Part shown: in pieces, positions 1 to 64,000 of the stretch
Layout: each line of letters begins with the position of its first letter
Position numbering within the stretch: the stretch's first letter is position 1
Source of the DNA: Microbispora sp. ZYX-F-249
GTDB taxonomy: Bacteria; Actinomycetota; Actinomycetes; Streptosporangiales; Streptosporangiaceae
Length of the DNA stretch: 64,000 nt
Assembly: GCF_039649665.1 (NCBI RefSeq)
Contig: NZ_JBDJAW010000027.1
Coordinates: 1-64,000, forward strand
Reading direction: 5' to 3'
The notes under the pieces: model-generated
The model's input: the letters and a program-made list of their open reading frames with translations, nothing else
Told to the model about the DNA's origin: nothing
Databases searched by the model: none
Program-made: the position numbers and the translations under genes

Positions 1-1
1 G

Positions 2-34
2 AACCTGGCGGCGGCCGGGCGGGCGCGGGACTGA
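2..34 (+). CDS. possible C-terminal end of a convergent gene (partial)
   Basis: An open plus-strand frame runs from the window edge to TGA at 32-34 and would end ...AAAGRARD. It lies 26 bases from the convergent stop of the next gene. Only ten codons are visible, so no function can be given and it may be chance. Confidence 0.25.
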   Translation, partial: NLAAAGRARD

Positions 35-60
35 GGCCACCGTGCCGATTCGGGCGGGGG

Positions 61-1281
61 CTACAGCGCCTTGAGGTAGCGGCGCATCCGGCGCTTGGCG
101 CGGTAGCCGTACCGCAGCATCCGGGGCGGCACCTCCAGCCGCAGCCGGGCGCGGCGCCGGGCCGCCGCGTGCTCGGGGCCGTCGAGGAGCGAGCGCGCCG
201 GCACCAGCGTTCCCGCGCGGGCCGCGGCGACCAGTGCCGCGACCCGGCCGGTCCAGTCGCTGACCGAGGAGTCGTGGAAGTAGTTGGCCCGGCACCACTC
301 CTCGGCCGGAACCCGGAAGTCCGCCTTCGCGAGGTCGTCGAGGGTGCCCAGGCAACCGCTGCCCTCGAACACCAGGTTGATCATCTCCGCGCTGACCCCG
401 AAGTCGGACAGCACGAGCAGCGGCACGCTCCCGGCGATCGCCTCCAGCGCGGCCGTGGAGCTGACGGTGACGAATCCGGCGGCGCGGCTCAGGTGCTCGT
501 GCATCGGTCCGGCGGCGAAGCGCACGGCGCCCGCGGGCACCCGGCCCTCGGCCTCCATCACGGTCCACAGCCGCTCGTAGTGGTGACGTTCGTTGTGCGT
601 CTGCCGTTCGTCGTCGCGGGCCCGCAGCTTGACCACCACGTCCAGGTCGGGCCTGGCCCGGCCGAGCTCGGCCAGGGCGAGCAGGACGCGCTCGCGCTCC
701 TCGCGCCGCCGGGGCACCTTGGCCTGGGTGGCGAACACGACCCGGTCGCGTACGCCCCCGGCGCCGGGTGCCCCGGGTTCGCGGGACAGGAGGTCGAGGT
801 AGGGCAGGCGGGCCAGCGCCACCGCCCCTCCCCCGCCGAGCCGCGCGCCGATCTCGGAGAACTCGGCGACCTCCCGGCCGCTGTGCACGACGAACAGGTC
901 GCAGCCGCTGCGGAACAGCCACGCCTTCTCCGTCGCGGGCACCGAGATGCCGGGCAGGCCCGACACGAGCACCGGCCGGGGGCGCAGCCCGGCCAGCGTC
1001 TCCGCCGCCAGCGCGTCCACCACGGGGCCGGTGCAGGCCAGCAGCACGGCGTCCGGCCGGAACCGTTCGGCGGCCCGACGCAGCTGCCGGGCCGGCAGCA
1101 CCGGGGGAAGTTCCCGCGTGCGGGTGCCGCTCACGGCGGCGGCGATCTGCGCCGCCGACGGGGCGATGGGCGTACGGACGACGGCCAGCTCCGTGACCCA
1201 GTCCCGCGGGGTCGCGTCGAGCAGGCCCGCGGCCCACTTGAGATAGGAGTCGGAGTCGGCCACGGCGAGCAGGCGGGTCAA
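61..1281 (-). CDS. DUF6716-like putative glycosyltransferase
   Basis: Predicted 406-aa cytoplasmic protein. The N-terminus (LLAVADSDSYLKWAA) and overall layout resemble the actinobacterial DUF6716 family, often annotated as putative glycosyltransferases beside sialic-acid-type surface glycan genes. A GT-B-like second half is suggested by the stretch around FVTVSSTAALEAIAGSVP (a nucleotide-sugar-binding-like turn). The start is the TTG at 1281: it overlaps the TGA of the upstream gene (TTGA) and has GGAAAGG seven bases upstream, which suggests translational coupling. The open frame continues much further upstream, but that part is antisense-like to the neighbour and carries no family similarity. 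Family recognition is from memory; acceptor and donor are unknown. Confidence 0.75.
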   Translation of the reverse strand: MTRLLAVADSDSYLKWAAGLLDATPRDWVTELAVVRTPIAPSAAQIAAAVSGTRTRELPPVLPARQLRRAAERFRPDAVLLACTGPVVDALAAETLAGLRPRPVLVSGLPGISVPATEKAWLFRSGCDLFVVHSGREVAEFSEIGARLGGGGAVALARLPYLDLLSREPGAPGAGGVRDRVVFATQAKVPRRREERERVLLALAELGRARPDLDVVVKLRARDDERQTHNERHHYERLWTVMEAEGRVPAGAVRFAAGPMHEHLSRAAGFVTVSSTAALEAIAGSVPLLVLSDFGVSAEMINLVFEGSGCLGTLDDLAKADFRVPAEEWCRANYFHDSSVSDWTGRVAALVAAARAGTLVPARSLLDGPEHAAARRRARLRLEVPPRMLRYGYRAKRRMRRYLKAL

Positions 1282-2324
1282 GGAGCGACCTTTCCGGGAT
1301 CGTGCTGGTGGGGCTGGTGGGGCAGGGGCTCGTGGGGCTGATGGGCGAACAGCTGGAGATGCGAGCGCAGCGAGGGGGCGGCCGAGGCCGTCCACCAGTC
1401 CTCCGGCACGTCCACGGTCTCCACCGGCACACCCCGTGCCGACAGCAGGACGCGCAGGGAGGTCACCGCGGTGGACGGCAGGCTCAGCACCCGCTGGTCC
1501 GGCCGCAGGTCGCGCAGCGTCATCTCGGCGGGCGCCCCGGCGTCGTACACGGTCAGCCCGGCGATCCGGCGCACCCGGTCGAGGTCGCGGGGGTCCTCCC
1601 GGCGGTGCGGGAAGTACGCGACGGGCTCGCCGATCCGCTCCAGCCAGCGCAGGTAGCGGTCGCGGTGGATGAGCCCGTTGCGTACGAGCGAGGTGCCGAG
1701 CACGACCGTGCCCTCCCGCGGCGGCGGGTCGGCCGGCTGGGCGCGCAGCCAGGCGAAGTCGTGCCGGACGAGCCGGACGCCCGCGCCCGCCACCTCCTCG
1801 GCGAGGCCGGCGGGCACCGGGAGCGCGGTGAACACCGTGGGCCCGCGGGTGCGCAGGCGGAACCCGGCGGCGGCGCCCAGCACCTTGCGGCCGGCGCCGG
1901 GCGTCCCCCGGGCGCGCAGCAGCGGGCGCCGCGCGACCAGCAGCTCCAGCAGGCGGATGGTGGCCAGCCCGTCGTCCACGAGCACCGTACGGCCGGGGAC
2001 GGCCGTGAGGAGGGCGAGCTGGACGCGCCCGGAGAAGGCGTCGCCGACCGCCCACGTCCGGGCCGGCCGGGGAGCCCGCTGGGACGGCTCGGCGAGCTCC
2101 AGCCCCTCGGGCGGCCCGAGCCGCTCGAGCTCGCGGCGGGTCAGCCGCAGCGCGGGCAGCCCGGCCCGCGGCACCACCCTGGTGGCGGGTCCGAGGAGCC
2201 CCGCGTGGTGCGCCTCGACGACGCACAGCAGCTGCAGGGGGGACTCCACCCACGCGACGGCCTGCCCCTGCCCGGCGGCGTGGCGCCGTCCCTCGTTCTC
2301 CACGCCCCGTAATGAAACGTTCAC
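1278..2324 (-). CDS. polysialyltransferase-like glycosyltransferase
   Basis: Predicted 348-aa protein. The N-terminal motif WVESPLQLLCVVEAHHAG is typical of the alpha-2,8-polysialyltransferase-like family (PF07388-type), where it begins the first Rossmann half. Later segments such as VLVDDGLATIRLLELL and YFPHRREDP also fit that fold. No signal peptide is seen. It is probably involved in making a surface glycan, although in actinomycetes the donor need not be CMP-sialic acid. It is the first gene of a two-gene unit with the DUF6716-like gene (4-base overlap). The start is uncertain: GTG at 2324 has a weak GGTGAG upstream, and a later GTG near 2303 is possible. Confidence 0.65.
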   Translation of the reverse strand: MNVSLRGVENEGRRHAAGQGQAVAWVESPLQLLCVVEAHHAGLLGPATRVVPRAGLPALRLTRRELERLGPPEGLELAEPSQRAPRPARTWAVGDAFSGRVQLALLTAVPGRTVLVDDGLATIRLLELLVARRPLLRARGTPGAGRKVLGAAAGFRLRTRGPTVFTALPVPAGLAEEVAGAGVRLVRHDFAWLRAQPADPPPREGTVVLGTSLVRNGLIHRDRYLRWLERIGEPVAYFPHRREDPRDLDRVRRIAGLTVYDAGAPAEMTLRDLRPDQRVLSLPSTAVTSLRVLLSARGVPVETVDVPEDWWTASAAPSLRSHLQLFAHQPHEPLPHQPHQHDPGKVAP

Positions 2325-2414
2325 GACGCGCTCACCCTAGCCGTCCAACACGACGGCGGCGGGAACGCCCGGTGAACAGACCTGGAAGGGATCTTCGCGG
2401 GGCGTTACGGCAGC

Positions 2415-3242
2415 ATGGAAGGCATGAACGTCATCACTCTGAACAACAACGTGCGGATGCCCCAGCTCGGTTTCGGCGTGTGGCAGGTCGCCGACGACGA
2501 GGCCGAGAAGGCCGTCACGACGGCCCTCGAGTGCGGGTACCGCAGCATCGACACCGCGAAGCTGTACCGCAACGAGAAGGGCGTCGGCCGCGCCCTGCGC
2601 GCCTCCGGCATCCCCCGTGAGGAGCTGTTCGTCACCACCAAGCTCTGGAACGACGACCACGGCTACGACAAGACGATGCGCGCCTTCGACGCCAGCATGC
2701 GGCGCCTCGGCCTGGAGACCCTCGACCTGTACCTGATCCACTGGCCGGCTCCCCGGCAGGGCAAGTACGTCGAGACGTGGAAAGCCCTGGAGATGCTGTA
2801 CGTCGACAAGCGCGTGAAGGCGATCGGCGTGTCGAACTTCACCGTCGCCAACCTGGAGCTCCTGCTCGCCGAGACCGAGGTGATCCCTGCGCTGAACCAG
2901 ATCGAGCTGCACCCGCAGCTCGCCCAGCGGGAGCTGCGCGGCTTCCACGCGCACCGCGGCATCGCCACCGAGGCGTGGAGCCCGCTCGGGCAGGGCAAGG
3001 GGCTGCTCGACCTGCCCGTCCTGACCGACATCGGCGCGAAGTACGGCAAGACCGCCGCCCAGGTGGTGCTGCGCTGGCACATCCAGCTCGGCAACATCGT
3101 GATCCCGAAGTCGGTGACGCCGTCGCGCATCAAGGAGAACATCGAGGTCTTCGACTTCGAGCTGAGCCCGGACGACATGGCGGCGATCAACGGCCTCGAC
3201 GAGGGCCGCCGGCTCGGGCCCGACCCGGTCGTCTTCGGCTGA
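2415..3242 (+). CDS. aldo/keto reductase
   Basis: 275-aa NADPH-dependent carbonyl reductase of the AKR superfamily, close in length and motifs to the 2,5-diketo-D-gluconate reductase-like (AKR5) group. The catalytic tetrad is visible: Asp46 and Tyr51 (SIDTAKLYRNE), Lys76 (TTKLW) and His109 (YLIHWP). The NADPH-binding IPKSVTPSRIKEN segment is near the C-terminus. ATG at 2415 is the likely start; an in-frame ATG nine bases later is an alternative. It diverges from the polysialyltransferase-like gene with 90 bases between them. The substrate is unknown. Confidence 0.93.
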   Translation: MEGMNVITLNNNVRMPQLGFGVWQVADDEAEKAVTTALECGYRSIDTAKLYRNEKGVGRALRASGIPREELFVTTKLWNDDHGYDKTMRAFDASMRRLGLETLDLYLIHWPAPRQGKYVETWKALEMLYVDKRVKAIGVSNFTVANLELLLAETEVIPALNQIELHPQLAQRELRGFHAHRGIATEAWSPLGQGKGLLDLPVLTDIGAKYGKTAAQVVLRWHIQLGNIVIPKSVTPSRIKENIEVFDFELSPDDMAAINGLDEGRRLGPDPVVFG

Positions 3243-3377
3243 CCGGCCCACCGGGACGCGGCAGGACCGAGGACGGGACCGCGGCGCAGGCGGGCGGCGA
3301 CATTCGCCGCAGTCCCGCCCCTAACGGACGCCACGCGGTCACGCGGTCACACGGCGTACGTTTCCCCTGGCCAACGC

Positions 3378-4898
3378 GTGGCAATGATTGCTGCCGTGCC
3401 CCAACCACGACGATCGAGAAAGCTGTGGGCCGGGCTCGCCGCGGCACTCCTGCTGTGCCTCGGGCTCACCGGGGCCGCCCGCGTCGAGCCCGCCCCCGCG
3501 GCCCATCGGCCCAACATCGTGCTGATCCTCACCGACGACCTGGACGCCGGGGATCTGAGCCGGTTCCCCAACATCACCGACCTCCTGGTGCGCCAGGGCA
3601 CCACGCTGTCCCGCTTCTTCGTCACCAACCCCTGGTGCTGTCCCTCCCGCTCGTCCATCCTCCGCTCGCAGTACATGCACAGCCACCAGGTGGAGAGCAA
3701 CCGGTCGCCGACCGGCGGGTTCCCGAAGTTCCGGCCGCTCGAGGCGTCCACCCTCGGGACGTGGATGCACGACGCGGGCTACCGCACCGCGCTGATGGGC
3801 AAGTATCTCAACAACTATCCCGAGGGCGCGCCACGCACGTACGTGCCGCCGGGCTGGGACGAGTGGCATGTCCCCGTCACCCGCCTGTACCAGGAGTACG
3901 GCTACACGCTCAACGAGAACGGCGCGCTCCGGCGGTACGGCGACGCCCCGGAGGACTACCTGGAGGACGTGCTGAGCGCCAAGGCCGCGGCGTTCGCCAC
4001 CGATTCGACCGCCCGGGGAGACGCCCCGTTCTTCCTCTACCTCGCCCCGGTCGCGCCGCACCTGCCCGCGCACCACGCGCCGCGCCACGCCGGCGCCTTC
4101 GCCGGCGAGCGGGCGCCGCGCACCCCGTCGTTCGACCAGGAGGACCTGTCCGCCGAGCCCCGCTGGCTCAGCGGTCGCACGCCGCTGTCGGCCGCGGACA
4201 CACGCAGGATCGACCGCGTCCACCGCGACCGGCTGCGCGCGATGCTCGGGGTGGACGACATGGTCGGCGCCCTGGTCGAGGCGCTGACCCGAACCGGCGA
4301 ACTGGACGACACCTACATCTTCTTCACCTCCGACAACGGCTTCCACCTCGGCCAGCACCGGTTGCGCCCGGGCAAGACGACGCCGTTCGAGGAGGACATC
4401 CGGGTGCCGATGGTGGTGCGCGGGCCGGGCGTGCCCGCCGGGGGCGTCGTCGACGCGCTCGCGTCGACGGTCGACCTCGCGCCCACGTTCGCCGAGCTGG
4501 GCGGGGCCGCGGTGCCGCCCACGGCCGAGGGCCGCTCGCTGGTCCCGCTCCTGCGGGGGCAGGACGTCCCCTGGCGCGACGCCGTGCTCGTGGAGTTCTA
4601 CCACCCCTCCTACTCGCCGCACTCGCCTCCCACGTACGCCGCACTGCGGACCGGGCGATACACCTACGTGGAGTACGAGACCGGGGAGCGGCAGCTCTAC
4701 GACCTGTGGAACGACCCGGCGGAGACGCGCAACCGGGCGGCGTCGGCCGACCCCTGGCTGACCGCCGCTCTCTCGGCCCGGCTGGCGCTGCTGCGCGCCT
4801 GCTCCGGGCCCGGCTGCCGGCTTGCGGACGCCGCGGGCGCCGGCGTGTCCGTGGGCGGCGGCGTGTCCCTGGGGACGGCGCCGAGCGATACCGGATGA
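3378..4898 (+). CDS. exported sulfatase (alkaline phosphatase superfamily)
   Basis: 506-aa protein with an N-terminal basic and hydrophobic signal segment (residues about 11-33), so it is probably secreted or membrane-attached. The arylsulfatase signature C-x-P-S-R is present (Cys87 in WCCPSRSSILR); Cys87 would be converted to formylglycine. Metal ligands are visible at Asp53-Asp54 (LTDDLDAGD) and in TSDNGFHLGQHR. Typical sulfatase length. The start could be GTG at 3378 or ATG at 3384; neither has a strong ribosome site. The real substrate (aryl or glycan sulfate) is not evident. A hairpin at 4921-4945 follows it. Confidence 0.9.
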   Translation: MAMIAAVPQPRRSRKLWAGLAAALLLCLGLTGAARVEPAPAAHRPNIVLILTDDLDAGDLSRFPNITDLLVRQGTTLSRFFVTNPWCCPSRSSILRSQYMHSHQVESNRSPTGGFPKFRPLEASTLGTWMHDAGYRTALMGKYLNNYPEGAPRTYVPPGWDEWHVPVTRLYQEYGYTLNENGALRRYGDAPEDYLEDVLSAKAAAFATDSTARGDAPFFLYLAPVAPHLPAHHAPRHAGAFAGERAPRTPSFDQEDLSAEPRWLSGRTPLSAADTRRIDRVHRDRLRAMLGVDDMVGALVEALTRTGELDDTYIFFTSDNGFHLGQHRLRPGKTTPFEEDIRVPMVVRGPGVPAGGVVDALASTVDLAPTFAELGGAAVPPTAEGRSLVPLLRGQDVPWRDAVLVEFYHPSYSPHSPPTYAALRTGRYTYVEYETGERQLYDLWNDPAETRNRAASADPWLTAALSARLALLRACSGPGCRLADAAGAGVSVGGGVSLGTAPSDTG

Positions 4899-4920
4899 GG
4901 TGACGGAGCGCAATAGGACA

Positions 4921-4945
4921 GGCACCCCAGCGGATTCGGGGTGCC
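4921..4945 (+). terminator. hairpin terminator after the sulfatase gene
   Basis: Perfect 8-bp inverted repeat (GGCACCCC / GGGGTGCC) with a 9-base loop, followed by a T-richer stretch (GTTAATCATTT). It separates the sulfatase gene from the sugar-uptake regulatory region. Confidence 0.65.
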
Positions 4946-4971
4946 GTTAATCATTTCTGCCCATATCGGAA

Positions 4972-4985
4972 TGGGAGCGCTCCCA
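4972..4985. promoter_or_regulatory. CebR-type LacI operator 1
   Basis: Perfect 14-bp palindrome TGGGAGCGCTCCCA, the classical CebR-box of actinomycetes. It lies 107 bases upstream of a second identical copy, an arrangement that could allow looping by a tetrameric or paired LacI-family repressor ahead of the sugar ABC operon. No promoter is obvious next to this copy. Confidence 0.85.
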
Positions 4986-5091
4986 AGCGTAGTATGTCCT
5001 ACTATGTCCAGTTGAGCGGCTCTAACCACCCAGGGAGTAACAGTTAGGTTTCGGCATATTGACGCCCGCGTTGCTCATAGAGGACCCTTCG

Positions 5092-5105
5092 TGGGAGCGC
5101 TCCCA
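5092..5105. promoter_or_regulatory. CebR-type LacI operator 2
   Basis: Second perfect TGGGAGCGCTCCCA, 123 bases before the binding-protein start. A -35-like TTGACG is at 5059-5064 but no good -10 follows at normal spacing, so the exact promoter is not assigned. Confidence 0.87.
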
Positions 5106-5228
5106 ACGTGTTCACCAACACGGTGCTCAGCACGAGCACAACCTCTGATCGCGGGCCGTGAGATCGGGGACCGGCCTGGGATGCACCTCCCATGAACGAC
5201 TTCGGGATACCACCTGAGAGGGGTCCGG

Positions 5229-6578
5229 ATGATTAGCAACTCGCGCCGCGGCAGGCTGCTCGCGGTCGCCGCGGTGGCGGCGCTGGCTCTCGGCGCCACC
5301 GCCTGCCAGTCCGACGACAAGGGGACGGACACCGCGTCCGGCGGCGGGGCCACGCAGGCGGCCGGCCCCGTCACCATCACGCTCCAGACGTTCGGCGGCG
5401 GCAAGAACTTCGGCTACAAGGAAGCCGTCGACAAGTGGAACGCCGAGCACAAGGACATCCAGATCAAGTACGACAACCTGACCGACCAGTTCGAGCAGGT
5501 CTACTGGCCCCAGATGATCCAGTGGCTCCAGTCCGGCGCGGGCGCCGGCGACGTCGTCGGCATCGACGAGGGCGGCATGGGCCTCGCCAAGGCGCACCCC
5601 GAGTGGTGGGCCGACCTGGGCGAGTTCGGTCTGCAGAACCGCAAGAACGACTTCGCCGCCTGGAAGTGGGAGAACGGCGTCACCGCCGACGGCAAGCTGT
5701 TCGGCCTCGGCACCGACGTCGGCGGCATGAGCCTGTGCTACCGCCGTGACCTGTTCGAGAAGGCCGGCCTGCCCGGCGACCGCGAAGAGGTCAGCAAGCT
5801 CTGGCCCACCTGGGACGACTTCGTCGCCGTGGGCAAGAAGTTCCAGGACAAGGTCAAGGACACCAAGTTCGTCGACGGCACCAACACGCTCTACAACGTG
5901 GTCCTGGTGCAGGAGGCCGCCAAGAACGGCAACGTCTCCTACTTCGACAAGGACAACAACCTGATCGTCGACAAGAACCCGGCGGTCAAGACGGCCTACG
6001 ACTTCGCCCAGAAGATCAGCCAGGAGGGCCTCACGGCCAAGCTGCGCAACTTCACGCCCGAGTGGAACACCGGCATGAAGAAGTCGCAGTTCGCCACCCT
6101 CGGCTGCCCGTCGTGGATGCTCGGCGCGGTCAGCGGCGACGGCGGCGCCGGACCGGACTTCAAGGGCAAGTGGGACGTCGCGGCGGTGCCCGGCGGCGGC
6201 GGCAACTGGGGCGGCTCCTGGCTCGCCGTGCCGAAGCAGTCGAAGCACCCCAAGGAGGCGGCGCAGGTCCTCGACTACCTGACCGGTAAGGAAGCCGAGG
6301 TCAGCGTCTTCAACTTCGCCGGCAACATGCCGAGCAACATCCAGGCCCAGCAGGACCCGGCCGTCCAGGGCGCGAAGAACGAGTACTTCAACGACGCTCC
6401 CGTCGGTGAGATCTTCGCCAAGTCGGCCTCCGCCCTGCAGCCGGTCTTCCTCGGCGTGAAGCACGCGCAGGTCAAGAACGCGATCGAGTCGGTCGTCTCC
6501 GCCATCGACGACGGCTCCGTGCCGTACGCGAACGGCTGGAAGAAGCTGGTCGACGACGCCGTGAAGGCCGCGGGCTGA
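5229..6578 (+). CDS. sugar ABC transporter substrate-binding lipoprotein (CebE-like)
   Basis: 449-aa extracellular solute-binding protein family 1. The N-terminus is a lipoprotein signal with lipobox ending at Cys26 (LGATAC). The body (TITLQTFGGGKNFGYKEAVDKWN) is typical of carbohydrate-binding proteins anchored on the outer membrane face of Gram-positives. It is the first gene of an operon with two permeases and a beta-glucosidase, and two CebR-type operators precede it, so cellobiose or another beta-glucoside is the likely ligand (inference). AGAGGGG upstream of ATG 5229 is a good ribosome site. The ATPase is missing from the operon, consistent with a shared MsiK-type ATPase encoded elsewhere. 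Confidence 0.9.
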   Translation: MISNSRRGRLLAVAAVAALALGATACQSDDKGTDTASGGGATQAAGPVTITLQTFGGGKNFGYKEAVDKWNAEHKDIQIKYDNLTDQFEQVYWPQMIQWLQSGAGAGDVVGIDEGGMGLAKAHPEWWADLGEFGLQNRKNDFAAWKWENGVTADGKLFGLGTDVGGMSLCYRRDLFEKAGLPGDREEVSKLWPTWDDFVAVGKKFQDKVKDTKFVDGTNTLYNVVLVQEAAKNGNVSYFDKDNNLIVDKNPAVKTAYDFAQKISQEGLTAKLRNFTPEWNTGMKKSQFATLGCPSWMLGAVSGDGGAGPDFKGKWDVAAVPGGGGNWGGSWLAVPKQSKHPKEAAQVLDYLTGKEAEVSVFNFAGNMPSNIQAQQDPAVQGAKNEYFNDAPVGEIFAKSASALQPVFLGVKHAQVKNAIESVVSAIDDGSVPYANGWKKLVDDAVKAAG

Positions 6579-6662
6579 CCCTGCCCGCCAGGTGAGCACC
6601 GGCCCGCCGCAGCGGCACCCCGCCGGCGGGCCGGTCGCCTGCTTTCACCCGAAAGGTAACTC

Positions 6663-7637
6663 ATGAGCCTGCACGTCGACGCCGGGCAACCCACCCGGGC
6701 ACCGATGCCGCCCAGCAGGCGGCGCGCCAAGCCGAGACCGGGCCGGTCCTTCCTGACCTGGCTGGACCTCAAGGCCGCGCCGTATCTCCTGGTCTCCCCG
6801 TACTACATCCTCTTTCTGATCTTCGGGCTCTTCCCGCTCGCCTTCACCCTCTACTACTCGTTCTTCGACTACGACCTCACGGGCACGGTCGAGTGGACGG
6901 GACTCGGCAACTTCACCGCCCTGCTCGACGACGCCGCCTTCTGGCGAGCGGTCGTCAACACCCTCGCGATGTTCCTCATCGCGACGGTCCCCCAGATCCT
7001 GCTGGCGCTGCTGCTCGCCAACGCGCTGAACAAGCGGATGAAGTTCCAGCTGTTCGTCCGGCTGGGCGTCCTGCTCCCCCTCGTGACCTCGGTCGTCGCG
7101 GTGGCGGTCGTCTTCACCCAGCTGTACGGCCGCGACTGGGGCGTGGTCAACTGGGTGCTCGGCTGGTTCGGGGCCGACCCCATCGACTGGAAGGCCGAGC
7201 GTCTCCCCTCCTGGCTCGCCATCGCCACCATGGTCGACTGGCGCTGGACCGGCTACAACGCGATCATCTTCCTGGCCGGCATGCAGACGATCCCCAAGGA
7301 CCTCTACGAGGCGGCCTCGATCGACGGCGCGTCCCGGCGGCGCCAGTTCTGGCAGATCACCGTGCCGATGCTCCGGCCGACGATGATCTTCGTCGTGCTC
7401 AACTCGACCATCGGCGGCCTCACGCTGTTCGCCGAGCCGACCACGTTCTACAACGGCAACGTCCACGGCGGCACGACCAGCCAGTTCCAGACCGTCTCGA
7501 TGTTCATCTTCGAGCAGGGCTTCCGCGAGTTCGACTACGGCTACGCCTCCGCGGCCGCCTGGCTGCTGTTCCTGCTCATCCTCATCGGATCGGCCATCAA
7601 CTTCCTGCTCATCCGCCGGATCGGGGGCAACAAGTGA
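6663..7637 (+). CDS. sugar ABC transporter permease, CebF/MalF type
   Basis: 324-aa integral membrane protein with about six transmembrane segments, starting with one near residues 43-65. The permease EAA loop is visible (EAASIDGASRRRQFWQITVPMLRP is split here as EAASIDGASRRR then QFWQITVPM), which contacts the shared ATPase. AAAGG precedes ATG 6663. Its stop overlaps the GTG start of the second permease (GTGA), so the two should be coupled. Confidence 0.93.
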   Translation: MSLHVDAGQPTRAPMPPSRRRAKPRPGRSFLTWLDLKAAPYLLVSPYYILFLIFGLFPLAFTLYYSFFDYDLTGTVEWTGLGNFTALLDDAAFWRAVVNTLAMFLIATVPQILLALLLANALNKRMKFQLFVRLGVLLPLVTSVVAVAVVFTQLYGRDWGVVNWVLGWFGADPIDWKAERLPSWLAIATMVDWRWTGYNAIIFLAGMQTIPKDLYEAASIDGASRRRQFWQITVPMLRPTMIFVVLNSTIGGLTLFAEPTTFYNGNVHGGTTSQFQTVSMFIFEQGFREFDYGYASAAAWLLFLLILIGSAINFLLIRRIGGNK

Positions 7638-8524
7638 CCACGATCTCCGCGCCCGCCGGCACCCGGCGCCGCACCAAGGCGCCGAGTGGTGCCACCAGCC
7701 TCTGGACCGCCACGCCGATGACGAGGCTCGTCCTCGCGGTCACGATCATCATCTCGGCGTTCCCGCTGTACTACATGATCGTCATCGCCTCGCGGACCAA
7801 CACCGAGGCGACCGACATGCCGCCGCCGTTCCTGCCCGGCGGCAAGCTCGGGGAGAACGTCCAGCGCGTGCTGTCCAACCCCGACGCGCACTACCTGACC
7901 GGTCTCACCAACTCGCTGATCATCGCCTGCACGGTGACGATCTCGGTGGTGTTGATCTCGACGTTCGCCGGCTTCGCGTTCGCCCGGCTGCAGTTCAAGG
8001 GCGGCAAGGTCCTGCTGCTGCTGGTGCTGCTGACGATGATGGTCCCGCTGCAGCAGATGGGCATCGTCCCCCTCTACCGCCTCATGGTCAGCCTCGAATG
8101 GGTCGGCTCGATCAAGGCCGTGATCCTGCCCTTCCTGCTCAACGGCTTCGGCGTCTTCCTCATGACGCAGTACACCCAGCAGGCGGTGCCCAACGAACTG
8201 ATCGAGGCCGCCCGCGTCGACGGCGCCTCCACCCTGCGGATCTGGTGGAACGTCGTCCTGCCCGCCGTACGGCCGGGCATGGGGGTGCTGGGCATCAACA
8301 CGTTCATGCTGATCTGGAACGACTTCATGTGGCCGCTGATCGTGCTGACGCCGGACAACCCGACGGTCCAGGTCGCCATCAACTCGCTCAACGCGAAGTA
8401 CGGGACGGACTACGTGCTGATCTTCAGCGGCACGCTCATGTCGATCCTCCCGCTCATCGTCGTTTTCATCGCGTTCGGCCGACAGATCATCGGCGGACTC
8501 ATGGAAGGTGCGGTCAAGGCGTGA
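7634..8524 (+). CDS. sugar ABC transporter permease, CebG/MalG type
   Basis: 296-aa second permease subunit. The start is GTG 7634, overlapping the previous stop by 4 bases; the longer open frame upstream is a shadow of the first permease. About six membrane helices are present, with the EAA loop as EAARVDGASTLRIWWNVVLP. The C-terminus overlaps the beta-glucosidase start (GTGA). The two permeases form the membrane channel for the sugar delivered by the lipoprotein. Confidence 0.93.
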   Translation: MTTISAPAGTRRRTKAPSGATSLWTATPMTRLVLAVTIIISAFPLYYMIVIASRTNTEATDMPPPFLPGGKLGENVQRVLSNPDAHYLTGLTNSLIIACTVTISVVLISTFAGFAFARLQFKGGKVLLLLVLLTMMVPLQQMGIVPLYRLMVSLEWVGSIKAVILPFLLNGFGVFLMTQYTQQAVPNELIEAARVDGASTLRIWWNVVLPAVRPGMGVLGINTFMLIWNDFMWPLIVLTPDNPTVQVAINSLNAKYGTDYVLIFSGTLMSILPLIVVFIAFGRQIIGGLMEGAVKA

Positions 8525-9957
8525 CAACGCAAGACACACGACCCGAGGCAGAAGCTCCCAGCCTGATGTTCCCCACCGGGTTCGTCTGGGGCGCCGCCAC
8601 CTCCGCGTACCAGATCGAGGGCGCGCTCACCGCGGACGGGCGGGGCCGCTCCATCTGGGACACCTTCTGCAGCCAGGACGGGCGGATCGTGGGCGGCGAC
8701 AACGCCGAGACCGCGATCGACCACTACAACCGGTACCGCGATGACGTCAAGCTCATGGCGGACCTCGGCCTCACGGCCTACCGGTTCTCCGTCTCCTGGC
8801 CGCGGATCCAGCCCGACGGCTCGGGCGCCTACAACGCCAAGGGCCTCGACTTCTACAAGAGGCTCGTGGACGAGCTGCTCAGCTACGGCATCGACCCGTG
8901 GCTGACGCTCTACCACTGGGACCTCCCCCAGGCTCTGGAAGACGCGGGCGGGTGGCCTTCGCGCGACACGTCGAAGCGCTTCGCCGACTTCGCCGCGACC
9001 GTGCACGCCGAGCTCGGCGACCGGGTCAGGCACTGGAGCACGGTGAACGAGCCCTGGTGCTCGGCGTTCCTCGGCTACGCCTCCGGCGAGCACGCCCCGG
9101 GACGGCGCGAGCCGGCCGCCGCGCTGCGCGCCGCGCACCACCTCAACCTCGCGCACGGCCTGGCGGTCCAGGCGATGCGGGCGCAGAACGCCGACTCGCA
9201 GATCGGCGGGTGCGTCAACGTCTACCCGGTCACGCCCGCCACCGGCAGCGAGGCCGACCAGGACGCCGCCCGCCGCATCGACGGGCTGCAGAACCGGTTC
9301 TTCCTGGACGCGCTGCTCAAGGGCGCCTACCCCGAGGACGTGCTGGCCGACCTCAGCCACCTGTCCGACATGGAGTTCATCCGGGACGGCGACCTGGCGA
9401 CGATCTCCGCGCCGCTCGACATGCTGCTGATCAACTACTACAGCCGCTTCACCGTGTCGGGCGCGCCGGGCGGCGCCGCCTCGGCCGCCGCCGCGCCGAC
9501 GGACTCCGGCTCGCCGTGGATCGGCAGCGAGCACGTCGGCTTCGTCAACGGCGGCCGCCCGGTCACCTCCATGGGCTGGGAGGTCGACGACAGCGGCCTG
9601 TACGAGATGCTGCGGCGCATCGCCGACGAGTACCCGCGCGTCCCGCTCTACATCTCGGAGAACGGCGCGGCCTACGACGACCTCCTCGGCGAGGACGGCA
9701 CCGTGCACGACCCCGAGCGGGTCGCCTACATCGACGCCCACCTGCGGATCTGCCACACGGCCATCGAGTCGGGCATCCCGCTCCAGGGCTACTTCGCCTG
9801 GTCGCTCATGGACAACTTCGAGTGGGCGTGGGGGTACGGCAAGCGTTTCGGTCTCGTCTACGTCGACTACGAGACCCAGGCCCGCACCATGAAATCGAGC
9901 GCTTTGTGGTATGCCGACACCATCAGACACGGCGGACTGCTGAGTCGGGCACAATAA
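8521..9957 (+). CDS. GH1 beta-glucosidase (BglC-like)
   Basis: 478-aa glycoside hydrolase family 1 enzyme without signal peptide, so intracellular hydrolysis of the imported beta-glucoside is likely. The acid/base Glu177 is in STVNEPW and the nucleophile Glu380 is in LYISENG. N-terminal FPTGFVWGAATSAYQIEGA is the usual GH1 opening. The GTG start at 8521 overlaps the permease stop. It is the catabolic gene of the uptake operon, as bglC is in the Streptomyces ceb locus. Confidence 0.95.
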   Translation: MTTQDTRPEAEAPSLMFPTGFVWGAATSAYQIEGALTADGRGRSIWDTFCSQDGRIVGGDNAETAIDHYNRYRDDVKLMADLGLTAYRFSVSWPRIQPDGSGAYNAKGLDFYKRLVDELLSYGIDPWLTLYHWDLPQALEDAGGWPSRDTSKRFADFAATVHAELGDRVRHWSTVNEPWCSAFLGYASGEHAPGRREPAAALRAAHHLNLAHGLAVQAMRAQNADSQIGGCVNVYPVTPATGSEADQDAARRIDGLQNRFFLDALLKGAYPEDVLADLSHLSDMEFIRDGDLATISAPLDMLLINYYSRFTVSGAPGGAASAAAAPTDSGSPWIGSEHVGFVNGGRPVTSMGWEVDDSGLYEMLRRIADEYPRVPLYISENGAAYDDLLGEDGTVHDPERVAYIDAHLRICHTAIESGIPLQGYFAWSLMDNFEWAWGYGKRFGLVYVDYETQARTMKSSALWYADTIRHGGLLSRAQ

Positions 9958-9986
9958 GCGCAGAACGCGATAAGGGGGCAGTATAA

Positions 9987-11006
9987 ATGAACGGGGACCG
10001 CCGTTCCGGAGGCCGGCCGACTCTGGAAGCGGTCGCCGCGCGCGCCGGAGTCGGCCGCGGCACCGTGTCGCGGGTCATCAACGGCTCGCCCAAGGTGAGC
10101 GACCGAGCCCGCGACGCGGTGTTACTGGCGATCCAGGAGCTCGGCTACGTGCCCAACCGGGCGGCGCGCACCCTCGTGACGAACCGGACGGACACCATCG
10201 CGCTGGTGGTGTCGGAGTCGGAGCAGCGCGTCTTCGACGAGCCGTACTTCGCCGGGCTGATCCGCGGCATCGGCTCGGCGCTGTCGGAGACCGGCCTTCA
10301 GCTCATCCTCACGATGGCGCAGAACCGTGCCGAGCACGACCGGCTGGAGCACTACCTGACCGGACAGCACGTCGACGGCGTGCTGCTCACCTCGGTGCAC
10401 GGCGCCGACCCGCTGCCGGGGCGGCTGGAGGAGATGGGCGTGCCGACCGTGCTCGGTGGCCGCCCGGTCGGGCTCAACCCCTACAGCTTCGTCGACATGG
10501 ACAACCGGGCCGGCGCCCGGCAGGCGGTCAAGTATCTGCTCTCCAAGGGCCGGACGAAGATCGCCACCATCGCCGGCCCGCAGGACATGGGCGTGGGTGT
10601 CGACCGTCTCGCCGGGTACCGCGACGCGCTGCTCGCCACCGGCATGAGCGAGCGCGTGTCGTACGGCGACTTCTCCGAGGAGAGCGGCTCGGCCGCCATG
10701 CGCGAGCTGCTCGCCCGCCATCCCGATCTGGACGCCGTGTTCACGGCCTCCGACCCGATGGCGCTCGGGGCGCTGCGCGTGCTGAAGGAACAGGGCATGG
10801 TCGTGCCCGACGACGTCGCGGTGATCGGCTTCGAGGATTCCAAGGTGGCGCTGCACACCGATCCGCAGCTGACGAGCGTGCACCAGCCGACCGAGGCCAT
10901 GGGCCGCCAGATGGTCCAGCTCCTGATCGCCCGGATCAACGGCGAGCCGCTGGAGCAGCCGGTCGTCATCCTCGACACCCACCTGGTGATCCGCGCCTCC
11001 GCCTGA
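9987..11006 (+). CDS. LacI-family transcriptional repressor (CebR-like)
   Basis: 339-aa regulator: LacI helix-turn-helix at about residues 12-60 (TLEAVAARAGVGRGTVSRVING, then the hinge YVPNRAARTLVT), followed by a periplasmic-binding-protein-like ligand domain. AAGGGGG precedes ATG 9987. It is co-directional with, and 29 bases after, the beta-glucosidase gene. The five CebR-type boxes in this window are its obvious candidate targets, with a beta-glucoside such as cellobiose as the probable inducer. That link rests on family knowledge and proximity only. Confidence 0.93.
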   Translation: MNGDRRSGGRPTLEAVAARAGVGRGTVSRVINGSPKVSDRARDAVLLAIQELGYVPNRAARTLVTNRTDTIALVVSESEQRVFDEPYFAGLIRGIGSALSETGLQLILTMAQNRAEHDRLEHYLTGQHVDGVLLTSVHGADPLPGRLEEMGVPTVLGGRPVGLNPYSFVDMDNRAGARQAVKYLLSKGRTKIATIAGPQDMGVGVDRLAGYRDALLATGMSERVSYGDFSEESGSAAMRELLARHPDLDAVFTASDPMALGALRVLKEQGMVVPDDVAVIGFEDSKVALHTDPQLTSVHQPTEAMGRQMVQLLIARINGEPLEQPVVILDTHLVIRASA

Positions 11007-11024
11007 CGAGGCCACGCGTACGAC

Positions 11025-11061
11025 GCGACCGCCGCGCACCCCTCGGGTGCGCGGCGGTCGC
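11025..11061 (+). terminator. strong hairpin terminator after the LacI gene
   Basis: Perfect 17-bp inverted repeat (arms 11025-11041 and 11045-11061) with a 3-base loop, followed by ATTTCC. It closes the sugar operon. Confidence 0.8.
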
Positions 11062-11080
11062 ATTTCCAGCCAGGGTGGTG

Positions 11081-11562
11081 TCAATCTGCGGAGATGTGCG
11101 TCCAAGCTCTGCGCGGGGTCGTCGATCCAGGCCTGGACCGCCTGGTGGAAGGCGGCCCAGCCGGTCTGCGCGGCCAGTGCGGCCAGCCGGCCGGCGACAC
11201 CGCGCCGCCGCAGCGCCTCCGCCACGGCTTCGGTGAGCGACGCGGCCTTGGCCAGGTCGCGTTCACGCAGTGCCGGTGTCACCGCGATGACGTGAAGTCG
11301 TGGTTCGGCGAACGGGCGGTTGTCCTCAAGGATGTGCTCGACCTTCCGGAAGGTGCGGAGCAGTATTTCGAGCGGCGCGAGATCTCGCGGTGCTTCGGCC
11401 ACCGCCCGCGTCAGCGCGGCGCGCAGGTCGGATTCCCCGTCGAAGAGCACCTCGCGCCTGTCCGGGAAGTGCCGGAAGAACGTGCGTTCGTTGACGCCGG
11501 CCCGGGCGGCGATCTCGGCGGTGGTGGTCTGGTCGAACCCGCGCTCCCGGTACACGATGAGA
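11081..11562 (-). pseudogene. TetR-family regulator remnant, both ends lost
   Basis: Reading the minus strand from about 11562 gives a TetR helix-turn-helix (RERGFDQTTTAEIAARAGVN then ERTFFRHFPDRREVLF) and a ligand domain down to ...DAHLRR. The first 15-20 residues of the family are missing and no ribosome site precedes the only near start (GTG 11555). At the other end the frame runs past the expected stop into sequence antisense to the LacI gene. A TGA at 11081 exists only in another frame. Together with the SDR remnant it abuts, this suggests a decayed gene; a functional shortened regulator cannot be excluded. Confidence 0.6.
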
Positions 11563-11565
11563 CGC

Positions 11566-12219
11566 GACCGGACCGCGGTAGAGACGCTCGGCCGGCCACT
11601 GGAACACTCGGGCAAGCCGCTCGTCGTCACCTCCGGCACCCTGGTCATGCCCGCCGGCCGGGAGACCACCGAGAAGGACGAGCCCGACGCGGCCGGGATC
11701 GCCGCCTTCCGCATCGCGGGTGAGCGAGCGTGTCTCGGCTTCGCCGCCCGGGGAGTGCGCGCGAGCGTGGTCCGCCTCGCTCCCACCGTCCATGGTCCCG
11801 GCGACCACGGTTTCATCCCCATGCTGATCGCCACCGCGCGGAAGACCGGCGTCTCGGCCTGCGTCGGGGACGGCGCCAACCGGTGGCCCGCGGTGCACCG
11901 GCTCGACGCGGCCGTCCTGTTCCGTCTGGCGCTCGAGAAGGCACCCGCGGGCAGCGTGCTGCACGGAGTGGCCGAAAGCGGCGTCACCCTGAAGAGCATC
12001 GCGGAGACGATCGCCCGAGGTCTGGATCTGCCCACCGTCTCGCTGACCCCCGACGAGGCCGCCTCGCACTTCGTGAGCCCGTTCATGGCCGTCGCCTACG
12101 GCTTCGACGGGCCCGTCTCCAGCTCCTACACCCGGGAACTGCTCGGCTGGTCGCCCACTCACCCGGCACTGCTCGAGGACCTGGAGCACGGCGATTACCT
12201 GGTCACGCCGGCCCCCTGA
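11566..12219 (+). pseudogene. SDR-family oxidoreductase remnant, N-terminus lost
   Basis: From Asp at 11566 (DRTAVETLGRPLEHSGKP) to TGA 12219 the frame matches the C-terminal two-thirds of actinobacterial extended SDR/NAD-dependent epimerase-like proteins (VRASVVRLAPTVHGPGDHGF, VGDGANRWPAVHRLDAA). The roughly 100-residue NAD-binding Rossmann part with its GxxGxxG is absent; upstream sequence in this frame is antisense to the TetR remnant. No credible start codon or ribosome site is present, so it should be non-functional. Confidence 0.65.
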
Positions 12220-12265
12220 CCTGAGGCGGACGCCCCGACAACACAGGACGCCCGCCTCGCGGTTG

Positions 12266-15200
12266 TCAGTGGCCGGCGGACGAGAGCAGGCGCTCGGCCT
12301 CCTCCTCCGACATGTCCTCCAGCTCGGCCACCAGCAGGTCCTCCAGCGCGACCGCCAGCTCGGCCACGGTGCGCCGCTCGAAGATCGTCCGTACCGGGAC
12401 CTCCACTCCCGTCGCCCGGCGCAGCCTGGCCGCGATCCTCGTCGCGAGCAGCGAGTGCCCGCCCAGGGTGAAGAAGTCGTCGTGCACGCCGATGGAGGCG
12501 ACGCCGAGCAGTTCCGCCCAGATCTCGGCCACCAGGAGCTCCGCGTCCGAGTCCGGCGGGACGTGCCCGGCCGACGACGCCCGGACCGGCGCGGGCAGCG
12601 CCGCACGGTCCACCTTGCCGCGGCTGGTCAGCGGCAGGGAGTCGAGCACGACCCATGCGGCCGGGACGAGGTGGCGCGGCAGGGTCCGCGCGAGGTGCGC
12701 GGCGAGCTCCTCCCCCGTCGCGGTCCCGGTCACGTACGCCACCAGTTCCTCGGCGTGGACCGTCACGAACGCCTGGCCGACACCCGGATGGTCGAGCAGC
12801 CGCGCCTCGACCTCGCCCGGCTCGATCCGGAAGCCGCGGACCTTGAGCTGCCCGTCGATTCGTCCGAGGAACTCCAGCGTGCCGTCCTGGTTCCAGCGCG
12901 CCCGGTCCCCGGTGCGGTACCTCCGCGACCCCGGCGGACCCAGCGGGTCGGGGACGAAGGCGGCGGCCGTGAGCGCCGGGCGGCGCAGGTAGCCGCGTGC
13001 CACCCCGGCGCCGCCGATGACCAGCTCGCCGATCGCGCCCTTCGGAACCGGGGCCCCGGCGGCGTCGAGCAGGTGGACCGTCGTCGCGCCGATGGGCCGG
13101 CCGATGGGCGGCCTGCCGTACGGCGTGGCGGTGAGGTCGGCCGCGGTCGCGATGACCGCGGCCTCGGTCGGGCCGTAGGTGTTCAGCAGGCGGACGCCGT
13201 CGCCGAACCGGTCGCGCCAGCGCGCCACCGCGCCGCCGGACGCCTGCTCGCCGCCGATGACGACCAGGCGGAGCGCGGGCGGCCAGGCGATCTGGTCGAT
13301 CTCCTCGACCAGGTGATGCCAGTACGCGGTGGGCAGGTCGAGCACGGTGACCCGTTCCCCGCCCGGGGCGGCCAGCAGGTCGGGCAGCGTCGCCGCCCCT
13401 CCGGGCAGCAGCACCAGGGTCGCCCCCGCGGCGAGCGCGGGGAAGACCTCTTCGAGGTGGGTGTCGAAGCTCAGCGACGCGAACTGGACGACGCGGTCGC
13501 CGGGTGCCAGGGCGTACTCCTCGCGCATCCACCGGATCCGGGCCGCGATCGCGCGGTGTTCGACGGCGACGCCCTTGGGCCGGCCGGTGGAGCCGGAGGT
13601 GAAGATCACGTAGGCCACGTCGCCCGGGCGCGTCTCCCCCGGGCCGCCGTCGGCCGTCCCGTCCGCGTCGGCCAGCGGGTCGACGGCGGTGAGCCCGGCG
13701 GGCAGCGCCCGGTTCGTGATCACATGTGTCGCCCCGGCGTCCGCGAGCGCGAAGGCCAGCCTCTCCTCCGGCTCGTCCGGCTCGAACGGCAGGTAGGCCG
13801 CGCCCGCCCGCCAGACCGCGAGCAGGGCGGTGATCGCCTCGACCGAACGGGGCAGGCAGACGCCGACCACGTCGCCGCGGCGCACGCCCCGGGCCCGCAG
13901 CGCCGCGGCGAGCCGCGCCGCCCGCCGGTCCAGTTCCGCGTAGGTGACCTCGGTCTCCCCGCAGGCCACCGCGACGGCGCCGGGAGTGCGCCGGACGGCC
14001 TCCGCGACCATCTCGGGGACCCCCGGTCCGGGGGTTTCGGCGCCGTCCCCGGCCATGGACCGGATGTCGGCCTCGTCGTCGTCGGTCCACACGCGCAGCT
14101 CGGAGATCCGGCGTCGCGGCCCGGCCACGACCGACTCGAGCAGGACCAGGAAGCGGTCGGCGAGCCGGCGGACGGCCTCCGCCTCGTGCGGTGAGCCGCT
14201 GGACCCGTCGTGGCCGAACGACATGGCGATCTCGCCGTCCTCCAGCCACGCCTCGACGTACAGGCCGAGCTTGACCTGCTGGTAGCCGTGCGGGAAGGCG
14301 CCGACGGACAGGTCGCCGAACGGCCGGGTGGGTCCCGAGACCTGCGTGTGCAGGATGAACATGGTCGGCATCAGCGCCTCGACGGGGTGCCCGATCCGCT
14401 CGAACGGCACCGAAGGCCGGCTCATCGCCGTCAGCGCCTCCTGCCTGGTGCGTCCCAGCAGGTCGACGAACGACGGGTCGCCGTCCAGGTCGCCGCGCAG
14501 CACGACGGTCTGGGAGAGGTAACCGATCATCGCCTCCAGCTCGACCCGGTCGCGTCCGGCGACGGCCGTGCCGACGAGGACGTCGGTGTGGCCGGTGTGC
14601 CGGTGCAGGAGCACCTGGTAGGCCGTCATGAGCACGGTGAACAGCGTGGTCCTGTGCTCACGGGCGAGCCGGTCCAGCTCGTCGGCGACTTCCCGGCCGG
14701 TCCGGACGATCTGGTACGCCGCCCGGTCCTCGTCCCCGTCGCCCCCGGGGCTCTCGCCGCCGATGCCGCACGGCAGGTCGGGCGGCGGCGGATCGGCCAG
14801 CCGCTCCTGCCAGTACGGCACCGCGCGCTCGGCGCGGCGGCGCTGCCAGCGGGCGTAGTCGGACGGCTGCACCGGCAGCGGCGCCAGCTTCGGCGCGCGG
14901 CCGTGCAGGCGCGCGGTGTAGCACTCCGCCAGGTCGTCCAGGAGGATCCCCAGCGACCAGCCGTCGCCGATGATGTGGTGCATCGTGACGCACAGGACGT
15001 GGTCCAGCGGCCCGATCGCGATCACGGCGACACGCAGTGGCACGCCTTCCGCGAGGTCGAACGGCGCGTTCACCCGCTCGGCGACGAGCCGCCTGGCGTG
15101 CTCCTCGTCGCCGGCCTGGATCCGTTCGACCGGCGGGAGGATTCCCGGCGTCCCCGCCGGCTCGGCGACCGCCCAGGGGACGCCGTCCTCCTCCTCGAAC

Positions 15201-15376
15201 CGGGTGCGCAGGCCCTCGTGCCGGGCCGCGAGGTCGGCGAACGCCCCGTCGAGGGCGTCCGGGTCGAGGGGTCCGCGCAGCCGGTGGACGAGGTACATGG
15301 TGTACGAGGCGTCGCGCGGGTTCAGCTTCTGCAGGAGCCACAGCCGTTCCTGGCCCGGCGACAGGGGCGCCCTCAT
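12266..15376 (-). CDS. NRPS module C-A-T, predicted basic amino acid
   Basis: 1036-aa synthetase, last gene of the operon. Condensation domain about residues 1-430 with intact HHIIGDG (His133-His134, Asp138). Adenylation domain about 450-930 (TSGSTGRPKGVA, TYGPTE, RTGDRARW). Carrier domain at the C-terminus with LGGHSL serine. Specificity residues aligned by eye to GrsA read D-T-E-D-V-G-T-V-I-K; two acidic pocket residues (239 Glu, 278 Asp) suggest a basic side chain such as Lys, Orn, Arg or a derivative. No epimerase or TE. ATG 15376 overlaps the previous stop (ATGA). It would condense its amino acid with an upstream acyl chain and pass it to another protein. Confidence 0.9.
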   Translation of the reverse strand: MRAPLSPGQERLWLLQKLNPRDASYTMYLVHRLRGPLDPDALDGAFADLAARHEGLRTRFEEEDGVPWAVAEPAGTPGILPPVERIQAGDEEHARRLVAERVNAPFDLAEGVPLRVAVIAIGPLDHVLCVTMHHIIGDGWSLGILLDDLAECYTARLHGRAPKLAPLPVQPSDYARWQRRRAERAVPYWQERLADPPPPDLPCGIGGESPGGDGDEDRAAYQIVRTGREVADELDRLAREHRTTLFTVLMTAYQVLLHRHTGHTDVLVGTAVAGRDRVELEAMIGYLSQTVVLRGDLDGDPSFVDLLGRTRQEALTAMSRPSVPFERIGHPVEALMPTMFILHTQVSGPTRPFGDLSVGAFPHGYQQVKLGLYVEAWLEDGEIAMSFGHDGSSGSPHEAEAVRRLADRFLVLLESVVAGPRRRISELRVWTDDDEADIRSMAGDGAETPGPGVPEMVAEAVRRTPGAVAVACGETEVTYAELDRRAARLAAALRARGVRRGDVVGVCLPRSVEAITALLAVWRAGAAYLPFEPDEPEERLAFALADAGATHVITNRALPAGLTAVDPLADADGTADGGPGETRPGDVAYVIFTSGSTGRPKGVAVEHRAIAARIRWMREEYALAPGDRVVQFASLSFDTHLEEVFPALAAGATLVLLPGGAATLPDLLAAPGGERVTVLDLPTAYWHHLVEEIDQIAWPPALRLVVIGGEQASGGAVARWRDRFGDGVRLLNTYGPTEAAVIATAADLTATPYGRPPIGRPIGATTVHLLDAAGAPVPKGAIGELVIGGAGVARGYLRRPALTAAAFVPDPLGPPGSRRYRTGDRARWNQDGTLEFLGRIDGQLKVRGFRIEPGEVEARLLDHPGVGQAFVTVHAEELVAYVTGTATGEELAAHLARTLPRHLVPAAWVVLDSLPLTSRGKVDRAALPAPVRASSAGHVPPDSDAELLVAEIWAELLGVASIGVHDDFFTLGGHSLLATRIAARLRRATGVEVPVRTIFERRTVAELAVALEDLLVAELEDMSEEEAERLLSSAGH

Positions 15377-17319
15377 GATTCCGACGCCATCTCGTCGAGC
15401 ACGGCCGCCAGGTCCTCGGCGCTGAGGCCGTCGAGCTCGTCGCGCAGCGCGGCGATGTCGGCGAGGTCCAGGTCGTCGTCGTCGAGCCGGTCCATCGCCG
15501 CCGCCAGGCCGGCCACCGTGGGGTTCTCGAACAGCACCACGATCGGCACGTTGATCGCGAAGCGCGCCTGGATCCTGGCGACGATCTGGGTGGCGGTCAG
15601 CGAGTGCCCGCCCAGCTCGAAGAAGTCGTCGTCGACGCCCACCGGCTCCGCGATGCCCAGCACCTCTCCCCACATCGCCGCGAGGTCCTCCTCCAGCGCC
15701 GTGGCCGGTGGCCGGTACGGCCGGCTGCGGGCGCGGGTCCACTCGGGCACGGGCAGGGCCTTGCGGTCGAGCTTGCCGTTGGGGGTGAGCGGCAGGGCGT
15801 CCAGCACCACGAGGTGCGCGGGCACCATGTACTCGGGCACGCTGCGCCGAAGCCGGTCCCGCAGGGACGGCCACAGGTCGGCCTCCTCGGGTTCCCCGGC
15901 CGGGCGCACGACGTAGGCGACCAGGCGCGGCAGCCCGTCGGGGCCGTCGCAGACGCCGACGGCGGCGTCGGCCACCTCGGCCGCGGCGCGCAGCACGCTC
16001 TCGATCTCGCCGAGCTCGATGCGGAAGCCGCGCACCTTCACCTGCTGGTCGGCCCGGCCAAGGTAGCGGAGCCTGCCGTCCTCGATCACGGCCAGGTCAC
16101 CGGTGGCGTACAGGCGGGCGCCCGGCGTCCCGGAGAACGGGTCGGGCAGGAACCTGGCGGCCGTCTGGCCCGGCATGCCGCGGTATCCCCTGGCCAGGCC
16201 GGCGCCGCCGATGTGCAGCTCGCCGGCCTCGCCGGGCGGCACCGGGCGCCCGTCGGGGCCGAGGATGTGCACCGTCGTGTCGCCGATGGGCTCACCCAGG
16301 TCGACGGGGGCCGGCGCCCCGTTTTCGTCGACCCGGGCCACGCGCCCGGCCGTCGACCAGACCGTCGTCTCGGTCGGGCCGTACACGTTCCAGAGCCGGG
16401 CGCCGTCGCCGAGGAGGGCGTCGGCGAGATCGCGGGGCAGTGCCTCGCCCCCGCACAGCCGGGTCGCGATGTTCTCGGGCACGCCGCCGGATTCGAGCAG
16501 GATGCGCCAGCTCGCCGGGGTCGCCTGCATGATCGTGACGGCCTCGGTCACGGCGCGCGTCCGCAGGGCCCGGCCGTCCGCCGTCTCGTGTCCGGAGGCG
16601 ACCACGACCCGCGCCCCGCAGGCCAGTGGCAGGAGGAGTTCGAGCACCGAGATGTCGAACGACAGCGTGGTGACCGCCAGCCAGGCGTCGCGCGGGGCGA
16701 GCTCCAGCAGGGAGGCGAAGGACTCCAGCAGGTGGACCACCGCGCCGTGCGGCACGGCGACCCCCTTGGGCCTGCCGGTGGAGCCGGAGGTGTACATGAG
16801 GTAGGCCAGGTCCCCCACCGGGCCGTCGGCCGGCACGTCGCCGGGCACCCCGCCGGAGACGGGAACGCCGTCCCACGCCAGCTCGACGACGTCCGGGACG
16901 CCGTCGAGCAGCCGGGAGTCGACGCCCTGGCCGGCCAGGACCAGCCGGATGCCCGCGTCCTCCCGCATGAACCGGAGCCGGTCCTCCGGGAAGCCCGGGT
17001 CGAGCGGCACGTAGGCGCCGCCGGCCCGCCACACGGCGAGCAGGGCGACGACCATGCCGGGGCAGCGCTCCAGGCACAGCCCCACCGGGACCTCCGGGCC
17101 GACTCCGCGGGCGCGCAGCAGCGCCGCGAGCCGGTCGACCCTGTCGGTCAGCTCCCGGTAGGTCAGCAGGCCTCCGGCGCCGCTCACCGCGACCGCGTCG
17201 GGGCTCGTGTCACGCCACCGGCGGATCAGCGCGAGCGCCGTCGCGGCGTCCGTTCCCGTCCCCGGCCGCCCGGCACTCGGAGGCGCCGTCGGGCCGCTCA
17301 CCGCGTCACTCACTTCCAT
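15373..17319 (-). CDS. NRPS didomain A-T, predicted glycine
   Basis: 648-aa protein without condensation domain: adenylation domain about residues 35-530 (YTSGSTGRPKGVA, VYGPTETT, YATGDLA, NGKLDRKAL) and carrier domain about 555-625 (ELGGHSLTATQ). Specificity residues read D-I-L-Q-L-G-V-V-W-K, very close to the known glycine codes D-I-L-Q-L-G-x-x-W-K, so glycine is predicted. The ATG 17319 start overlaps the upstream gene; GTG 17313 (GTGA overlap, AAAGGTG seven bases before) is an equally good start. The freestanding C domains of the operon must act on it in trans. Confidence 0.9.
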   Translation of the reverse strand: MEVSDAVSGPTAPPSAGRPGTGTDAATALALIRRWRDTSPDAVAVSGAGGLLTYRELTDRVDRLAALLRARGVGPEVPVGLCLERCPGMVVALLAVWRAGGAYVPLDPGFPEDRLRFMREDAGIRLVLAGQGVDSRLLDGVPDVVELAWDGVPVSGGVPGDVPADGPVGDLAYLMYTSGSTGRPKGVAVPHGAVVHLLESFASLLELAPRDAWLAVTTLSFDISVLELLLPLACGARVVVASGHETADGRALRTRAVTEAVTIMQATPASWRILLESGGVPENIATRLCGGEALPRDLADALLGDGARLWNVYGPTETTVWSTAGRVARVDENGAPAPVDLGEPIGDTTVHILGPDGRPVPPGEAGELHIGGAGLARGYRGMPGQTAARFLPDPFSGTPGARLYATGDLAVIEDGRLRYLGRADQQVKVRGFRIELGEIESVLRAAAEVADAAVGVCDGPDGLPRLVAYVVRPAGEPEEADLWPSLRDRLRRSVPEYMVPAHLVVLDALPLTPNGKLDRKALPVPEWTRARSRPYRPPATALEEDLAAMWGEVLGIAEPVGVDDDFFELGGHSLTATQIVARIQARFAINVPIVVLFENPTVAGLAAAMDRLDDDDLDLADIAALRDELDGLSAEDLAAVLDEMASES

Positions 17320-18755
17320 GCACCTTTCACTTCGCGGAACACGCTCGCGAACGGGCCGCTCAGCGCGGACAGCCGGATGCCGGGGTCCGCCCCGGCCCGC
17401 CGTACGACCTCGGCGAAGCCGTCGATGAGGCGGCGCGCGGTCGCGGGCGTGAACAGGTCGCTGCTGTAGTCGAGGACGCCGCCCAGCCCCTCCGGTCCCC
17501 GCCACAGGTCCATCGAGACCTCGGACTTGGTGTGGCTGGGCGGGACCACGTGGACCTCCCGGTCGAGGTCGGCGAACCGGGTCCCCAGCAGATCTTCCTT
17601 GGGCAGGTTGTGCAGGTTGAACATGACCTGGCACAGCGGCGGCCTGCTGATGTCGCGGGGGACGCGCAGCGCGGCCAGGACGTGCTCGTACGGCACCTCC
17701 GCGTGCCGCATGCCGGCCAGGGTCGTCTCCCGCACGCGGTCCAGCAGCTCGTGGAACGACGGGTCGCCGGACAGGTCGGCGCGCACCACCATCGTGTTGC
17801 CGAAGTAGCCGATCAGCGGCGCCAGCTCGCTGCGGCCCCGGCCCGCCACCGGCACGCCGACGCAGAAGTCGGTCTGACCCGACGCCAGGGCGAGGGTCGC
17901 CTCGTAGGCGGCGATCAGGGCCATGAACGACGTGCAGCGCCGCTTCCTGGCCACCTTCTCCAGCGGCGTGATCACCTCCGGCGGCAGCAGCAGCTGCTCG
18001 CGCCCGCCGCGCCCGGACCACCGGGGCGGCCGGGGGTGGTCGGCCGGAAGGTCCAGCGCGGGGGCGCCGGCCAGGCGGCGCTCCCAGAACTCCACGCCCT
18101 CGGTGTGGTCCCGCTGTCTCTCCCCCACGGCGAAGCGGGGATACTGCGTGGCCAGCTCCGGCAGCTCGGGCTCACGTCCCTCGCGTGCGGCGGCGTAGCA
18201 CTCCGTGAGCTCACGCAGGAGCACGTCGAGCGACCAGCCGTCCATCACGATGTGGTGCAGGACGATGCACACGACCGCGTCGTCCTCTCCCAGCCCGGCC
18301 AGGCCGGTCCGCAGGGGAGGCGCGTTCTCCAGGTCGAACGGGCGCTCGACGAACTCCTTCAACGCCCGTTCGAGGTCCGCCTCCCCGGAGAACGCGATCT
18401 TCTCCAGCGGCACCGGTCCCGGCGGCAGCACGACCTGCACGGGGGCGTCCCCGCGCAGCCGGAAACGGGTCCGCAGCACCTCGTGCCGCGCCACGATCCG
18501 GGTGAACGCGGCGGTCAGCGCGTCCACGTCGAGCGGCCCGCGCAGCCGCATGCACCAGGGCGTGTTGTAGGTGGTGTCGGCGGGGTCGAAGCGGCTGAGG
18601 AACCACAGGCGCTCCTGCCCGGGCGACAGCGGCCACTCCTGCCCGCCGGTGTCCCGGGCCGCGCCCCCGAGGGAGCGCAGCAGCGCCGCCCGGCGCTCGG
18701 GGGGCAGGCCGGCCAGCTTCTCGATCAGCGCGGCGCGGCGCTCGGCGGCGGTCAT
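17310..18755 (-). CDS. freestanding NRPS condensation domain
   Basis: 481-aa protein made of a short N-terminal helix (TAAERRAALIEKLAGLPPER), a docking-like segment, followed by one condensation domain with intact HHIVMDG and the usual LSPGQERLWFL opening. No A or T domain is attached. Positioned directly before the glycine A-T gene (10-base overlap), it probably catalyses peptide-bond formation on that carrier. ATG 18755 overlaps the MbtH stop (ATGA). Confidence 0.9.
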   Translation of the reverse strand: MTAAERRAALIEKLAGLPPERRAALLRSLGGAARDTGGQEWPLSPGQERLWFLSRFDPADTTYNTPWCMRLRGPLDVDALTAAFTRIVARHEVLRTRFRLRGDAPVQVVLPPGPVPLEKIAFSGEADLERALKEFVERPFDLENAPPLRTGLAGLGEDDAVVCIVLHHIVMDGWSLDVLLRELTECYAAAREGREPELPELATQYPRFAVGERQRDHTEGVEFWERRLAGAPALDLPADHPRPPRWSGRGGREQLLLPPEVITPLEKVARKRRCTSFMALIAAYEATLALASGQTDFCVGVPVAGRGRSELAPLIGYFGNTMVVRADLSGDPSFHELLDRVRETTLAGMRHAEVPYEHVLAALRVPRDISRPPLCQVMFNLHNLPKEDLLGTRFADLDREVHVVPPSHTKSEVSMDLWRGPEGLGGVLDYSSDLFTPATARRLIDGFAEVVRRAGADPGIRLSALSGPFASVFREVKGAWK

Positions 18756-18964
18756 TCGCCCCGGTCGCGTACGCTCGGCGTTCCCTGGTCGCGTACGCTC
18801 CGCGGCCGCATGTCGGTCCACACCGTCTCGATGTGGTCCAGGCATTCCTGGCGGGTGCCCGCGAAGCCGGTGGGCCGCCACCCGGCGGGCGGCTCGCGGT
18901 CGCTCCACCATACGGAGAACTGCTCCTCGTCGTTGACGACCACGAGCATCGGGGAATCGGTCAT
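18752..18964 (-). CDS. MbtH-like NRPS activator
   Basis: 70-aa member of the MbtH family, small chaperone-like partners of adenylation domains. Conserved positions are seen: NDEEQFSVWW, PPAGWRPTGFAGTRQECLDHI and WTDMRPRS. The last about 16 residues are an extension produced by a 24-bp direct repeat (RSVRDQGT/PSVRDRGE), not part of the family core. It starts one base after the stop of the upstream C gene and overlaps the next. Confidence 0.95.
   Translation of the reverse strand: MTDSPMLVVVNDEEQFSVWWSDREPPAGWRPTGFAGTRQECLDHIETVWTDMRPRSVRDQGTPSVRDRGE
18763..18800. repeat. 24-bp period direct repeat in the mbtH-like 3' end
   Basis: GGTCGCGTACGCTC occurs at 18763-18776 and again at 18787-18800. 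It duplicates eight codons at the C-terminus of the MbtH-like protein, probably by slippage. Confidence 0.8.
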
Positions 18965-18965
18965 G

Positions 18966-20732
18966 TCATCTTTCCCAGGGGTTCGTTGAGGGGGACGGCT
19001 CCCGGCCCCCGCCCTCGGCCAGGCGGGGACAGCCGGGCCAGCCGGCCGGATCGGCCGGAGGCGCCGCGCACAGGACGTAGTGATGAGGGGCGAGCACGTC
19101 GGTCCGGCCGGTCGCGGCGCGCATGAAGGCGGTGTGGACGGCCTCGGGCGTGTCCAGCCCGGGACGCGCGAGGAGGTACCCGGTCAGCCGGGGCGCCCCG
19201 CCGTCGCCGTCCTCCAGCGCGACCGCGGCCGCGTCGGTGCCGCACACCCGGCGCAGCAGCGCCTCGGTCTCCGGCAGGCTCACCCAGTCGTGGCCGATCG
19301 CCGTCCACCCGGCGGGGCGCGGCACCGGGTCCAGGCTCGCGATCTTCGCGACCTGGTCCAGCAGCACCTCCTCCGAGACGGCCCGGACCAGCAACTCCTC
19401 CAGGCCGGTGAGCATCCGCTCGGCGACGCCTCCGGGCAGGAAGGCCGTGTCCACCAGCACGTAGAACTCGCAGGTGGACGGGGCGGGACCGGTGGCGAAG
19501 AAGATCCTCGCCTTGACCGCGGGGTAGGCCCCGACGAAGAAGGTCCTGGTCCGGCCGCGCAGCGCGGCGAGCGCCGCGGCGTCCTCCGGATCGACCCGCG
19601 GCAGGCCCTGCCAGCGGCCGCCCTGCCTGACGTCGTTGAAGAAGGCGTCCAGGTCGATGTCGGCGCCGCGTCGCCACGCCTCGGCCTCCCACGCGGCCAG
19701 CACGAGCGCGGGCTCGTAGTGCCCGTTCCGGTACGTCGCCATGGTCCTGCGATGTCCGTGCCGCAGCGCGCCGGCGAACGTGCCGTCCCCGAGGTCGACG
19801 ACGCACAGCCCGTCCTGGGCGGCGGGCCCGGCCATCGCCTCCATCCCCGGGTGGTGCCGGTTCGACACGATGAGCTGCAGCGCCGCCGTACGATGCCCGG
19901 TCACGGCGCTGAGCAGGGCGGCACTGGCGACCGTGAGCACGCTGGAGGTCGTCACACCGTGCCGGGCCGCGAGCGCCTCGGCGGCGACGGCCGCCGCCGG
20001 GGAGTCCATCCCGTGCCGGACGAAGCGCGGCTCCTCGGGTTCCCTCATCGGGAAGTCGAACATCGAACGCGGCGCGGACGCCAGGCCGGTCCGCCAGTGC
20101 CGCAGCGCCTGGCCGCCGGGCGGCGGGTCCGACCCCTCGAAGGCGGCCTGGTCGAGCGGCTGCCAGTCCGGGCCGGGCAGGTCCTCCCCGGCGACCAGCC
20201 GCGGCCACTCCGCGGCCACCGTGTTCAGCGACCAGCCGTCGAGCGCGAGATGGGACAGCGCGAGCGCGAGCGCGCGCGGCCGGCCCCGCTGGCAGACGAC
20301 CGCGCACCGGATCGGCAGCTCGGCCGCGTAGTCGAACCCGGTCGCGGCCAGCTCGGCGGCCAGCGCCTTGGCCGCGCTCATCGGCTTGGCCGCCGCCTCG
20401 TACACGCCGACCGTGAGCCGGCCCTCCCGGCTCACCCGCTGACTGGTGCTCTCCCCGTCCCGGACGAACGCCGTGCGCAGCGTCTCGTGCCGCTCGACGA
20501 GGCGGCCAACGGCGCGCAGCACGGCGTCCACGTCGGCCGCGCCGGTCACCGGCAGGGTCCAGGGCAGGTTGAAGTAGGGGTCGCCGTCGTCCAGCCACTG
20601 GGTGGAACGCCAGATCCCCTGCTGGCCCCAGGTCAGCGCGGCCTGCCCGCCCCGGGCGCCGCGGAACTCCACGGTGCGCGGCGGCAGCGCCGTGAGACCG
20701 GACGCCTCCACCGCCGGCGGACCCGCGGTCAC
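18966..20732 (-). CDS. freestanding, divergent NRPS condensation-like protein
   Basis: 588-aa protein with one condensation-type domain. The active-site motif is SHLALDG instead of HHxxxDG: the first His is Ser, but the catalytic second His and the Asp remain. The opening LTWGQQGIWRSTQWL and the latch-like later region fit the C superfamily. About 120 extra C-terminal residues (LTGYLLARPGLDTPEAVHTA) resemble a piece of an adenylation subdomain. GTG 20732 overlaps the carrier-protein stop (GTGA). It may act as a trans condensation or acyl-transfer enzyme; a non-canonical reaction is possible. Confidence 0.8.
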   Translation of the reverse strand: MTAGPPAVEASGLTALPPRTVEFRGARGGQAALTWGQQGIWRSTQWLDDGDPYFNLPWTLPVTGAADVDAVLRAVGRLVERHETLRTAFVRDGESTSQRVSREGRLTVGVYEAAAKPMSAAKALAAELAATGFDYAAELPIRCAVVCQRGRPRALALALSHLALDGWSLNTVAAEWPRLVAGEDLPGPDWQPLDQAAFEGSDPPPGGQALRHWRTGLASAPRSMFDFPMREPEEPRFVRHGMDSPAAAVAAEALAARHGVTTSSVLTVASAALLSAVTGHRTAALQLIVSNRHHPGMEAMAGPAAQDGLCVVDLGDGTFAGALRHGHRRTMATYRNGHYEPALVLAAWEAEAWRRGADIDLDAFFNDVRQGGRWQGLPRVDPEDAAALAALRGRTRTFFVGAYPAVKARIFFATGPAPSTCEFYVLVDTAFLPGGVAERMLTGLEELLVRAVSEEVLLDQVAKIASLDPVPRPAGWTAIGHDWVSLPETEALLRRVCGTDAAAVALEDGDGGAPRLTGYLLARPGLDTPEAVHTAFMRAATGRTDVLAPHHYVLCAAPPADPAGWPGCPRLAEGGGREPSPSTNPWER

Positions 20733-20962
20733 TTCCGCTGCCCCGCGATGTGCTCGACCAGGCCGTCGAGCGTGTCGATGTGGCCGCCGTCCAGGTCGAC
20801 GTCGCAGTCGAACTCGGTCTCCAGCAGGTCGATCAGCCGGAGATAGGCGATCGAGGTGAGGCCGAGCGCGGGCAGGCTGCAGTCCGCCGCCAGGATGTCC
20901 GCGACGGCAAGGTCGCCGCCGCTCGCCTTCGACACCAGCTCGGCCACGCGCTCCCTCAGCAT
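20729..20962 (-). CDS. freestanding acyl/peptidyl carrier protein
   Basis: 77-aa carrier protein with phosphopantetheine attachment Ser in LGLTSIAYLRL, inside the usual four-helix outline (ERVAELVSKASG at the start). ATG 20962 overlaps the C-T gene stop by 7 bases. It is the natural partner for the freestanding ligase three genes up, or for the divergent C domain that follows it. Confidence 0.88.
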   Translation of the reverse strand: MLRERVAELVSKASGGDLAVADILAADCSLPALGLTSIAYLRLIDLLETEFDCDVDLDGGHIDTLDGLVEHIAGQRK

Positions 20963-22512
20963 GCCTCCTCCCGCAGGCGGGCGACCTCCGCCGCGATCCC
21001 GGCGATCGTCGGCTCGTCGAAGAACACGTCGAAGGACAGCTCCACGTCCATCCGCTCACGCACCTTGGCGATGATCTGGGTGATCGACAGCGAGTGCCCG
21101 CCGAGGTCGAACAGGTCCTCGTCCGGGCCGATCTCCGGCATGGCGAGCACCTCGCGCCAGATCTCCCCCACCTCCGCGAGATACGGCACCGCGTCCGCCT
21201 CGCCGCCGCGGGTCGATGGGGACGACTCCTCGGACCGGGCGAAGGACGGCTCAACCGGGGACGGCAGCGGCAGGCCGGCCAGGCCGGCATCGGGAGCGGC
21301 GGCCACCGCGCGCAGCAGGGAGAGCAGGTCCCCGGCGACGGTCTCGCAGCCGGACCGGCTCAGGACGAGCGGGTTGAACTGCAGCCGGGCGGCGGCGCCG
21401 TCCGGCGCGTCCACCACCTGGAGGTGCAGCGTGCCGCGCACCGCGCCGTTGAAGGACATCCAGTCCACCGACGCCGCCACGCCGGGGAACTCCGGCGCGC
21501 CCCCGTCCCGCCCGCGGTAGCTGACCGACACCGGCGTCAGCGCGGTGCGGGGGCTGACGCCGCCGACGGCACGCGCGAGCGGCACCTGCCGGAACCGGTA
21601 GACGGCCCGCAACTCCTCGCGCAGGGACCGCGCGAACTCGGCGAACGTCCCGGCCGGGGCGGGAGCCGCCACCGGCAGCTCGTTCACGAAGGGGCCGATG
21701 TGGCCCTGCGTCTCCTCGGTCCTGGTCGACAGGTCGACGGCCACCGCCGTGCCCTCGTTGCCGTACGCCGCGAGCAGGGTGTGCACCGCGGCGAGCACCA
21801 GCTCGAACCGGGTGACGCCCATCTTGTCCGCGGCGACCGCGAGGTCGGCGGGGAGCGCGAAGTCGACGGCCTCGCCGGCCGCGGCGCGGGTCGAGATCCC
21901 GGACAGCCCGGGGAGGCGCAGGTCCTGCCGGTCCCGCCAGCGGTCGCGCCAGAACTCGGCGGCGTCGCCGAGCAGCTCGGCCACCCGGGCGTTCTCCCGC
22001 TCGACGGCCTCGCCGTACGTCGTGGCAAGGGCCGGCGACGGCAGCCCGGCGTAGGCGCCGGCGAGGCCGCGCACCAGGATGTCCTTCGACATGCCGTCGA
22101 AGACGGCGTGGTGGGCGACGACGACGAGCAGGTGCCGCTCCGGCGCGAGCCGGAAGACCGTGAACCGGGCCGTCGGCCCGGTCCGCAGGTCCAGGGCGAG
22201 GGACGCCTCGCGCTCGACCAGCTCGCGGGGCTCACGGCCGGAGGCGTCCTCGAAGCCGACGGGCGGCGGCACGGCGGCCGGCACCAGGCGCAGCACGCCG
22301 TCCCGCTCGGCCAGTGCCGCGCCCAGCTGCGGGTGCGCGCGGACCACGTCGTGGCAGGCGGCCAGCAGCCGGTCCACGTCCAGAGGGCCGTCGAACCGGA
22401 TGGCCAGCGGCATGTGGTACACGCGGCCCCCGCAGCCCATCTGCTCCGTTATCCACATGCCGTGCTGAGCGAGGGACGCCTGCTCCCCCTCGTCTATGCG
22501 CGTGAGTGACAT
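20956..22512 (-). CDS. NRPS didomain C-T
   Basis: 518-aa protein: condensation domain about residues 10-420 with HHAVFDG, then a carrier domain about 440-515 with LGGHSLSITQ. No adenylation domain lies between or beside them, so its carrier must be charged in trans or receive the product of a partner. It starts one base after the ligase stop, with GGAAGG upstream. Starter-type C domains that accept an acyl group from a freestanding carrier have this size. Confidence 0.88.
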   Translation of the reverse strand: MSLTRIDEGEQASLAQHGMWITEQMGCGGRVYHMPLAIRFDGPLDVDRLLAACHDVVRAHPQLGAALAERDGVLRLVPAAVPPPVGFEDASGREPRELVEREASLALDLRTGPTARFTVFRLAPERHLLVVVAHHAVFDGMSKDILVRGLAGAYAGLPSPALATTYGEAVERENARVAELLGDAAEFWRDRWRDRQDLRLPGLSGISTRAAAGEAVDFALPADLAVAADKMGVTRFELVLAAVHTLLAAYGNEGTAVAVDLSTRTEETQGHIGPFVNELPVAAPAPAGTFAEFARSLREELRAVYRFRQVPLARAVGGVSPRTALTPVSVSYRGRDGGAPEFPGVAASVDWMSFNGAVRGTLHLQVVDAPDGAAARLQFNPLVLSRSGCETVAGDLLSLLRAVAAAPDAGLAGLPLPSPVEPSFARSEESSPSTRGGEADAVPYLAEVGEIWREVLAMPEIGPDEDLFDLGGHSLSITQIIAKVRERMDVELSFDVFFDEPTIAGIAAEVARLREEAC

Positions 22513-22513
22513 C

Positions 22514-24040
22514 TCACTTGCCTTCCGTGCTGATCACTGAGTCGCCCAGCAGCGCGGGCAGCTCCTTCTTGATGACCTTTCCTGACTGGTTCCTGGGCAG
22601 GCTGTCGACCACGAGGACCCGTTCGGGAAGCTCGTGCCAGGCCAGCCGGTCCATCAGGAAGGCGCGCACCTCACTCGCGACGAGCCCCGGCGACCTGGGC
22701 ACGACCGCGGCGCCCAGCACGGAGCCCAGCACCGGGTGCGGGAGCCCGAACACGGCCGCCTCCGCGACCAGCGGGTGCTCGTGCAGCGCGGCCTCCACCT
22801 GCAGGGTGGACACCTTGAACGCCCCGGTCTTGACCACGTCGCTCTCCCGGTCGACCAGGTAGAGGTAGCCGTCGGCGTCCACGTATCCGACGTCGCCCAT
22901 GCGCACCCAGCCGTCGCGGAACGACCTGGCGCTGGCCTCGGCGTCGCCGTAGTAGGACCGGGTGGCGGTGGGCGAGCGCATCCACACCTCGCCGGTCTCC
23001 CCGGGCGGGAGGGGGGTGCCCTCCTCGTCGGTGATGCGCAGCGAGCCGCCGAACGCGGGCCGCCCCAGCGCGGCCGGCCGCGTACGGTCGTAGATCATGA
23101 TCGTCTGGGCGGGGGCGGCCTCGGTGGACGTGTAGTAGTTCGTCACGGTCGCGTTCGGGAAGGCCGCCGACAGACGCTCCGACACGGCGGGCGGGAGCGC
23201 GGCCGCCGCCGACCCCAGCAGCACCACGCTGGACATGTCGTGCCGCTCGTGCAGCCCGGCGTCGAGCAGCTCGATCGCCATGGAGGGCACCAGGAACACG
23301 GTGCCGGGACGGTAGGTCTCGATCAGCCGGGCGAACCGGCCGGGCGTGAACCTCGCCGGGGTCAGCACCGCCGGCCGGGCGTCCAGCGCGTTGACCAGCA
23401 TGGTCTGGCCGGCGTTGGTGCCGATCGGGAACGCGTGCAGCAGGTGACGCGAGTGGGCGAACCTGCGGTGCTTGGGCTGCGTGACGCACCCGTAGGCCAG
23501 GTTGGCGTGGGTCGCGCCGACCCCCTTGGGCCGCCCGGTCGTGCCGGAGGTGTAGAGGATCTGCGCCAGGTCCCCGGGCCGCACCCGCGGTCCCTCCGGC
23601 GCCGTCCCCGGCTCGAAGCCGGCCTCCAGCTCCGCCGGGGTCGCGGTCCACGGCGCCTCCGCCGGCGCCGCGAGGTCCCGGCCGAGCAGCACCGCCGTCG
23701 CCGAGCAGTGCTCGATCATGTACCGCAGCTCGGCCGGCGCCAGCCGGTCCGACATCGGCACGGCCACCGCGCCCGCCTTCAGCACTCCGAAGAAGGCCAC
23801 GGCGAAGTCGATCCAGTCACGGCTGCCGAAGTGCAGCGCCACCCGGTCGCCCGGGGTGACCCCGCGGCCCGCCAGCCCGGCGGCGAGCGCCGCCGACCTG
23901 CGCTCCCAGTCCGCGAAGGTGAGCGTGCCGTGCCCCTCCACGATCATCGCCACGCCGTCGGGTTCCTGCCCCGCGCGCAGCCGCAGCAGCTCCGGCAGGG
24001 TGAGCGCGGGCACTCCCCGTGTCCTCGTCGCCCCCGTCAT
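22514..24040 (-). CDS. freestanding acid:AMP ligase (class I adenylate-forming)
   Basis: 508-aa ANL-superfamily enzyme: YTSGTTGRPKGVG (P-loop), NYYTSTEA (A5), RMGDVGYVD (A7) and a C-terminal catalytic Lys in NQSGKVIKK. It differs from the amino-acid A domains of the cluster; VPSMAIELLDAGLHERH and the neutral pocket fit carboxylic-acid or aryl/acyl activation better, though the substrate cannot be read. It most likely charges a freestanding carrier of this operon with a starter acid. ATG 24040 overlaps the preceding stop (ATGA). Confidence 0.85.
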   Translation of the reverse strand: MTGATRTRGVPALTLPELLRLRAGQEPDGVAMIVEGHGTLTFADWERRSAALAAGLAGRGVTPGDRVALHFGSRDWIDFAVAFFGVLKAGAVAVPMSDRLAPAELRYMIEHCSATAVLLGRDLAAPAEAPWTATPAELEAGFEPGTAPEGPRVRPGDLAQILYTSGTTGRPKGVGATHANLAYGCVTQPKHRRFAHSRHLLHAFPIGTNAGQTMLVNALDARPAVLTPARFTPGRFARLIETYRPGTVFLVPSMAIELLDAGLHERHDMSSVVLLGSAAAALPPAVSERLSAAFPNATVTNYYTSTEAAPAQTIMIYDRTRPAALGRPAFGGSLRITDEEGTPLPPGETGEVWMRSPTATRSYYGDAEASARSFRDGWVRMGDVGYVDADGYLYLVDRESDVVKTGAFKVSTLQVEAALHEHPLVAEAAVFGLPHPVLGSVLGAAVVPRSPGLVASEVRAFLMDRLAWHELPERVLVVDSLPRNQSGKVIKKELPALLGDSVISTEGK

Positions 24041-27000
24041 GCGTGCTCCTTCTCGGGTTCGCGAGCCGCCCGTGTGTCCGCCCGTGTGTCCGCCCGTGTG
24101 CCTGCTTGTGTGTCCGCCCGGGCGGCCGCGACGCGCTCGGTCAGGGCCTGGTAGCCGACGACGTCGTCGGGCAGGGCGTCGGGCACGTCGGCGTCGAACC
24201 GGCGCAGCACCCGCACCCGCATGCCGACCAGGGCGATGACGGCGATCGCCAGCGCGAAGCAGGCGTACATGAAGCCGAGCCCTCGGCCGGGGCCGGTGCC
24301 GAGCACCACCCCCACCGTGCCGGCGAGCGGCCCGTCCGCGGCGAGCAGCGGCTCGAAGACCTGCGCGCCGTACGGCGCGACCAGGCCGAATCCGATGGGC
24401 AGCGTGGACCAGGCGACCAGCGTGTTCAGCGCGATGACCCGGCCGTGGAACCGCTGCGGCACCTTGACCTGGATGATCGTGGCGTAGACGCCGTTCAGCA
24501 GGGTGAGGCACAGCGACATGCCGAACGCGCCGACGGCGATGAGGAACAGGTCCTGGTACAGCCCGGTCAGCAGGCAGAACACCGACAGGGCGAGCGTGGA
24601 CAGCAGCACGCCGTACAACCGCCTGCGCCGCGGGCCGCCCCAGGCCGCCATCGCCAGGCCGCCGAGGAAGGCGCCGAGCCCGCCCGCGAACGACACCCGG
24701 CCGACCTCGGCCAGCGTCGCGAACGACAGCACCAGCGGCGAGATCATCATGAACAGCGGGGACAGGAAGACGTTCAGCACCGCGAAGTAGAACAGCATCG
24801 CGCGGAAGCCCCGGTTGCCCCAGGAGTGGCGGATGCCGCCCAGCATCTCGGCGAGCACGCTCTCCCGCCGCTTCCACGCCATCGTCGCCGGGAAGCGGAT
24901 CAGCACGATGGTGAGCGTCGCGACGACGTAGCTGGCCACGTCGATGACGAGGATGCCCTCCAGCCCGATCGTCGCCATCAGCCCGACCGCGATCAGCGGC
25001 ACGATGAGCTGCGCGGTGCCGGTGGCCATCTGGACGACGCCGTTGGCGTGCCCGAGGAACCGTTTCGGCACGAGCTGCGGGATCGCCGACGTGTACGCCA
25101 GCCGTTGGAAGGTGAGCGCGACCGACAGGCAGACCAGCAGCGGATAGATGTGCCAGACCTGCAGGTTGCCGGTCCACAGCAGCAGTCCCAGCACGAGCTG
25201 GGTGCCGCCGGCGGCCGCGTCTCCGGCGATCATGACCTTGCGCCGGTCGAACCGGTCGACGATGGCGCCGGCCAGCGGGGCGACGAGCATGCCGGGCAGC
25301 AGCCCGAGCACGGAGAACAGCGCGAACCGGGCGAGCGAGCCCGTGGTCAGGTAGATCCACAGCGGGATGGCGAACTCGGTCAGCGCGGAGCCGGTGATCG
25401 AGACGAGCTGCCCGGCCGCGACGAGGAGGAAGCGCCGCATGCTGGGCGGCGGGCCGACGCGCACCTGCGCGCCCGCGGGGCCGTCCGGGCCGACCGGGTC
25501 GTCCTGCGCCGCGCCCGCGCCGGGTCCGGTTCCGGTCCCGGTCCCGGCGGACCGGCTGGAGACGCCCTGCAGCCACCAGGTGCGGGTCTCGTCCCGTTCC
25601 ATCCCCTCCGTACGCCCGGAGGCGAGGGCGGCGTGGGTGCCGGTGACGATCTCGGCCAGCTCGTCGCTGCGGTACCGCAGGAAGAAGTGCCCGGCCTCGT
25701 CGAGGACGACGCACGCCGTGTCATCCGACAGGCAATGCCACTCCTTGTAACGTTCCTGGTAGAACTCCGCCGCCGGGTCGCGTTCGCCGACCACGGAGAT
25801 CACCGGCGCGCGCAGCGCCGGGCCGCCGCCCTCCTCGAAGATCCGGGTGAAGTAGCGCTCGGCGGCGCGGGTGCCCTCACGGCGGTTGCGCACGATGAGC
25901 TTGACCTGCTCCCGGCCGAGGTCCTCCACGTCGAGCCCGGCCGCGGTCAGGGCGTTGACCCGCTGCTGGTCGCTGGTGAGGCGGTCGAAGAAGGTCCCGA
26001 GCCAGTTCAGGCCGCGGCCCGGGCGGGCGAAGGGGAACACGCCGCCGAGATACAGCGCGTCCACCGTGCGGCCGTCCGCCTCCAGCTTGCGGGCGATCTC
26101 CGCGGACAGCATGACGCCGAGGCCGCAGTGGCCGTACAGCACCAGCGAGCCGCCGTTCCTGTCCATGATCTCGCAGATCTCGGCCACGCAGTCGGCGACG
26201 ACCTCGTCGAACGGCCGGGCCACCTCGCCCAGCTCGTGGCCGGGCACGGCGACCGAGTAGAGCGCCCAGTCGTCCGGCAGCGCGTCCGCGAGCGGCTGGT
26301 AGACGACCGCGCTCCCCCCGCCGTACGGCACGCACACCAGGGTGGTGGTGGCCCGCCGGGCGGGGGTGAGCCGGTGCAGCAGCGAGCGCGGCACGTCCCC
26401 CTCGGCCGTGAGCAGCCGGGCCAGCTCGCGGACGGTGCGGTGCTTGAAGACGTCGAGCACCGTGATCTGCCGGTCCGGATGCGCCTTGCGCAGCCGGGCG
26501 ATGACGCGCATCGCCAGCAGCGAGTGGCCGCCCAGGGCGAAGAAGTCGTCGAGCGCCCCCACGCGCTCGACTTCCAGCACCTCCGCCCAGACGCGGGCCA
26601 CGTCCTCCTCGGCGCCGGGCGCCGGGGCGACGTACTCGGCCGCCGCCACGTCGGCCTCCGGCTCGGGCAGCCGCGAGCGGTCCACCTTGCCGTGCGACTT
26701 GAGCGGCAGCTCGTCGAGCCAGGCGTACCGCGAGGGGACCATGTACGCGGGCAGCCGGTCGGCCAGCCACGCGCGGACCTCCGCGGTCTCCCCGGCCTCC
26801 CCGCCGGCGGGGACGAGGTAGGCGACGAGCTGCTCGCCGCGCGGCTCGACCACCGCCTGGGCGACGTCCGGATGGTCGGCCAGCACCGACTCGACCTCGC
26901 CGAGCTCGACCCGGTAGCCGCGGATCTTCACCTGCAGGTCGCGGCGGCCGAGGAACTCCAGGTCGCCGGTGCCGGACCACCGGCCGAGGTCGCCGGTGCG

Positions 27001-29616
27001 GTACATGCGCGACCCGGGCGGGCCGTACGGGTCGGGGACGAACCGGTCCGCGGTCAGGCCGGGCCGGTTCAGGTAGCCCCGCGCCAGCCGGTCGCCGCCG
27101 AGGTAGATCTCCCCCGGCACCCCGGCGGGCACCGGCCGCAACCGCTCGTCCAGCACGTACGCCCGCGCCCCGGGCAGCGGCGAGCCGATCGGCAGGCTCA
27201 CGCTCGCCTCGGCCGGGCCGTCGGGAGCGGGCAGCCGGGCGACGTCGTAGGTGGTCACGCCCACGGTGGCCTCGGTCGGCCCGTAGTGGTTGACGACCCG
27301 GCAGCGGCCCAGCGCCGCGAGCTCGGCGGCCCAGCCGCGCGGGGCCGCCTCGCCGCCCAGCAGCAGCAGCTTCCTGGGCAGCAGGTCGTCCGGCCCGGCG
27401 TCCGCGAGCAGAGCGGCGAGGTGCGACGGCGTGATCTTGAGGTAGTCGATCCCGGTCCGCCGGAAGATCTCCGCCAGTTCGGGACCGGCGGTGCGCGAGG
27501 GCACCAGATGCAGGGTGCCGCCGGTCATCAGGCACAGGTAGAAGACCGTGACGCCGAAGTCGAAGGCGAGTGACTGGAGCAGGGCGAAGGACGAGCCCGG
27601 CTCCACGCCCAGCCGCTCCCGCACCCCGGCGAGGTAGACCATCACCTCGTGGTGCTGCACCGCGACGCCCTTGGGCCGCCCGGTGGTGCCGGAGGTGTAG
27701 ATCACGTACGCGAGGTCGCCCGGCGCCGCGGACTCCCAGGGGTCAACCGGCTCCGGCGCGTCCTCCCCAAGGTGCACGGCGGTGATGTCGTCCGGGAGCC
27801 GGTCGTGCAGGTCCGGGCTGGTCACGACGATCGACGCCCCGGCGTCGGCCAGCACGTACTCGAGCCGGCCGCGCGGATGCTCCGGGTCGAGCGGCAGGTA
27901 GGCCGCGCCCGCCTTGAGCACGCCGAGCACCGCGACCGCGAGCCCGGTGGACTGCTCCAGGCAGATCGCCACGCGGTCGTCGCGCCGCACGCCCAGCCCG
28001 CGCAGCCGCCGGGCGAGCCGGTCGGCCGCGGCGTCCAGCTCGGCGTAGGTGAGGGCGTCGCCGCCGCAGGCGACGGCGGTCGCGGACGGGGTGCGGGCCG
28101 CCTGGGCGGCGATCACCTCGTGTAGCGCCGGCGCCCCGCCGAACGCGTCCGCGTCGGGCGCCCCGGCCTCGGGCCCCGCTCCCGCGAACCCGAGCACGCG
28201 GCCGCGCTCGGCCGCCGGGAGCAGCTCGAGGTCCGACACCCGCGCGTGGGGGTCGGCGACGATCGACCTGAGCAGGTTCTCGAAGCACTCCGCCAGGCGC
28301 GCGATCGTGGCCGGCCGGAACAGCTCGGTGCGGTAGGTGAGGTTGCCCACCAGGCCGTCGCCCTGGTCCATCAGGTACAGCGCGAGGTCGAACCGGCTGG
28401 CGGTGACCTCGAACGGGTAGGCCGCCATGGCCAGGCCCTGGGTCCGCAGCGGGGCCGACCGGTAGTTCTGCAGCGCGAACATCACCTGGAACACCGGCGA
28501 CCTGCTCACGTCGCGCTCGACGCCGAGCTCGCCGACCAGCCGGTCGAAGGGCAGCTCCTGGTGCGTGTAGGCGTCCAGCGCCGTCTCGCGCACCCGGCCG
28601 AGCAGCTCGGTGAAGGTCGGGTCGCCGGACAGGTCGGCCCGCATCGGCAGCGAGTTGATGAAGAGCCCGACCACCCGCTCCAGCTCCGGCAGGTCGCGTC
28701 CCGAGACGGGCGACCCGACCGCGAAGTCGTCCTGGCCGGAGTAACGCCCGAGGAGCACCTGGAAGGCGGCCAGCAGCGTCATGTACAGCGTCGCGCCGTT
28801 CGCCCCGCCCAGCTCCGTGAGCGCGTCCACCAGCTCCCGGTCCAGCGCGACGTCGTGGGCGGCGCCCGCCGATCCCTGCTCCGGCGGGCGCGGCAGGTCG
28901 GTCGGCAGCTCCAGCGGCGGCAGCCCGGCCAGCCGCTCCCGCCAGTAGCGGATGTCGTCCTCGTGGGTCCGCCCGCGCTCCCACAGGGCGTAGTCGCCGT
29001 ACTGCACGGGCGGCGCGGCGAGACCGGCGTCGGTCCCGGTCCGGTACGCCTCGTGCAGGGCGAGCAGCTCCTCCATCACGATGTCGCACGACCAGCCGTC
29101 GGTGACGGCGTGGTGCATGGTCAGGAGCAGCACGTGCTCGCGGGCGCCGAGCCGGACCAGGAGCACCCGCAGCAGCGGGCCGGTCGCCAGGTCGAACGGC
29201 CGGGCCAGCTCCTCCTGCACGGACTCCCGCGCGGTGGCGGCGTCGTCGGACACCCGCAGCTCGACCAGCCGCAGCTCCACCAGGGGCTCGTCGTCCAGCA
29301 CGATCTCCGGCGTCCCGTCGTCGGTGGTGACGAACCGGGTGCGGAGGCTCTCGTGGCGCCTGGCGACCTCGGCGAGGGCGCGCTCCAGGGCCGCGTGGTC
29401 GATCTCGCCGCCCTCCAGCCGGACGGCGAAGGCAACGGTGTAGGCGGTGGTGCCCGGGGCGTACTGCTCCAGGAACCACAGGCGCTCCTGCGCGTGCGAA
29501 AGCGGCGGGTGGGTGCCGGCCGGCCGCGGCGGCACGGTGACCCTCGCGGCTTTCCCGGCCCTGAGCCGCTGCGCCAGCAACGCCTGTTTGGCCGGTGAGA
29601 GGCCGGTCCGGGTCAC
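24037..29616 (-). CDS. NRPS C-A-T-TE fused to an MFS exporter
   Basis: 1859-aa fusion, first gene of the operon. C domain about residues 30-460 (HHAVTDG 168-174); A domain about 500-980; carrier Ser1032 (LGGHSLLAM); TE-like alpha/beta-hydrolase about 1085-1330 with Cys1164 in GHCGLG, Asp1280 (GERDP) and His1310 (EAGHFF); then from about 1393 a 12-helix MFS transporter with no stop in between. Specificity residues read D-F-T-K-L-G-H-V-G-K, close to Asp/Asn codes. GTG 29616 has GAGGTG eight bases upstream; earlier in-frame codons lack a ribosome site. It presumably adds the last residue, releases the peptide and exports it. Internal restart at Met1339 (ATG preceded by GGAGGGG at too short a spacing) is possible. 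Confidence 0.88.
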   Translation of the reverse strand: MTRTGLSPAKQALLAQRLRAGKAARVTVPPRPAGTHPPLSHAQERLWFLEQYAPGTTAYTVAFAVRLEGGEIDHAALERALAEVARRHESLRTRFVTTDDGTPEIVLDDEPLVELRLVELRVSDDAATARESVQEELARPFDLATGPLLRVLLVRLGAREHVLLLTMHHAVTDGWSCDIVMEELLALHEAYRTGTDAGLAAPPVQYGDYALWERGRTHEDDIRYWRERLAGLPPLELPTDLPRPPEQGSAGAAHDVALDRELVDALTELGGANGATLYMTLLAAFQVLLGRYSGQDDFAVGSPVSGRDLPELERVVGLFINSLPMRADLSGDPTFTELLGRVRETALDAYTHQELPFDRLVGELGVERDVSRSPVFQVMFALQNYRSAPLRTQGLAMAAYPFEVTASRFDLALYLMDQGDGLVGNLTYRTELFRPATIARLAECFENLLRSIVADPHARVSDLELLPAAERGRVLGFAGAGPEAGAPDADAFGGAPALHEVIAAQAARTPSATAVACGGDALTYAELDAAADRLARRLRGLGVRRDDRVAICLEQSTGLAVAVLGVLKAGAAYLPLDPEHPRGRLEYVLADAGASIVVTSPDLHDRLPDDITAVHLGEDAPEPVDPWESAAPGDLAYVIYTSGTTGRPKGVAVQHHEVMVYLAGVRERLGVEPGSSFALLQSLAFDFGVTVFYLCLMTGGTLHLVPSRTAGPELAEIFRRTGIDYLKITPSHLAALLADAGPDDLLPRKLLLLGGEAAPRGWAAELAALGRCRVVNHYGPTEATVGVTTYDVARLPAPDGPAEASVSLPIGSPLPGARAYVLDERLRPVPAGVPGEIYLGGDRLARGYLNRPGLTADRFVPDPYGPPGSRMYRTGDLGRWSGTGDLEFLGRRDLQVKIRGYRVELGEVESVLADHPDVAQAVVEPRGEQLVAYLVPAGGEAGETAEVRAWLADRLPAYMVPSRYAWLDELPLKSHGKVDRSRLPEPEADVAAAEYVAPAPGAEEDVARVWAEVLEVERVGALDDFFALGGHSLLAMRVIARLRKAHPDRQITVLDVFKHRTVRELARLLTAEGDVPRSLLHRLTPARRATTTLVCVPYGGGSAVVYQPLADALPDDWALYSVAVPGHELGEVARPFDEVVADCVAEICEIMDRNGGSLVLYGHCGLGVMLSAEIARKLEADGRTVDALYLGGVFPFARPGRGLNWLGTFFDRLTSDQQRVNALTAAGLDVEDLGREQVKLIVRNRREGTRAAERYFTRIFEEGGGPALRAPVISVVGERDPAAEFYQERYKEWHCLSDDTACVVLDEAGHFFLRYRSDELAEIVTGTHAALASGRTEGMERDETRTWWLQGVSSRSAGTGTGTGPGAGAAQDDPVGPDGPAGAQVRVGPPPSMRRFLLVAAGQLVSITGSALTEFAIPLWIYLTTGSLARFALFSVLGLLPGMLVAPLAGAIVDRFDRRKVMIAGDAAAGGTQLVLGLLLWTGNLQVWHIYPLLVCLSVALTFQRLAYTSAIPQLVPKRFLGHANGVVQMATGTAQLIVPLIAVGLMATIGLEGILVIDVASYVVATLTIVLIRFPATMAWKRRESVLAEMLGGIRHSWGNRGFRAMLFYFAVLNVFLSPLFMMISPLVLSFATLAEVGRVSFAGGLGAFLGGLAMAAWGGPRRRRLYGVLLSTLALSVFCLLTGLYQDLFLIAVGAFGMSLCLTLLNGVYATIIQVKVPQRFHGRVIALNTLVAWSTLPIGFGLVAPYGAQVFEPLLAADGPLAGTVGVVLGTGPGRGLGFMYACFALAIAVIALVGMRVRVLRRFDADVPDALPDDVVGYQALTERVAAARADTQAGTRADTRADTRAAREPEKEHA
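24066..24113. repeat. 12-bp tandem repeat at the 3' end of the NRPS-MFS gene
   Basis: Four units of about CCGCCCGTGTGT (the last two imperfect) encode a TRAD-type four-residue repeat near the C-terminus of the transporter part. Confidence 0.8.
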
Positions 29617-29824
29617 GACGCCGGCACCTCGGTTGAAATTTGCATTAAGAACATGGCATTCCTTTGTGCGCTCTGCGCCCCGGTCGCCGGCGAATCGATG
29701 CGAAGACGCGGGCGGCCAACGACCCGGCGGCGGAATCACCGCCGGTGAGCTTCCTGCCTGGTGCCTGGCGCGACACGGATTCCAATGCCGCTCGCGCCGG
29801 TAACCCCCATTTCGGACGCATGAG

Positions 29825-29838
29825 TGGGAACGCTCCCA
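29825..29838. promoter_or_regulatory. CebR-type LacI operator 3 (NRPS side)
   Basis: TGGGAACGCTCCCA, one base from the perfect palindrome. It begins nine bases downstream of the putative minus-strand -10 of the NRPS operon, where a bound repressor would block initiation. Confidence 0.75.
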
Positions 29839-29847
29839 CGGCAGTGG

Positions 29848-29877
29848 AGGCTAGGGATCTGGACTTTCATTCGTCAA
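29848..29877 (-). promoter_or_regulatory. putative NRPS operon promoter
   Basis: On the minus strand, -35 TTGACG (29877-29872), an 18-base spacer and -10 TAGCCT (29853-29848). Same layout as the promoter before the aldose epimerase gene. Confidence 0.55.
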
Positions 29878-29990
29878 GTGTCATGGAAGTTTCTGTCCGT
29901 TATTAGCCCCAAGGCGGGGAATGTGAGGATATTGCCGCAGATCACAGACAATGTGGTCACACTGCCCCAAATCGTCCGTATGGCCAGGCA

Positions 29991-30019
29991 TTGACAAGGC
30001 CACTTACCGGACCTACGCT
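29991..30019 (+). promoter_or_regulatory. promoter of the dehydrogenase/GH1 operon
   Basis: Consensus -35 TTGACA (29991-29996), 17-base spacer, -10 TACGCT (30014-30019). The operator at 30023 covers the expected transcription start. Confidence 0.7.
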
Positions 30020-30022
30020 CCG

Positions 30023-30036
30023 TGGGAGCGCTCCCA
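30023..30036. promoter_or_regulatory. CebR-type LacI operator 4
   Basis: Perfect TGGGAGCGCTCCCA, three bases after the -10 of the dehydrogenase operon promoter. Confidence 0.88.
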
Positions 30037-30117
30037 ATATGGGTGCTCCTGTCCCTGGCAGCGAAGCCCGGCGTCGAGCGCGCCCTCGACCAGAGACGCA
30101 CCAGGAGCCGACCACTT

Positions 30118-31041
30118 GTGACCGTCACCGCTGCACCGGCCCGGAGCCCGCTGTATGCCCTCGACGACGGGGATCTCCGCTCACTCCTCCTGATCCGGCA
30201 CTTCGAACGCGCCCTGCTCCACCTGTTCGAGCAGGGCGTGCTGAGCGGCACCACCCACACCTGCCTCGGACAGGAGTACATCCCGGTCGCGCTGTCGGCC
30301 CTGCTCCGCGACGCCGACTTCGTGTTCAGCAACCACCGGGGGCACGGCCACTTCCTCGCCCGCCATCCCGACCCGCACGGCCTGCTCGCCGAGATCATGG
30401 GGCGGGAGGGCGCGCTGTGCGGGGGCGTCGGCGGCAGCCAGCACATCTACCACCGGCGTTTCCTGTCCACGGGCGTGCAGGGCGAGAGCCTGCCCGTGGC
30501 GACCGGGGTGGCCCTGAAACTGGCCGGCACGGGTGCGCTGGCCTGCGCGTACATCGGTGACGGCACCTGGGGCGAGGGCGCCGTCTACGAGGCGCTGAAC
30601 ATGGCGTCCCTCTGGAGGGTGCCGCTGCTGGTCGTGGTCGAGCACAACGGCATCGCCCAGTCGACCCCCACGTCCGCGCAGATGGCGGGCACGATCGCCG
30701 CCCGGGCGGCGGCCTTCGGCGTCCGCCACCACCACGTCTCGTCCACCGACGCCGGTGAGATCAGGCAGATCCTCGCCCCGCTGATCGACGCCGTGCGGAC
30801 CGAACCGTCCCCGCTGGTGGTGGAGTTCGCCACGCACCGCCTCGGGCCCCACAGCAAGGGCGACGACACCCGGCCGCCGGAGGAGATCCGCCGGGCCGCG
30901 GAGTCCGACTGGTACGACCGGTACGCCGAGGCCGATCCCGAGCGGTTCGCCCGGATCGACCGGGAGCAGCGGGAGCTCGTCGAGCGGGTGGTCGCCGAGG
31001 TCTCCGCCCGCCCCCACGCACGGCCGGGGGGAGCGGCGTGA
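30118..31041 (+). CDS. 2-oxoacid dehydrogenase E1 component, alpha subunit
   Basis: 307-aa thiamine-diphosphate enzyme subunit of the pyruvate/branched-chain/acetoin dehydrogenase group. The TPP/Mg motif is GDGTWGEG...N (Gly147-Asn161) and the active-site loop FSNHRGHGH is present. GTG 30118 with AGGAG ten bases upstream is chosen; an earlier frame opening at 30022 would lie inside the operator. It forms a heterotetramer with the next gene (4-base overlap). It would decarboxylate a 2-oxo acid and acylate the lipoyl group of the E2 encoded downstream. The 2-oxo acid is not evident. Confidence 0.9.
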   Translation: MTVTAAPARSPLYALDDGDLRSLLLIRHFERALLHLFEQGVLSGTTHTCLGQEYIPVALSALLRDADFVFSNHRGHGHFLARHPDPHGLLAEIMGREGALCGGVGGSQHIYHRRFLSTGVQGESLPVATGVALKLAGTGALACAYIGDGTWGEGAVYEALNMASLWRVPLLVVVEHNGIAQSTPTSAQMAGTIAARAAAFGVRHHHVSSTDAGEIRQILAPLIDAVRTEPSPLVVEFATHRLGPHSKGDDTRPPEEIRRAAESDWYDRYAEADPERFARIDREQRELVERVVAEVSARPHARPGGAA

Positions 31042-32015
31042 CCAGGGTCTCCGAGCATCTCAACCAGGCGCTGCACGACCTGATGGAGTCCGACCCCTCG
31101 GTCCATCTGCTGGGCGAGGACGTCGGCGACCCGTACGGCGGCGCGTTCAAGGTCACCCGGGGACTGTCGGGCCGGTTCGGCTCGCGGGTGAGGTCCACGC
31201 CGCTGAGCGAGGGCGCGATCGCCGGGGTCGGGGCCGGGCTGGCCCTGGCCGGCGACAAGGCCATCGTCGAGATCATGTTCGCCGACTTCGTGGCGCTGGC
31301 GTTCGATCAGATCACCAACTTCGCCGCCAAGTCCACCTCGATGTACGGCAGGCCGGTGCCGGTGCCGCTCGTGGTGCGCTGCCCCACGGGCGGCAACCGC
31401 GGCTACGGCCCGACCCACAGCCAGAACCCGCAGAAGCACTTCATCGGCGTGCCGGGGCTGTCCCTGTTCGAGATGACGCCGTTCCACGACGCGGGCGAGC
31501 TGTTCGCCCGGATGTTCGGCCTCGGGCGGCCCTGCCTGTTCTTCGAGGACAAGGTCCTGTACACGCGGCAGATGCACCGCGTCGACGACCTGTTCCGGTA
31601 CGAGCTGGTGGACGACGTGGCGCGGGTGTACCTGGACGGCGCGGGCCGGCCCGACTGCACGCTGGTCACCCACGGCGGGCTCGTCCACCGGACGCTCGAC
31701 GCCATGCGGGCGCTGCTCCTGGAGGACGAGCTGGTCTGCGAACTGCTGGTGCCCGCCCAGCTCTACCCCGTGCCCCGTCTGCCGGGGCTGGAGGACGCGC
31801 CGCACGTCTGCGTCGTCGACGACGGGACCGAGGGCGGCACCTGGGCGGCCGAGGTGGCCACGGCGCTCTACCCGCGCCTGTGGGACCGCCTGCGCCGCCC
31901 GATCACGCTTGTCAACTCGGCGGACCGGGTGATCCCCGCCGCCCCCCATCTGGAACGCGAGGTGCTCGTGCAGGCCGACAGCATCCGGGCCGCGGTGAGG
32001 GAGGCGCTGTCGTGA
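31038..32015 (+). CDS. 2-oxoacid dehydrogenase E1 component, beta subunit
   Basis: 325-aa transketolase-like pyrimidine-binding subunit: GEDVGDPYGGAFKVT at the start, STPLSEGAIAGVGAGLALAG, and RCPTGGNRGYGPTHSQ, all typical of E1beta. GTG 31038 overlaps the alpha stop (GTGA), and its own stop overlaps the E2 start, so 1:1 translation with its partners is likely. It supplies one face of the TPP site. Confidence 0.92.
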   Translation: MTRVSEHLNQALHDLMESDPSVHLLGEDVGDPYGGAFKVTRGLSGRFGSRVRSTPLSEGAIAGVGAGLALAGDKAIVEIMFADFVALAFDQITNFAAKSTSMYGRPVPVPLVVRCPTGGNRGYGPTHSQNPQKHFIGVPGLSLFEMTPFHDAGELFARMFGLGRPCLFFEDKVLYTRQMHRVDDLFRYELVDDVARVYLDGAGRPDCTLVTHGGLVHRTLDAMRALLLEDELVCELLVPAQLYPVPRLPGLEDAPHVCVVDDGTEGGTWAAEVATALYPRLWDRLRRPITLVNSADRVIPAAPHLEREVLVQADSIRAAVREALS

Positions 32016-33205
32016 CCGAGTTCCGCGTACCCAAGCTCAACAACAACGACACGTCGTACATCCTCGTCGAGTGGCTGGCCGGGGACGGGCAGCAGGTGCG
32101 GGACGGCGAGCCGATCGTGCTGCTGGAGACGTCCAAGGCGACGGAGGAGGTCGAGGCCCCGGCGGACGGCGTCCTGCGGCGGCTGGTCGCCGAGGGGGCC
32201 GAGTGCGAGCCGGGGCAGGTGATCGCCCGCCTGCTCGGGAGCGCGGACGAGCCCGTCCGGGAGGCCGCCGGGCAGACCACGGACGGGAACCCGCACGGAA
32301 CGGACACTCCCGCCCCTCCCGGCGACGCCGCCGGCGTGGTCGTCACGGGGCCCGCGCGCGACCTGATCGAGGCGCACGGCATCGCCATGGAGCGGGTGTA
32401 CGCCCTCGGCCGGAAGGTGATCAGGCGCAGCGACGTCGAGGAACTCCTCGGCGGGCAGGAGCCCTCCCCCGCCGCGGACGACGCCCCGGCAGCCGGCGAC
32501 GACGCACAGTGGATCACGCTGTCGCGGGCGCAGCAGCGGACGGCCGAGGTCGTCGAGCGGTCCCGGCGCGAGATCCCGGCGGCCTTCACGGCGATGAACG
32601 TCGACGTGACCGAGGTCCTGTCGCTCGCCCGCGACCTCACCCGCAAGCTGCGCGCCCTGGTCGGCCTGCCCGAGATGGTGGTGAAGGCGACCGGCGGGCT
32701 GCTCGACCGCTTCCCGATGTTCTTCGCGGAGCCCGGCTCGGACACGCGGGGCCCCGGCTTGCGGGCGAGAAGGGCCGTCACCGCGGACGTGGGCGTGACG
32801 GTCGACGTGGGCCAGGGGCTGTTCATCCCGGTCGTCCGCGACGCCGGCAACCGGACGCTCGCCGAGATCGCCGCCGACCTGGCCGGCTTCCGCACGACCG
32901 CGCTCAGCGGGTCGTTCCGGGAACGCGATCTGCGGGGCGGCGCCATCACGCTCACCCTGCACACGCACGACGGCATCGTGTTCGCCGTCCCCATCGTCTT
33001 CCCCGGCCAGACGTGCGCGCTGTCGCTGACCGCGCCGCGCTCGGAGGTCGTCCAAGACGGCACGGGCTTCGCCGTACGCAAGACCGCCACACTGGGCCTC
33101 GCATACGACCACCGTTACATCAACGGCCGCGATGCCGCGGAGTTCCTGCGCGAGCTCCGCACGGCGCTCGAATCACCCGCGCGTTTCCTCACTGAGAATG
33201 GATGA
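32012..33205 (+). CDS. 2-oxoacid dehydrogenase E2 (lipoyl acyltransferase) with altered active site
   Basis: 397-aa protein: lipoyl domain (residues 1-78, lipoylated Lys42 in ETSKATEEVEAP), a linker, a peripheral-subunit-binding domain (about 112-148, TGPARDLIEAHGI), and the catalytic domain (about 170-397). The active-site segment is YDHRYINGRD: His367 is kept but the usual Asp of HxxxDG is Asn371. GTG 32012 overlaps the E1beta stop. No E3 (dihydrolipoamide dehydrogenase) is nearby. It could pass acyl groups to CoA or, speculatively, to a carrier protein of the adjacent NRPS. Confidence 0.9.
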   Translation: MTEFRVPKLNNNDTSYILVEWLAGDGQQVRDGEPIVLLETSKATEEVEAPADGVLRRLVAEGAECEPGQVIARLLGSADEPVREAAGQTTDGNPHGTDTPAPPGDAAGVVVTGPARDLIEAHGIAMERVYALGRKVIRRSDVEELLGGQEPSPAADDAPAAGDDAQWITLSRAQQRTAEVVERSRREIPAAFTAMNVDVTEVLSLARDLTRKLRALVGLPEMVVKATGGLLDRFPMFFAEPGSDTRGPGLRARRAVTADVGVTVDVGQGLFIPVVRDAGNRTLAEIAADLAGFRTTALSGSFRERDLRGGAITLTLHTHDGIVFAVPIVFPGQTCALSLTAPRSEVVQDGTGFAVRKTATLGLAYDHRYINGRDAAEFLRELRTALESPARFLTENG

Positions 33206-33209
33206 AGCC

Positions 33210-34532
33210 ATGAACTCACCCGCACGGTTTCCGGCCGACTTCGTCTGGGGCGCGTCCACCGCGGCCTACCAGATCGAGGGCGCGACCACGGAGGACGGCC
33301 GCGGGCCCTCGGTGTGGGACACGTTCTGCGCGGTCCCCGGCAACGTACGCGACGGTGACAGCGGCGAGCACGCCGCCGACCACTACCACCGTTACGACGA
33401 GGACCTGGACCTGATCGCCGATCTGGGCCTGGGCAGCTACCGCTTCTCCATCGCCTGGCCGCGGATCCAGCCGACCGGATCGGGCAAGCCCAACCAGAAG
33501 GGCATCGACTTCTACCGCCGGCTCGTCGACGGGCTGGCCGAGCGCGGCGTCCGGCCGATGGCCACGCTCTTCCACTGGGACCTGCCGCAGGAGCTGCAGG
33601 ACCGGGGAGGCTGGGAGAACCGGGACACGGCCGAGCGCTTCGCCGAGTACGCCGAGATCTGCTACGACGCCCTGGAGATCAGGGACTGGCTGACGATCAA
33701 CGAGCCCAAGACGGTGGTCGACTGCGGCTACCGGTTCGGCCAGCACGCGCCGGGCTTCAAGGACGACGCGCGCGCGTTCGTCGCCTGCCACCACCTGCTG
33801 CTCGCGCACGGCCTCGCCTCCCGCGTGCTGCACGAGCGGCACCCGGGCCGCCGCATCGGGCCCGCGCTCAACCTGCACCCCACCTACCCGGCCGACGACA
33901 CGCCGGAGGCGCGCGAGGCGGCCCGCCACCAGGACGGGCTGGAGAACCGGCTCTACCTCGATCCCGTCTTCAAGGGCAGCTACCCCGAGGACACGCTGCG
34001 CTGGATCTCCGAGCGCGGCCCGATGGCCGACCACATCCTGGACGGGGACCTCGGGATCATCAGCGAGCCCATCGACGTCCTGGGGGTGCAGTACTACACC
34101 CCGGTCTTCGTGGACGGCAAGGGCGAGCGGGTCTTCCTGCACGAGCGGGCCCAGGCCGAGTGGCTGGAGATCTACCCCGAGGGCCTGCACGACATCCTCG
34201 TCCGGGTGCAGCGGGACTACCCCGGCGTGCCGATGGTCATCACCGAGAACGGCCTGGCCACCGTGGACGGGGTCGACGCCGACGGCCGCGTCCGCGACGA
34301 CCGGCGGATCGCGTACCTGCGCGGCCACCTGAGCGCCGTGCACCGCGCGATGGAGGAGGGCGCGCAGGTCGAGGGCTACCACGTGTGGTCGCTGCTCGAC
34401 AACTTCGAGTGGGCCGAGGGATACAGCCAGCGATTCGGCATCGTGCACGTCGACTACGCGACGCAGAAGCGCACCCCCAAGGACAGCGCGCTCTGGTACC
34501 GCGACGTCGTGAAGAGCGGCGAGCTGCGCTGA
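33210..34532 (+). CDS. GH1 beta-glucosidase, second copy
   Basis: 440-aa intracellular family-1 glycosidase. Acid/base Glu165 (LTINEPK) and nucleophile Glu346 (VITENG) are in place; the residue after NEP is Lys, not the usual Trp. ATG 33210, four bases after the E2 stop, is chosen; ATG 33198 overlaps that stop and is possible. It is clearly different from the copy at 8521. As the last gene of the operon under a CebR-type operator, it may cleave imported glucosides or a glucosylated intermediate of the peptide cluster; the first is simpler. Confidence 0.93.
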   Translation: MNSPARFPADFVWGASTAAYQIEGATTEDGRGPSVWDTFCAVPGNVRDGDSGEHAADHYHRYDEDLDLIADLGLGSYRFSIAWPRIQPTGSGKPNQKGIDFYRRLVDGLAERGVRPMATLFHWDLPQELQDRGGWENRDTAERFAEYAEICYDALEIRDWLTINEPKTVVDCGYRFGQHAPGFKDDARAFVACHHLLLAHGLASRVLHERHPGRRIGPALNLHPTYPADDTPEAREAARHQDGLENRLYLDPVFKGSYPEDTLRWISERGPMADHILDGDLGIISEPIDVLGVQYYTPVFVDGKGERVFLHERAQAEWLEIYPEGLHDILVRVQRDYPGVPMVITENGLATVDGVDADGRVRDDRRIAYLRGHLSAVHRAMEEGAQVEGYHVWSLLDNFEWAEGYSQRFGIVHVDYATQKRTPKDSALWYRDVVKSGELR

Positions 34533-34533
34533 C

Positions 34534-34626
34534 GCCCGGCCCGGCCCCGCCGGGCCGGGCCCGCCTTCCGCCGCCTGGAGCGGCTCCTCCCGGCCTCCCG
34601 CACGCCCCCGGCGTGCGGGAGGCCGG
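34534..34626 (+). terminator. double hairpin terminator after the GH1 gene
   Basis: Two GC-rich perfect inverted repeats in series: an 11-bp stem (34534-34544/34550-34560) and a 16-bp stem (34590-34605/34611-34626) with a 5-base loop, followed by TCCTTC. Confidence 0.7.
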
Positions 34627-34776
34627 TCCTTCGCCATGCCCTCGCGCAGCGACGTCTCCGCGCGTGTAAGTTTCAGCACGGACCGGTGGGCGGTCGCCCA
34701 TGCACGTGCACGTGAGATGCGGTCTGCGGCAAATCGGTGCCGTTATACCGATCTACGCGATAATCCTGAGATTAAG
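34627..34776. other. intergenic stretch without a gene
   Basis: No coding frame with a ribosome site is seen between the terminator and the next promoter. The sequence becomes AT-richer towards its right end, as expected for a promoter upstream region. Confidence 0.5.
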
Positions 34777-34805
34777 TTGACGCGTCCGACGAAAAGACTT
34801 AGCTT
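34777..34805 (+). promoter_or_regulatory. promoter of the aldose epimerase/kinase genes
   Basis: -35 TTGACG (34777-34782), 17-base spacer, -10 TAGCTT (34800-34805), with the operator starting ten bases later. Matches the NRPS promoter in both hexamer type and operator distance. Confidence 0.6.
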
Positions 34806-34814
34806 TACCGGTTA

Positions 34815-34828
34815 TGGGAGCGCTCCCA
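34815..34828. promoter_or_regulatory. CebR-type LacI operator 5
   Basis: Perfect TGGGAGCGCTCCCA, 106 bases before the aldose epimerase start. Confidence 0.88.
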
Positions 34829-34934
34829 CCACTGGTCCACCCCGCTTGGATCAAGGGCGATGAGCTGGGATAAGGTCCCTGCATACCGTCAGATGACCCA
34901 CTTCTTGACGACGCGTCAGCGAGAGGACTCCCCC

Positions 34935-35831
34935 GTGCCCGATTACACGATTAGCGGCGGCGGTTACCAGGCCACGATCAGCGAGCGGGGCGGGGCCCTG
35001 CGGGCGTTGCGCCACGCGGGCCGCGATCTGGTGACGAGCTGGCCGGAGGGCGGGCCGGTGCCGTACTACAGCGGCACCATCCTCGCGCCCTGGCCGAACC
35101 GCGTCGTCGGCGGCACGTACGTCTTCGACGGGCAGCGCCGTCACCTGCCGGTCAACGAGCCCGACCGCGGCCACGCCCTGCACGGCCTGGTCGCCGGCCT
35201 CGACTGGAAGTGCGCGGAGCTGCTGTCGGTGGAGGACCACCACGGCCACGTACGGCTGACGCACGTCGTGGAGCCCACCGAGGGCTACCCGCACCGGATC
35301 GCCCTGGAGGTGCGGCACTCGGTGTCCGAGGAGGGCCTGTCGACCACGCTGACGGCGCAGAACGTGGGCGAGACGGCGGCGCCGTACGGCTGCGGGCCGC
35401 ACCCGTGGCTGCTGGCCGGGGAGGACGTCACCGCCTACGAGCTCGGCCTGCCGGCCGGGCGCGTGCTGCTCACCGACGACCTGCTCGCCCCCACCGACCT
35501 GGTGGAGGTCGCGGGAACGCCCTACGACTTCCGGACGCCGCGGGTGATCGGGGACACCGCCGTCGACCACGCCTTCGCCGGCGTGACGGAGGGACGCGTG
35601 CGCGTGCTCGGGCCCGAGGGCGGGGTGGAGCTCACCTGGGACCCGGCGGTGATGCCGTGGGTCCAGATCTGCACGGGCACGGGGCTCGGCCACAGGGGAC
35701 TGGCCGTGGAGCCCATGACCTGCCCGCCCGACGCGTTCAACTCGGGCACCGACCTGATCGTTTTGCAGCCGGGGGACAAGCACGAGGCCACGTGGACCAT
35801 CGCGGTCACCACTCCTACCCGGGAAGACTGA
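34935..35831 (+). CDS. aldose 1-epimerase family protein
   Basis: 298-aa cytoplasmic mutarotase-like beta-sandwich enzyme (galactose mutarotase fold). Conserved parts: PWPNRVVGGTYVFDG, the catalytic-type His in GHALHGLVAG and the second His in GPHPWLLAG, with a C-terminal Glu in GLAVEPMTCPPDAFNSG. GTG 34935 has GAGAGGA seven bases upstream. It probably interconverts anomers of the glucose released by the beta-glucosidases, consistent with the CebR-type box in front of it. Confidence 0.9.
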   Translation: MPDYTISGGGYQATISERGGALRALRHAGRDLVTSWPEGGPVPYYSGTILAPWPNRVVGGTYVFDGQRRHLPVNEPDRGHALHGLVAGLDWKCAELLSVEDHHGHVRLTHVVEPTEGYPHRIALEVRHSVSEEGLSTTLTAQNVGETAAPYGCGPHPWLLAGEDVTAYELGLPAGRVLLTDDLLAPTDLVEVAGTPYDFRTPRVIGDTAVDHAFAGVTEGRVRVLGPEGGVELTWDPAVMPWVQICTGTGLGHRGLAVEPMTCPPDAFNSGTDLIVLQPGDKHEATWTIAVTTPTRED

Positions 35832-35840
35832 GAAGACTTG

Positions 35841-36845
35841 ATGGACAGCAGGACGAAGAGGCGGTTGTCCCCCGCACAACTCGACGAGGTGGCCCGCGAC
35901 GCGCTGGGCTGCGGGCTGACCTCGTCGGAGGAGCTCGCCGACGGCTTCGCGAACGCCGTCTGGCGCCTCGGCCTCGACGACGGACGTGAGGTGGTGCTCA
36001 AGCTCGGGCCGCCGCCCGACCTGCGGTTGCTGACCTACGAACGGCACCTGCTGCGCACCGAGGCGATGGTCTACCACCTCGCCCAGCCCGTGGGGCTGCC
36101 GATGCCCGCCCTGCTCCGGGCGTCGTTCGACGATCCGGTGCTGGGCGGCGACTACCTCATCCTGTCCGCGCTCGACGGCGTGCCGTGGAACCGGACGACG
36201 GTCAGCCCCGCGGAGGAGGGCGCGCTGCGCTTCGAGCTCGGCCGCCACCTCGCCCGCCTGCACGCCATCCCGGGCACGGGCGTCTTCGGCTACCCGTACG
36301 CCGGGCTGACCGGCCACACGTGGCGGGAGGCGTTCCTCGTCATGATCGGCGCCCTGCTCGACGACGCCGTCCACTACAACACCCGGCTCCCGGCGACCAT
36401 CGTGGAGATCGTCGGGCTCGTCCACCTGAACGCGCACGTCCTCGACCAGGTCACCACCCCGTCGCTGGTGCACTTCGACCTGTGGCCGGGCAACGTGTTC
36501 CTGGACGGCGACAAGCGCGTGCAGGCGCTCATCGACCACGAGAGGGCGTTCTGGGGCGACCCGCTCGCCGACTTCGTCACGCCCACCATCTTCGGCGAAC
36601 TGCGCGAGGACGATCCGCTGCTCGCGGGCTACCGGCAGGAGGCCGGCCCGGTGCGGCTGGACCACGCCGCCCGCGTGCGCCTCGCTCTCTACCGGGTCTA
36701 CCTTTACCTGATCATGCTGGTTGAGGACGGCCCGCGGCAGTACCCGGAGGAGGCCTACGCCCCCACCCGGGACCTCACCACGCGGTCACTGGCCGCCTGC
36801 CTGGACGTGCTGCGCGCGGGGTCCCGCAACCACGCCCACGTCTGA
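35841..36845 (+). CDS. APH-like phosphotransferase (small-molecule kinase)
   Basis: 334-aa member of the aminoglycoside/choline kinase-like fold. Visible motifs are the nucleotide-binding Lys in VVLKLG, the Brenner motif VHFDLWPGNVFLDG (catalytic Asp, Asn) and the DFG-like IDHERAFWGDPLADF. It starts nine bases after the epimerase stop and probably shares its transcript. The substrate may be a sugar or an amino sugar; drug resistance is only one option. It ends two bases before the convergent stop of the small secreted peptide gene. Confidence 0.85.
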   Translation: MDSRTKRRLSPAQLDEVARDALGCGLTSSEELADGFANAVWRLGLDDGREVVLKLGPPPDLRLLTYERHLLRTEAMVYHLAQPVGLPMPALLRASFDDPVLGGDYLILSALDGVPWNRTTVSPAEEGALRFELGRHLARLHAIPGTGVFGYPYAGLTGHTWREAFLVMIGALLDDAVHYNTRLPATIVEIVGLVHLNAHVLDQVTTPSLVHFDLWPGNVFLDGDKRVQALIDHERAFWGDPLADFVTPTIFGELREDDPLLAGYRQEAGPVRLDHAARVRLALYRVYLYLIMLVEDGPRQYPEEAYAPTRDLTTRSLAACLDVLRAGSRNHAHV

Positions 36846-36847
36846 GG

Positions 36848-37015
36848 TCACGCCTCCAGCGTGAGGGACTGCGAGCCGCACCCGTTGCCGGTGTGCGGCT
36901 CGGAGTCGCCGGTCCCGGCGAGTGCCGCGGGGGCTCCGACGGTCAGCGACGCCACGAGGGACAGGACCATCGCCCCGGCCGCGACGCGCGGCAGGTGGCT
37001 GACACGAGCAATCAC
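36848..37015 (-). CDS. small secreted peptide, unknown
   Basis: 55-aa frame starting at GTG 37015 with CGGGAG six bases upstream. Residues 1-33 form a clear Sec signal (ARVSHLPR, hydrophobic core MVLSLVASLTVG, cleavage after APAALA), leaving a mature peptide of about 22 residues rich in Gly/Ser with a single Cys (GNGCGSQS). It matches no family I recognise and is too short for a chaplin. A longer start at ATG 37066 lacks the ribosome site. It faces the kinase gene, two bases between the stops. Confidence 0.5.
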   Translation of the reverse strand: MIARVSHLPRVAAGAMVLSLVASLTVGAPAALAGTGDSEPHTGNGCGSQSLTLEA

Positions 37016-37144
37016 AGCGGACTCCCGAAGGCCGACTCCATTGATCACAAAATAGCGGTCCCGCATGCGCTCCGGTAGGCCCACTTCGGCCCGGCCCTGG
37101 CGGCCCGCCCTTCCGCGTGAGATGATTTCAGCGGGTGATGAATT

Positions 37145-38392
37145 ATGGAGACGACATGTGTGATCGCGGGCGGCGGGCCCGCGGGGGCCATGCTCGCGCT
37201 GCTGCTGGCGCGCGCGGGCGTCGACGTCACGCTGCTGGAGAAGCACGCGGACTTCCTGCGGGACTTCCGCGGTGACACCATCCATCCCTCGACCCTCCAG
37301 GTGCTGGACGAGATCGGGCTGGCCGAGGCGTTCCACCGGCTGCCGCATCGCAAGGCGTACGTCATGTCGATGCGGACCGACGACGGCGAGGTGCCCATCT
37401 CCGACCTGCGGCGCCTGCCGGGCAAGTATCGCTACATCGCCTTCGTCCCGCAGTGGGACTTCCTCGACCTCCTCACCCGCGAGGCGGCCGCGTATCCCAA
37501 CTTCCACCTGCTGATGAACGCCAAGGTCGTCGATCTCGTACGGCGCGACGGCGCGATCCGGGGCGTGCGCTACCGCGACGAGCGAGGCGAGGAGCACGAG
37601 ATACGGGCCGTGCTCACGGTCGCCGCCGACGGCCGGCACTCCGACGTGCGGCGCGCGGCCGGGCTGGCGCCGAGGCGGTTCGGCGCGCCCATGGACGTCG
37701 TCTGGTTCCGGCTGCCGCGCGCGCAGGGCGATCCCGAGCAGCCGTTCCTGCGGGCGTCGGCCGGGCGGCTCATGGTCGCGATCAACAGGGAGACGTACTG
37801 GCAGCTCGCCTACGTCATCCCGAAGGGCGGCTTCGCCGCGCTCGAGGCGGGGGGCGTCGACGGGCTGCGCCGCGACGTGGAACGGCTGCTGCCCTTCCTC
37901 GGCGGCAGGACGTCCGAGCTGCACGGCTTCGACGAGACCGGCGTGCTCAGCGTCGAGCTGAACCGGCTCACGCGCTGGCACCTGCCCGGGCTGCTGCTGA
38001 TCGGCGACGCGGCCCACGCGATGTCGCCGGTCTTCGGCGTCGGGATCAACCTCGCGGTGCAGGACGCGGTCGCGACCGCCAACATCGTCGGGCCGGCCCT
38101 GTTGCGCGGCCGGGCCCCCGCCGGGCTGCTCGCGAGGGTGGCGCGGCGCAGGAAGGCGCCCACGGCCGTCGTCCAGGCCGCGCAGCGGGTGGTGCAGGAA
38201 CGGATCATCCGGCCGGCCCTCGCCGGTCCGGTGACGCGGATCCCCGACCTCACCCGCGTGCCGGTGGTGCGCTCGCTGCTGCCCCGGTTCATCGGGCTCG
38301 GCGTGCTGCCCGAGCATGTGCGGCTTACTGGTCAAGAAAAAAGATCTCAGCAAGTGGACAGGGAGGGGGCCGCACAGGACGCGGTGCAATAA
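37145..38392 (+). CDS. FAD-dependent aromatic-ring-hydroxylase-like monooxygenase
   Basis: 415-aa flavoprotein of the PHBH/UbiH group: GGGPAGAMLALLLARAG dinucleotide fold at the N-terminus, DG motif in VAADGRHSDVRRAAG, and GDAAHAMSPVFGVGINLAVQDA (GD motif) at about residue 285. Likely hydroxylates an aromatic or similar substrate with NAD(P)H and O2. The last 20 or so residues (from about LTGQEKRSQQ) look like read-through of a former intergenic stretch. It is followed after five bases by the DAHP synthase gene. Confidence 0.9.
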   Translation: METTCVIAGGGPAGAMLALLLARAGVDVTLLEKHADFLRDFRGDTIHPSTLQVLDEIGLAEAFHRLPHRKAYVMSMRTDDGEVPISDLRRLPGKYRYIAFVPQWDFLDLLTREAAAYPNFHLLMNAKVVDLVRRDGAIRGVRYRDERGEEHEIRAVLTVAADGRHSDVRRAAGLAPRRFGAPMDVVWFRLPRAQGDPEQPFLRASAGRLMVAINRETYWQLAYVIPKGGFAALEAGGVDGLRRDVERLLPFLGGRTSELHGFDETGVLSVELNRLTRWHLPGLLLIGDAAHAMSPVFGVGINLAVQDAVATANIVGPALLRGRAPAGLLARVARRRKAPTAVVQAAQRVVQERIIRPALAGPVTRIPDLTRVPVVRSLLPRFIGLGVLPEHVRLTGQEKRSQQVDREGAAQDAVQ

Positions 38393-38397
38393 CCTTG

Positions 38398-39756
38398 GTG
38401 ACCGTGAGCGCATCAAACCCCGACACCTCGCGTGCCCTGGACACCTGGCGTGACCTGCCCGCGGCCCAGCAGCCGGACTGGCCCGACCGCGGCGAGCTGG
38501 ACAAGGTCGTCGCGGAGCTGGCGTCCCTGCCCCCGCTGGTGTTCGCCGGCGAATGCGACCAGCTCAAGGACAGCATGGCGGCCGTGGCGCGCGGCGAGGC
38601 GTTCGTCCTGCAGGGCGGCGACTGCGCCGAGACCTTCGCGGGCGCGACGGCCGAGAACGTGCGCAACAAGCTCAAGACGCTGCTGCAGATGGCGATCGTG
38701 CTGACCTACGCGGGCCGCGTCCCGGTCGTCAAGATCGGCCGGCTCGCCGGGCAGTTCGCCAAGCCGCGGTCCAAGCCCACCGAGGTCCGCGACGGCGTCG
38801 AGCTGCCGGCCTACCGGGGCGACATGGTCAACGGGTTCGACTTCACCGCCGAGTCCCGCCGTCCCGACCCGAACCGGCTGCTGCGGGCCTACCACTCCTC
38901 GGCGAGCACGCTCAACCTCGCGCGGGCCTTCAGCAAGGGCGGCTACGCCGACCTGCGCCAGGTCCACGCGTGGAACCAGGACTTCGTCGCGGAGTCCCCG
39001 GCGGGGCGGCGCTACGAGCAGCTGGCGCGGGAGATCGACCAGGCGCTGGCGTTCATGCGGGCCTGCGGGGCCGACCCCGAGGAGTTCCACACCGTCGAGT
39101 TCTACTCCTCCCACGAGGCCCTGATCCTCGACTACGACCGGGCGCTCACCCGGATCGACTCCCGTACGGGTCAGCCGTACGACGTGTCGGCGCACATGGT
39201 GTGGATCGGCGAGCGCACCCGGCAGCTCGACGGGGCCCACGTCGAGTTCTTCAGCCGCATCCGCAACCCGATCGGCGTGAAGCTCGGCCCGACGACCACG
39301 CCGGAAGAGGCCATCGCGCTGATCGACAAGCTCAACCCGGACAACGAGCCCGGGCGGCTCACCTTCATCGCGCGGATGGGCGCGGGCAGGGTCCGCGAGG
39401 CGCTGCCGACGCTGGTGGAGAAGGTCAACGCCAGCGGCGCCACCGTGGCCTGGGTGTGCGACCCGATGCACGGCAACACGTTCGAGGCGCCGAGCGGGCA
39501 CAAGACCCGCCGCCTCGACGACGTGCTGGACGAGGTCGCGGGGTTCTTCGAGGTTCACCACGCGCTCGGCACGCACCCCGGCGGCATCCACATCGAGTTC
39601 ACCGGCGACGACGTCACCGAGTGCGTGGGCGGCGGGCACGCGATCGTGGAGGAGGATCTGGCGCTGCGCTACGAGACCGCCTGCGACCCCCGCCTCAACC
39701 GCGGCCAGTCGCTCGACCTCGCCTTCCGCGTCGCGGAGCTGTACCGCTCGAGCTGA
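38398..39756 (+). CDS. aroG: class II 3-deoxy-7-phosphoheptulonate (DAHP) synthase
   Basis: 452-aa plant/actinobacterial-type DAHP synthase, which joins phosphoenolpyruvate and erythrose 4-phosphate as the first shikimate-pathway step. Metal Cys in LQGGDCAETF, substrate segments RNPIGVKLGPTTTPEE and CDPMHGNTFEAPSGHKTR, and C-terminal GGIHIEFTGDDVTEC are present. Start GTG 38398 (or GTG 38404); no strong ribosome site is visible. It may be the housekeeping enzyme; a link to the peptide cluster is not shown. Confidence 0.96.
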   Translation: MTVSASNPDTSRALDTWRDLPAAQQPDWPDRGELDKVVAELASLPPLVFAGECDQLKDSMAAVARGEAFVLQGGDCAETFAGATAENVRNKLKTLLQMAIVLTYAGRVPVVKIGRLAGQFAKPRSKPTEVRDGVELPAYRGDMVNGFDFTAESRRPDPNRLLRAYHSSASTLNLARAFSKGGYADLRQVHAWNQDFVAESPAGRRYEQLAREIDQALAFMRACGADPEEFHTVEFYSSHEALILDYDRALTRIDSRTGQPYDVSAHMVWIGERTRQLDGAHVEFFSRIRNPIGVKLGPTTTPEEAIALIDKLNPDNEPGRLTFIARMGAGRVREALPTLVEKVNASGATVAWVCDPMHGNTFEAPSGHKTRRLDDVLDEVAGFFEVHHALGTHPGGIHIEFTGDDVTECVGGGHAIVEEDLALRYETACDPRLNRGQSLDLAFRVAELYRSS

Positions 39757-39795
39757 CCGGCGCCGTTCCGCGCCTCCGGCTCACCGGCGTCTGAT

Positions 39796-39837
39796 ACCGC
39801 CGTCGCCCTCCGATCGATCGGACCGGGTGACGGCGGT
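39796..39837. terminator. bidirectional terminator between aroG and thioredoxin
   Basis: 13-bp stem (39796-39808/39825-39837, one G-T pair) between convergent stops; its loop holds an inner palindrome (TCCGATCGATCGGA). Confidence 0.65.
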
Positions 39838-39857
39838 TTCGTCTGCCGGGCGGACCC

Positions 39858-40223
39858 TCAGCTGTTCTTGGCCTCCGCCTCGATCTGGGCGCGGATGGCG
39901 TCCATGTCGAGCGCGCGCAACTGCCGGATCAGGTCCTCGAGCGCCGGCGCGGGCAGCGCGCCCGGCTGGGCGAACACCACGATGCCGTCACGGATCGCCA
40001 TGATGGTCGGGATCGCGGTGATCTCGAAGCCCTCCGACAGGGCCGGCTGCGCCTCAGTGTCGATCTTGCCGAAGGTGATGTCCGCGTGCTCCTCGGACGC
40101 CTTCTCGAAGATCGGAGCGAAGGACCGGCAGGGGCCGCACCAGGATGCCCAGAAATCGAGCAGTACGATGCCGTTGTCGGCGATGTCGTTGAAGTTCTTC
40201 TCGGTTACCTCGATGGTCGCCAC
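39858..40223 (-). CDS. thioredoxin
   Basis: 121-aa cytoplasmic thioredoxin with redox motif WASWCGPC and cis-Pro in ITAIPTIMAI. It has about 15 residues more than E. coli TrxA, as a C-terminal helix (MDAIRAQIEAEAKNS). GTG 40223 has AGGAG six bases upstream. It diverges from ctaD. Reduces disulfides with thioredoxin reductase encoded elsewhere. Confidence 0.95.
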   Translation of the reverse strand: MATIEVTEKNFNDIADNGIVLLDFWASWCGPCRSFAPIFEKASEEHADITFGKIDTEAQPALSEGFEITAIPTIMAIRDGIVVFAQPGALPAPALEDLIRQLRALDMDAIRAQIEAEAKNS

Positions 40224-40345
40224 GGGCGACTCCTTTCGCTCGGTCTTCAGCGGGCATAACCAGCCGGACAATCCCAGCATTCCATTTCGCGATGCGTATC
40301 GCGTGATTGGGCAGGAGACCTTCTTGACGTAGAAGGAGCACCCGG

Positions 40346-42034
<1,689 letters not shown>

Positions 42035-42049
42035 ACCCGCTCGACGGAA

Positions 42050-42077
42050 AAGGGGCCCCCGTCGCCGGGGGCCCCTT
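42050..42077 (+). terminator. terminator after ctaD
   Basis: Perfect 11-bp stem (42050-42060/42067-42077) with a 6-base loop, between ctaD and the convergent nuclease gene. Confidence 0.8.
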
Positions 42078-42090
42078 CGCGTGCGGGTCG

Positions 42091-44481
42091 TCAGTGCTTG
42101 CCGCCGGGCAGGTCGAGCCCGATGAGCAGCGGGTCGTGGTCGGAGGAGCGGAACGCGTCGGGCCGGTACAGGCTCGGCGGGTTGAACTCCAGGTTGTAGT
42201 CGAGGATGCGCGGCTCGTCGGCGTTGACGTGCCAGATCGTCGCCCCGGTCACCCGCTTGACCAGCTGCTTGCCGGCCATGGCGTGGTCGAGCTCGCCGGA
42301 CAGCCCGTCGAACAGGTAGCTGTAGCGCTGGGCCGCGGGGACGAACCGCTTGGACAGGCTGGTCAGGCCGCCCGCCTCCAGCGTGCCGATCGGGTCCTCC
42401 TCGCCGTACGCGTTGAGGTCGCCGATCACCAGCGGGTTCGGCAGGTCCATCGAGCCGATGAGGCCGAGCACCGCCTTGGCCTGCCGTACGCGCTCGGCGT
42501 TGTAGCAGCCCTGGCCGTCACCCTGGTCGGTGTCGCCCCCGGTCGCCTCCTCGTCGCAGCCCTTCGACTTGAAGTGGTTCACGAGCAGCGTGAACGGCTG
42601 CCCGCCGCCCGTCCGGCGGAAGGTCTGGATCAGCGGCGGCCGCCGGAAGACGGGGTCGGTGGACGACAGCGTCTCCCCCACCGGGCGCACCCGCGCCGGC
42701 TTGTAGATCGCCGCGACATGGATGAGGTCGGTGCCCGGGTAGGGGTGGGTCAGGGCGGCGTACGTGCCCGCGCCCACCTCGGCGTTCAGGGCGGCGACCA
42801 GCGCGTCGAGCGCGGTCCGCCCGTTGTTCTCGACCTCCATGAGCCCGACGACGTCGGCGTCGAGGCCCTTCAGCGTGGCGACGATCTTCTTGAGCTGCCG
42901 CTGCTGCTCCTCGGCGGTGTCGGCGCCGCGCGAGTCGAGCGTGGTGAACCAGTTGAGCGTGTTGAGGCTCGCCACGCGGACGTTGCCCCCCACCGGCGCG
43001 GGCGCCGGCTTTCTCGGGTTGGTGCGCGTGAACGTGATCGGCTTGGTCGGCTCCAGCCGGTAGGCCCCGAAGCCGTAGCTCAGCACGCCGGTGACGCCCT
43101 TCGCGGTGTCCCCGAGCCGGACGACCTCCGGGCTCGTGTACGGGATCGTGGCCGGGTTCTCGGTGTTCGAGCCGTCGTCGATCAGCAGCGACCTGCGGGC
43201 GTCCAGCGCGGCGTCCACGCCGGGCCGGTCGGTCGGCTGGAAACGCCTGCCGCCGGCGGCGACCGTCACCTCGCCGAACCTGCCGAGGTTGTAGTGGTCG
43301 GTCACGGTCAGCGGCTCGGGGAAGGTCACGAGCACACCCTCGTACGGCTCGAAGGTGGCCCCGGCGGCCCGCGGCAGGTCGTAGGCCTTCGGCGTGATCG
43401 TGCCGGTGCCGCACACGTCCACCGCCGTGACCGGGGACAGCTCGGTGAGCCCGTTGAACTCGGTGACCCGGCCGGTGACGAGCACGCGGTCGCCTGCCCT
43501 GACGTCCTTGAAGGTCGCCCGGGCGAACGCGAACAGGCCGTCGGAGGTGGCCGGGTCGGCGTCGGGAGTCGCGTCCTGGAAGTAGAAGCCGCTCTGCTGC
43601 CCGGTCTCCTGGAAGTCGCCGGTCACGATGCCCTCGACCCGGACGGTCTGCCCCACGAGCGGGGAGGCGTCTGCGCTGCCCTGGACCTCGGCGATCTGCC
43701 GGTTCGCCGGCACCTCGCAGGGGTCGGCGGTGGGCGTCGGCGAGGGAGAGGGCGAGGGGGTCGCGGACGGCGACGGGGAGACGGCGCCGCAGGGAGCCGG
43801 GGGCGTCGCCGTGTTGCGCGGCGCGGGCGTGCCCGCGGCGAAGTCGGCGGCGTTGTCGTCGGTGTCCGCGCAGCCGCCGCCGGCGCGCACCGCGGCGGTG
43901 GCGTTGCTCAGGCCCGGAGCCGCCGCCGTGCCCTCGAAGTAGTTGGCCGTGCCGTACCCGACGAGGTCGGCGATCTGCGCGGTCTGCTCCGGGGCGCAGG
44001 GCGAGGATCCGCCGTTGCAGGCCAGGCCCGTGGCCGAGCGGACCAGGGCGACCTTGCCAGCCGTGCCGCTCAGGCTGAGGGTCCCGACGGTGTCGGGGGC
44101 CGGGAGCGCGCCGCTCGGCGTCGATCCGGCGGACAGCTGCACGAGGTGGTACTGACCGGGGGCGAGCGCGCCCGACAGGTTCTGCTTCTGGGAGCCGAAC
44201 AGGCCGGTCCCGGTGGCACTCGTGTACTGGAGGGACCAGCCGTCCAGCGAGATGGCGGCGCTGCCGCGGTTGAAGAGCTCGACGTAGTCGTTGGTGTACG
44301 GGGCGCCGGAGTTGCCGCCGCCTCCGTACACCTGGCTGATCACCACGTCGCCCGGCTCGGCCGAGGCGGGCGACGGCGACATGACCGCGACGCCGGCGGC
44401 CAGGAGACCGGCGGCCGCGAGCACGGCGACCGCGCGAAGGCCGGAGCGGTCATCGGGACAGGCCCGGGATAGAGCACGCAT
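42091..44481 (-). CDS. secreted LTD / endonuclease-exonuclease-phosphatase nuclease (ExeM/NucH-like)
   Basis: 796-aa secreted protein: signal peptide (cleavage after SPASA, about residue 41), lamin-tail domain (about 43-160, VVISQVYGGGGNSGAPYTNDYVEL), a Pro/Ser linker (PSPSATPSPSPSPTP), an OB-fold part (about 250-470), and a DNase I-like domain to the end (RVASLNTLNWF, MEVENNG, IGDLNAYGEEDP, SSDHDPLLIGLDL). Probably an extracellular DNase for nutrient release. ATG 44481 is preferred because the signal peptide begins there; GTG further upstream adds residues without a ribosome site. Confidence 0.93.
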   Translation of the reverse strand: MRALSRACPDDRSGLRAVAVLAAAGLLAAGVAVMSPSPASAEPGDVVISQVYGGGGNSGAPYTNDYVELFNRGSAAISLDGWSLQYTSATGTGLFGSQKQNLSGALAPGQYHLVQLSAGSTPSGALPAPDTVGTLSLSGTAGKVALVRSATGLACNGGSSPCAPEQTAQIADLVGYGTANYFEGTAAAPGLSNATAAVRAGGGCADTDDNAADFAAGTPAPRNTATPPAPCGAVSPSPSATPSPSPSPTPTADPCEVPANRQIAEVQGSADASPLVGQTVRVEGIVTGDFQETGQQSGFYFQDATPDADPATSDGLFAFARATFKDVRAGDRVLVTGRVTEFNGLTELSPVTAVDVCGTGTITPKAYDLPRAAGATFEPYEGVLVTFPEPLTVTDHYNLGRFGEVTVAAGGRRFQPTDRPGVDAALDARRSLLIDDGSNTENPATIPYTSPEVVRLGDTAKGVTGVLSYGFGAYRLEPTKPITFTRTNPRKPAPAPVGGNVRVASLNTLNWFTTLDSRGADTAEEQQRQLKKIVATLKGLDADVVGLMEVENNGRTALDALVAALNAEVGAGTYAALTHPYPGTDLIHVAAIYKPARVRPVGETLSSTDPVFRRPPLIQTFRRTGGGQPFTLLVNHFKSKGCDEEATGGDTDQGDGQGCYNAERVRQAKAVLGLIGSMDLPNPLVIGDLNAYGEEDPIGTLEAGGLTSLSKRFVPAAQRYSYLFDGLSGELDHAMAGKQLVKRVTGATIWHVNADEPRILDYNLEFNPPSLYRPDAFRSSDHDPLLIGLDLPGGKH

Positions 44482-44643
44482 GCCCCGGACTTTAGGGGTA
44501 GACCACCGCGACACCAGGACCAATAAGTGTCTTTATCACAAACTTGTATGAATTTGCCGATTACCTGACGTCGCTACCGTACGCGCGCTGCCCTTGCGCG
44601 TCCCGCTTCGGCATGGATCGGTCCCGCCCTTGTCACCGCCGGA

Positions 44644-45513
44644 TCAGGAACGGACGACGGCCACCGGACAGGTGACCGCGTCGATCAGCGGCCGGGTGAC
44701 CGACCCCAGCCTGCCGAGGACGCCCCGGGCGCGGGTCGCGCCGACGACCAGCATGGTCGCGCCGGGAGAGGTGTCGGCCAGCACGTCGAGCACGGGACCC
44801 TCGACCGGCTGGAGCAGGGTGTGCACATCCGGGTACCGCGCGCGCCAGGGCTCCACGGCGGCCTCCAGCGCCTCGACGGCCTCCCTGCCCGGGACGTCGG
44901 ACATCACCATGGGCGCCATCCCCGCGCTCCACGCGGCCGCCGGATACCGCCAGGCGTGCACCGCGATCAGCGGCAGTCCGCGCAGGGCGGCCTCGCGGTA
45001 GGCGAAGGCGAGGACGTGGTCGTCGCCGCCGCCGACTCCCACGACGACCGGACCGGGGTGCCTGCGGTGCGGGAGCGACCCCGCGCCGCGGACCACGATC
45101 ACCGGGCAGAGCGCGTGCGTCGCCACGTGTCCCGCGACCGAGCCCATCACACGGCGCGCCGCGCCGCTCAGCCCGCGCGATCCCACGACCACGAGATCGG
45201 CCGTCTCCGACAGCGCGACGAGCCGGTCGGAGGCCGGCCCCTCGAACAGGTCCTCCCGCACGCGGACGCCGCTCGTGCACTGCCGGGCGCACTCCGCGCC
45301 GTGCCACAGCACGTGCTCGGCGGCGTGGAGCAGCGACTTGCGCGCCTCCTCGTCGCCCTCGCCGTACGGCGTCTGCCACGCGTGGCAGACGGTGATGGGC
45401 GTGTCCCGGTACTCGGCCTCGTCCATCGCCCAGTCGAGCGCCTGCATGGCGAAGTCGGAGCCGTCGTACCCGACGACGATGCCGCGGCCGGCGACCGGGC
45501 TGGTGGGTTCCAT
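44644..45513 (-). CDS. tandem universal stress protein
   Basis: 289-aa protein with two UspA domains (about residues 10-140 and 150-288). Each ends in the ATP-binding Gly-rich signature: GSRGLSGAARRVMGSV and GATRARGVLGRLGSVT. No membrane segment. Start ATG 45513; an upstream in-frame ATG at 45540 is possible. 81 bases separate it from the second USP gene upstream. Confidence 0.92.
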   Translation of the reverse strand: MEPTSPVAGRGIVVGYDGSDFAMQALDWAMDEAEYRDTPITVCHAWQTPYGEGDEEARKSLLHAAEHVLWHGAECARQCTSGVRVREDLFEGPASDRLVALSETADLVVVGSRGLSGAARRVMGSVAGHVATHALCPVIVVRGAGSLPHRRHPGPVVVGVGGGDDHVLAFAYREAALRGLPLIAVHAWRYPAAAWSAGMAPMVMSDVPGREAVEALEAAVEPWRARYPDVHTLLQPVEGPVLDVLADTSPGATMLVVGATRARGVLGRLGSVTRPLIDAVTCPVAVVRS

Positions 45514-45594
45514 ACCCTCATGCTCCGCCACGGGCCGCACGGCCCGGCAGGGCGGAAAGTCCCGAGACCGGCGGGACGTCCGGCCCCGGGGGGA

Positions 45595-46065
45595 TCAGGA
45601 TCTGCTGCCGGCGAGCACCCCGGGACGGCGGTCGTGCTCCATGCCGGGCAGCACGACGACGACCGGGCACCTGGCGCGCAGCAGGCAGGCGGAGACGACG
45701 GGGTTGAGCACGGGGTAGGGCTCGGAGTCGGCTTCGTGCGCCCCCAGCACCAGCAGGTCCGCGCCATCGGTCGCGCGCAGCAGGACCTGCGCCGGCGGCC
45801 CCTCGACGACCATCGGCTCGACGTGGCGGTCGCCGAGTTCGGCCACGGCCCGGGCGGCGACGTCGAGCGCTCTCCTGCGCTCGTCCTCCCGTGAGGTGCG
45901 GCTCGCGATCGGCGCGTAGTGGGCGTGCAGCCCGCCCGTCCACTCCCAGGCGTACACCGCCTCGACCCGCGCGCCGCGCAGCGACCCCTCGGCGGCGGCC
46001 CACCGCAATGCGGCCTGCGACGCCATCGACCCGTTGATGCCCACCACGATCTTCGGCTGGTTCAC
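45595..46065 (-). CDS. universal stress protein, single domain
   Basis: 156-aa UspA-fold protein opening with KIVVGINGSMASQAALRWA. The Gly-rich ATP signature is degenerate (LGAHEADSEPYPVLNPV), so it may not bind ATP in the standard way. GTG 46065 with GAGG upstream is the start. Co-directional with the tandem USP. Confidence 0.88.
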   Translation of the reverse strand: MNQPKIVVGINGSMASQAALRWAAAEGSLRGARVEAVYAWEWTGGLHAHYAPIASRTSREDERRRALDVAARAVAELGDRHVEPMVVEGPPAQVLLRATDGADLLVLGAHEADSEPYPVLNPVVSACLLRARCPVVVVLPGMEHDRRPGVLAGSRS

Positions 46066-46477
46066 GTTCCGCCTCGCTCTCCGCTCTAAGTCTCGCCGAC
46101 CAGGGTTAACAGGATGTTGCCGCGGCGAAACGGTCAGAAGACACCGCCCACGAGCATCCCTGTACCCAGGAAAACCGCCCGTACCTCCAACCCCAGCAGG
46201 GACGGGTCCATGTTTTTGGGGGGGCTGGGCCGCACCTGAGAACAGGGTATCCGCGAACCTCGACCGTGCCGGTACGCCGCTTTGCCGATCCGGGGACGGC
46301 CACAGGCCCGTTCGTTGCCACGCCACAAGGACACCGCACGACGGCCCGCGGCGGCAGTGCCGTCCGGCTCGCACCGCGCGGGACCTTCGGCCCGGCATTC
46401 CCGGTCCCCGGCTCAGGGATCACCCTGATGCGCCCCGGACCTCCCGGCCGTACGCTTGCGGCGGAACGGGAGGGACA
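46066..46477. other. 412-bp intergenic stretch, no convincing gene
   Basis: Divergent spacer between the USP gene (minus) and the HAAS-protein gene (plus). A minus-strand frame ending at 46134 could encode a 25-residue hydrophobic peptide (SLLGLEVRAVFLGTGMLVGG) but has no ribosome site. A run of seven G (around 46213-46219) is the only other oddity. Confidence 0.4.
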
Positions 46478-47209
46478 ATGGGGAACGCGGGGCCGATCGA
46501 CGAGTACGTCGCGTCGATGCGCCATGCGCTGCGGGGTCCGGGCGGGGCCAAGCGCGACCTGCTGGCCGAGGCGCGCGACAGCCTGCTGGACGCCGCCGAG
46601 GCGTACGAGGGCGAGGGCCTGCCCCGGGCCGAGGCCGAGCGGCTCGCGGTCGCCGACTTCGGCACCGTGCCCGAGGTCGCGCCGGGTTTCCAGGGGGAGC
46701 TGGCGGTGAGCCAGGGCCGCCGCACCGCCGCGCTGCTGTTCCTCAGCGTGCCGCTCTCCGCGTTCATGTGGGCGGTGATCTGGCGGATCTTCCCCCAGAC
46801 CGCCGAGATGGAGCAGATCAAGCCGGAGTGGTTCGGGCTGCTGGCCAGGACGGTCGACCTCCTCCAGCTCGCCGTGGGCGCGGTGGGCGGTGTCGCGCTG
46901 ATCGCGTTCGGCCGGGGGTTGCGCCGCATCCGCCGTCCCGCGCTGCTCACCCGGTGGCTGGGGCTGTTCGTCTGGGTCCAGACGCCGCTGGTCGGGGCGA
47001 TGGGCCTGACGCTGGCGGCGGCCGCGCAGGGCCCGGCGGGCTTCACCGGTTACCTTCCCGGGCTGGCCGTGGCCCTGGTCAGCGACGCGTTCTCCGTGTG
47101 GCAGCTGTACAGCGCGGCGCACTGCCTGCGCTGCACCAGGGCGCTTTCCGCGCTCCGCTCATCGAACCTCAGCGCAGCGGATCCAGGACGCTCCCTATCG
47201 CGGTCGTGA
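46478..47209 (+). CDS. HAAS/permease-prefix-domain membrane protein
   Basis: 243-aa protein: N-terminal helical permease-prefix (HAAS-type) domain (about residues 1-75, IDEYVASMRHALRG then DLLAEARDSLLDAAEAYEGEG), followed by four or five hydrophobic helices. Such proteins are regularly paired with PadR regulators. GGGAGGG precedes ATG 46478. Its 3' end overlaps the convergent PadR gene by 41 bases. Exact role unknown, probably membrane stress sensing or partnering a transporter. Confidence 0.8.
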   Translation: MGNAGPIDEYVASMRHALRGPGGAKRDLLAEARDSLLDAAEAYEGEGLPRAEAERLAVADFGTVPEVAPGFQGELAVSQGRRTAALLFLSVPLSAFMWAVIWRIFPQTAEMEQIKPEWFGLLARTVDLLQLAVGAVGGVALIAFGRGLRRIRRPALLTRWLGLFVWVQTPLVGAMGLTLAAAAQGPAGFTGYLPGLAVALVSDAFSVWQLYSAAHCLRCTRALSALRSSNLSAADPGRSLSRS

Positions 47210-47492
47210 ACGACCGCCAGGCCGACCGCTCCCCCGCCAGCGCCCGGCGCCCGGCGTCGGTGAGGCGGTAGGTCCGCCGTTTGCGCCCGCCGTCGGAGGC
47301 CCACTCGCCGGCGAGCAGCCCGGCCCGCTCCAGCCGGCGCAGCGCGGGGTAGACCGTGCCCGTCGGCACGTCCAGGGCGCCGCCGCTGCGTTCGCGCAGC
47401 GCCTCGATGATCGCGTAGCCGTGCAGCGGCTCCCGTTCCAGCACGGAGAGCAGCAGGGCGTCCATGTGGCCCCGGAGCGCGTCGGCGTTCAC
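47169..47492 (-). CDS. PadR-family transcriptional regulator
   Basis: 107-aa short PadR: winged helix (LLLSVLEREPLHGYAIIEALRE, VPTGTVYPALRRLERAGLL, GGRKRRTYRLTDAGRRAL) with a minimal dimerisation tail. It is divergent from cydA with 83 bases between the starts, which contain a 36-bp palindrome, and convergent with the HAAS gene. Probably autoregulated through that palindrome and perhaps a regulator of cydABCD (inference). Confidence 0.92.
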   Translation of the reverse strand: MNADALRGHMDALLLSVLEREPLHGYAIIEALRERSGGALDVPTGTVYPALRRLERAGLLAGEWASDGGRKRRTYRLTDAGRRALAGERSAWRSFTTAIGSVLDPLR

Positions 47493-47529
47493 GCCCGCAG
47501 CCTATCCCGGTTAGTCATGCGCCGAGTCT

Positions 47530-47565
47530 ATGCGTAGGCTGTCTATATGTAGACAGCCTACGCAT
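47530..47565. promoter_or_regulatory. 36-bp palindrome between padR and cydA
   Basis: Perfect 16-bp arms (ATGCGTAGGCTGTCTA and its complement) around a 4-base centre TATG. It ends ten bases before the cydA start and overlaps the only room for promoters. Good candidate for a PadR-dimer operator. Confidence 0.75.
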
Positions 47566-47575
47566 GGAGAGATCT

Positions 47576-48763
47576 ATGGACGTCGTCGACCTCGCCCGGC
47601 TGCAGTTCGCCGTGACCGGAAGCCTCCACTTCCTGTTCGTCGTGCTCACGCTCGGACTGGCCCCGCTGGTGGCGATCATGCACACCCGGTTCGCCATCGG
47701 CGGGAACCCCCTGCACGAGCGGATGACCCGCTTCTGGGGACAGATCTACGTGATCAACTACGCGCTCGGCATCGTCACCGGGCTCGTGATGGAGTTCCAG
47801 TTCGGGCTGAGCTGGAGCGGGCTTTCGCACTACGCGGGCGACGTGTTCGGCGCGCCGCTGGCCCTGGAGACGCTGCTCGCCTTCTTCCTGGAGTCCACGT
47901 TCCTCGGCCTGTGGATCTTCGGCTGGCACCGGCTGCCACGTGGACTGCACGTGGCGTGCATCTGGCTGGTGACGCTGACGGCGTACGCCTCGGCGCTGTT
48001 CATCATGGTCGCCAACTCCTTCCTGCAGAACCCGGCGGGCTCGGTGGAACAGGGCGGGCGGCTCGCGCTGCGCGACTTCGGCGCGCTGTTCACCAACCCC
48101 ACCCTCGTCTTCGCGCTCCCCCACGTGCTGAGCGCCGGGCTGTGGGCCGGCGGGTTCGTCGTGATGGGCGCCAGCGCCTACCACCTGTTCCGGCGCACCA
48201 CCGAGCGGGAGTTCTTCACCCGCTCCCTGCGCATGGGCGTGCTGACCGCCTTCGTCGGGTCGCTGTTCACCGTCGGGTTCGGGTACGCCCAGTTCGGGCC
48301 GGTCAGCGACGTCCAGCCGGACAAGTTCCACGGGGCGGTCCCCGGCGTCGCGCTCGGGTTGATGATCATGATCGGGCAGCTCGTCCAGTTCGCCGTGATG
48401 TTCGCGCTGGCCCCGCTGCTGATCCGCGACCTGCTGGCCCGCTGGCGCTGGCTGCACCCGCTCCTCATGGCCATGACCCCGCTGCCGTTCGTCGCGGCGA
48501 TCGCCGGCTGGCTCGTCCGCGAGGTGGGCCGTCAGCCCTGGCTGGTGTACGGCAAGCTCTCGGTGGCCGACGCCCTCACTCCCGGGCTGACCCGGGCGGA
48601 CCTCACCGCCTCCTTCGCGGGGTTCGCCGGGGTGCTCGGGCTGCTCGCCCTCGTCGACTACGTCCTGATCGCCCGTGCCGTACGGCGCGGCCCGGGGCGG
48701 GTCGCGCTCGGTGCCGCCGATCTGCCCGTCGCCCCGCCGACCGTCCCCGCCCACTCGCTGTAG
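47576..48763 (+). CDS. cydA: cytochrome bd oxidase subunit I
   Basis: 395-aa quinol oxidase subunit with 8-9 helices. Heme ligand His18 (TGSLHFLF), the Glu pair in LETLLAFFLESTFLG, the second His in ALPHVLSAG, and the GRQPW motif are present. The length is well below the 450-520 of most CydA, so the Q-loop and C-terminus are short. ATG 47576 with GGAGA upstream is preferred to ATG 47564, which lies in the palindrome. First gene of cydABDC. Confidence 0.93.
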   Translation: MDVVDLARLQFAVTGSLHFLFVVLTLGLAPLVAIMHTRFAIGGNPLHERMTRFWGQIYVINYALGIVTGLVMEFQFGLSWSGLSHYAGDVFGAPLALETLLAFFLESTFLGLWIFGWHRLPRGLHVACIWLVTLTAYASALFIMVANSFLQNPAGSVEQGGRLALRDFGALFTNPTLVFALPHVLSAGLWAGGFVVMGASAYHLFRRTTEREFFTRSLRMGVLTAFVGSLFTVGFGYAQFGPVSDVQPDKFHGAVPGVALGLMIMIGQLVQFAVMFALAPLLIRDLLARWRWLHPLLMAMTPLPFVAAIAGWLVREVGRQPWLVYGKLSVADALTPGLTRADLTASFAGFAGVLGLLALVDYVLIARAVRRGPGRVALGAADLPVAPPTVPAHSL

Positions 48764-48775
48764 AGGCAGGCCACC

Positions 48776-49522
48776 ATGGACATTCTCTGGTTCCTGACGT
48801 TCGCCGTCCTGCTGGCCGGTTACTTCGCCCTGGAGGGCTTCGACATCGGCGTGGGCGTCCTGTTGTTCGCGCTGGGCCGCTCCCCCGCCGCCCGGGACCG
48901 CCTCGTCGGCGCGATGGCGCCGTTCGTGCTCGCCAACGAGGTGTGGCTCGTGGCGCTCGCCGGCGTGCTGTTCGGCGCGTTCCCGGTGCTGGAGGGCCTG
49001 GCGCTGAGCCGCCTGTATCCCCTCGTCGTCGCCCTGCTGCTCGCGTGGATCGTGCGCGACGCGGGGCTGTGGTTCCGCCGCAGGGCCGGCGGCGCGGCCT
49101 GGCGGCTGGTGTGGGACGGCGCGCTGTGCGCGGGCTCGGCGGGGCTGGCCCTCGCGTGGGGCGCGATCCTGGTGGCCGTCGTGCGCGACCTGCCCCCCTC
49201 GCCCCTCGACGTGCCGGCCGTCGCGGGGGGCGTCGCCCTTCTCGCGCTGCTCGCCTGGCACGGGCGCACCTTCGCGGCCTGGCGCCTGGCGGACGGCCCG
49301 CGCGCGGGCGGGCGGGCGCTGCTGCTGTCGGCCTGCGCCGCCGCTGCGCCCGCGGTGCTGGTCATGGCGGCCACGGCCGCGCACATGCTCGGCAACGCCG
49401 CCCCGGATCAGACACTGAGCGTGCTCAGTGTCATGGTGGTCCCGTTCGCCCCGATCCTCGTGGGCGCGCAAGTATGGGTGTGGCGCACCTTCTCCAGAGG
49501 CGCGCTGCCGACGTTCTTCTGA
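48776..49522 (+). CDS. cydB: cytochrome bd oxidase subunit II, short form
   Basis: 248-aa membrane protein (about 7 helices) opening with LWFLTFAVLLAGYFALEGFDIGVG and MAPFVLANEVWLV, both conserved in CydB. About 80-130 residues shorter than typical CydB. AGGCAGG precedes ATG 48776, 12 bases after cydA. Confidence 0.9.
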   Translation: MDILWFLTFAVLLAGYFALEGFDIGVGVLLFALGRSPAARDRLVGAMAPFVLANEVWLVALAGVLFGAFPVLEGLALSRLYPLVVALLLAWIVRDAGLWFRRRAGGAAWRLVWDGALCAGSAGLALAWGAILVAVVRDLPPSPLDVPAVAGGVALLALLAWHGRTFAAWRLADGPRAGGRALLLSACAAAAPAVLVMAATAAHMLGNAAPDQTLSVLSVMVVPFAPILVGAQVWVWRTFSRGALPTFF

Positions 49523-49532
49523 TTGGGGACCG

Positions 49533-51215
49533 TTGCACAAGGATCTCCTCCGGCTGGCCCGCGCCGAGCGGAGCGTACGCCTCCATCTCGCCTGCTGCCT
49601 GGCGGCGGCGGTGGCGGCCGGGCTGCTCGTGCTCGTGCAGGCGGAACTGCTGGCCGGGGTGCTGTCCGGCCGCTTCCCGGTCGCCGCGCTGTTCCCCCTG
49701 GCGCTCGTCGTGGCCTCCCGCGGGCTGCTCGGCTGGGCGCAGGGCGTGCTCGCGGGCCGCGCGGCCACCGCGCTGAAGTCGGCCCTGCGGCGGCTGCTCC
49801 TCGGGCGGGTGGAGGGCCTCGGACCGGCCTACCGCTCGGGTGAGCTGGTGACGCTCGCGGGCCGGGGGCTCGACGCGCTCGACCCGTACCTGACCGGTTA
49901 TCTCCCGTCGGTCGCCGTGGCCGGGGTCGTGCCGCTCGCGGTCGTCGTCCGGCTCTTCGTGGCCGACCTGGCCACCGCCGTGATCGTGGTGCTCACGCTG
50001 CCGCTGATCCCGATCTTCGGGGCGCTGGTCGGGTGGACCACCAAGGCGGTGACCGAACGGCAGTGGCGGGCCCTGTCCCGCCTCGGCGGCCACTTCCTCG
50101 ACGTGGTCCGCGGCCTGCCGACGCTGCGGGCCTTCGGCCGGGCCCGCTACCAGGCATCGGTCATCCGCGAGGTGGCCGAGGCCCACCGCGCCGCGACCAT
50201 GCGCACGCTGCGGGTGGCGTTCCTGTCGTCGCTTGTGCTCGAACTCGTGGCGTCGCTGTCGCTGGCGCTGGTGGCGGTGCCGGTGGGGCTGCGGCTGCTG
50301 TCGGGCTCGCTCGACCTGGGCACGGCGCTGCTCGTGCTGCTGCTGGCCCCGGAGGCGTACCTGCCGCTGCGTGCCATGGGCACGCGCTTCCACGCCGCCA
50401 TGGAGGGCGTCGCCGCCGCCGACGAGGCGTTCGCGGTCATCGCACCCCCGCAGGACTCACAGGAGCCGGAGGAGTCGCGGGAGTCCCGCCGGCCGGCCCG
50501 GCCCGCTCCGGCCGCGACGAGCGGGCCGCCGCGGATCCGGCTGGAGGACGTCACCGTGCGCTACCCGGGCCGGGAGGAGGCCGCGCTCGACCGGGTGTCG
50601 CTCGTCATCGAACCGGGCGAGCGGGTGGCGATCGTGGGCCCGAGCGGCGCGGGGAAGAGCACGCTGCTGCACCTGCTGCTCGGGTTCGTGGCCCCGTCCG
50701 AGGGGCGGGTGCTGGCGGACGGGACGGATCTGGCCGGCCTCGACCTCGACGAGTGGCGGCGGCGGCTGGCCTTCGTGCCGCAGCGCCCGCACCTGTTCGC
50801 GACCTCGGTGGCCGACAACATCGCGCTCGGCTCGGCGGCCACGCCGGAGGAGATCGGGGCCGCCGCCGAGGCGGCGCAGGTGGCGGAGTTCGCCGGCGCC
50901 CTGCCGCGGGGGTACGACACCCCGCTGGGCGAGCGCGGGGCGAACCTGTCGGCGGGCCAGCGGCAGCGGGTCGCCCTGGCCAGGGCGTTCTGCCGCCCCG
51001 CCGCCCAGGTGCTGCTGCTGGACGAGCCCACCGCGCGGCTCGACGGCAGGAGCGAGGCCGCGATCGTGGCGGCCACGCGCAGGCTGGCGGAGGGCCGAAC
51101 GGCGATCATCGTCGCGCACCGGCCCGCCATGATCGACCTGGCCGACCGGGTCGTCCGCCTCGACGGCGGCGCCCTCGTCCCCGCGGTTCCGGCGCGGGGA
51201 GGTGAGGCCCGGTGA
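49533..51215 (+). CDS. cydD: CydD-like heterodimeric ABC transporter subunit
   Basis: 560-aa ABC exporter half: six membrane helices (about residues 15-310) then an ATPase domain with Walker A GPSGAGKST, signature NLSAGQRQR, Walker B VLLLDEPTA and His-loop VAHRP. With CydC it exports cysteine/glutathione needed for bd-oxidase assembly. The start is TTG 49533 with GGGGA close upstream, ten bases after cydB. Confidence 0.9.
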   Translation: MHKDLLRLARAERSVRLHLACCLAAAVAAGLLVLVQAELLAGVLSGRFPVAALFPLALVVASRGLLGWAQGVLAGRAATALKSALRRLLLGRVEGLGPAYRSGELVTLAGRGLDALDPYLTGYLPSVAVAGVVPLAVVVRLFVADLATAVIVVLTLPLIPIFGALVGWTTKAVTERQWRALSRLGGHFLDVVRGLPTLRAFGRARYQASVIREVAEAHRAATMRTLRVAFLSSLVLELVASLSLALVAVPVGLRLLSGSLDLGTALLVLLLAPEAYLPLRAMGTRFHAAMEGVAAADEAFAVIAPPQDSQEPEESRESRRPARPAPAATSGPPRIRLEDVTVRYPGREEAALDRVSLVIEPGERVAIVGPSGAGKSTLLHLLLGFVAPSEGRVLADGTDLAGLDLDEWRRRLAFVPQRPHLFATSVADNIALGSAATPEEIGAAAEAAQVAEFAGALPRGYDTPLGERGANLSAGQRQRVALARAFCRPAAQVLLLDEPTARLDGRSEAAIVAATRRLAEGRTAIIVAHRPAMIDLADRVVRLDGGALVPAVPARGGEAR

Positions 51216-52945
51216 GCCGCACGGGCACGGGCACGAGCACGGGGACGGCGTCGCCGCTGTCCGTGATCGCCGGGATGGGCCGCCGGCTCGTGCTCGCCGC
51301 GCTCGCCGGATCGGCGGCCGACCTCGCGGGGGTCGCGCTCATCGCGTCGGCCGCCTGGCTGATCACGCGCGCCGCCGAGCAGCCGCCGCTGGCGGCGCTG
51401 TCGGTCGCGATCGTGGCCGTGCGGGCGTTCGCCACCACCCGCGGCGTGTTCCGGTACGGCGAGCGCCTGGCCGGGCACGACGTCGCGCTGCGCGCCCAGG
51501 CGGGCACCCGCGAGCGCCTCTACCGGGCGCTGATCCCGGCGGGGCCGCTGCCGCAGCGCGGGGCCGACCTGCTCAGCCGGATGGTGGACGACACCGACGC
51601 CGTGCAGGACCTGCTCGTCCGCTGCCTGCTGCCGGCCGCCGCCGCCCTGGTCACCGGCGTCGCCGCCGTCGTCATCGCGGGCTTCCTGCTGCCCGCCGCC
51701 GCGTTCGTGCTCGCCGCCGGCCTGCTCGCCGCCGGGGTGCTGCTGCCCGCCGGCACGGCCGCGGCCGCCCGGCGCTGGTCGGCGCGGATCGCCCCGGCCC
51801 GCGCCGACCTGGCCGCCCGGGTGGCCGACCTGGTGCACGGCGCGGCCGACCTCGCGGCGTACGGCGCGCGGGACCGGGCGCTGTCGGCGGCGATGGACGC
51901 CGACGGGCGGCTGTCCCGGCTGGAGCGGGGACAGGCGCGGATCAACGCCGCCGCGCTCGGCGTCGGCATGCTGACGCAGGGGCTGACCGTCGTCGCCGTG
52001 GTCCTTGTCGCCCAGGCCGCCGATCTCGGCCGGGTCGCGACGGCCGTGGCCGCCCTGACCTCGCTGGTCGCCTTCGAGCCCGTGCTGCCCCTGGCGGCGG
52101 CGGGCGAGCGGTTCGCGGGGGTGGTCGCGGCGCTGCGCAGGCTCAGGGAGACCGCCGCCACTGCCCCGGCCGTGCGGGAGCCGGCGGACCCGGCGCCCGC
52201 GCCCGAGCCGCCGCTGACGGTCGAGGTCGAGGACCTCGTGGTGCGTCACGGCGACCGCGAGCCCGCGCTGCACGGCGTGAGCCTGACGCTGACCCCGGGC
52301 AGGCGGGTCGCGATTGTCGGCCCGAGCGGCGCGGGGAAGAGCACGCTGCTGTCGGCGCTGATGCGGACCGTGGAGTTCGAGTCGGGCGCGATCCGGCTGA
52401 ACGGCGCCGACGTGCGGCGCCTGTCCTCCGACGACGTACGGGCGCTCATGACGGGCCTCACCCAGGACCCGTACGTCTTCCAGGCCACGGTCGGGGACAA
52501 CCTGCGCCTGGCCGGGCCGGAGGCGTCCGCCGAGGACGTCGAGGCGGCCGTACGGCGGGCGCGGCTGGACGCGTGGACCGAGCGCACCGGCTGGGACACG
52601 GTGCTCGGCGAGGACGGCCGGACGGTCTCCGGCGGTCAGCTCCAGCGGCTCGCGCTGGCCCGGGCCCTGCTGTACGACCCGCCCGTCCTGCTGCTGGACG
52701 AGCCGGCCGAGGCCCTCGACGAGGAGACGGCCGACCTGCTGATGGCCGACCTGCTGGACGCCACCCGGGGGCGCACGACGCTGCTGGTCACCCACCGGCT
52801 GCACGGCCTGGAGCAGGTCGACGAGATCGTCGTGCTGGAGGGGGGCAGGGTCACCCAGCGGGGTACCCATGCCGGCCTCGTCGCCGTGCCCGGTTACTAC
52901 CGGGACCTGTGGGAGTCGGAGGAGCTCACCCGCCACCGCGTCTGA
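51212..52945 (+). CDS. cydC: CydC-like heterodimeric ABC transporter subunit
   Basis: 577-aa partner half-transporter: six helices then ATPase with GPSGAGKST, signature VSGGQLQRLALARA, Walker B VLLLDEPAEALDEE and His in VTHRL. GTG 51212 overlaps cydD by 4 bases. Confidence 0.92.
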   Translation: MSRTGTGTSTGTASPLSVIAGMGRRLVLAALAGSAADLAGVALIASAAWLITRAAEQPPLAALSVAIVAVRAFATTRGVFRYGERLAGHDVALRAQAGTRERLYRALIPAGPLPQRGADLLSRMVDDTDAVQDLLVRCLLPAAAALVTGVAAVVIAGFLLPAAAFVLAAGLLAAGVLLPAGTAAAARRWSARIAPARADLAARVADLVHGAADLAAYGARDRALSAAMDADGRLSRLERGQARINAAALGVGMLTQGLTVVAVVLVAQAADLGRVATAVAALTSLVAFEPVLPLAAAGERFAGVVAALRRLRETAATAPAVREPADPAPAPEPPLTVEVEDLVVRHGDREPALHGVSLTLTPGRRVAIVGPSGAGKSTLLSALMRTVEFESGAIRLNGADVRRLSSDDVRALMTGLTQDPYVFQATVGDNLRLAGPEASAEDVEAAVRRARLDAWTERTGWDTVLGEDGRTVSGGQLQRLALARALLYDPPVLLLDEPAEALDEETADLLMADLLDATRGRTTLLVTHRLHGLEQVDEIVVLEGGRVTQRGTHAGLVAVPGYYRDLWESEELTRHRV

Positions 52946-52952
52946 ACACGAA

Positions 52953-52989
52953 TCGCCGGCGGGCCGTCCCCCCGGGGGCCCGCCGGCGA
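52953..52989. terminator. bidirectional terminator after cydC
   Basis: Perfect 13-bp stem (52953-52965/52977-52989) between cydC and the convergent protease gene. Confidence 0.75.
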
Positions 52990-53002
52990 CGATCGTGAGG
53001 CG

Positions 53003-54304
53003 TCAGCTCGTGGCCGACTGCTCCGCGAGCGCGGTGGTGATGGTGCTCTCCTTGCCGTCGCGGGTGAAGGTGACGGTCACCTTGTCGCCCGGGCGGGCGC
53101 TGCGGATGGTGCCGACCAGCGTCTCCGCGCTGTCCACCAGCTTGTCGTTGATCTTGGTGATCAGGTCGCCCTCCTTGAGGCCGGCCTTCTCCGCCGGGCT
53201 GCCGGCCGTGATCGACCTGACCACCGCGCCGGACGCGCCGCCGACCGCGTCGGCCACGCTCACGCCGAAGAACGCGTGGGTCGCCTTGCCCGTCTTGATG
53301 AGCTGGTCGGCGACCTGCTTCGCGGTGTTGATGGGGATCGCGAAGCCGACGCCGATGTTGCCGGAGCCGGAGCCGGCGGTGGCGATCGCGGTGTTGATGC
53401 CGACGACCTGCCCGGAGGCGTTGACCAGCGCGCCGCCGGAGTTGCCGGGGTTGATCGCGGCGTCGGTCTGGATCACGCCCCCGATCGTGACGGCCTGGCT
53501 CTGCTGCGGCTGCTGCTGCTCCATCCCCCAGGGGAACTGGGGCTGCTGCTCTTCTGGACCCTCGGTCAGCGTGCGGTCGAGCGCGCTCACGATGCCGGAG
53601 GTGACCGATCCCGCCAGGCCGAGCGGGCTGCCGATGGCGAGGACCGCGTCGCCGACCTGGAGCTTGTCGCTGTCACCGAGCGAGGCGGGGGTCAGGCCGG
53701 ACACGCCCTGCGCCTGGATGACCGCGAGGTCCGTGGTGGGGTCGGTGCCCTTGACGACGGCGCTGGCGGTCCTGCCGTCGCTGAACTTCACGGTGACCGT
53801 GCCGCCGCCCGCGCCGCCCATGCTCACCACGTGGTTGTTCGTCAGGATCAGACCGTCGGCCGACAGGATGACACCGGATCCCTCGCCGCCGGCCGTGGCG
53901 GACTTCACCTCGATCGACACCACCGACGGCATGATCGCCTTGGCCACCGCGGCGATGGTGGTGCCCGAGGAGTTGGACACCCCCCTGACCACCGGACTCG
54001 CGATCACCGTCTGCCCGCCGTTCACGCTGTTGGCCACGAGGGCCCCGGTGACCCCGCCGCCCAGCGCCACGGCCACGAGGGCGAGGCCCGCGCCCGCCTT
54101 CTGTCGCGCGGTCAACGTGCCCTTCCGCGCCGGAGGCGGCGGAAACTGCGCCGTGTCATACGGACTGTTCCCATAGGCGCCGTACGACTGGTAGGCACCC
54201 GTGTACTGCCCGTGCCGCGGCGGGGTGCTGCCGAACTGGCTCCAGCCGTGACCGGGGAGTACCTCGGTGTTCTCGTTGCCGGGAACGTGCTCAGGTGAGC
54301 TCAT
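53003..54304 (-). CDS. HtrA/DegP-like trypsin protease with PDZ domain
   Basis: 433-aa membrane-anchored serine protease: a cytoplasmic Pro/Tyr/Gln-rich N-terminus (about residues 1-65), one TM helix (ALVAVALGGGVTGALVA), a trypsin domain with His in TNNHVV, Asp in TTDLAV and Ser in NPGNSGGAL, and a C-terminal PDZ domain (GSPAEKAGLKEGDLITKIND). A Gln/Pro-rich loop (EEQQPQFPWGMEQQQPQQ) interrupts the protease domain. ATG 54304 has GGGGG six bases upstream. Extracytoplasmic protein quality control. Confidence 0.94.
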   Translation of the reverse strand: MSSPEHVPGNENTEVLPGHGWSQFGSTPPRHGQYTGAYQSYGAYGNSPYDTAQFPPPPARKGTLTARQKAGAGLALVAVALGGGVTGALVANSVNGGQTVIASPVVRGVSNSSGTTIAAVAKAIMPSVVSIEVKSATAGGEGSGVILSADGLILTNNHVVSMGGAGGGTVTVKFSDGRTASAVVKGTDPTTDLAVIQAQGVSGLTPASLGDSDKLQVGDAVLAIGSPLGLAGSVTSGIVSALDRTLTEGPEEQQPQFPWGMEQQQPQQSQAVTIGGVIQTDAAINPGNSGGALVNASGQVVGINTAIATAGSGSGNIGVGFAIPINTAKQVADQLIKTGKATHAFFGVSVADAVGGASGAVVRSITAGSPAEKAGLKEGDLITKINDKLVDSAETLVGTIRSARPGDKVTVTFTRDGKESTITTALAEQSATS

Positions 54305-54438
54305 CGCCATCCCCCTCAATGGATTCGCCGGTGATCCCGGCTCTCCGCCGGTACAGGTAATACGATGGCGCATCGGCGATAAGGTCACGCTAAGCGATCA
54401 GCGGCGGGGTCCCCCGAGCGCCCTACGCGTACTTTATG

Positions 54439-55974
54439 TCAGCCCGTCCGCGGCCAGTACTCGTCCCTGAGCAGGCGCTTGTACAGCTTCCCGGTGGGGT
54501 GGCGGGGCAGCTCGTCGCGGAAGTCGACCGATTTCGGGCACTTGTAGTGGGCCAGGCGGTCCCGGCAGTAGGCGATCAGCTCGGCCTCCAGGGCGGGACC
54601 GGCGCCGGCCGGGTCGGCCGGCTGCACGACGGCCTTCACCTGCTCGCCCATCTCGGGGTCGGGCACCCCGAAGACGGCCACGTCGGCCACCTTGGGATGC
54701 ATCGCCAGCACGTTCTCGGCCTCCTGCGGATAGATGTTCACGCCGCCGGAGATGATCATGTAGGAGCGCCGGTCGGTGAGGTAGAGGAAGCCGTCCTCGT
54801 CCACGTAGCCGATGTCCCCCAGCGTGGTCCAGCCGCGGCCCTTGGGGTCCTGGACCGACGCGGTCTTCCCGGGGTCGCCGTGATACTCGAACGTCGGCCC
54901 GTCGGAGAAGTAGACGGTGCCGTGCTCGCCGGGCGGCAGTTCGTCGCCCTCCTCGTCGCACACGTGGGCCACCCCCAGCAGCGGCCTGCCCACCGTGCCC
55001 TTGTGGGCGAGCCAGTCCTCCGGCCCGGCGTACAGGAAGCAGTTGCCCTCCGTCCCCGCGTAGTACTCGTGGACGATCGGCCCCCACCACTGCATCATCC
55101 GCTCCTTGACCTCCACGGGGCAGGGCGCGGCGGCGTGGATGGCGCAGCGCAGCGACGACAGGTCGTACCGCCCGCGCACCTCCTCGGGCAGCTTGAGCAT
55201 CTTGATGAACATCGTGGGGACCCACTGCGCGTGGGTGACCCGGTGCCGCTCGACGAGCGCCAGCGCCTCCTCGGGATCGAACCGCTCCATCACCACCACG
55301 GTCGCGCCCAGGCGCTGGAAGGACATGCTGTAGCGCAGCGGAGCGGCGTGGTAGAGCGGCGCGGGCGACAGGTACACGCTGTCGGCCGACGGCGCGAACA
55401 GGAACTGGATGAGCTGCACGAGGGCGCCGGGGGTCTCCAGCGGCGCGCGGCCGAGCGGCGGCTTGACCCCCTTGGGACGCCCCGTCGTGCCCGAGGAGTA
55501 GAGCATGTCGGCGCCCTGGCACTCGTCGTCGACCGGCGTCACGGGCTGCCCCGCCACCGCCTCCTCGTACGACGTGAAACCCGGGGCGACGCCGTCGAGC
55601 ATGAGCCGCAGCTCGACCCCGGGTGTGGCCTCGGTGACGGCGCTCGCCACGCCGGCGAGCCTGGCCGAGGAGATGAAGACGCGCGCCCCGCAGTTGTCCA
55701 CGATGTACGCCAGCTCGTCGGGCTGCAGGCGGGAGCTGATCGCCGTGTAGTACAGGCCCGAGCGGTGGGCCGCCCACGCGATCACCAGGAAGAGCGGGTG
55801 GTTCTCCAGCATGAACGCGATATGGTCGCCGGGCTTCAGGCCCGCGGCCCGCAGCAGGTGGGCGAGCCGGTTGGATTCCTCGTCGAGTTCACGGAAGGTG
55901 ACCACGCGGCCGGAGCCCGCCATGATCACCGCAGGCTTGTCCGGCGTCACCGCCGCGATCGCGCCAGGGTGCAT
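54439..55974 (-). CDS. acyl-CoA synthetase (class I adenylate-forming)
   Basis: 511-aa ANL enzyme of the FadD group: YSSGTTGRPKGVK, EYYAGTEGN, TTLGDIGYVDEDG, DRRSYMIISGGVNIYPQE and C-terminal PTGKLYKR catalytic Lys. Probably activates a fatty or other carboxylic acid for CoA ester formation. It stands alone; the substrate is not evident. Confidence 0.92.
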   Translation of the reverse strand: MHPGAIAAVTPDKPAVIMAGSGRVVTFRELDEESNRLAHLLRAAGLKPGDHIAFMLENHPLFLVIAWAAHRSGLYYTAISSRLQPDELAYIVDNCGARVFISSARLAGVASAVTEATPGVELRLMLDGVAPGFTSYEEAVAGQPVTPVDDECQGADMLYSSGTTGRPKGVKPPLGRAPLETPGALVQLIQFLFAPSADSVYLSPAPLYHAAPLRYSMSFQRLGATVVVMERFDPEEALALVERHRVTHAQWVPTMFIKMLKLPEEVRGRYDLSSLRCAIHAAAPCPVEVKERMMQWWGPIVHEYYAGTEGNCFLYAGPEDWLAHKGTVGRPLLGVAHVCDEEGDELPPGEHGTVYFSDGPTFEYHGDPGKTASVQDPKGRGWTTLGDIGYVDEDGFLYLTDRRSYMIISGGVNIYPQEAENVLAMHPKVADVAVFGVPDPEMGEQVKAVVQPADPAGAGPALEAELIAYCRDRLAHYKCPKSVDFRDELPRHPTGKLYKRLLRDEYWPRTG

Positions 55975-56033
55975 GACCGAACGGTACTCGGTTTACTCTC
56001 GATCTGGTAGAAGAAAATTCCGGATACGCCCGC

Positions 56034-57173
56034 TCAGTCCTCCAGCGCCCGGTAGGGGTCGCGCAGCGGCCTGGCCCGCTCGGCGAACGCCGCCTTGATC
56101 TCCGTCATCTTCGGCCCGGGCGCGTAGAAGCGGCCCTTCGTCTCGCCGTACGGCTGGAGCCACCCGCTTGCCGCGAGTTCTCGCAGGTCGCGGGCGGCCT
56201 GGCCCTGACTCAGGCCCTCGTCGGCCTGGTACATGCCCCGGCGCAGCCGGCGGGAGACGAACACCTGGTAGAGCGCGGAGACCGTGCGCGGGTGCAGGCC
56301 CTGCGCCTCGGTCCGCTCCTCCAGCAGCATCCACACCTCGCCCGCCTCGGCGAGCCTGCGCCCCACCCGCTGCGCCTGCATGTGGTGGCAGCGCAGGACG
56401 AACCGCACCCAGGAGAGCGTGTCCCCGTGCGGGCTCCACCGGCGGCGTCCCACCTCACCCAGGAGGTCGTAGTAGTCGTAGGTGGTGCGCCCCTCGCCCA
56501 GCCACTCCTCGATCGAGGCGAACTCCGGCGTGGTGATCTGGTCGCGGCCGAGCACGAGCGTCTGCAGCGCCCGCGACATGCGCCCGTTCCCGTCGCGCCA
56601 CGGGTGGATCTTAACGAGGTTGAGGTGCGCCATGGCGGCGCGGACGTAGCTGGGCGCGTCGAGGTCGCCCTCGTTCAACCAATCGACGAGTTCCGCCAGC
56701 AGGGCGGGGACCTGCTCGTGGTCCGGGCCCTCGTAGACCACCTCGCCGGTGGCGGAGTTACGGACGTAGATCCCGCCGGGCCGCACCGTGCCCGGCGTCT
56801 TGTCCACGTGGTGGCCGATCATCATGAAGTTCAGCGCGTGCAGCAGGCCCGCGTCGTACCGGAAGACCCGGGCCCGCGACAAGGTGCCGATGTAGATGAG
56901 CGCCTGCCGGTAGCCGGCGATCTCCCGTGCGACGGCGGCCGACGCCTCCAGGGGGTCCTCACCCGACATGATCGACTCGATGTCCTCGACGCTGGCGTGG
57001 TAGCCCTCGATCGAGTTGGACCCCTGGATGGCCCGGGCCTGCAACTGCCGTCTCAGCAGGCCGTCCCAGCGGTGGGCCTCGGCCAGCCGGTATTTCAGGT
57101 CACGCCGCATCTCCTCGATCTCGGCGAGCACCTTCTCGTCCGCGGCCTCCAGCGCCGGCGTGCCGTACAACAT
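56034..57173 (-). CDS. Fic-domain protein with C-terminal winged helix
   Basis: 379-aa AMPylator-type Fic protein. Active motif HPWRDGNGR (190-198; Trp for the usual Phe) with catalytic His, and the N-terminal autoinhibitory motif S-NSI-EG (Ser52-Glu56-Gly57), so it is a class II, self-inhibited Fic. The last about 100 residues form a winged-helix-like domain (RRGMYQADEGLSQGQAARDLRELAASG). Start ATG 57173; ATG 57200 lies inside a 38-bp palindrome and lacks a ribosome site. Target unknown. Confidence 0.9.
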   Translation of the reverse strand: MLYGTPALEAADEKVLAEIEEMRRDLKYRLAEAHRWDGLLRRQLQARAIQGSNSIEGYHASVEDIESIMSGEDPLEASAAVAREIAGYRQALIYIGTLSRARVFRYDAGLLHALNFMMIGHHVDKTPGTVRPGGIYVRNSATGEVVYEGPDHEQVPALLAELVDWLNEGDLDAPSYVRAAMAHLNLVKIHPWRDGNGRMSRALQTLVLGRDQITTPEFASIEEWLGEGRTTYDYYDLLGEVGRRRWSPHGDTLSWVRFVLRCHHMQAQRVGRRLAEAGEVWMLLEERTEAQGLHPRTVSALYQVFVSRRLRRGMYQADEGLSQGQAARDLRELAASGWLQPYGETKGRFYAPGPKMTEIKAAFAERARPLRDPYRALED

Positions 57174-57189
57174 GGAGCCACGAAAGCAC

Positions 57190-57227
57190 GAACGAATCAT
57201 CCGGTCAAGCGACCGGATGATTCGTTC
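57190..57227. promoter_or_regulatory. 38-bp palindrome at the fic 5' end
   Basis: Perfect 17-bp arms (GAACGAATCATCCGGTC and its complement) with a 4-base loop. It is 16 bases before the fic start and 24 bases before the metQ stop. May be an operator, possibly for the Fic protein's own winged helix, or a terminator-like hairpin for metNIQ. Confidence 0.7.
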
Positions 57228-57251
57228 ATATTTGTTAGCGTCGGAGGCGCG

Positions 57252-58091
57252 TCAGGAGGCGGGGACGACCGAGCCCTTGAACGTGTCCTCGATGTACTTC
57301 TTCACCTCGGGGCCGGTCAGCAGCTCGATGAGCGTCTTCACCCGCGGGTCGCTCTCGCGTCCCTGGGCGACCACCAGGCCGTTGGCGTACGGGTTGCCCT
57401 CGGCCTTCTCCAGCACCAGCGCGTCGGAGGACGGGTCGAGGCTCGCCTCCAGCGCGTAGTTGCCGTTGATCACGGCGGCGTCCACGTCGTCGAGCGAGCG
57501 CGGCAGCTGCGCGGCCTCCAGCGGGCGGAAGGTCAGGTTCTTCGGGTTGCCGGTCACGTCGCGCTCGGTCGCGGCGGTGCCCACGCCGTCCTTCAGCGTG
57601 ACCACGCCGTTGTCGGCGAGCAGCTTGAGCGCCCGGCCGAGGTTGGTGGCGTCGTTGGGCACGGCGACCGTGCCGTCCTGCGGCAGCGACGCGAGGTCCT
57701 TGACCTTCTTGGAGTACAGGCCGAGCGGCTCGAGGTGCACCGGAGCGACGAAGCTCAGCTTCGTGCCCTTCGAGGCGTTGAAGTCGTCCAGGTAGGGCTT
57801 GTGCTGGAAGTAGTTGGCGTCGAGCTGGCCGTCCTGGAGCTGCAGGTTGGGCTGCACGTAGTCGCTGAATTCGACGATCTCCAGCTTCAGTCCCTTCGCG
57901 GCGGCCAGGTTGTCGGCCACGTACTTGAGGATCTGCGCGTGCGGCACCGGGCTCACGCCGACCTTGAGCGGGGCCTGCGCCGCGGCCGTGCCGGAGGCGG
58001 AGGTGGTCGCGGTGCCGGAGGACGAGGACCCGCAGGCGGACAACACGAGCGCGGCCACGGCGGCGATGACGAGGCCGAGCGTTCTACGCAT
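57252..58091 (-). CDS. metQ: methionine ABC transporter substrate-binding lipoprotein
   Basis: 279-aa NlpA/MetQ-family lipoprotein: signal with lipobox VLSAC (Cys20), then KVGVSPVPHAQILKYVADNLAAAKG typical of MetQ. It delivers D/L-methionine to MetNI. 21 bases after metI. Confidence 0.94.
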   Translation of the reverse strand: MRRTLGLVIAAVAALVLSACGSSSSGTATTSASGTAAAQAPLKVGVSPVPHAQILKYVADNLAAAKGLKLEIVEFSDYVQPNLQLQDGQLDANYFQHKPYLDDFNASKGTKLSFVAPVHLEPLGLYSKKVKDLASLPQDGTVAVPNDATNLGRALKLLADNGVVTLKDGVGTAATERDVTGNPKNLTFRPLEAAQLPRSLDDVDAAVINGNYALEASLDPSSDALVLEKAEGNPYANGLVVAQGRESDPRVKTLIELLTGPEVKKYIEDTFKGSVVPAS

Positions 58092-58112
58092 GAGACAGGA
58101 CTCCTTAATTCG

Positions 58113-58769
58113 TTAACGGTGGGAAAGCCGGCGGGCGACGGCGTCGCCCACGGTCTGCGCGAGCTGCACCACGACGACCAGGACGACCACGGTGACGACC
58201 ATGAGCGTGGTCTCGAACCGCTGGTAGCCGTAGCGCACGGCGAGGTCGCCGAGGCCGCCGCCGCCGATCACCCCGGCCATCGCGGAGTAGGAGATGAGCG
58301 TGACCACGGTGACGGTCAGCCCGGCGACCAGGCCGGGCAGCGCCTCGGGCAGCAGGACGCGTGTCACGATCGTCACCCGGTCCGCCCCCATCGCCTCGGC
58401 CGCCTGCACGACGTCGCGGCCCACCTCGCGCAGCGCGGTCTCGACCAGCCGGGCGAAGAAGGGCACCGCGCCGATCGTGAGAGGGACCACCGCGGCGGCG
58501 GTCCCGATCGTGGTGCCGGTGAGCACGCGGGTGACCGGGATGACCGCGATCATGAGGACGATGAAGGGCAGCGACCGCCCGACGTTGACCACCAGCCCGA
58601 GCACGCGCCACACGACGGGCGCCGGGAACAGCCCGCCCCGGTCCGTCCCGGCGAGGCAGACACCGAGCGGCAGCCCGAACAGCACGGTGAACAGCGTGGA
58701 CCAGCCCACCATCACCGCGGTCTGCCCGGTGGCCTCCCACAGCAGGGGGCTCATCTCCGACCAGGTCAT
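58113..58769 (-). CDS. metI: methionine ABC transporter permease
   Basis: 218-aa membrane protein with five helices and the EAA loop as [25 protein letters not shown] 58769 overlaps the metN stop (ATGA). Confidence 0.95.
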
Positions 58770-59710
58770 CGGTCCTCCTCCGGCAGCAGGCCGCGCTCGC
58801 GCAGGTGGGTGAGGGCGTCCGCCGCACCGGCCCCGGTGATCCGCAGCCGCAGCCGGCCCGCCGGGGCCCCCGCGACCTGTTCGACCGCGCCGCCCACCAC
58901 GGCGACGTCCACGTCGTACGCGCGCGCGAGACGCGACAGCAAGGTCTGGTCCCCGCCCAGGGCGACCGTCACGATGCCGGGTTCGGCGGGCGGCAGCGGG
59001 AACAGCTCGGCGGCCAGGCGCGATCCGGGCGTGGCGAGCAGGTCGGGGATGCGGCCCGTCTCGGTGATCCGCCCGTCGCTCATGATCGCCGCCGAGTCGC
59101 AGACGGCCTTGATGACGTCCATCTCGTGCGTGATGAGCAGGATGGTCAGCCCGAGCTCCCGGTTGAGCCGCCGCAGCAGGGCCAGGATCGACTGGGTCGT
59201 GGCGGGGTCGAGCGCGGAGGTGGCCTCGTCCGACAGCAGCACCGACGGCTCGGCGGCCAGGGCCCGCGCGATGCCGACCCGCTGCTTCTGACCGCCGGAC
59301 AGCTGCGCGGGGTAGGCCCCGGCGCGGTCGGCCAGGCCCACGAGGTCGAGCATCTCCGCGACGCGCCGGGCCCGGGCGGCCCGGCCGACGCCCATGACCT
59401 CCAGCGGGAAGGCCACGTTGCCCGCCACCGTGCGCGACGACAGCAGGGCGAAGTGCTGGTGGATCATGCCGATGCGCTGCCGGGCGCGGCGCAGGTCGGC
59501 CGCGCCGAGGGCGGTCAGCTCGCGCCCGTCGACGGTCACCGTACCCTCGTCGGGGCGTTCGAGCAGGTTGACGCAGCGCAGCAGCGTGCTCTTGCCGGCG
59601 CCGCTGCGCCCGAGCACGCCGAACACCTCGCCCTTGCCGACGTGGAGGTCGACGCCGTCGAGCGCGACGACGTCGCCGTAGGCCTTGCGCAGGCCGGTAA
59701 CCGTGATCAC
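58766..59710 (-). CDS. metN: methionine ABC transporter ATP-binding protein
   Basis: 314-aa ATPase: Walker [10 protein letters not shown], signature [15 protein letters not shown], Walker [12 protein letters not shown], His-loop ITHEMDV, and the C-terminal ACT-like NIL domain ([17 protein letters not shown]) that senses methionine in MetN. GTG 59710 has GAAGGA six bases upstream. Confidence 0.95.
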
Positions 59711-59772
59711 TTGCTGTCCTTCGAAGACGTGATCCGGCGCAGGATCAGATCGGGCAGCGGGGAGAGCGTCAT
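59707..59772 (-). CDS. possible 21-aa leader peptide overlapping metN
   Basis: ATG 59772 to TGA 59707, the stop overlapping the metN GTG (GTGA). GAAGG lies nine bases before the ATG. The peptide ([14 protein letters not shown]...) has no methionine run. It could couple translation to metN or be chance. Confidence 0.35.
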
Positions 59773-59789
59773 CGTCGAGTGCCTTCGTG

Positions 59790-59920
59790 GGAGGGGGTGG
59801 GGAGGACGGGCTTCAGGCCGCGGGACACCCTCGCTCATGCGGGTTGACCAGGTTCGATACGCTCACGAACGGCTGCAACGGGACCCAGCTACCCCTTATT
59901 CCCTGTCGGTAATGTGGCCT
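59790..59920 (-). promoter_or_regulatory. structured metNIQ leader, riboswitch candidate
   Basis: On the minus strand this region forms several short hairpins (GTTCG/CGAAC around TGAGCGTAT; ACCCGC-ATGA-GCGAGGGT) with conserved-looking AACCTGGTC. By eye it does not match the SAM-I S-box consensus. Part recalls the 3' half of a TPP element, which would be odd for metNIQ. It is about 80-200 bases upstream of metN. Confidence 0.35.
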
Positions 59921-59978
59921 CAATCACAGAGGCCCGCGCCTCCGTGGGACGGAGACGCGGGCCGGGTGCGGGAAAAAG

Positions 59979-62339
<2,361 letters not shown>

Positions 62340-62353
62340 CAGCACTCCAGTAG

Positions 62354-62374
62354 GTTGAGTTATGTCGGCTCAAC
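62354..62374. promoter_or_regulatory. HAIR-like (HspR) operator upstream of lon
   Basis: GTTGAG-N9-CTCAAC, 15 bases before the lon ATG. The HspR HAIR consensus is CTTGAGT-N7-ACTCAAG with the same spacing; the outer base pair is swapped and the inner T-A pair is lost. Lon is a known HspR target in Streptomyces. Confidence 0.65.
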
Positions 62375-62450
62375 TAACAGGAGTCCGATCCTGTTCCCTG
62401 TTCTGCGCCAGTTCGCTGTGAGCGATCGTAATCGTGTAATCCTTCTTCAT
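62370..62450 (-). CDS. possible 26-aa small ORF upstream of lon
   Basis: ATG 62450 to TGA 62370, with GGGGAGGG ten bases before the ATG. The product begins MKKDYTITIAHSELAQ and is hydrophilic. Codon use is less GC-rich than in neighbours and its stop lies inside the HAIR-like element, so it may be chance or a leader peptide. Confidence 0.3.
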   Translation of the reverse strand: MKKDYTITIAHSELAQNREQDRTPVS

Positions 62451-62486
62451 GACGCGTTCGCCCTCCCCTTGGCGCATGATGCGTCC

Positions 62487-63950
62487 ATGACATCCGGACA
62501 TATTCGGCTTCGCTCGGCACCAGGCCGATGGGTGCTGCTCACCACCGTCCTCGGGTCGGGCATGGCGACGCTCGACGGCACCGTGGTCAACGTGGCCCTT
62601 CCCGCTCTCGGACGCGACCTGCACGCCGGGATGTCCGGTCTCCAGTGGACCGTGAACGCGTACACGCTCACCATGGCCGCGCTCATCCTGCTGGGCGGAT
62701 CGCTGGGCGACCGGCTGGGCAGGCGGAAGGTCTTCGTCGCCGGGGTGGTCTGGTTCGCCCTGGCCTCCGCCCTGTGCGGGGCCGCGCCGAACACGCCCGT
62801 GCTCGTGCTCGCCCGTGCGCTCCAGGGCGTCGGCGCGGCCCTGCTGATCCCCGGGTCCCTGGCGATCATCCAGGCGAGCTACGCGCCGGACGACCGGCCC
62901 CGCGCCGTCGGCGCCTGGTCGGGCCTGGGCGGCGTGGCCGCCGCGCTCGGGCCGCTGCTCGGCGGCTGGCTCGTGGAGGCGGCCGGCTGGTGGTGGGTGT
63001 TCCTGCTCAACCTGCCGCTCGCGGCCGTCGTGGCCGGCGTCGCCGCCCGGCACGTGCCCGAGACCCGGGACGCCGGGCCGCACGGCCGCTTCGACGTGCT
63101 CGGGACCGTTCTCGCCGCCCCCGCGCTGGCCGGGCTGACGTACGGCCTGATCCTCGCGGGTGACGGCCTGGTGCCGCTGGCCGCCGGGCTCGTCCTGAGC
63201 GCCTGCTTCGTGGTGGTGGAGATCCGGCGCTCCCCCCGCTCCCTCGTCCCCGTGGGGGTCTTCGCCTCGCGGGAGTTCACCGCGGTCAACGTCGTCACGC
63301 TGGTCATGTACGCGGCGATGGGCCTGGTGTTCTTCCTGCTGGTCGTCCAGCTCCAGGTGTCCGCCGGCTTCTCTCCCGTCGCCGCCGGGTCGGCGATGCT
63401 CCCGGTCACGGTCCTCATGCTGCTTCTGTCGCCCCGGGCGGGCGAGCTGGCGGCCAAGGTGGGCCCGCGTCTGCTCATGACGGGCGGCATCCTGCTGTGC
63501 GCGGCCGGGTTGCTGCTGATGAGCCGCATCGCCCCCGGCTCGTCCTATCTCGCCGACGTGATGCCCGCGGCGGTCGTGTTCGGGCTCGGCCTGTCCGCCG
63601 CCGTCGCCCCGCTCACCGCGACCGTGCTCGCCACGGCGGAGGAGCGGTACGCGGGCGTCGCAAGCGGGATCAACAACGCCCTGGCCAGGACGGGCGGCCT
63701 CCTGGCCGTCGCCGCCGTCCCGCCCCTGGTGGGGCTGACGGGGGACGCCTACGACTCCCCGGCGGCGTTCACCGGGGGGTTCCGCACGTCGATGCTGGTC
63801 GGCGCGGTCATGATGGCCGTCGCCGCGGTCGTCACGTTCCTCACGATCAGGACGAACGTCCTCGCGGCCGCGCCCGAACCGCCCGCCCCCGGCTGCCCGG
63901 TCGACGCACCACCCCTCGAACCCCGCCCTCCGGCGAGTTCGGGCGCCTGA
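62487..63950 (+). CDS. DHA2-type MFS drug exporter
   Basis: 487-aa transporter with about 14 helices. Motif A GDRLGRRKVFV and motif C region (LGGVAAALGPLLGGWLVEAAGW) are typical of drug:H+ antiporters of the EmrB/QacA group; LDGTVVNVALPALGRDL is the usual TM1 motif. ATG 62487. No regulator is adjacent, apart from the divergent lon region. The substrate is unknown. Confidence 0.92.
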   Translation: MTSGHIRLRSAPGRWVLLTTVLGSGMATLDGTVVNVALPALGRDLHAGMSGLQWTVNAYTLTMAALILLGGSLGDRLGRRKVFVAGVVWFALASALCGAAPNTPVLVLARALQGVGAALLIPGSLAIIQASYAPDDRPRAVGAWSGLGGVAAALGPLLGGWLVEAAGWWWVFLLNLPLAAVVAGVAARHVPETRDAGPHGRFDVLGTVLAAPALAGLTYGLILAGDGLVPLAAGLVLSACFVVVEIRRSPRSLVPVGVFASREFTAVNVVTLVMYAAMGLVFFLLVVQLQVSAGFSPVAAGSAMLPVTVLMLLLSPRAGELAAKVGPRLLMTGGILLCAAGLLLMSRIAPGSSYLADVMPAAVVFGLGLSAAVAPLTATVLATAEERYAGVASGINNALARTGGLLAVAAVPPLVGLTGDAYDSPAAFTGGFRTSMLVGAVMMAVAAVVTFLTIRTNVLAAAPEPPAPGCPVDAPPLEPRPPASSGA

Positions 63951-63976
63951 CGCGGGAGGTCCGCGCGCCCGCGGGC

Positions 63977-64000
63977 TCAGCCCAGCAGCGTCTTGAGGTC
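63977..64000 (-). CDS. C-terminal end of a minus-strand gene (partial)
   Basis: A minus-strand frame enters from the window edge and ends ...DLKTLLG with TGA at 63979-63977, convergent to the MFS gene. Too short to identify. Confidence 0.4.
   Translation of the reverse strand, partial: DLKTLLG

Follow-up and report, generated by a model that had tools for sequence, protein, structure and literature searches.

A 64-kb stretch of DNA of the soil actinomycete Microbispora sp. ZYX-F-249 (contig NZ_JBDJAW010000027.1, positions 1 to 64,000; hereafter the window) carries a beta-glucoside uptake operon and a set of nonribosomal peptide synthetase (NRPS) genes, and copies of one 14-bp box lie in front of both. 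This raises the question of whether a single sugar-responsive repressor controls both feeding and peptide synthesis.

The 14-bp box in the window and in the genome

An earlier note on this DNA placed four perfect copies and one near-perfect copy of the box at five positions. A scan of the window finds exact copies of TGGGAGCGCTCCCA at 4972, 5092, 30023 and 34815 and a copy with a single mismatch, TGGGAACGCTCCCA, at 29825, in agreement with all five coordinates. Five copies with at most one mismatch stand against 0.02 expected, and five were reached in none of 100 shuffles of the window; copies with two or three mismatches are at chance level there (8 matches up to three mismatches against 8.35 expected). 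No further copy with at most one mismatch was found in the 64 kb, as the note had claimed by eye, but this absence does not extend to the genome. In the one-mismatch genome scan that the note proposed, the 8.78 Mb yield 20 sites, of which 15 are exact and 5 have one mismatch, whereas the reversed pattern gives 1. The reversed-pattern controls, together with the conservation described below, rule out that the boxes arose by chance or belong to a repeat element.

Since several of the genome sites lie at cellulase genes, TGGGAGCGCTCCCA is identified as the CebR/CelR box. Sites are found at two GH6-CBM2 genes, at a GH48-CBM2 gene followed by a GH9 gene, at another GH9 gene and at a PL8 lyase gene. 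An exact copy also precedes a second NRPS gene, on contig C3, with no sugar operon adjoining among the genes scanned; among the orthologues of a condensation gene on C20, 5 of 11 have the box, and a SARP gene on C5 carries a box as well. Four sites (C1:287684, C3:266023, C9:11656 and C28:67743) have no clear sugar or biosynthetic gene downstream.

The CebR orthologue and the boxed promoters

Boxes 1 (4972..4985) and 2 (5092..5105), to which, as to the other boxes, no strand is assigned, are both exact and lie upstream of cebE, box 2 being 124 bp ahead of its start. The plus-strand operon that follows encodes a cebE-like sugar-binding protein (5229..6578), a cebF-like permease (6663..7637), a cebG-like permease (7640..8524, start approximate), a bglC-like GH1 beta-glucosidase (8521..9957, start approximate) and a LacI-family repressor (9987..11006), so that the repressor gene stands within a cebEFG-bglC-cebR operon, alongside a cebEFG-type transporter and a beta-glucosidase. 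The solved structure closest to the repressor is PDB 5ysz (E 1e-123 over 330 residues), listed as 'Transcriptional regulator, LacI family', which we take to be CelR of T. fusca, and the two proteins have the identical recognition helix GVGRGTVSR. The protein is the CebR/CelR orthologue of this Microbispora. Each of the 14 other genus genomes searched has it as a single copy, with 95-99% identity. The earlier note regarded it as the natural binder of the boxes, and this gains support from the recognition helix and from an operon with two exact boxes, which make binding likely. A paralogue on C9 whose own promoter carries an exact box was discounted as the binder because its helix has P-A rather than R-G. 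The paralogues on C44 and C34 have R-A in the helix and adjoin boxes whose third base is A; no A-type box was seen for a third R-A paralogue, on C16.

The earlier note placed copies 3 to 5 within ten bases downstream of a -10 hexamer, and the distances are indeed 9, 3 and 9 bases at 29825, 30023 and 34815, respectively. The script that found these promoters found none in front of 4972 or 5092. Box 3 (29825..29838), the mismatch copy, lies at the start point of a predicted minus-strand promoter, TTGACG-18-TAGCCT (29848..29877), which is aimed at the NRPS genes and is followed by the box after 9 bases. This promoter faces a C-A-T-TE-MFS NRPS gene (24037..29616, minus strand), with a probable GTG start at 29616, behind which further NRPS genes (C-A-T; A-T; C; C; C-T; A) extend on the same strand over 12266..24050, with approximate limits. 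A 13-codon leader ORF (29613..29654, minus strand) overlaps the NRPS start, and a TTA-containing leader ORF is present at this place in 9 of 12 genus orthologues. The A-domain pockets, read by eye against known specificity codes, give weak hints of an Asp-like residue for the first NRPS gene, a Gly-like residue for A-T and a basic residue for C-A-T.

Box 4 (30023..30036) follows by 3 bases a predicted plus-strand promoter, TTGACA-17-TACGCT (29991..30019), and would be the operator of a divergent plus-strand operon for a pyruvate-dehydrogenase-like E1 alpha (30118..31041, probable GTG start), E1 beta (31038..32015), an E2 acyltransferase (32000..33205, start approximate) and a second GH1 beta-glucosidase (33198..34532, start approximate). 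Of the sites at 29825 and 30023, only the former is the NRPS's own; the latter is ruled out as an NRPS operator, because its promoter points at E1 alpha, and it serves the E1/E2-glucosidase operon instead. A DNA loop joining boxes 3 and 4 is conceivable. Box 5 (34815..34828) lies 9 bases downstream of a predicted plus-strand promoter, TTGACG-17-TAGCTT (34777..34804, end approximate), ahead of a plus-strand pair encoding an aldose 1-epimerase (34935..35831; probable start, in an ORF opening at 34860) and an APH/fructosamine-kinase-like protein (35838..36845).

Conservation in the genus and the family

A promoter together with the box is present in 15 of 15 genus genomes, with none for the reversed control. 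Among 19 related loci with divergent NRPS and E1 genes, promoter and box 3 are fixed in all while the flanks drift; box 3 carries one mismatch in all 19, and box 4 is exact in 18. The -10, the -35 and box 3 of the NRPS promoter are conserved, and boxes 4 and 3 rank first and second, respectively, in conservation among 548 14-mer windows. At other E1 loci, a box lies within 800 bp upstream in 2 of 61. The second NRPS gene, on C3, has an exact box in all 14 genus genomes that possess the gene, and the link is not confined to a single cluster. The SARP gene has the box in 1 of 15 genus genomes, and its constant membership of the regulon was not supported: its best matches in the 14 other genomes have no box with up to two mismatches, although these matches, at 42-61% identity, may not be orthologues.

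In a family sample, the box lies upstream of 18 of 40 NRPS genes of the window-NRPS type and is missing from 22; 11 loci within the genus are boxless paralogues. In one relative (G150), where the loci L280 and L272 are part of a boxed operon, the imperfect box is retained before an NRPS set different from that of the window. Another (G152) has boxes before a GH1 gene and an epimerase gene, with no NRPS or E1/E2 genes in the 18 kb compared. A 6-kb gap in G152 contains ORFs. On the tree, the NRPS box requires at least three changes, with its bearers in three groups, and one gain with two losses is also compatible. We see an even chance that a large family of C-A-T-TE-MFS peptide synthetases in the Streptosporangiaceae was recruited to the cellulose repressor more than once, with the place next to cebR open to different NRPS sets and the imperfect box kept throughout. 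The peptides would then be products reserved for growth on plant biomass, and the mismatch would be preserved as a lower sugar threshold.

Proposed control of peptide synthesis by cello-oligosaccharides

The earlier note proposed a cellobiose-type LacI repressor common to the uptake operon and the NRPS genes. The recognition helix, the cellulase-gene sites, the NRPS promoter with a box at its start and the conservation all favour this proposal, and it is highly probable that CebR represses the window NRPS, E1/E2-glucosidase, epimerase-kinase and uptake operons until cello-oligosaccharides enter the cell. We infer that CebR would occupy the 14-bp boxes as long as cello-oligosaccharides are absent. 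Bound at 29825, it would lie over the NRPS promoter's start point and prevent transcription; at 30023 it would block the divergent E1/E2-glucosidase operon, at 34815 the epimerase-kinase pair, and at 4972 and 5092 its own uptake operon. Cellulases would then release cello-oligosaccharides for import by CebEFG and CebR would let go, so that the uptake, hydrolysis, E1/E2 and peptide synthetase genes would be expressed together. The one-mismatch NRPS box, seen in all the divergent loci, may bind CebR more weakly and open at a lower sugar level.

The genome holds about 50 LacI-family matches, and one of them, C8:102978, with 46% identity and the same R-G helix pair, is the most likely alternative binder of the NRPS box, in which case the NRPS would answer to another sugar. 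This is improbable, since no box with up to three mismatches and a central CG was found in the 4 kb around that gene and contig C8 has no site with one mismatch or none, whereas the 9987 protein has the full 5ysz helix and two exact boxes in its operon. Still less probable is that the boxes serve only sugar genes (E1/E2-glucosidase and epimerase) with the NRPS as a bystander. The assignment of box 4 to the E1 operon and the gene content of G152 would fit such a view, but box 3 has its own conserved NRPS-directed promoter, the C3 NRPS gene has its exact box with no sugar operon next to it among the scanned genes, and G150 keeps an imperfect box ahead of other NRPS genes.

A more serious alternative, though we doubt it, is that CebR binds as a minor input and the NRPS is not expressed until a further regulator or a developmental signal acts. 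The TTA-codon leader ORF and the boxed SARP gene on C5 are in line with this, as is the thaxtomin system, where a passage of PMC5332605 has TxtR needed besides CebR release; against it, no activator gene was recognised among the subset of window ORFs scanned.

Control of peptide synthesis by CebR is the preferred reading, and such a link is already known from thaxtomin. Passages in three papers (PMC5332605, PMC12527672, PMC8914351) place the thaxtomin cluster of Streptomyces scabies/scabiei under CebR, with imperfect boxes at the biosynthetic genes. The precedent cited in the earlier note stands as to CebR control, but not as to the 'same box', as the thaxtomin cluster has imperfect copies rather than the exact box (PMC12527672). 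The two systems have the repressor family and box type in common, and in both an NRPS product is tied to cello-oligosaccharide uptake. In the thaxtomin system as these passages describe it, however, the boxes are placed 786-900 nt ahead of txtR/txtA and within txtB, and they work together with the activator TxtR, whereas in Microbispora a box lies on the predicted core NRPS promoter, two NRPS genes carry the box genus-wide and the link reaches other genera. The CelR regulon of T. fusca and other actinobacteria is alike in operon layout, box and cellulase targets. A 2012 paper (PMC3377646) reports Streptosporangium (S. roseum) sites near a protein kinase and near pyruvate-dehydrogenase-related genes, as well as one that falls within an A. 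mirum polyketide synthase gene; its main text lacks the terms 'nonribosomal' and 'peptide synth'. The terms searched in PMC4052901 gave nothing on Streptosporangiaceae, and titles and abstract openings in the literature searched name no CebR/CelR control of a Streptosporangiaceae NRPS. What looks new is the placing of operators on core NRPS promoters and how deeply they are conserved.

In rare actinomycetes, many NRPS clusters are not expressed in culture because the right signal is missing. For the clusters described here, the promoter DNA itself points to a candidate inducing signal. If this reading is true, Microbispora grown on cellobiose or cellulose should yield the products of two NRPS clusters. 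The arrangement shared by its relatives suggests that the peptides may be made while feeding on plant material, and the tie between peptide making and cellulose feeding would then be an old habit of the family, extending beyond a few plant pathogens.

Candidate operator boxes and promoters in the window

The rightward genes from 5229 to 11006 (+) have the cebEFG–bglC–cebR layout, in which a sugar-binding protein gene at 5229 comes first and two permease genes (cebFG) and a GH1 beta-glucosidase gene (bglC) precede the LacI gene (cebR, 9987–11006). The leftward NRPS system spans about 17 kb, and its first gene encodes C-A-T-TE-MFS within a single frame. Divergent from it are the genes for E1 alpha, E1 beta, E2 and a second GH1 (30118–34532, +), with aldose epimerase and phosphotransferase genes downstream (+). 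Without a change of frame, the thioesterase of this NRPS gene runs on into the fused MFS exporter (24037–29616, minus). The adjoining E1 alpha shares 91–96% identity with its counterparts in nine Microbispora records (L065–L073). The host belongs to Microbispora or lies near it, within the Streptosporangiaceae.

A scan for TGGGAGCGCTCCCA with at most one mismatch gives exactly five copies in the window, exact at 4972, 5092, 30023 and 34815 and with one mismatch at 29825 (boxes 1 to 5 in order of position), against 0.02 expected by chance; none of 100 shuffles reached five. This agrees with the earlier note, which had listed four perfect copies and one near-perfect copy and had seen no others by eye. 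The genome-wide scan that it proposed yields 20 sites in the 8.78 Mb of the 206 contigs, 15 exact and 5 with one mismatch, versus one for the pattern read backwards.

A promoter scan for a TTGACA-like −35 (at most two mismatches), a 15–19 bp spacer and TAnnnT ahead of the box finds TTGACG-18-TAGCCT-9-box at 29825 (minus) aimed at the NRPS gene, TTGACA-17-TACGCT-3-box at 30023 (+) aimed at E1 and TTGACG-17-TAGCTT-9-box at 34815 (+) aimed at the epimerase gene, bearing out the claim that boxes 3 to 5 lie shortly downstream of a −10, one of them on the NRPS side. The same scan finds no promoter at 4972 or 5092. Since the 29825 promoter points at the NRPS gene, with box 3 about 210 bp upstream of its inferred start (GTG at 29616), the NRPS gene has its own promoter and its own box.

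A 13-codon leader ORF (MFLMQISTEVPAS; 29613–29654, minus) overlaps the NRPS start by GTGA, as in all 12 genus orthologues with upstream sequence, and carries a TTA codon at position 3 in nine of these 12. A TTA codon may mean bldA-type control. The thaxtomin regulator gene txtR also contains one (PMC5332605).

Candidate binder and sites elsewhere in the genome

The LacI-family protein encoded at 9987, named as the natural binder in the earlier note, is by sequence still the probable one. It matches 5ysz, a LacI-family regulator in the PDB, at 1e-123 (next solved sequence, 3e-45), has the identical helix GVGRGTVSR and is encoded in one operon with cebEFG–bglC. At the two helix places that we take, from E. 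coli LacI, to be key, R-G occurs only in this protein and its paralogue at C8:102978 among the 30 LacI-family loci compared. Two R-A paralogues adjoin boxes carrying A at the third base, TGAGAGCGCTCCCA on contig C44, beside binding protein, GH1, LacI and GH81 genes, and GGAGAGCGCTCTCC on C34; no A-type box was seen at a third R-A paralogue on C16. A search of 14 other genus genomes finds CebR once in each, at 95–99% identity. A 2012 survey assigns the exact box to CelR in several actinobacteria and reports GGAGAGCGCTCTCC for a related operon of S. roseum (PMC3377646).

Fifteen sites lie outside the window. Cellulose-type genes with sites are two for GH6-CBM2 (C3 and C29), one for GH48-CBM2 with two sites and GH9 behind (C21), another for GH9 (C37) and one for a PL8 lyase (C1). 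An LPMO10-CBM2 gene adjoins the C28 site but ends ahead of it, and the C44 site is likely the operator of a paralogous operon. On C9, one site stands before a LacI gene that is followed by a Ser/Thr-kinase gene, and a second lies at the end of the kinase gene; the exact-box promoter before this gene pair (C9:14180, fetched as L061:12525) has the same 45 bases in every one of the 15 genus genomes. The 2012 survey had recorded kinase genes beside LacI genes with CelR sites in two relatives (PMC3377646). The site at C3:266023 is overlapped by a HATPase ORF, and the gene nearest to C1:287684 has no Pfam match.

Three outside sites are at specialised-metabolism genes. The one on C3 lies at a second C-A-T-TE-MFS NRPS gene, whose neighbours include TauD, carrier-domain and glycosyltransferase genes. 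The C20 site lies at a condensation-type gene that stands alone (TTGACC-17-TAGCCT-3-box), and the C5 site at the gene of a SARP-type regulator (TTGACA-17-TACCTT-3-box), which has radical SAM, MauE, signal-peptidase and ABC genes next to it. Judged from gene content, the SARP neighbourhood resembles a ribosomal-peptide cluster. Within C5:148329–168328 the ABC genes number two, and there is also a small ORF that bears Cys and has no Pfam match.

Conservation in the genus and the family

The promoter-plus-box pattern is found in all 15 genus genomes (reversed control, 0), and the window NRPS type in 13; a search with NRPS1 at 1e-100 finds nothing in G152, and G158, counted as the other genome without this type, has a contig ending within the gene. 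The N-terminus of NRPS1 matches 26 genus loci. All 12 orthologues with upstream sequence have both boxes, and the other 14 (the cut G158 copy, two in a G150 operon and 11 others) have none within 1.5 kb, the boxes of the G150 operon lying farther upstream than this. The C3 NRPS occurs in 14 of the 15 genomes, always with an exact box. The C20 gene has a box in 5 of 11 orthologues (at least 78% identity) and none in a twelfth, broken copy, and across the 15 genomes the SARP box is seen only in the genome that holds the window. In G152, the ceb operon is followed by GH1 and epimerase genes with an exact box at each, and neither NRPS1 nor E1/E2 is present within the 18 kb fetched. In G150 the NRPS set is a different one and E1/E2 have no match, yet an imperfect box and, 176 bp away, an exact one precede the NRPS and GH1 genes. 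The sugar locus therefore looks like a site at which the NRPS and its box 3 form an insert that can be exchanged.

Among the best 80 of 429 E1-alpha relatives, an NRPS gene begins within 800 bp on the opposite strand in 19 loci, from Microbispora, Microtetraspora, Planobispora, Streptosporangium, Sphaerimonospora and one other member of the Streptosporangiaceae. Box 3 is present with one mismatch in all 19, the mismatched base varying among loci, and box 4 is exact in all except L082. Of the remaining 61 loci, one of which (L089) has less than 800 bp of upstream sequence, only L111 and L113 carry an exact or one-mismatch box in the 800 bp ahead of the gene. Invariant bases in the alignment with the window number 6 of 6 in the NRPS −10, 5 of 6 in the −35, and 12 of 14 in box 3, compared with 5 of the 166 leader positions of the NRPS. 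With rows cut at box 3, boxes 4 and 3 rank first and second among 548 windows over all 20 rows, and third and first over 10 diverse rows. Of the 18 divergent loci with both boxes, 17 keep them 197–200 bp apart, near whole helical turns, and L121 has 207 bp between them.

E1/E2 genes also adjoin C-A-T-TE-MFS NRPS genes in loci such as L109, L115 and L130, which are free of boxes. Since E1/E2 accompany such NRPS genes there, they may be part of the peptide pathway rather than of sugar use.

The TE-MFS query matched in 62 of 150 family genomes. In 2.6 kb fetched around the expected NRPS start for the first 40 non-genus rows by E-value with the query start matched, a box lies 39–600 bp upstream in 18 genes and none in 22, with about 0.24 expected in the 104 kb sampled at own-genome density; some of the 18 loci apparently coincide with those of the E1-alpha set. 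On a midpoint-rooted, long-branched tree of 59 N-terminal pieces of about 235 residues (25 boxed), the box label needs at least three changes versus a mean of 19 in shuffles, and a single gain plus two losses could account for the three; the tree scores L272 of G150 as boxless, although its operon has boxes. Rows with a box fall into three groups on this tree: 14 are of the window type, 6 make up another group, and 5, among them one Acrocarpospora and one Sphaerimonospora row, are of the C3 type.

Predicted control of peptide synthesis

Since box 3 sits at the start point and the candidate binder is of the LacI family, its binding would block the NRPS promoter, and imported cello-oligosaccharide would relieve the block. 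Such control is described for CebR/CelR at cellulose genes (PMC5332605 and PMC3377646). The thaxtomin precedent for CebR acting over an NRPS cluster, invoked in the earlier note, is likewise published (PMC5332605), and the control predicted here is of the same kind. In S. scabies, the imperfect boxes at the thaxtomin genes are described there as more weakly bound; box 3 is also imperfect, in all 19 loci, and by analogy CebR may bind it more weakly. Published work already places CelR sites of S. roseum close to genes related to pyruvate dehydrogenase (PMC3377646); these sites are probably relatives of box 4. Searches of the openly accessible literature found no record of CebR/CelR-type boxes at the promoters of NRPS genes in this family. 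What appears to be new is that predicted operators would lie directly on core NRPS promoters, at two NRPS genes genus-wide and with conservation across genera.
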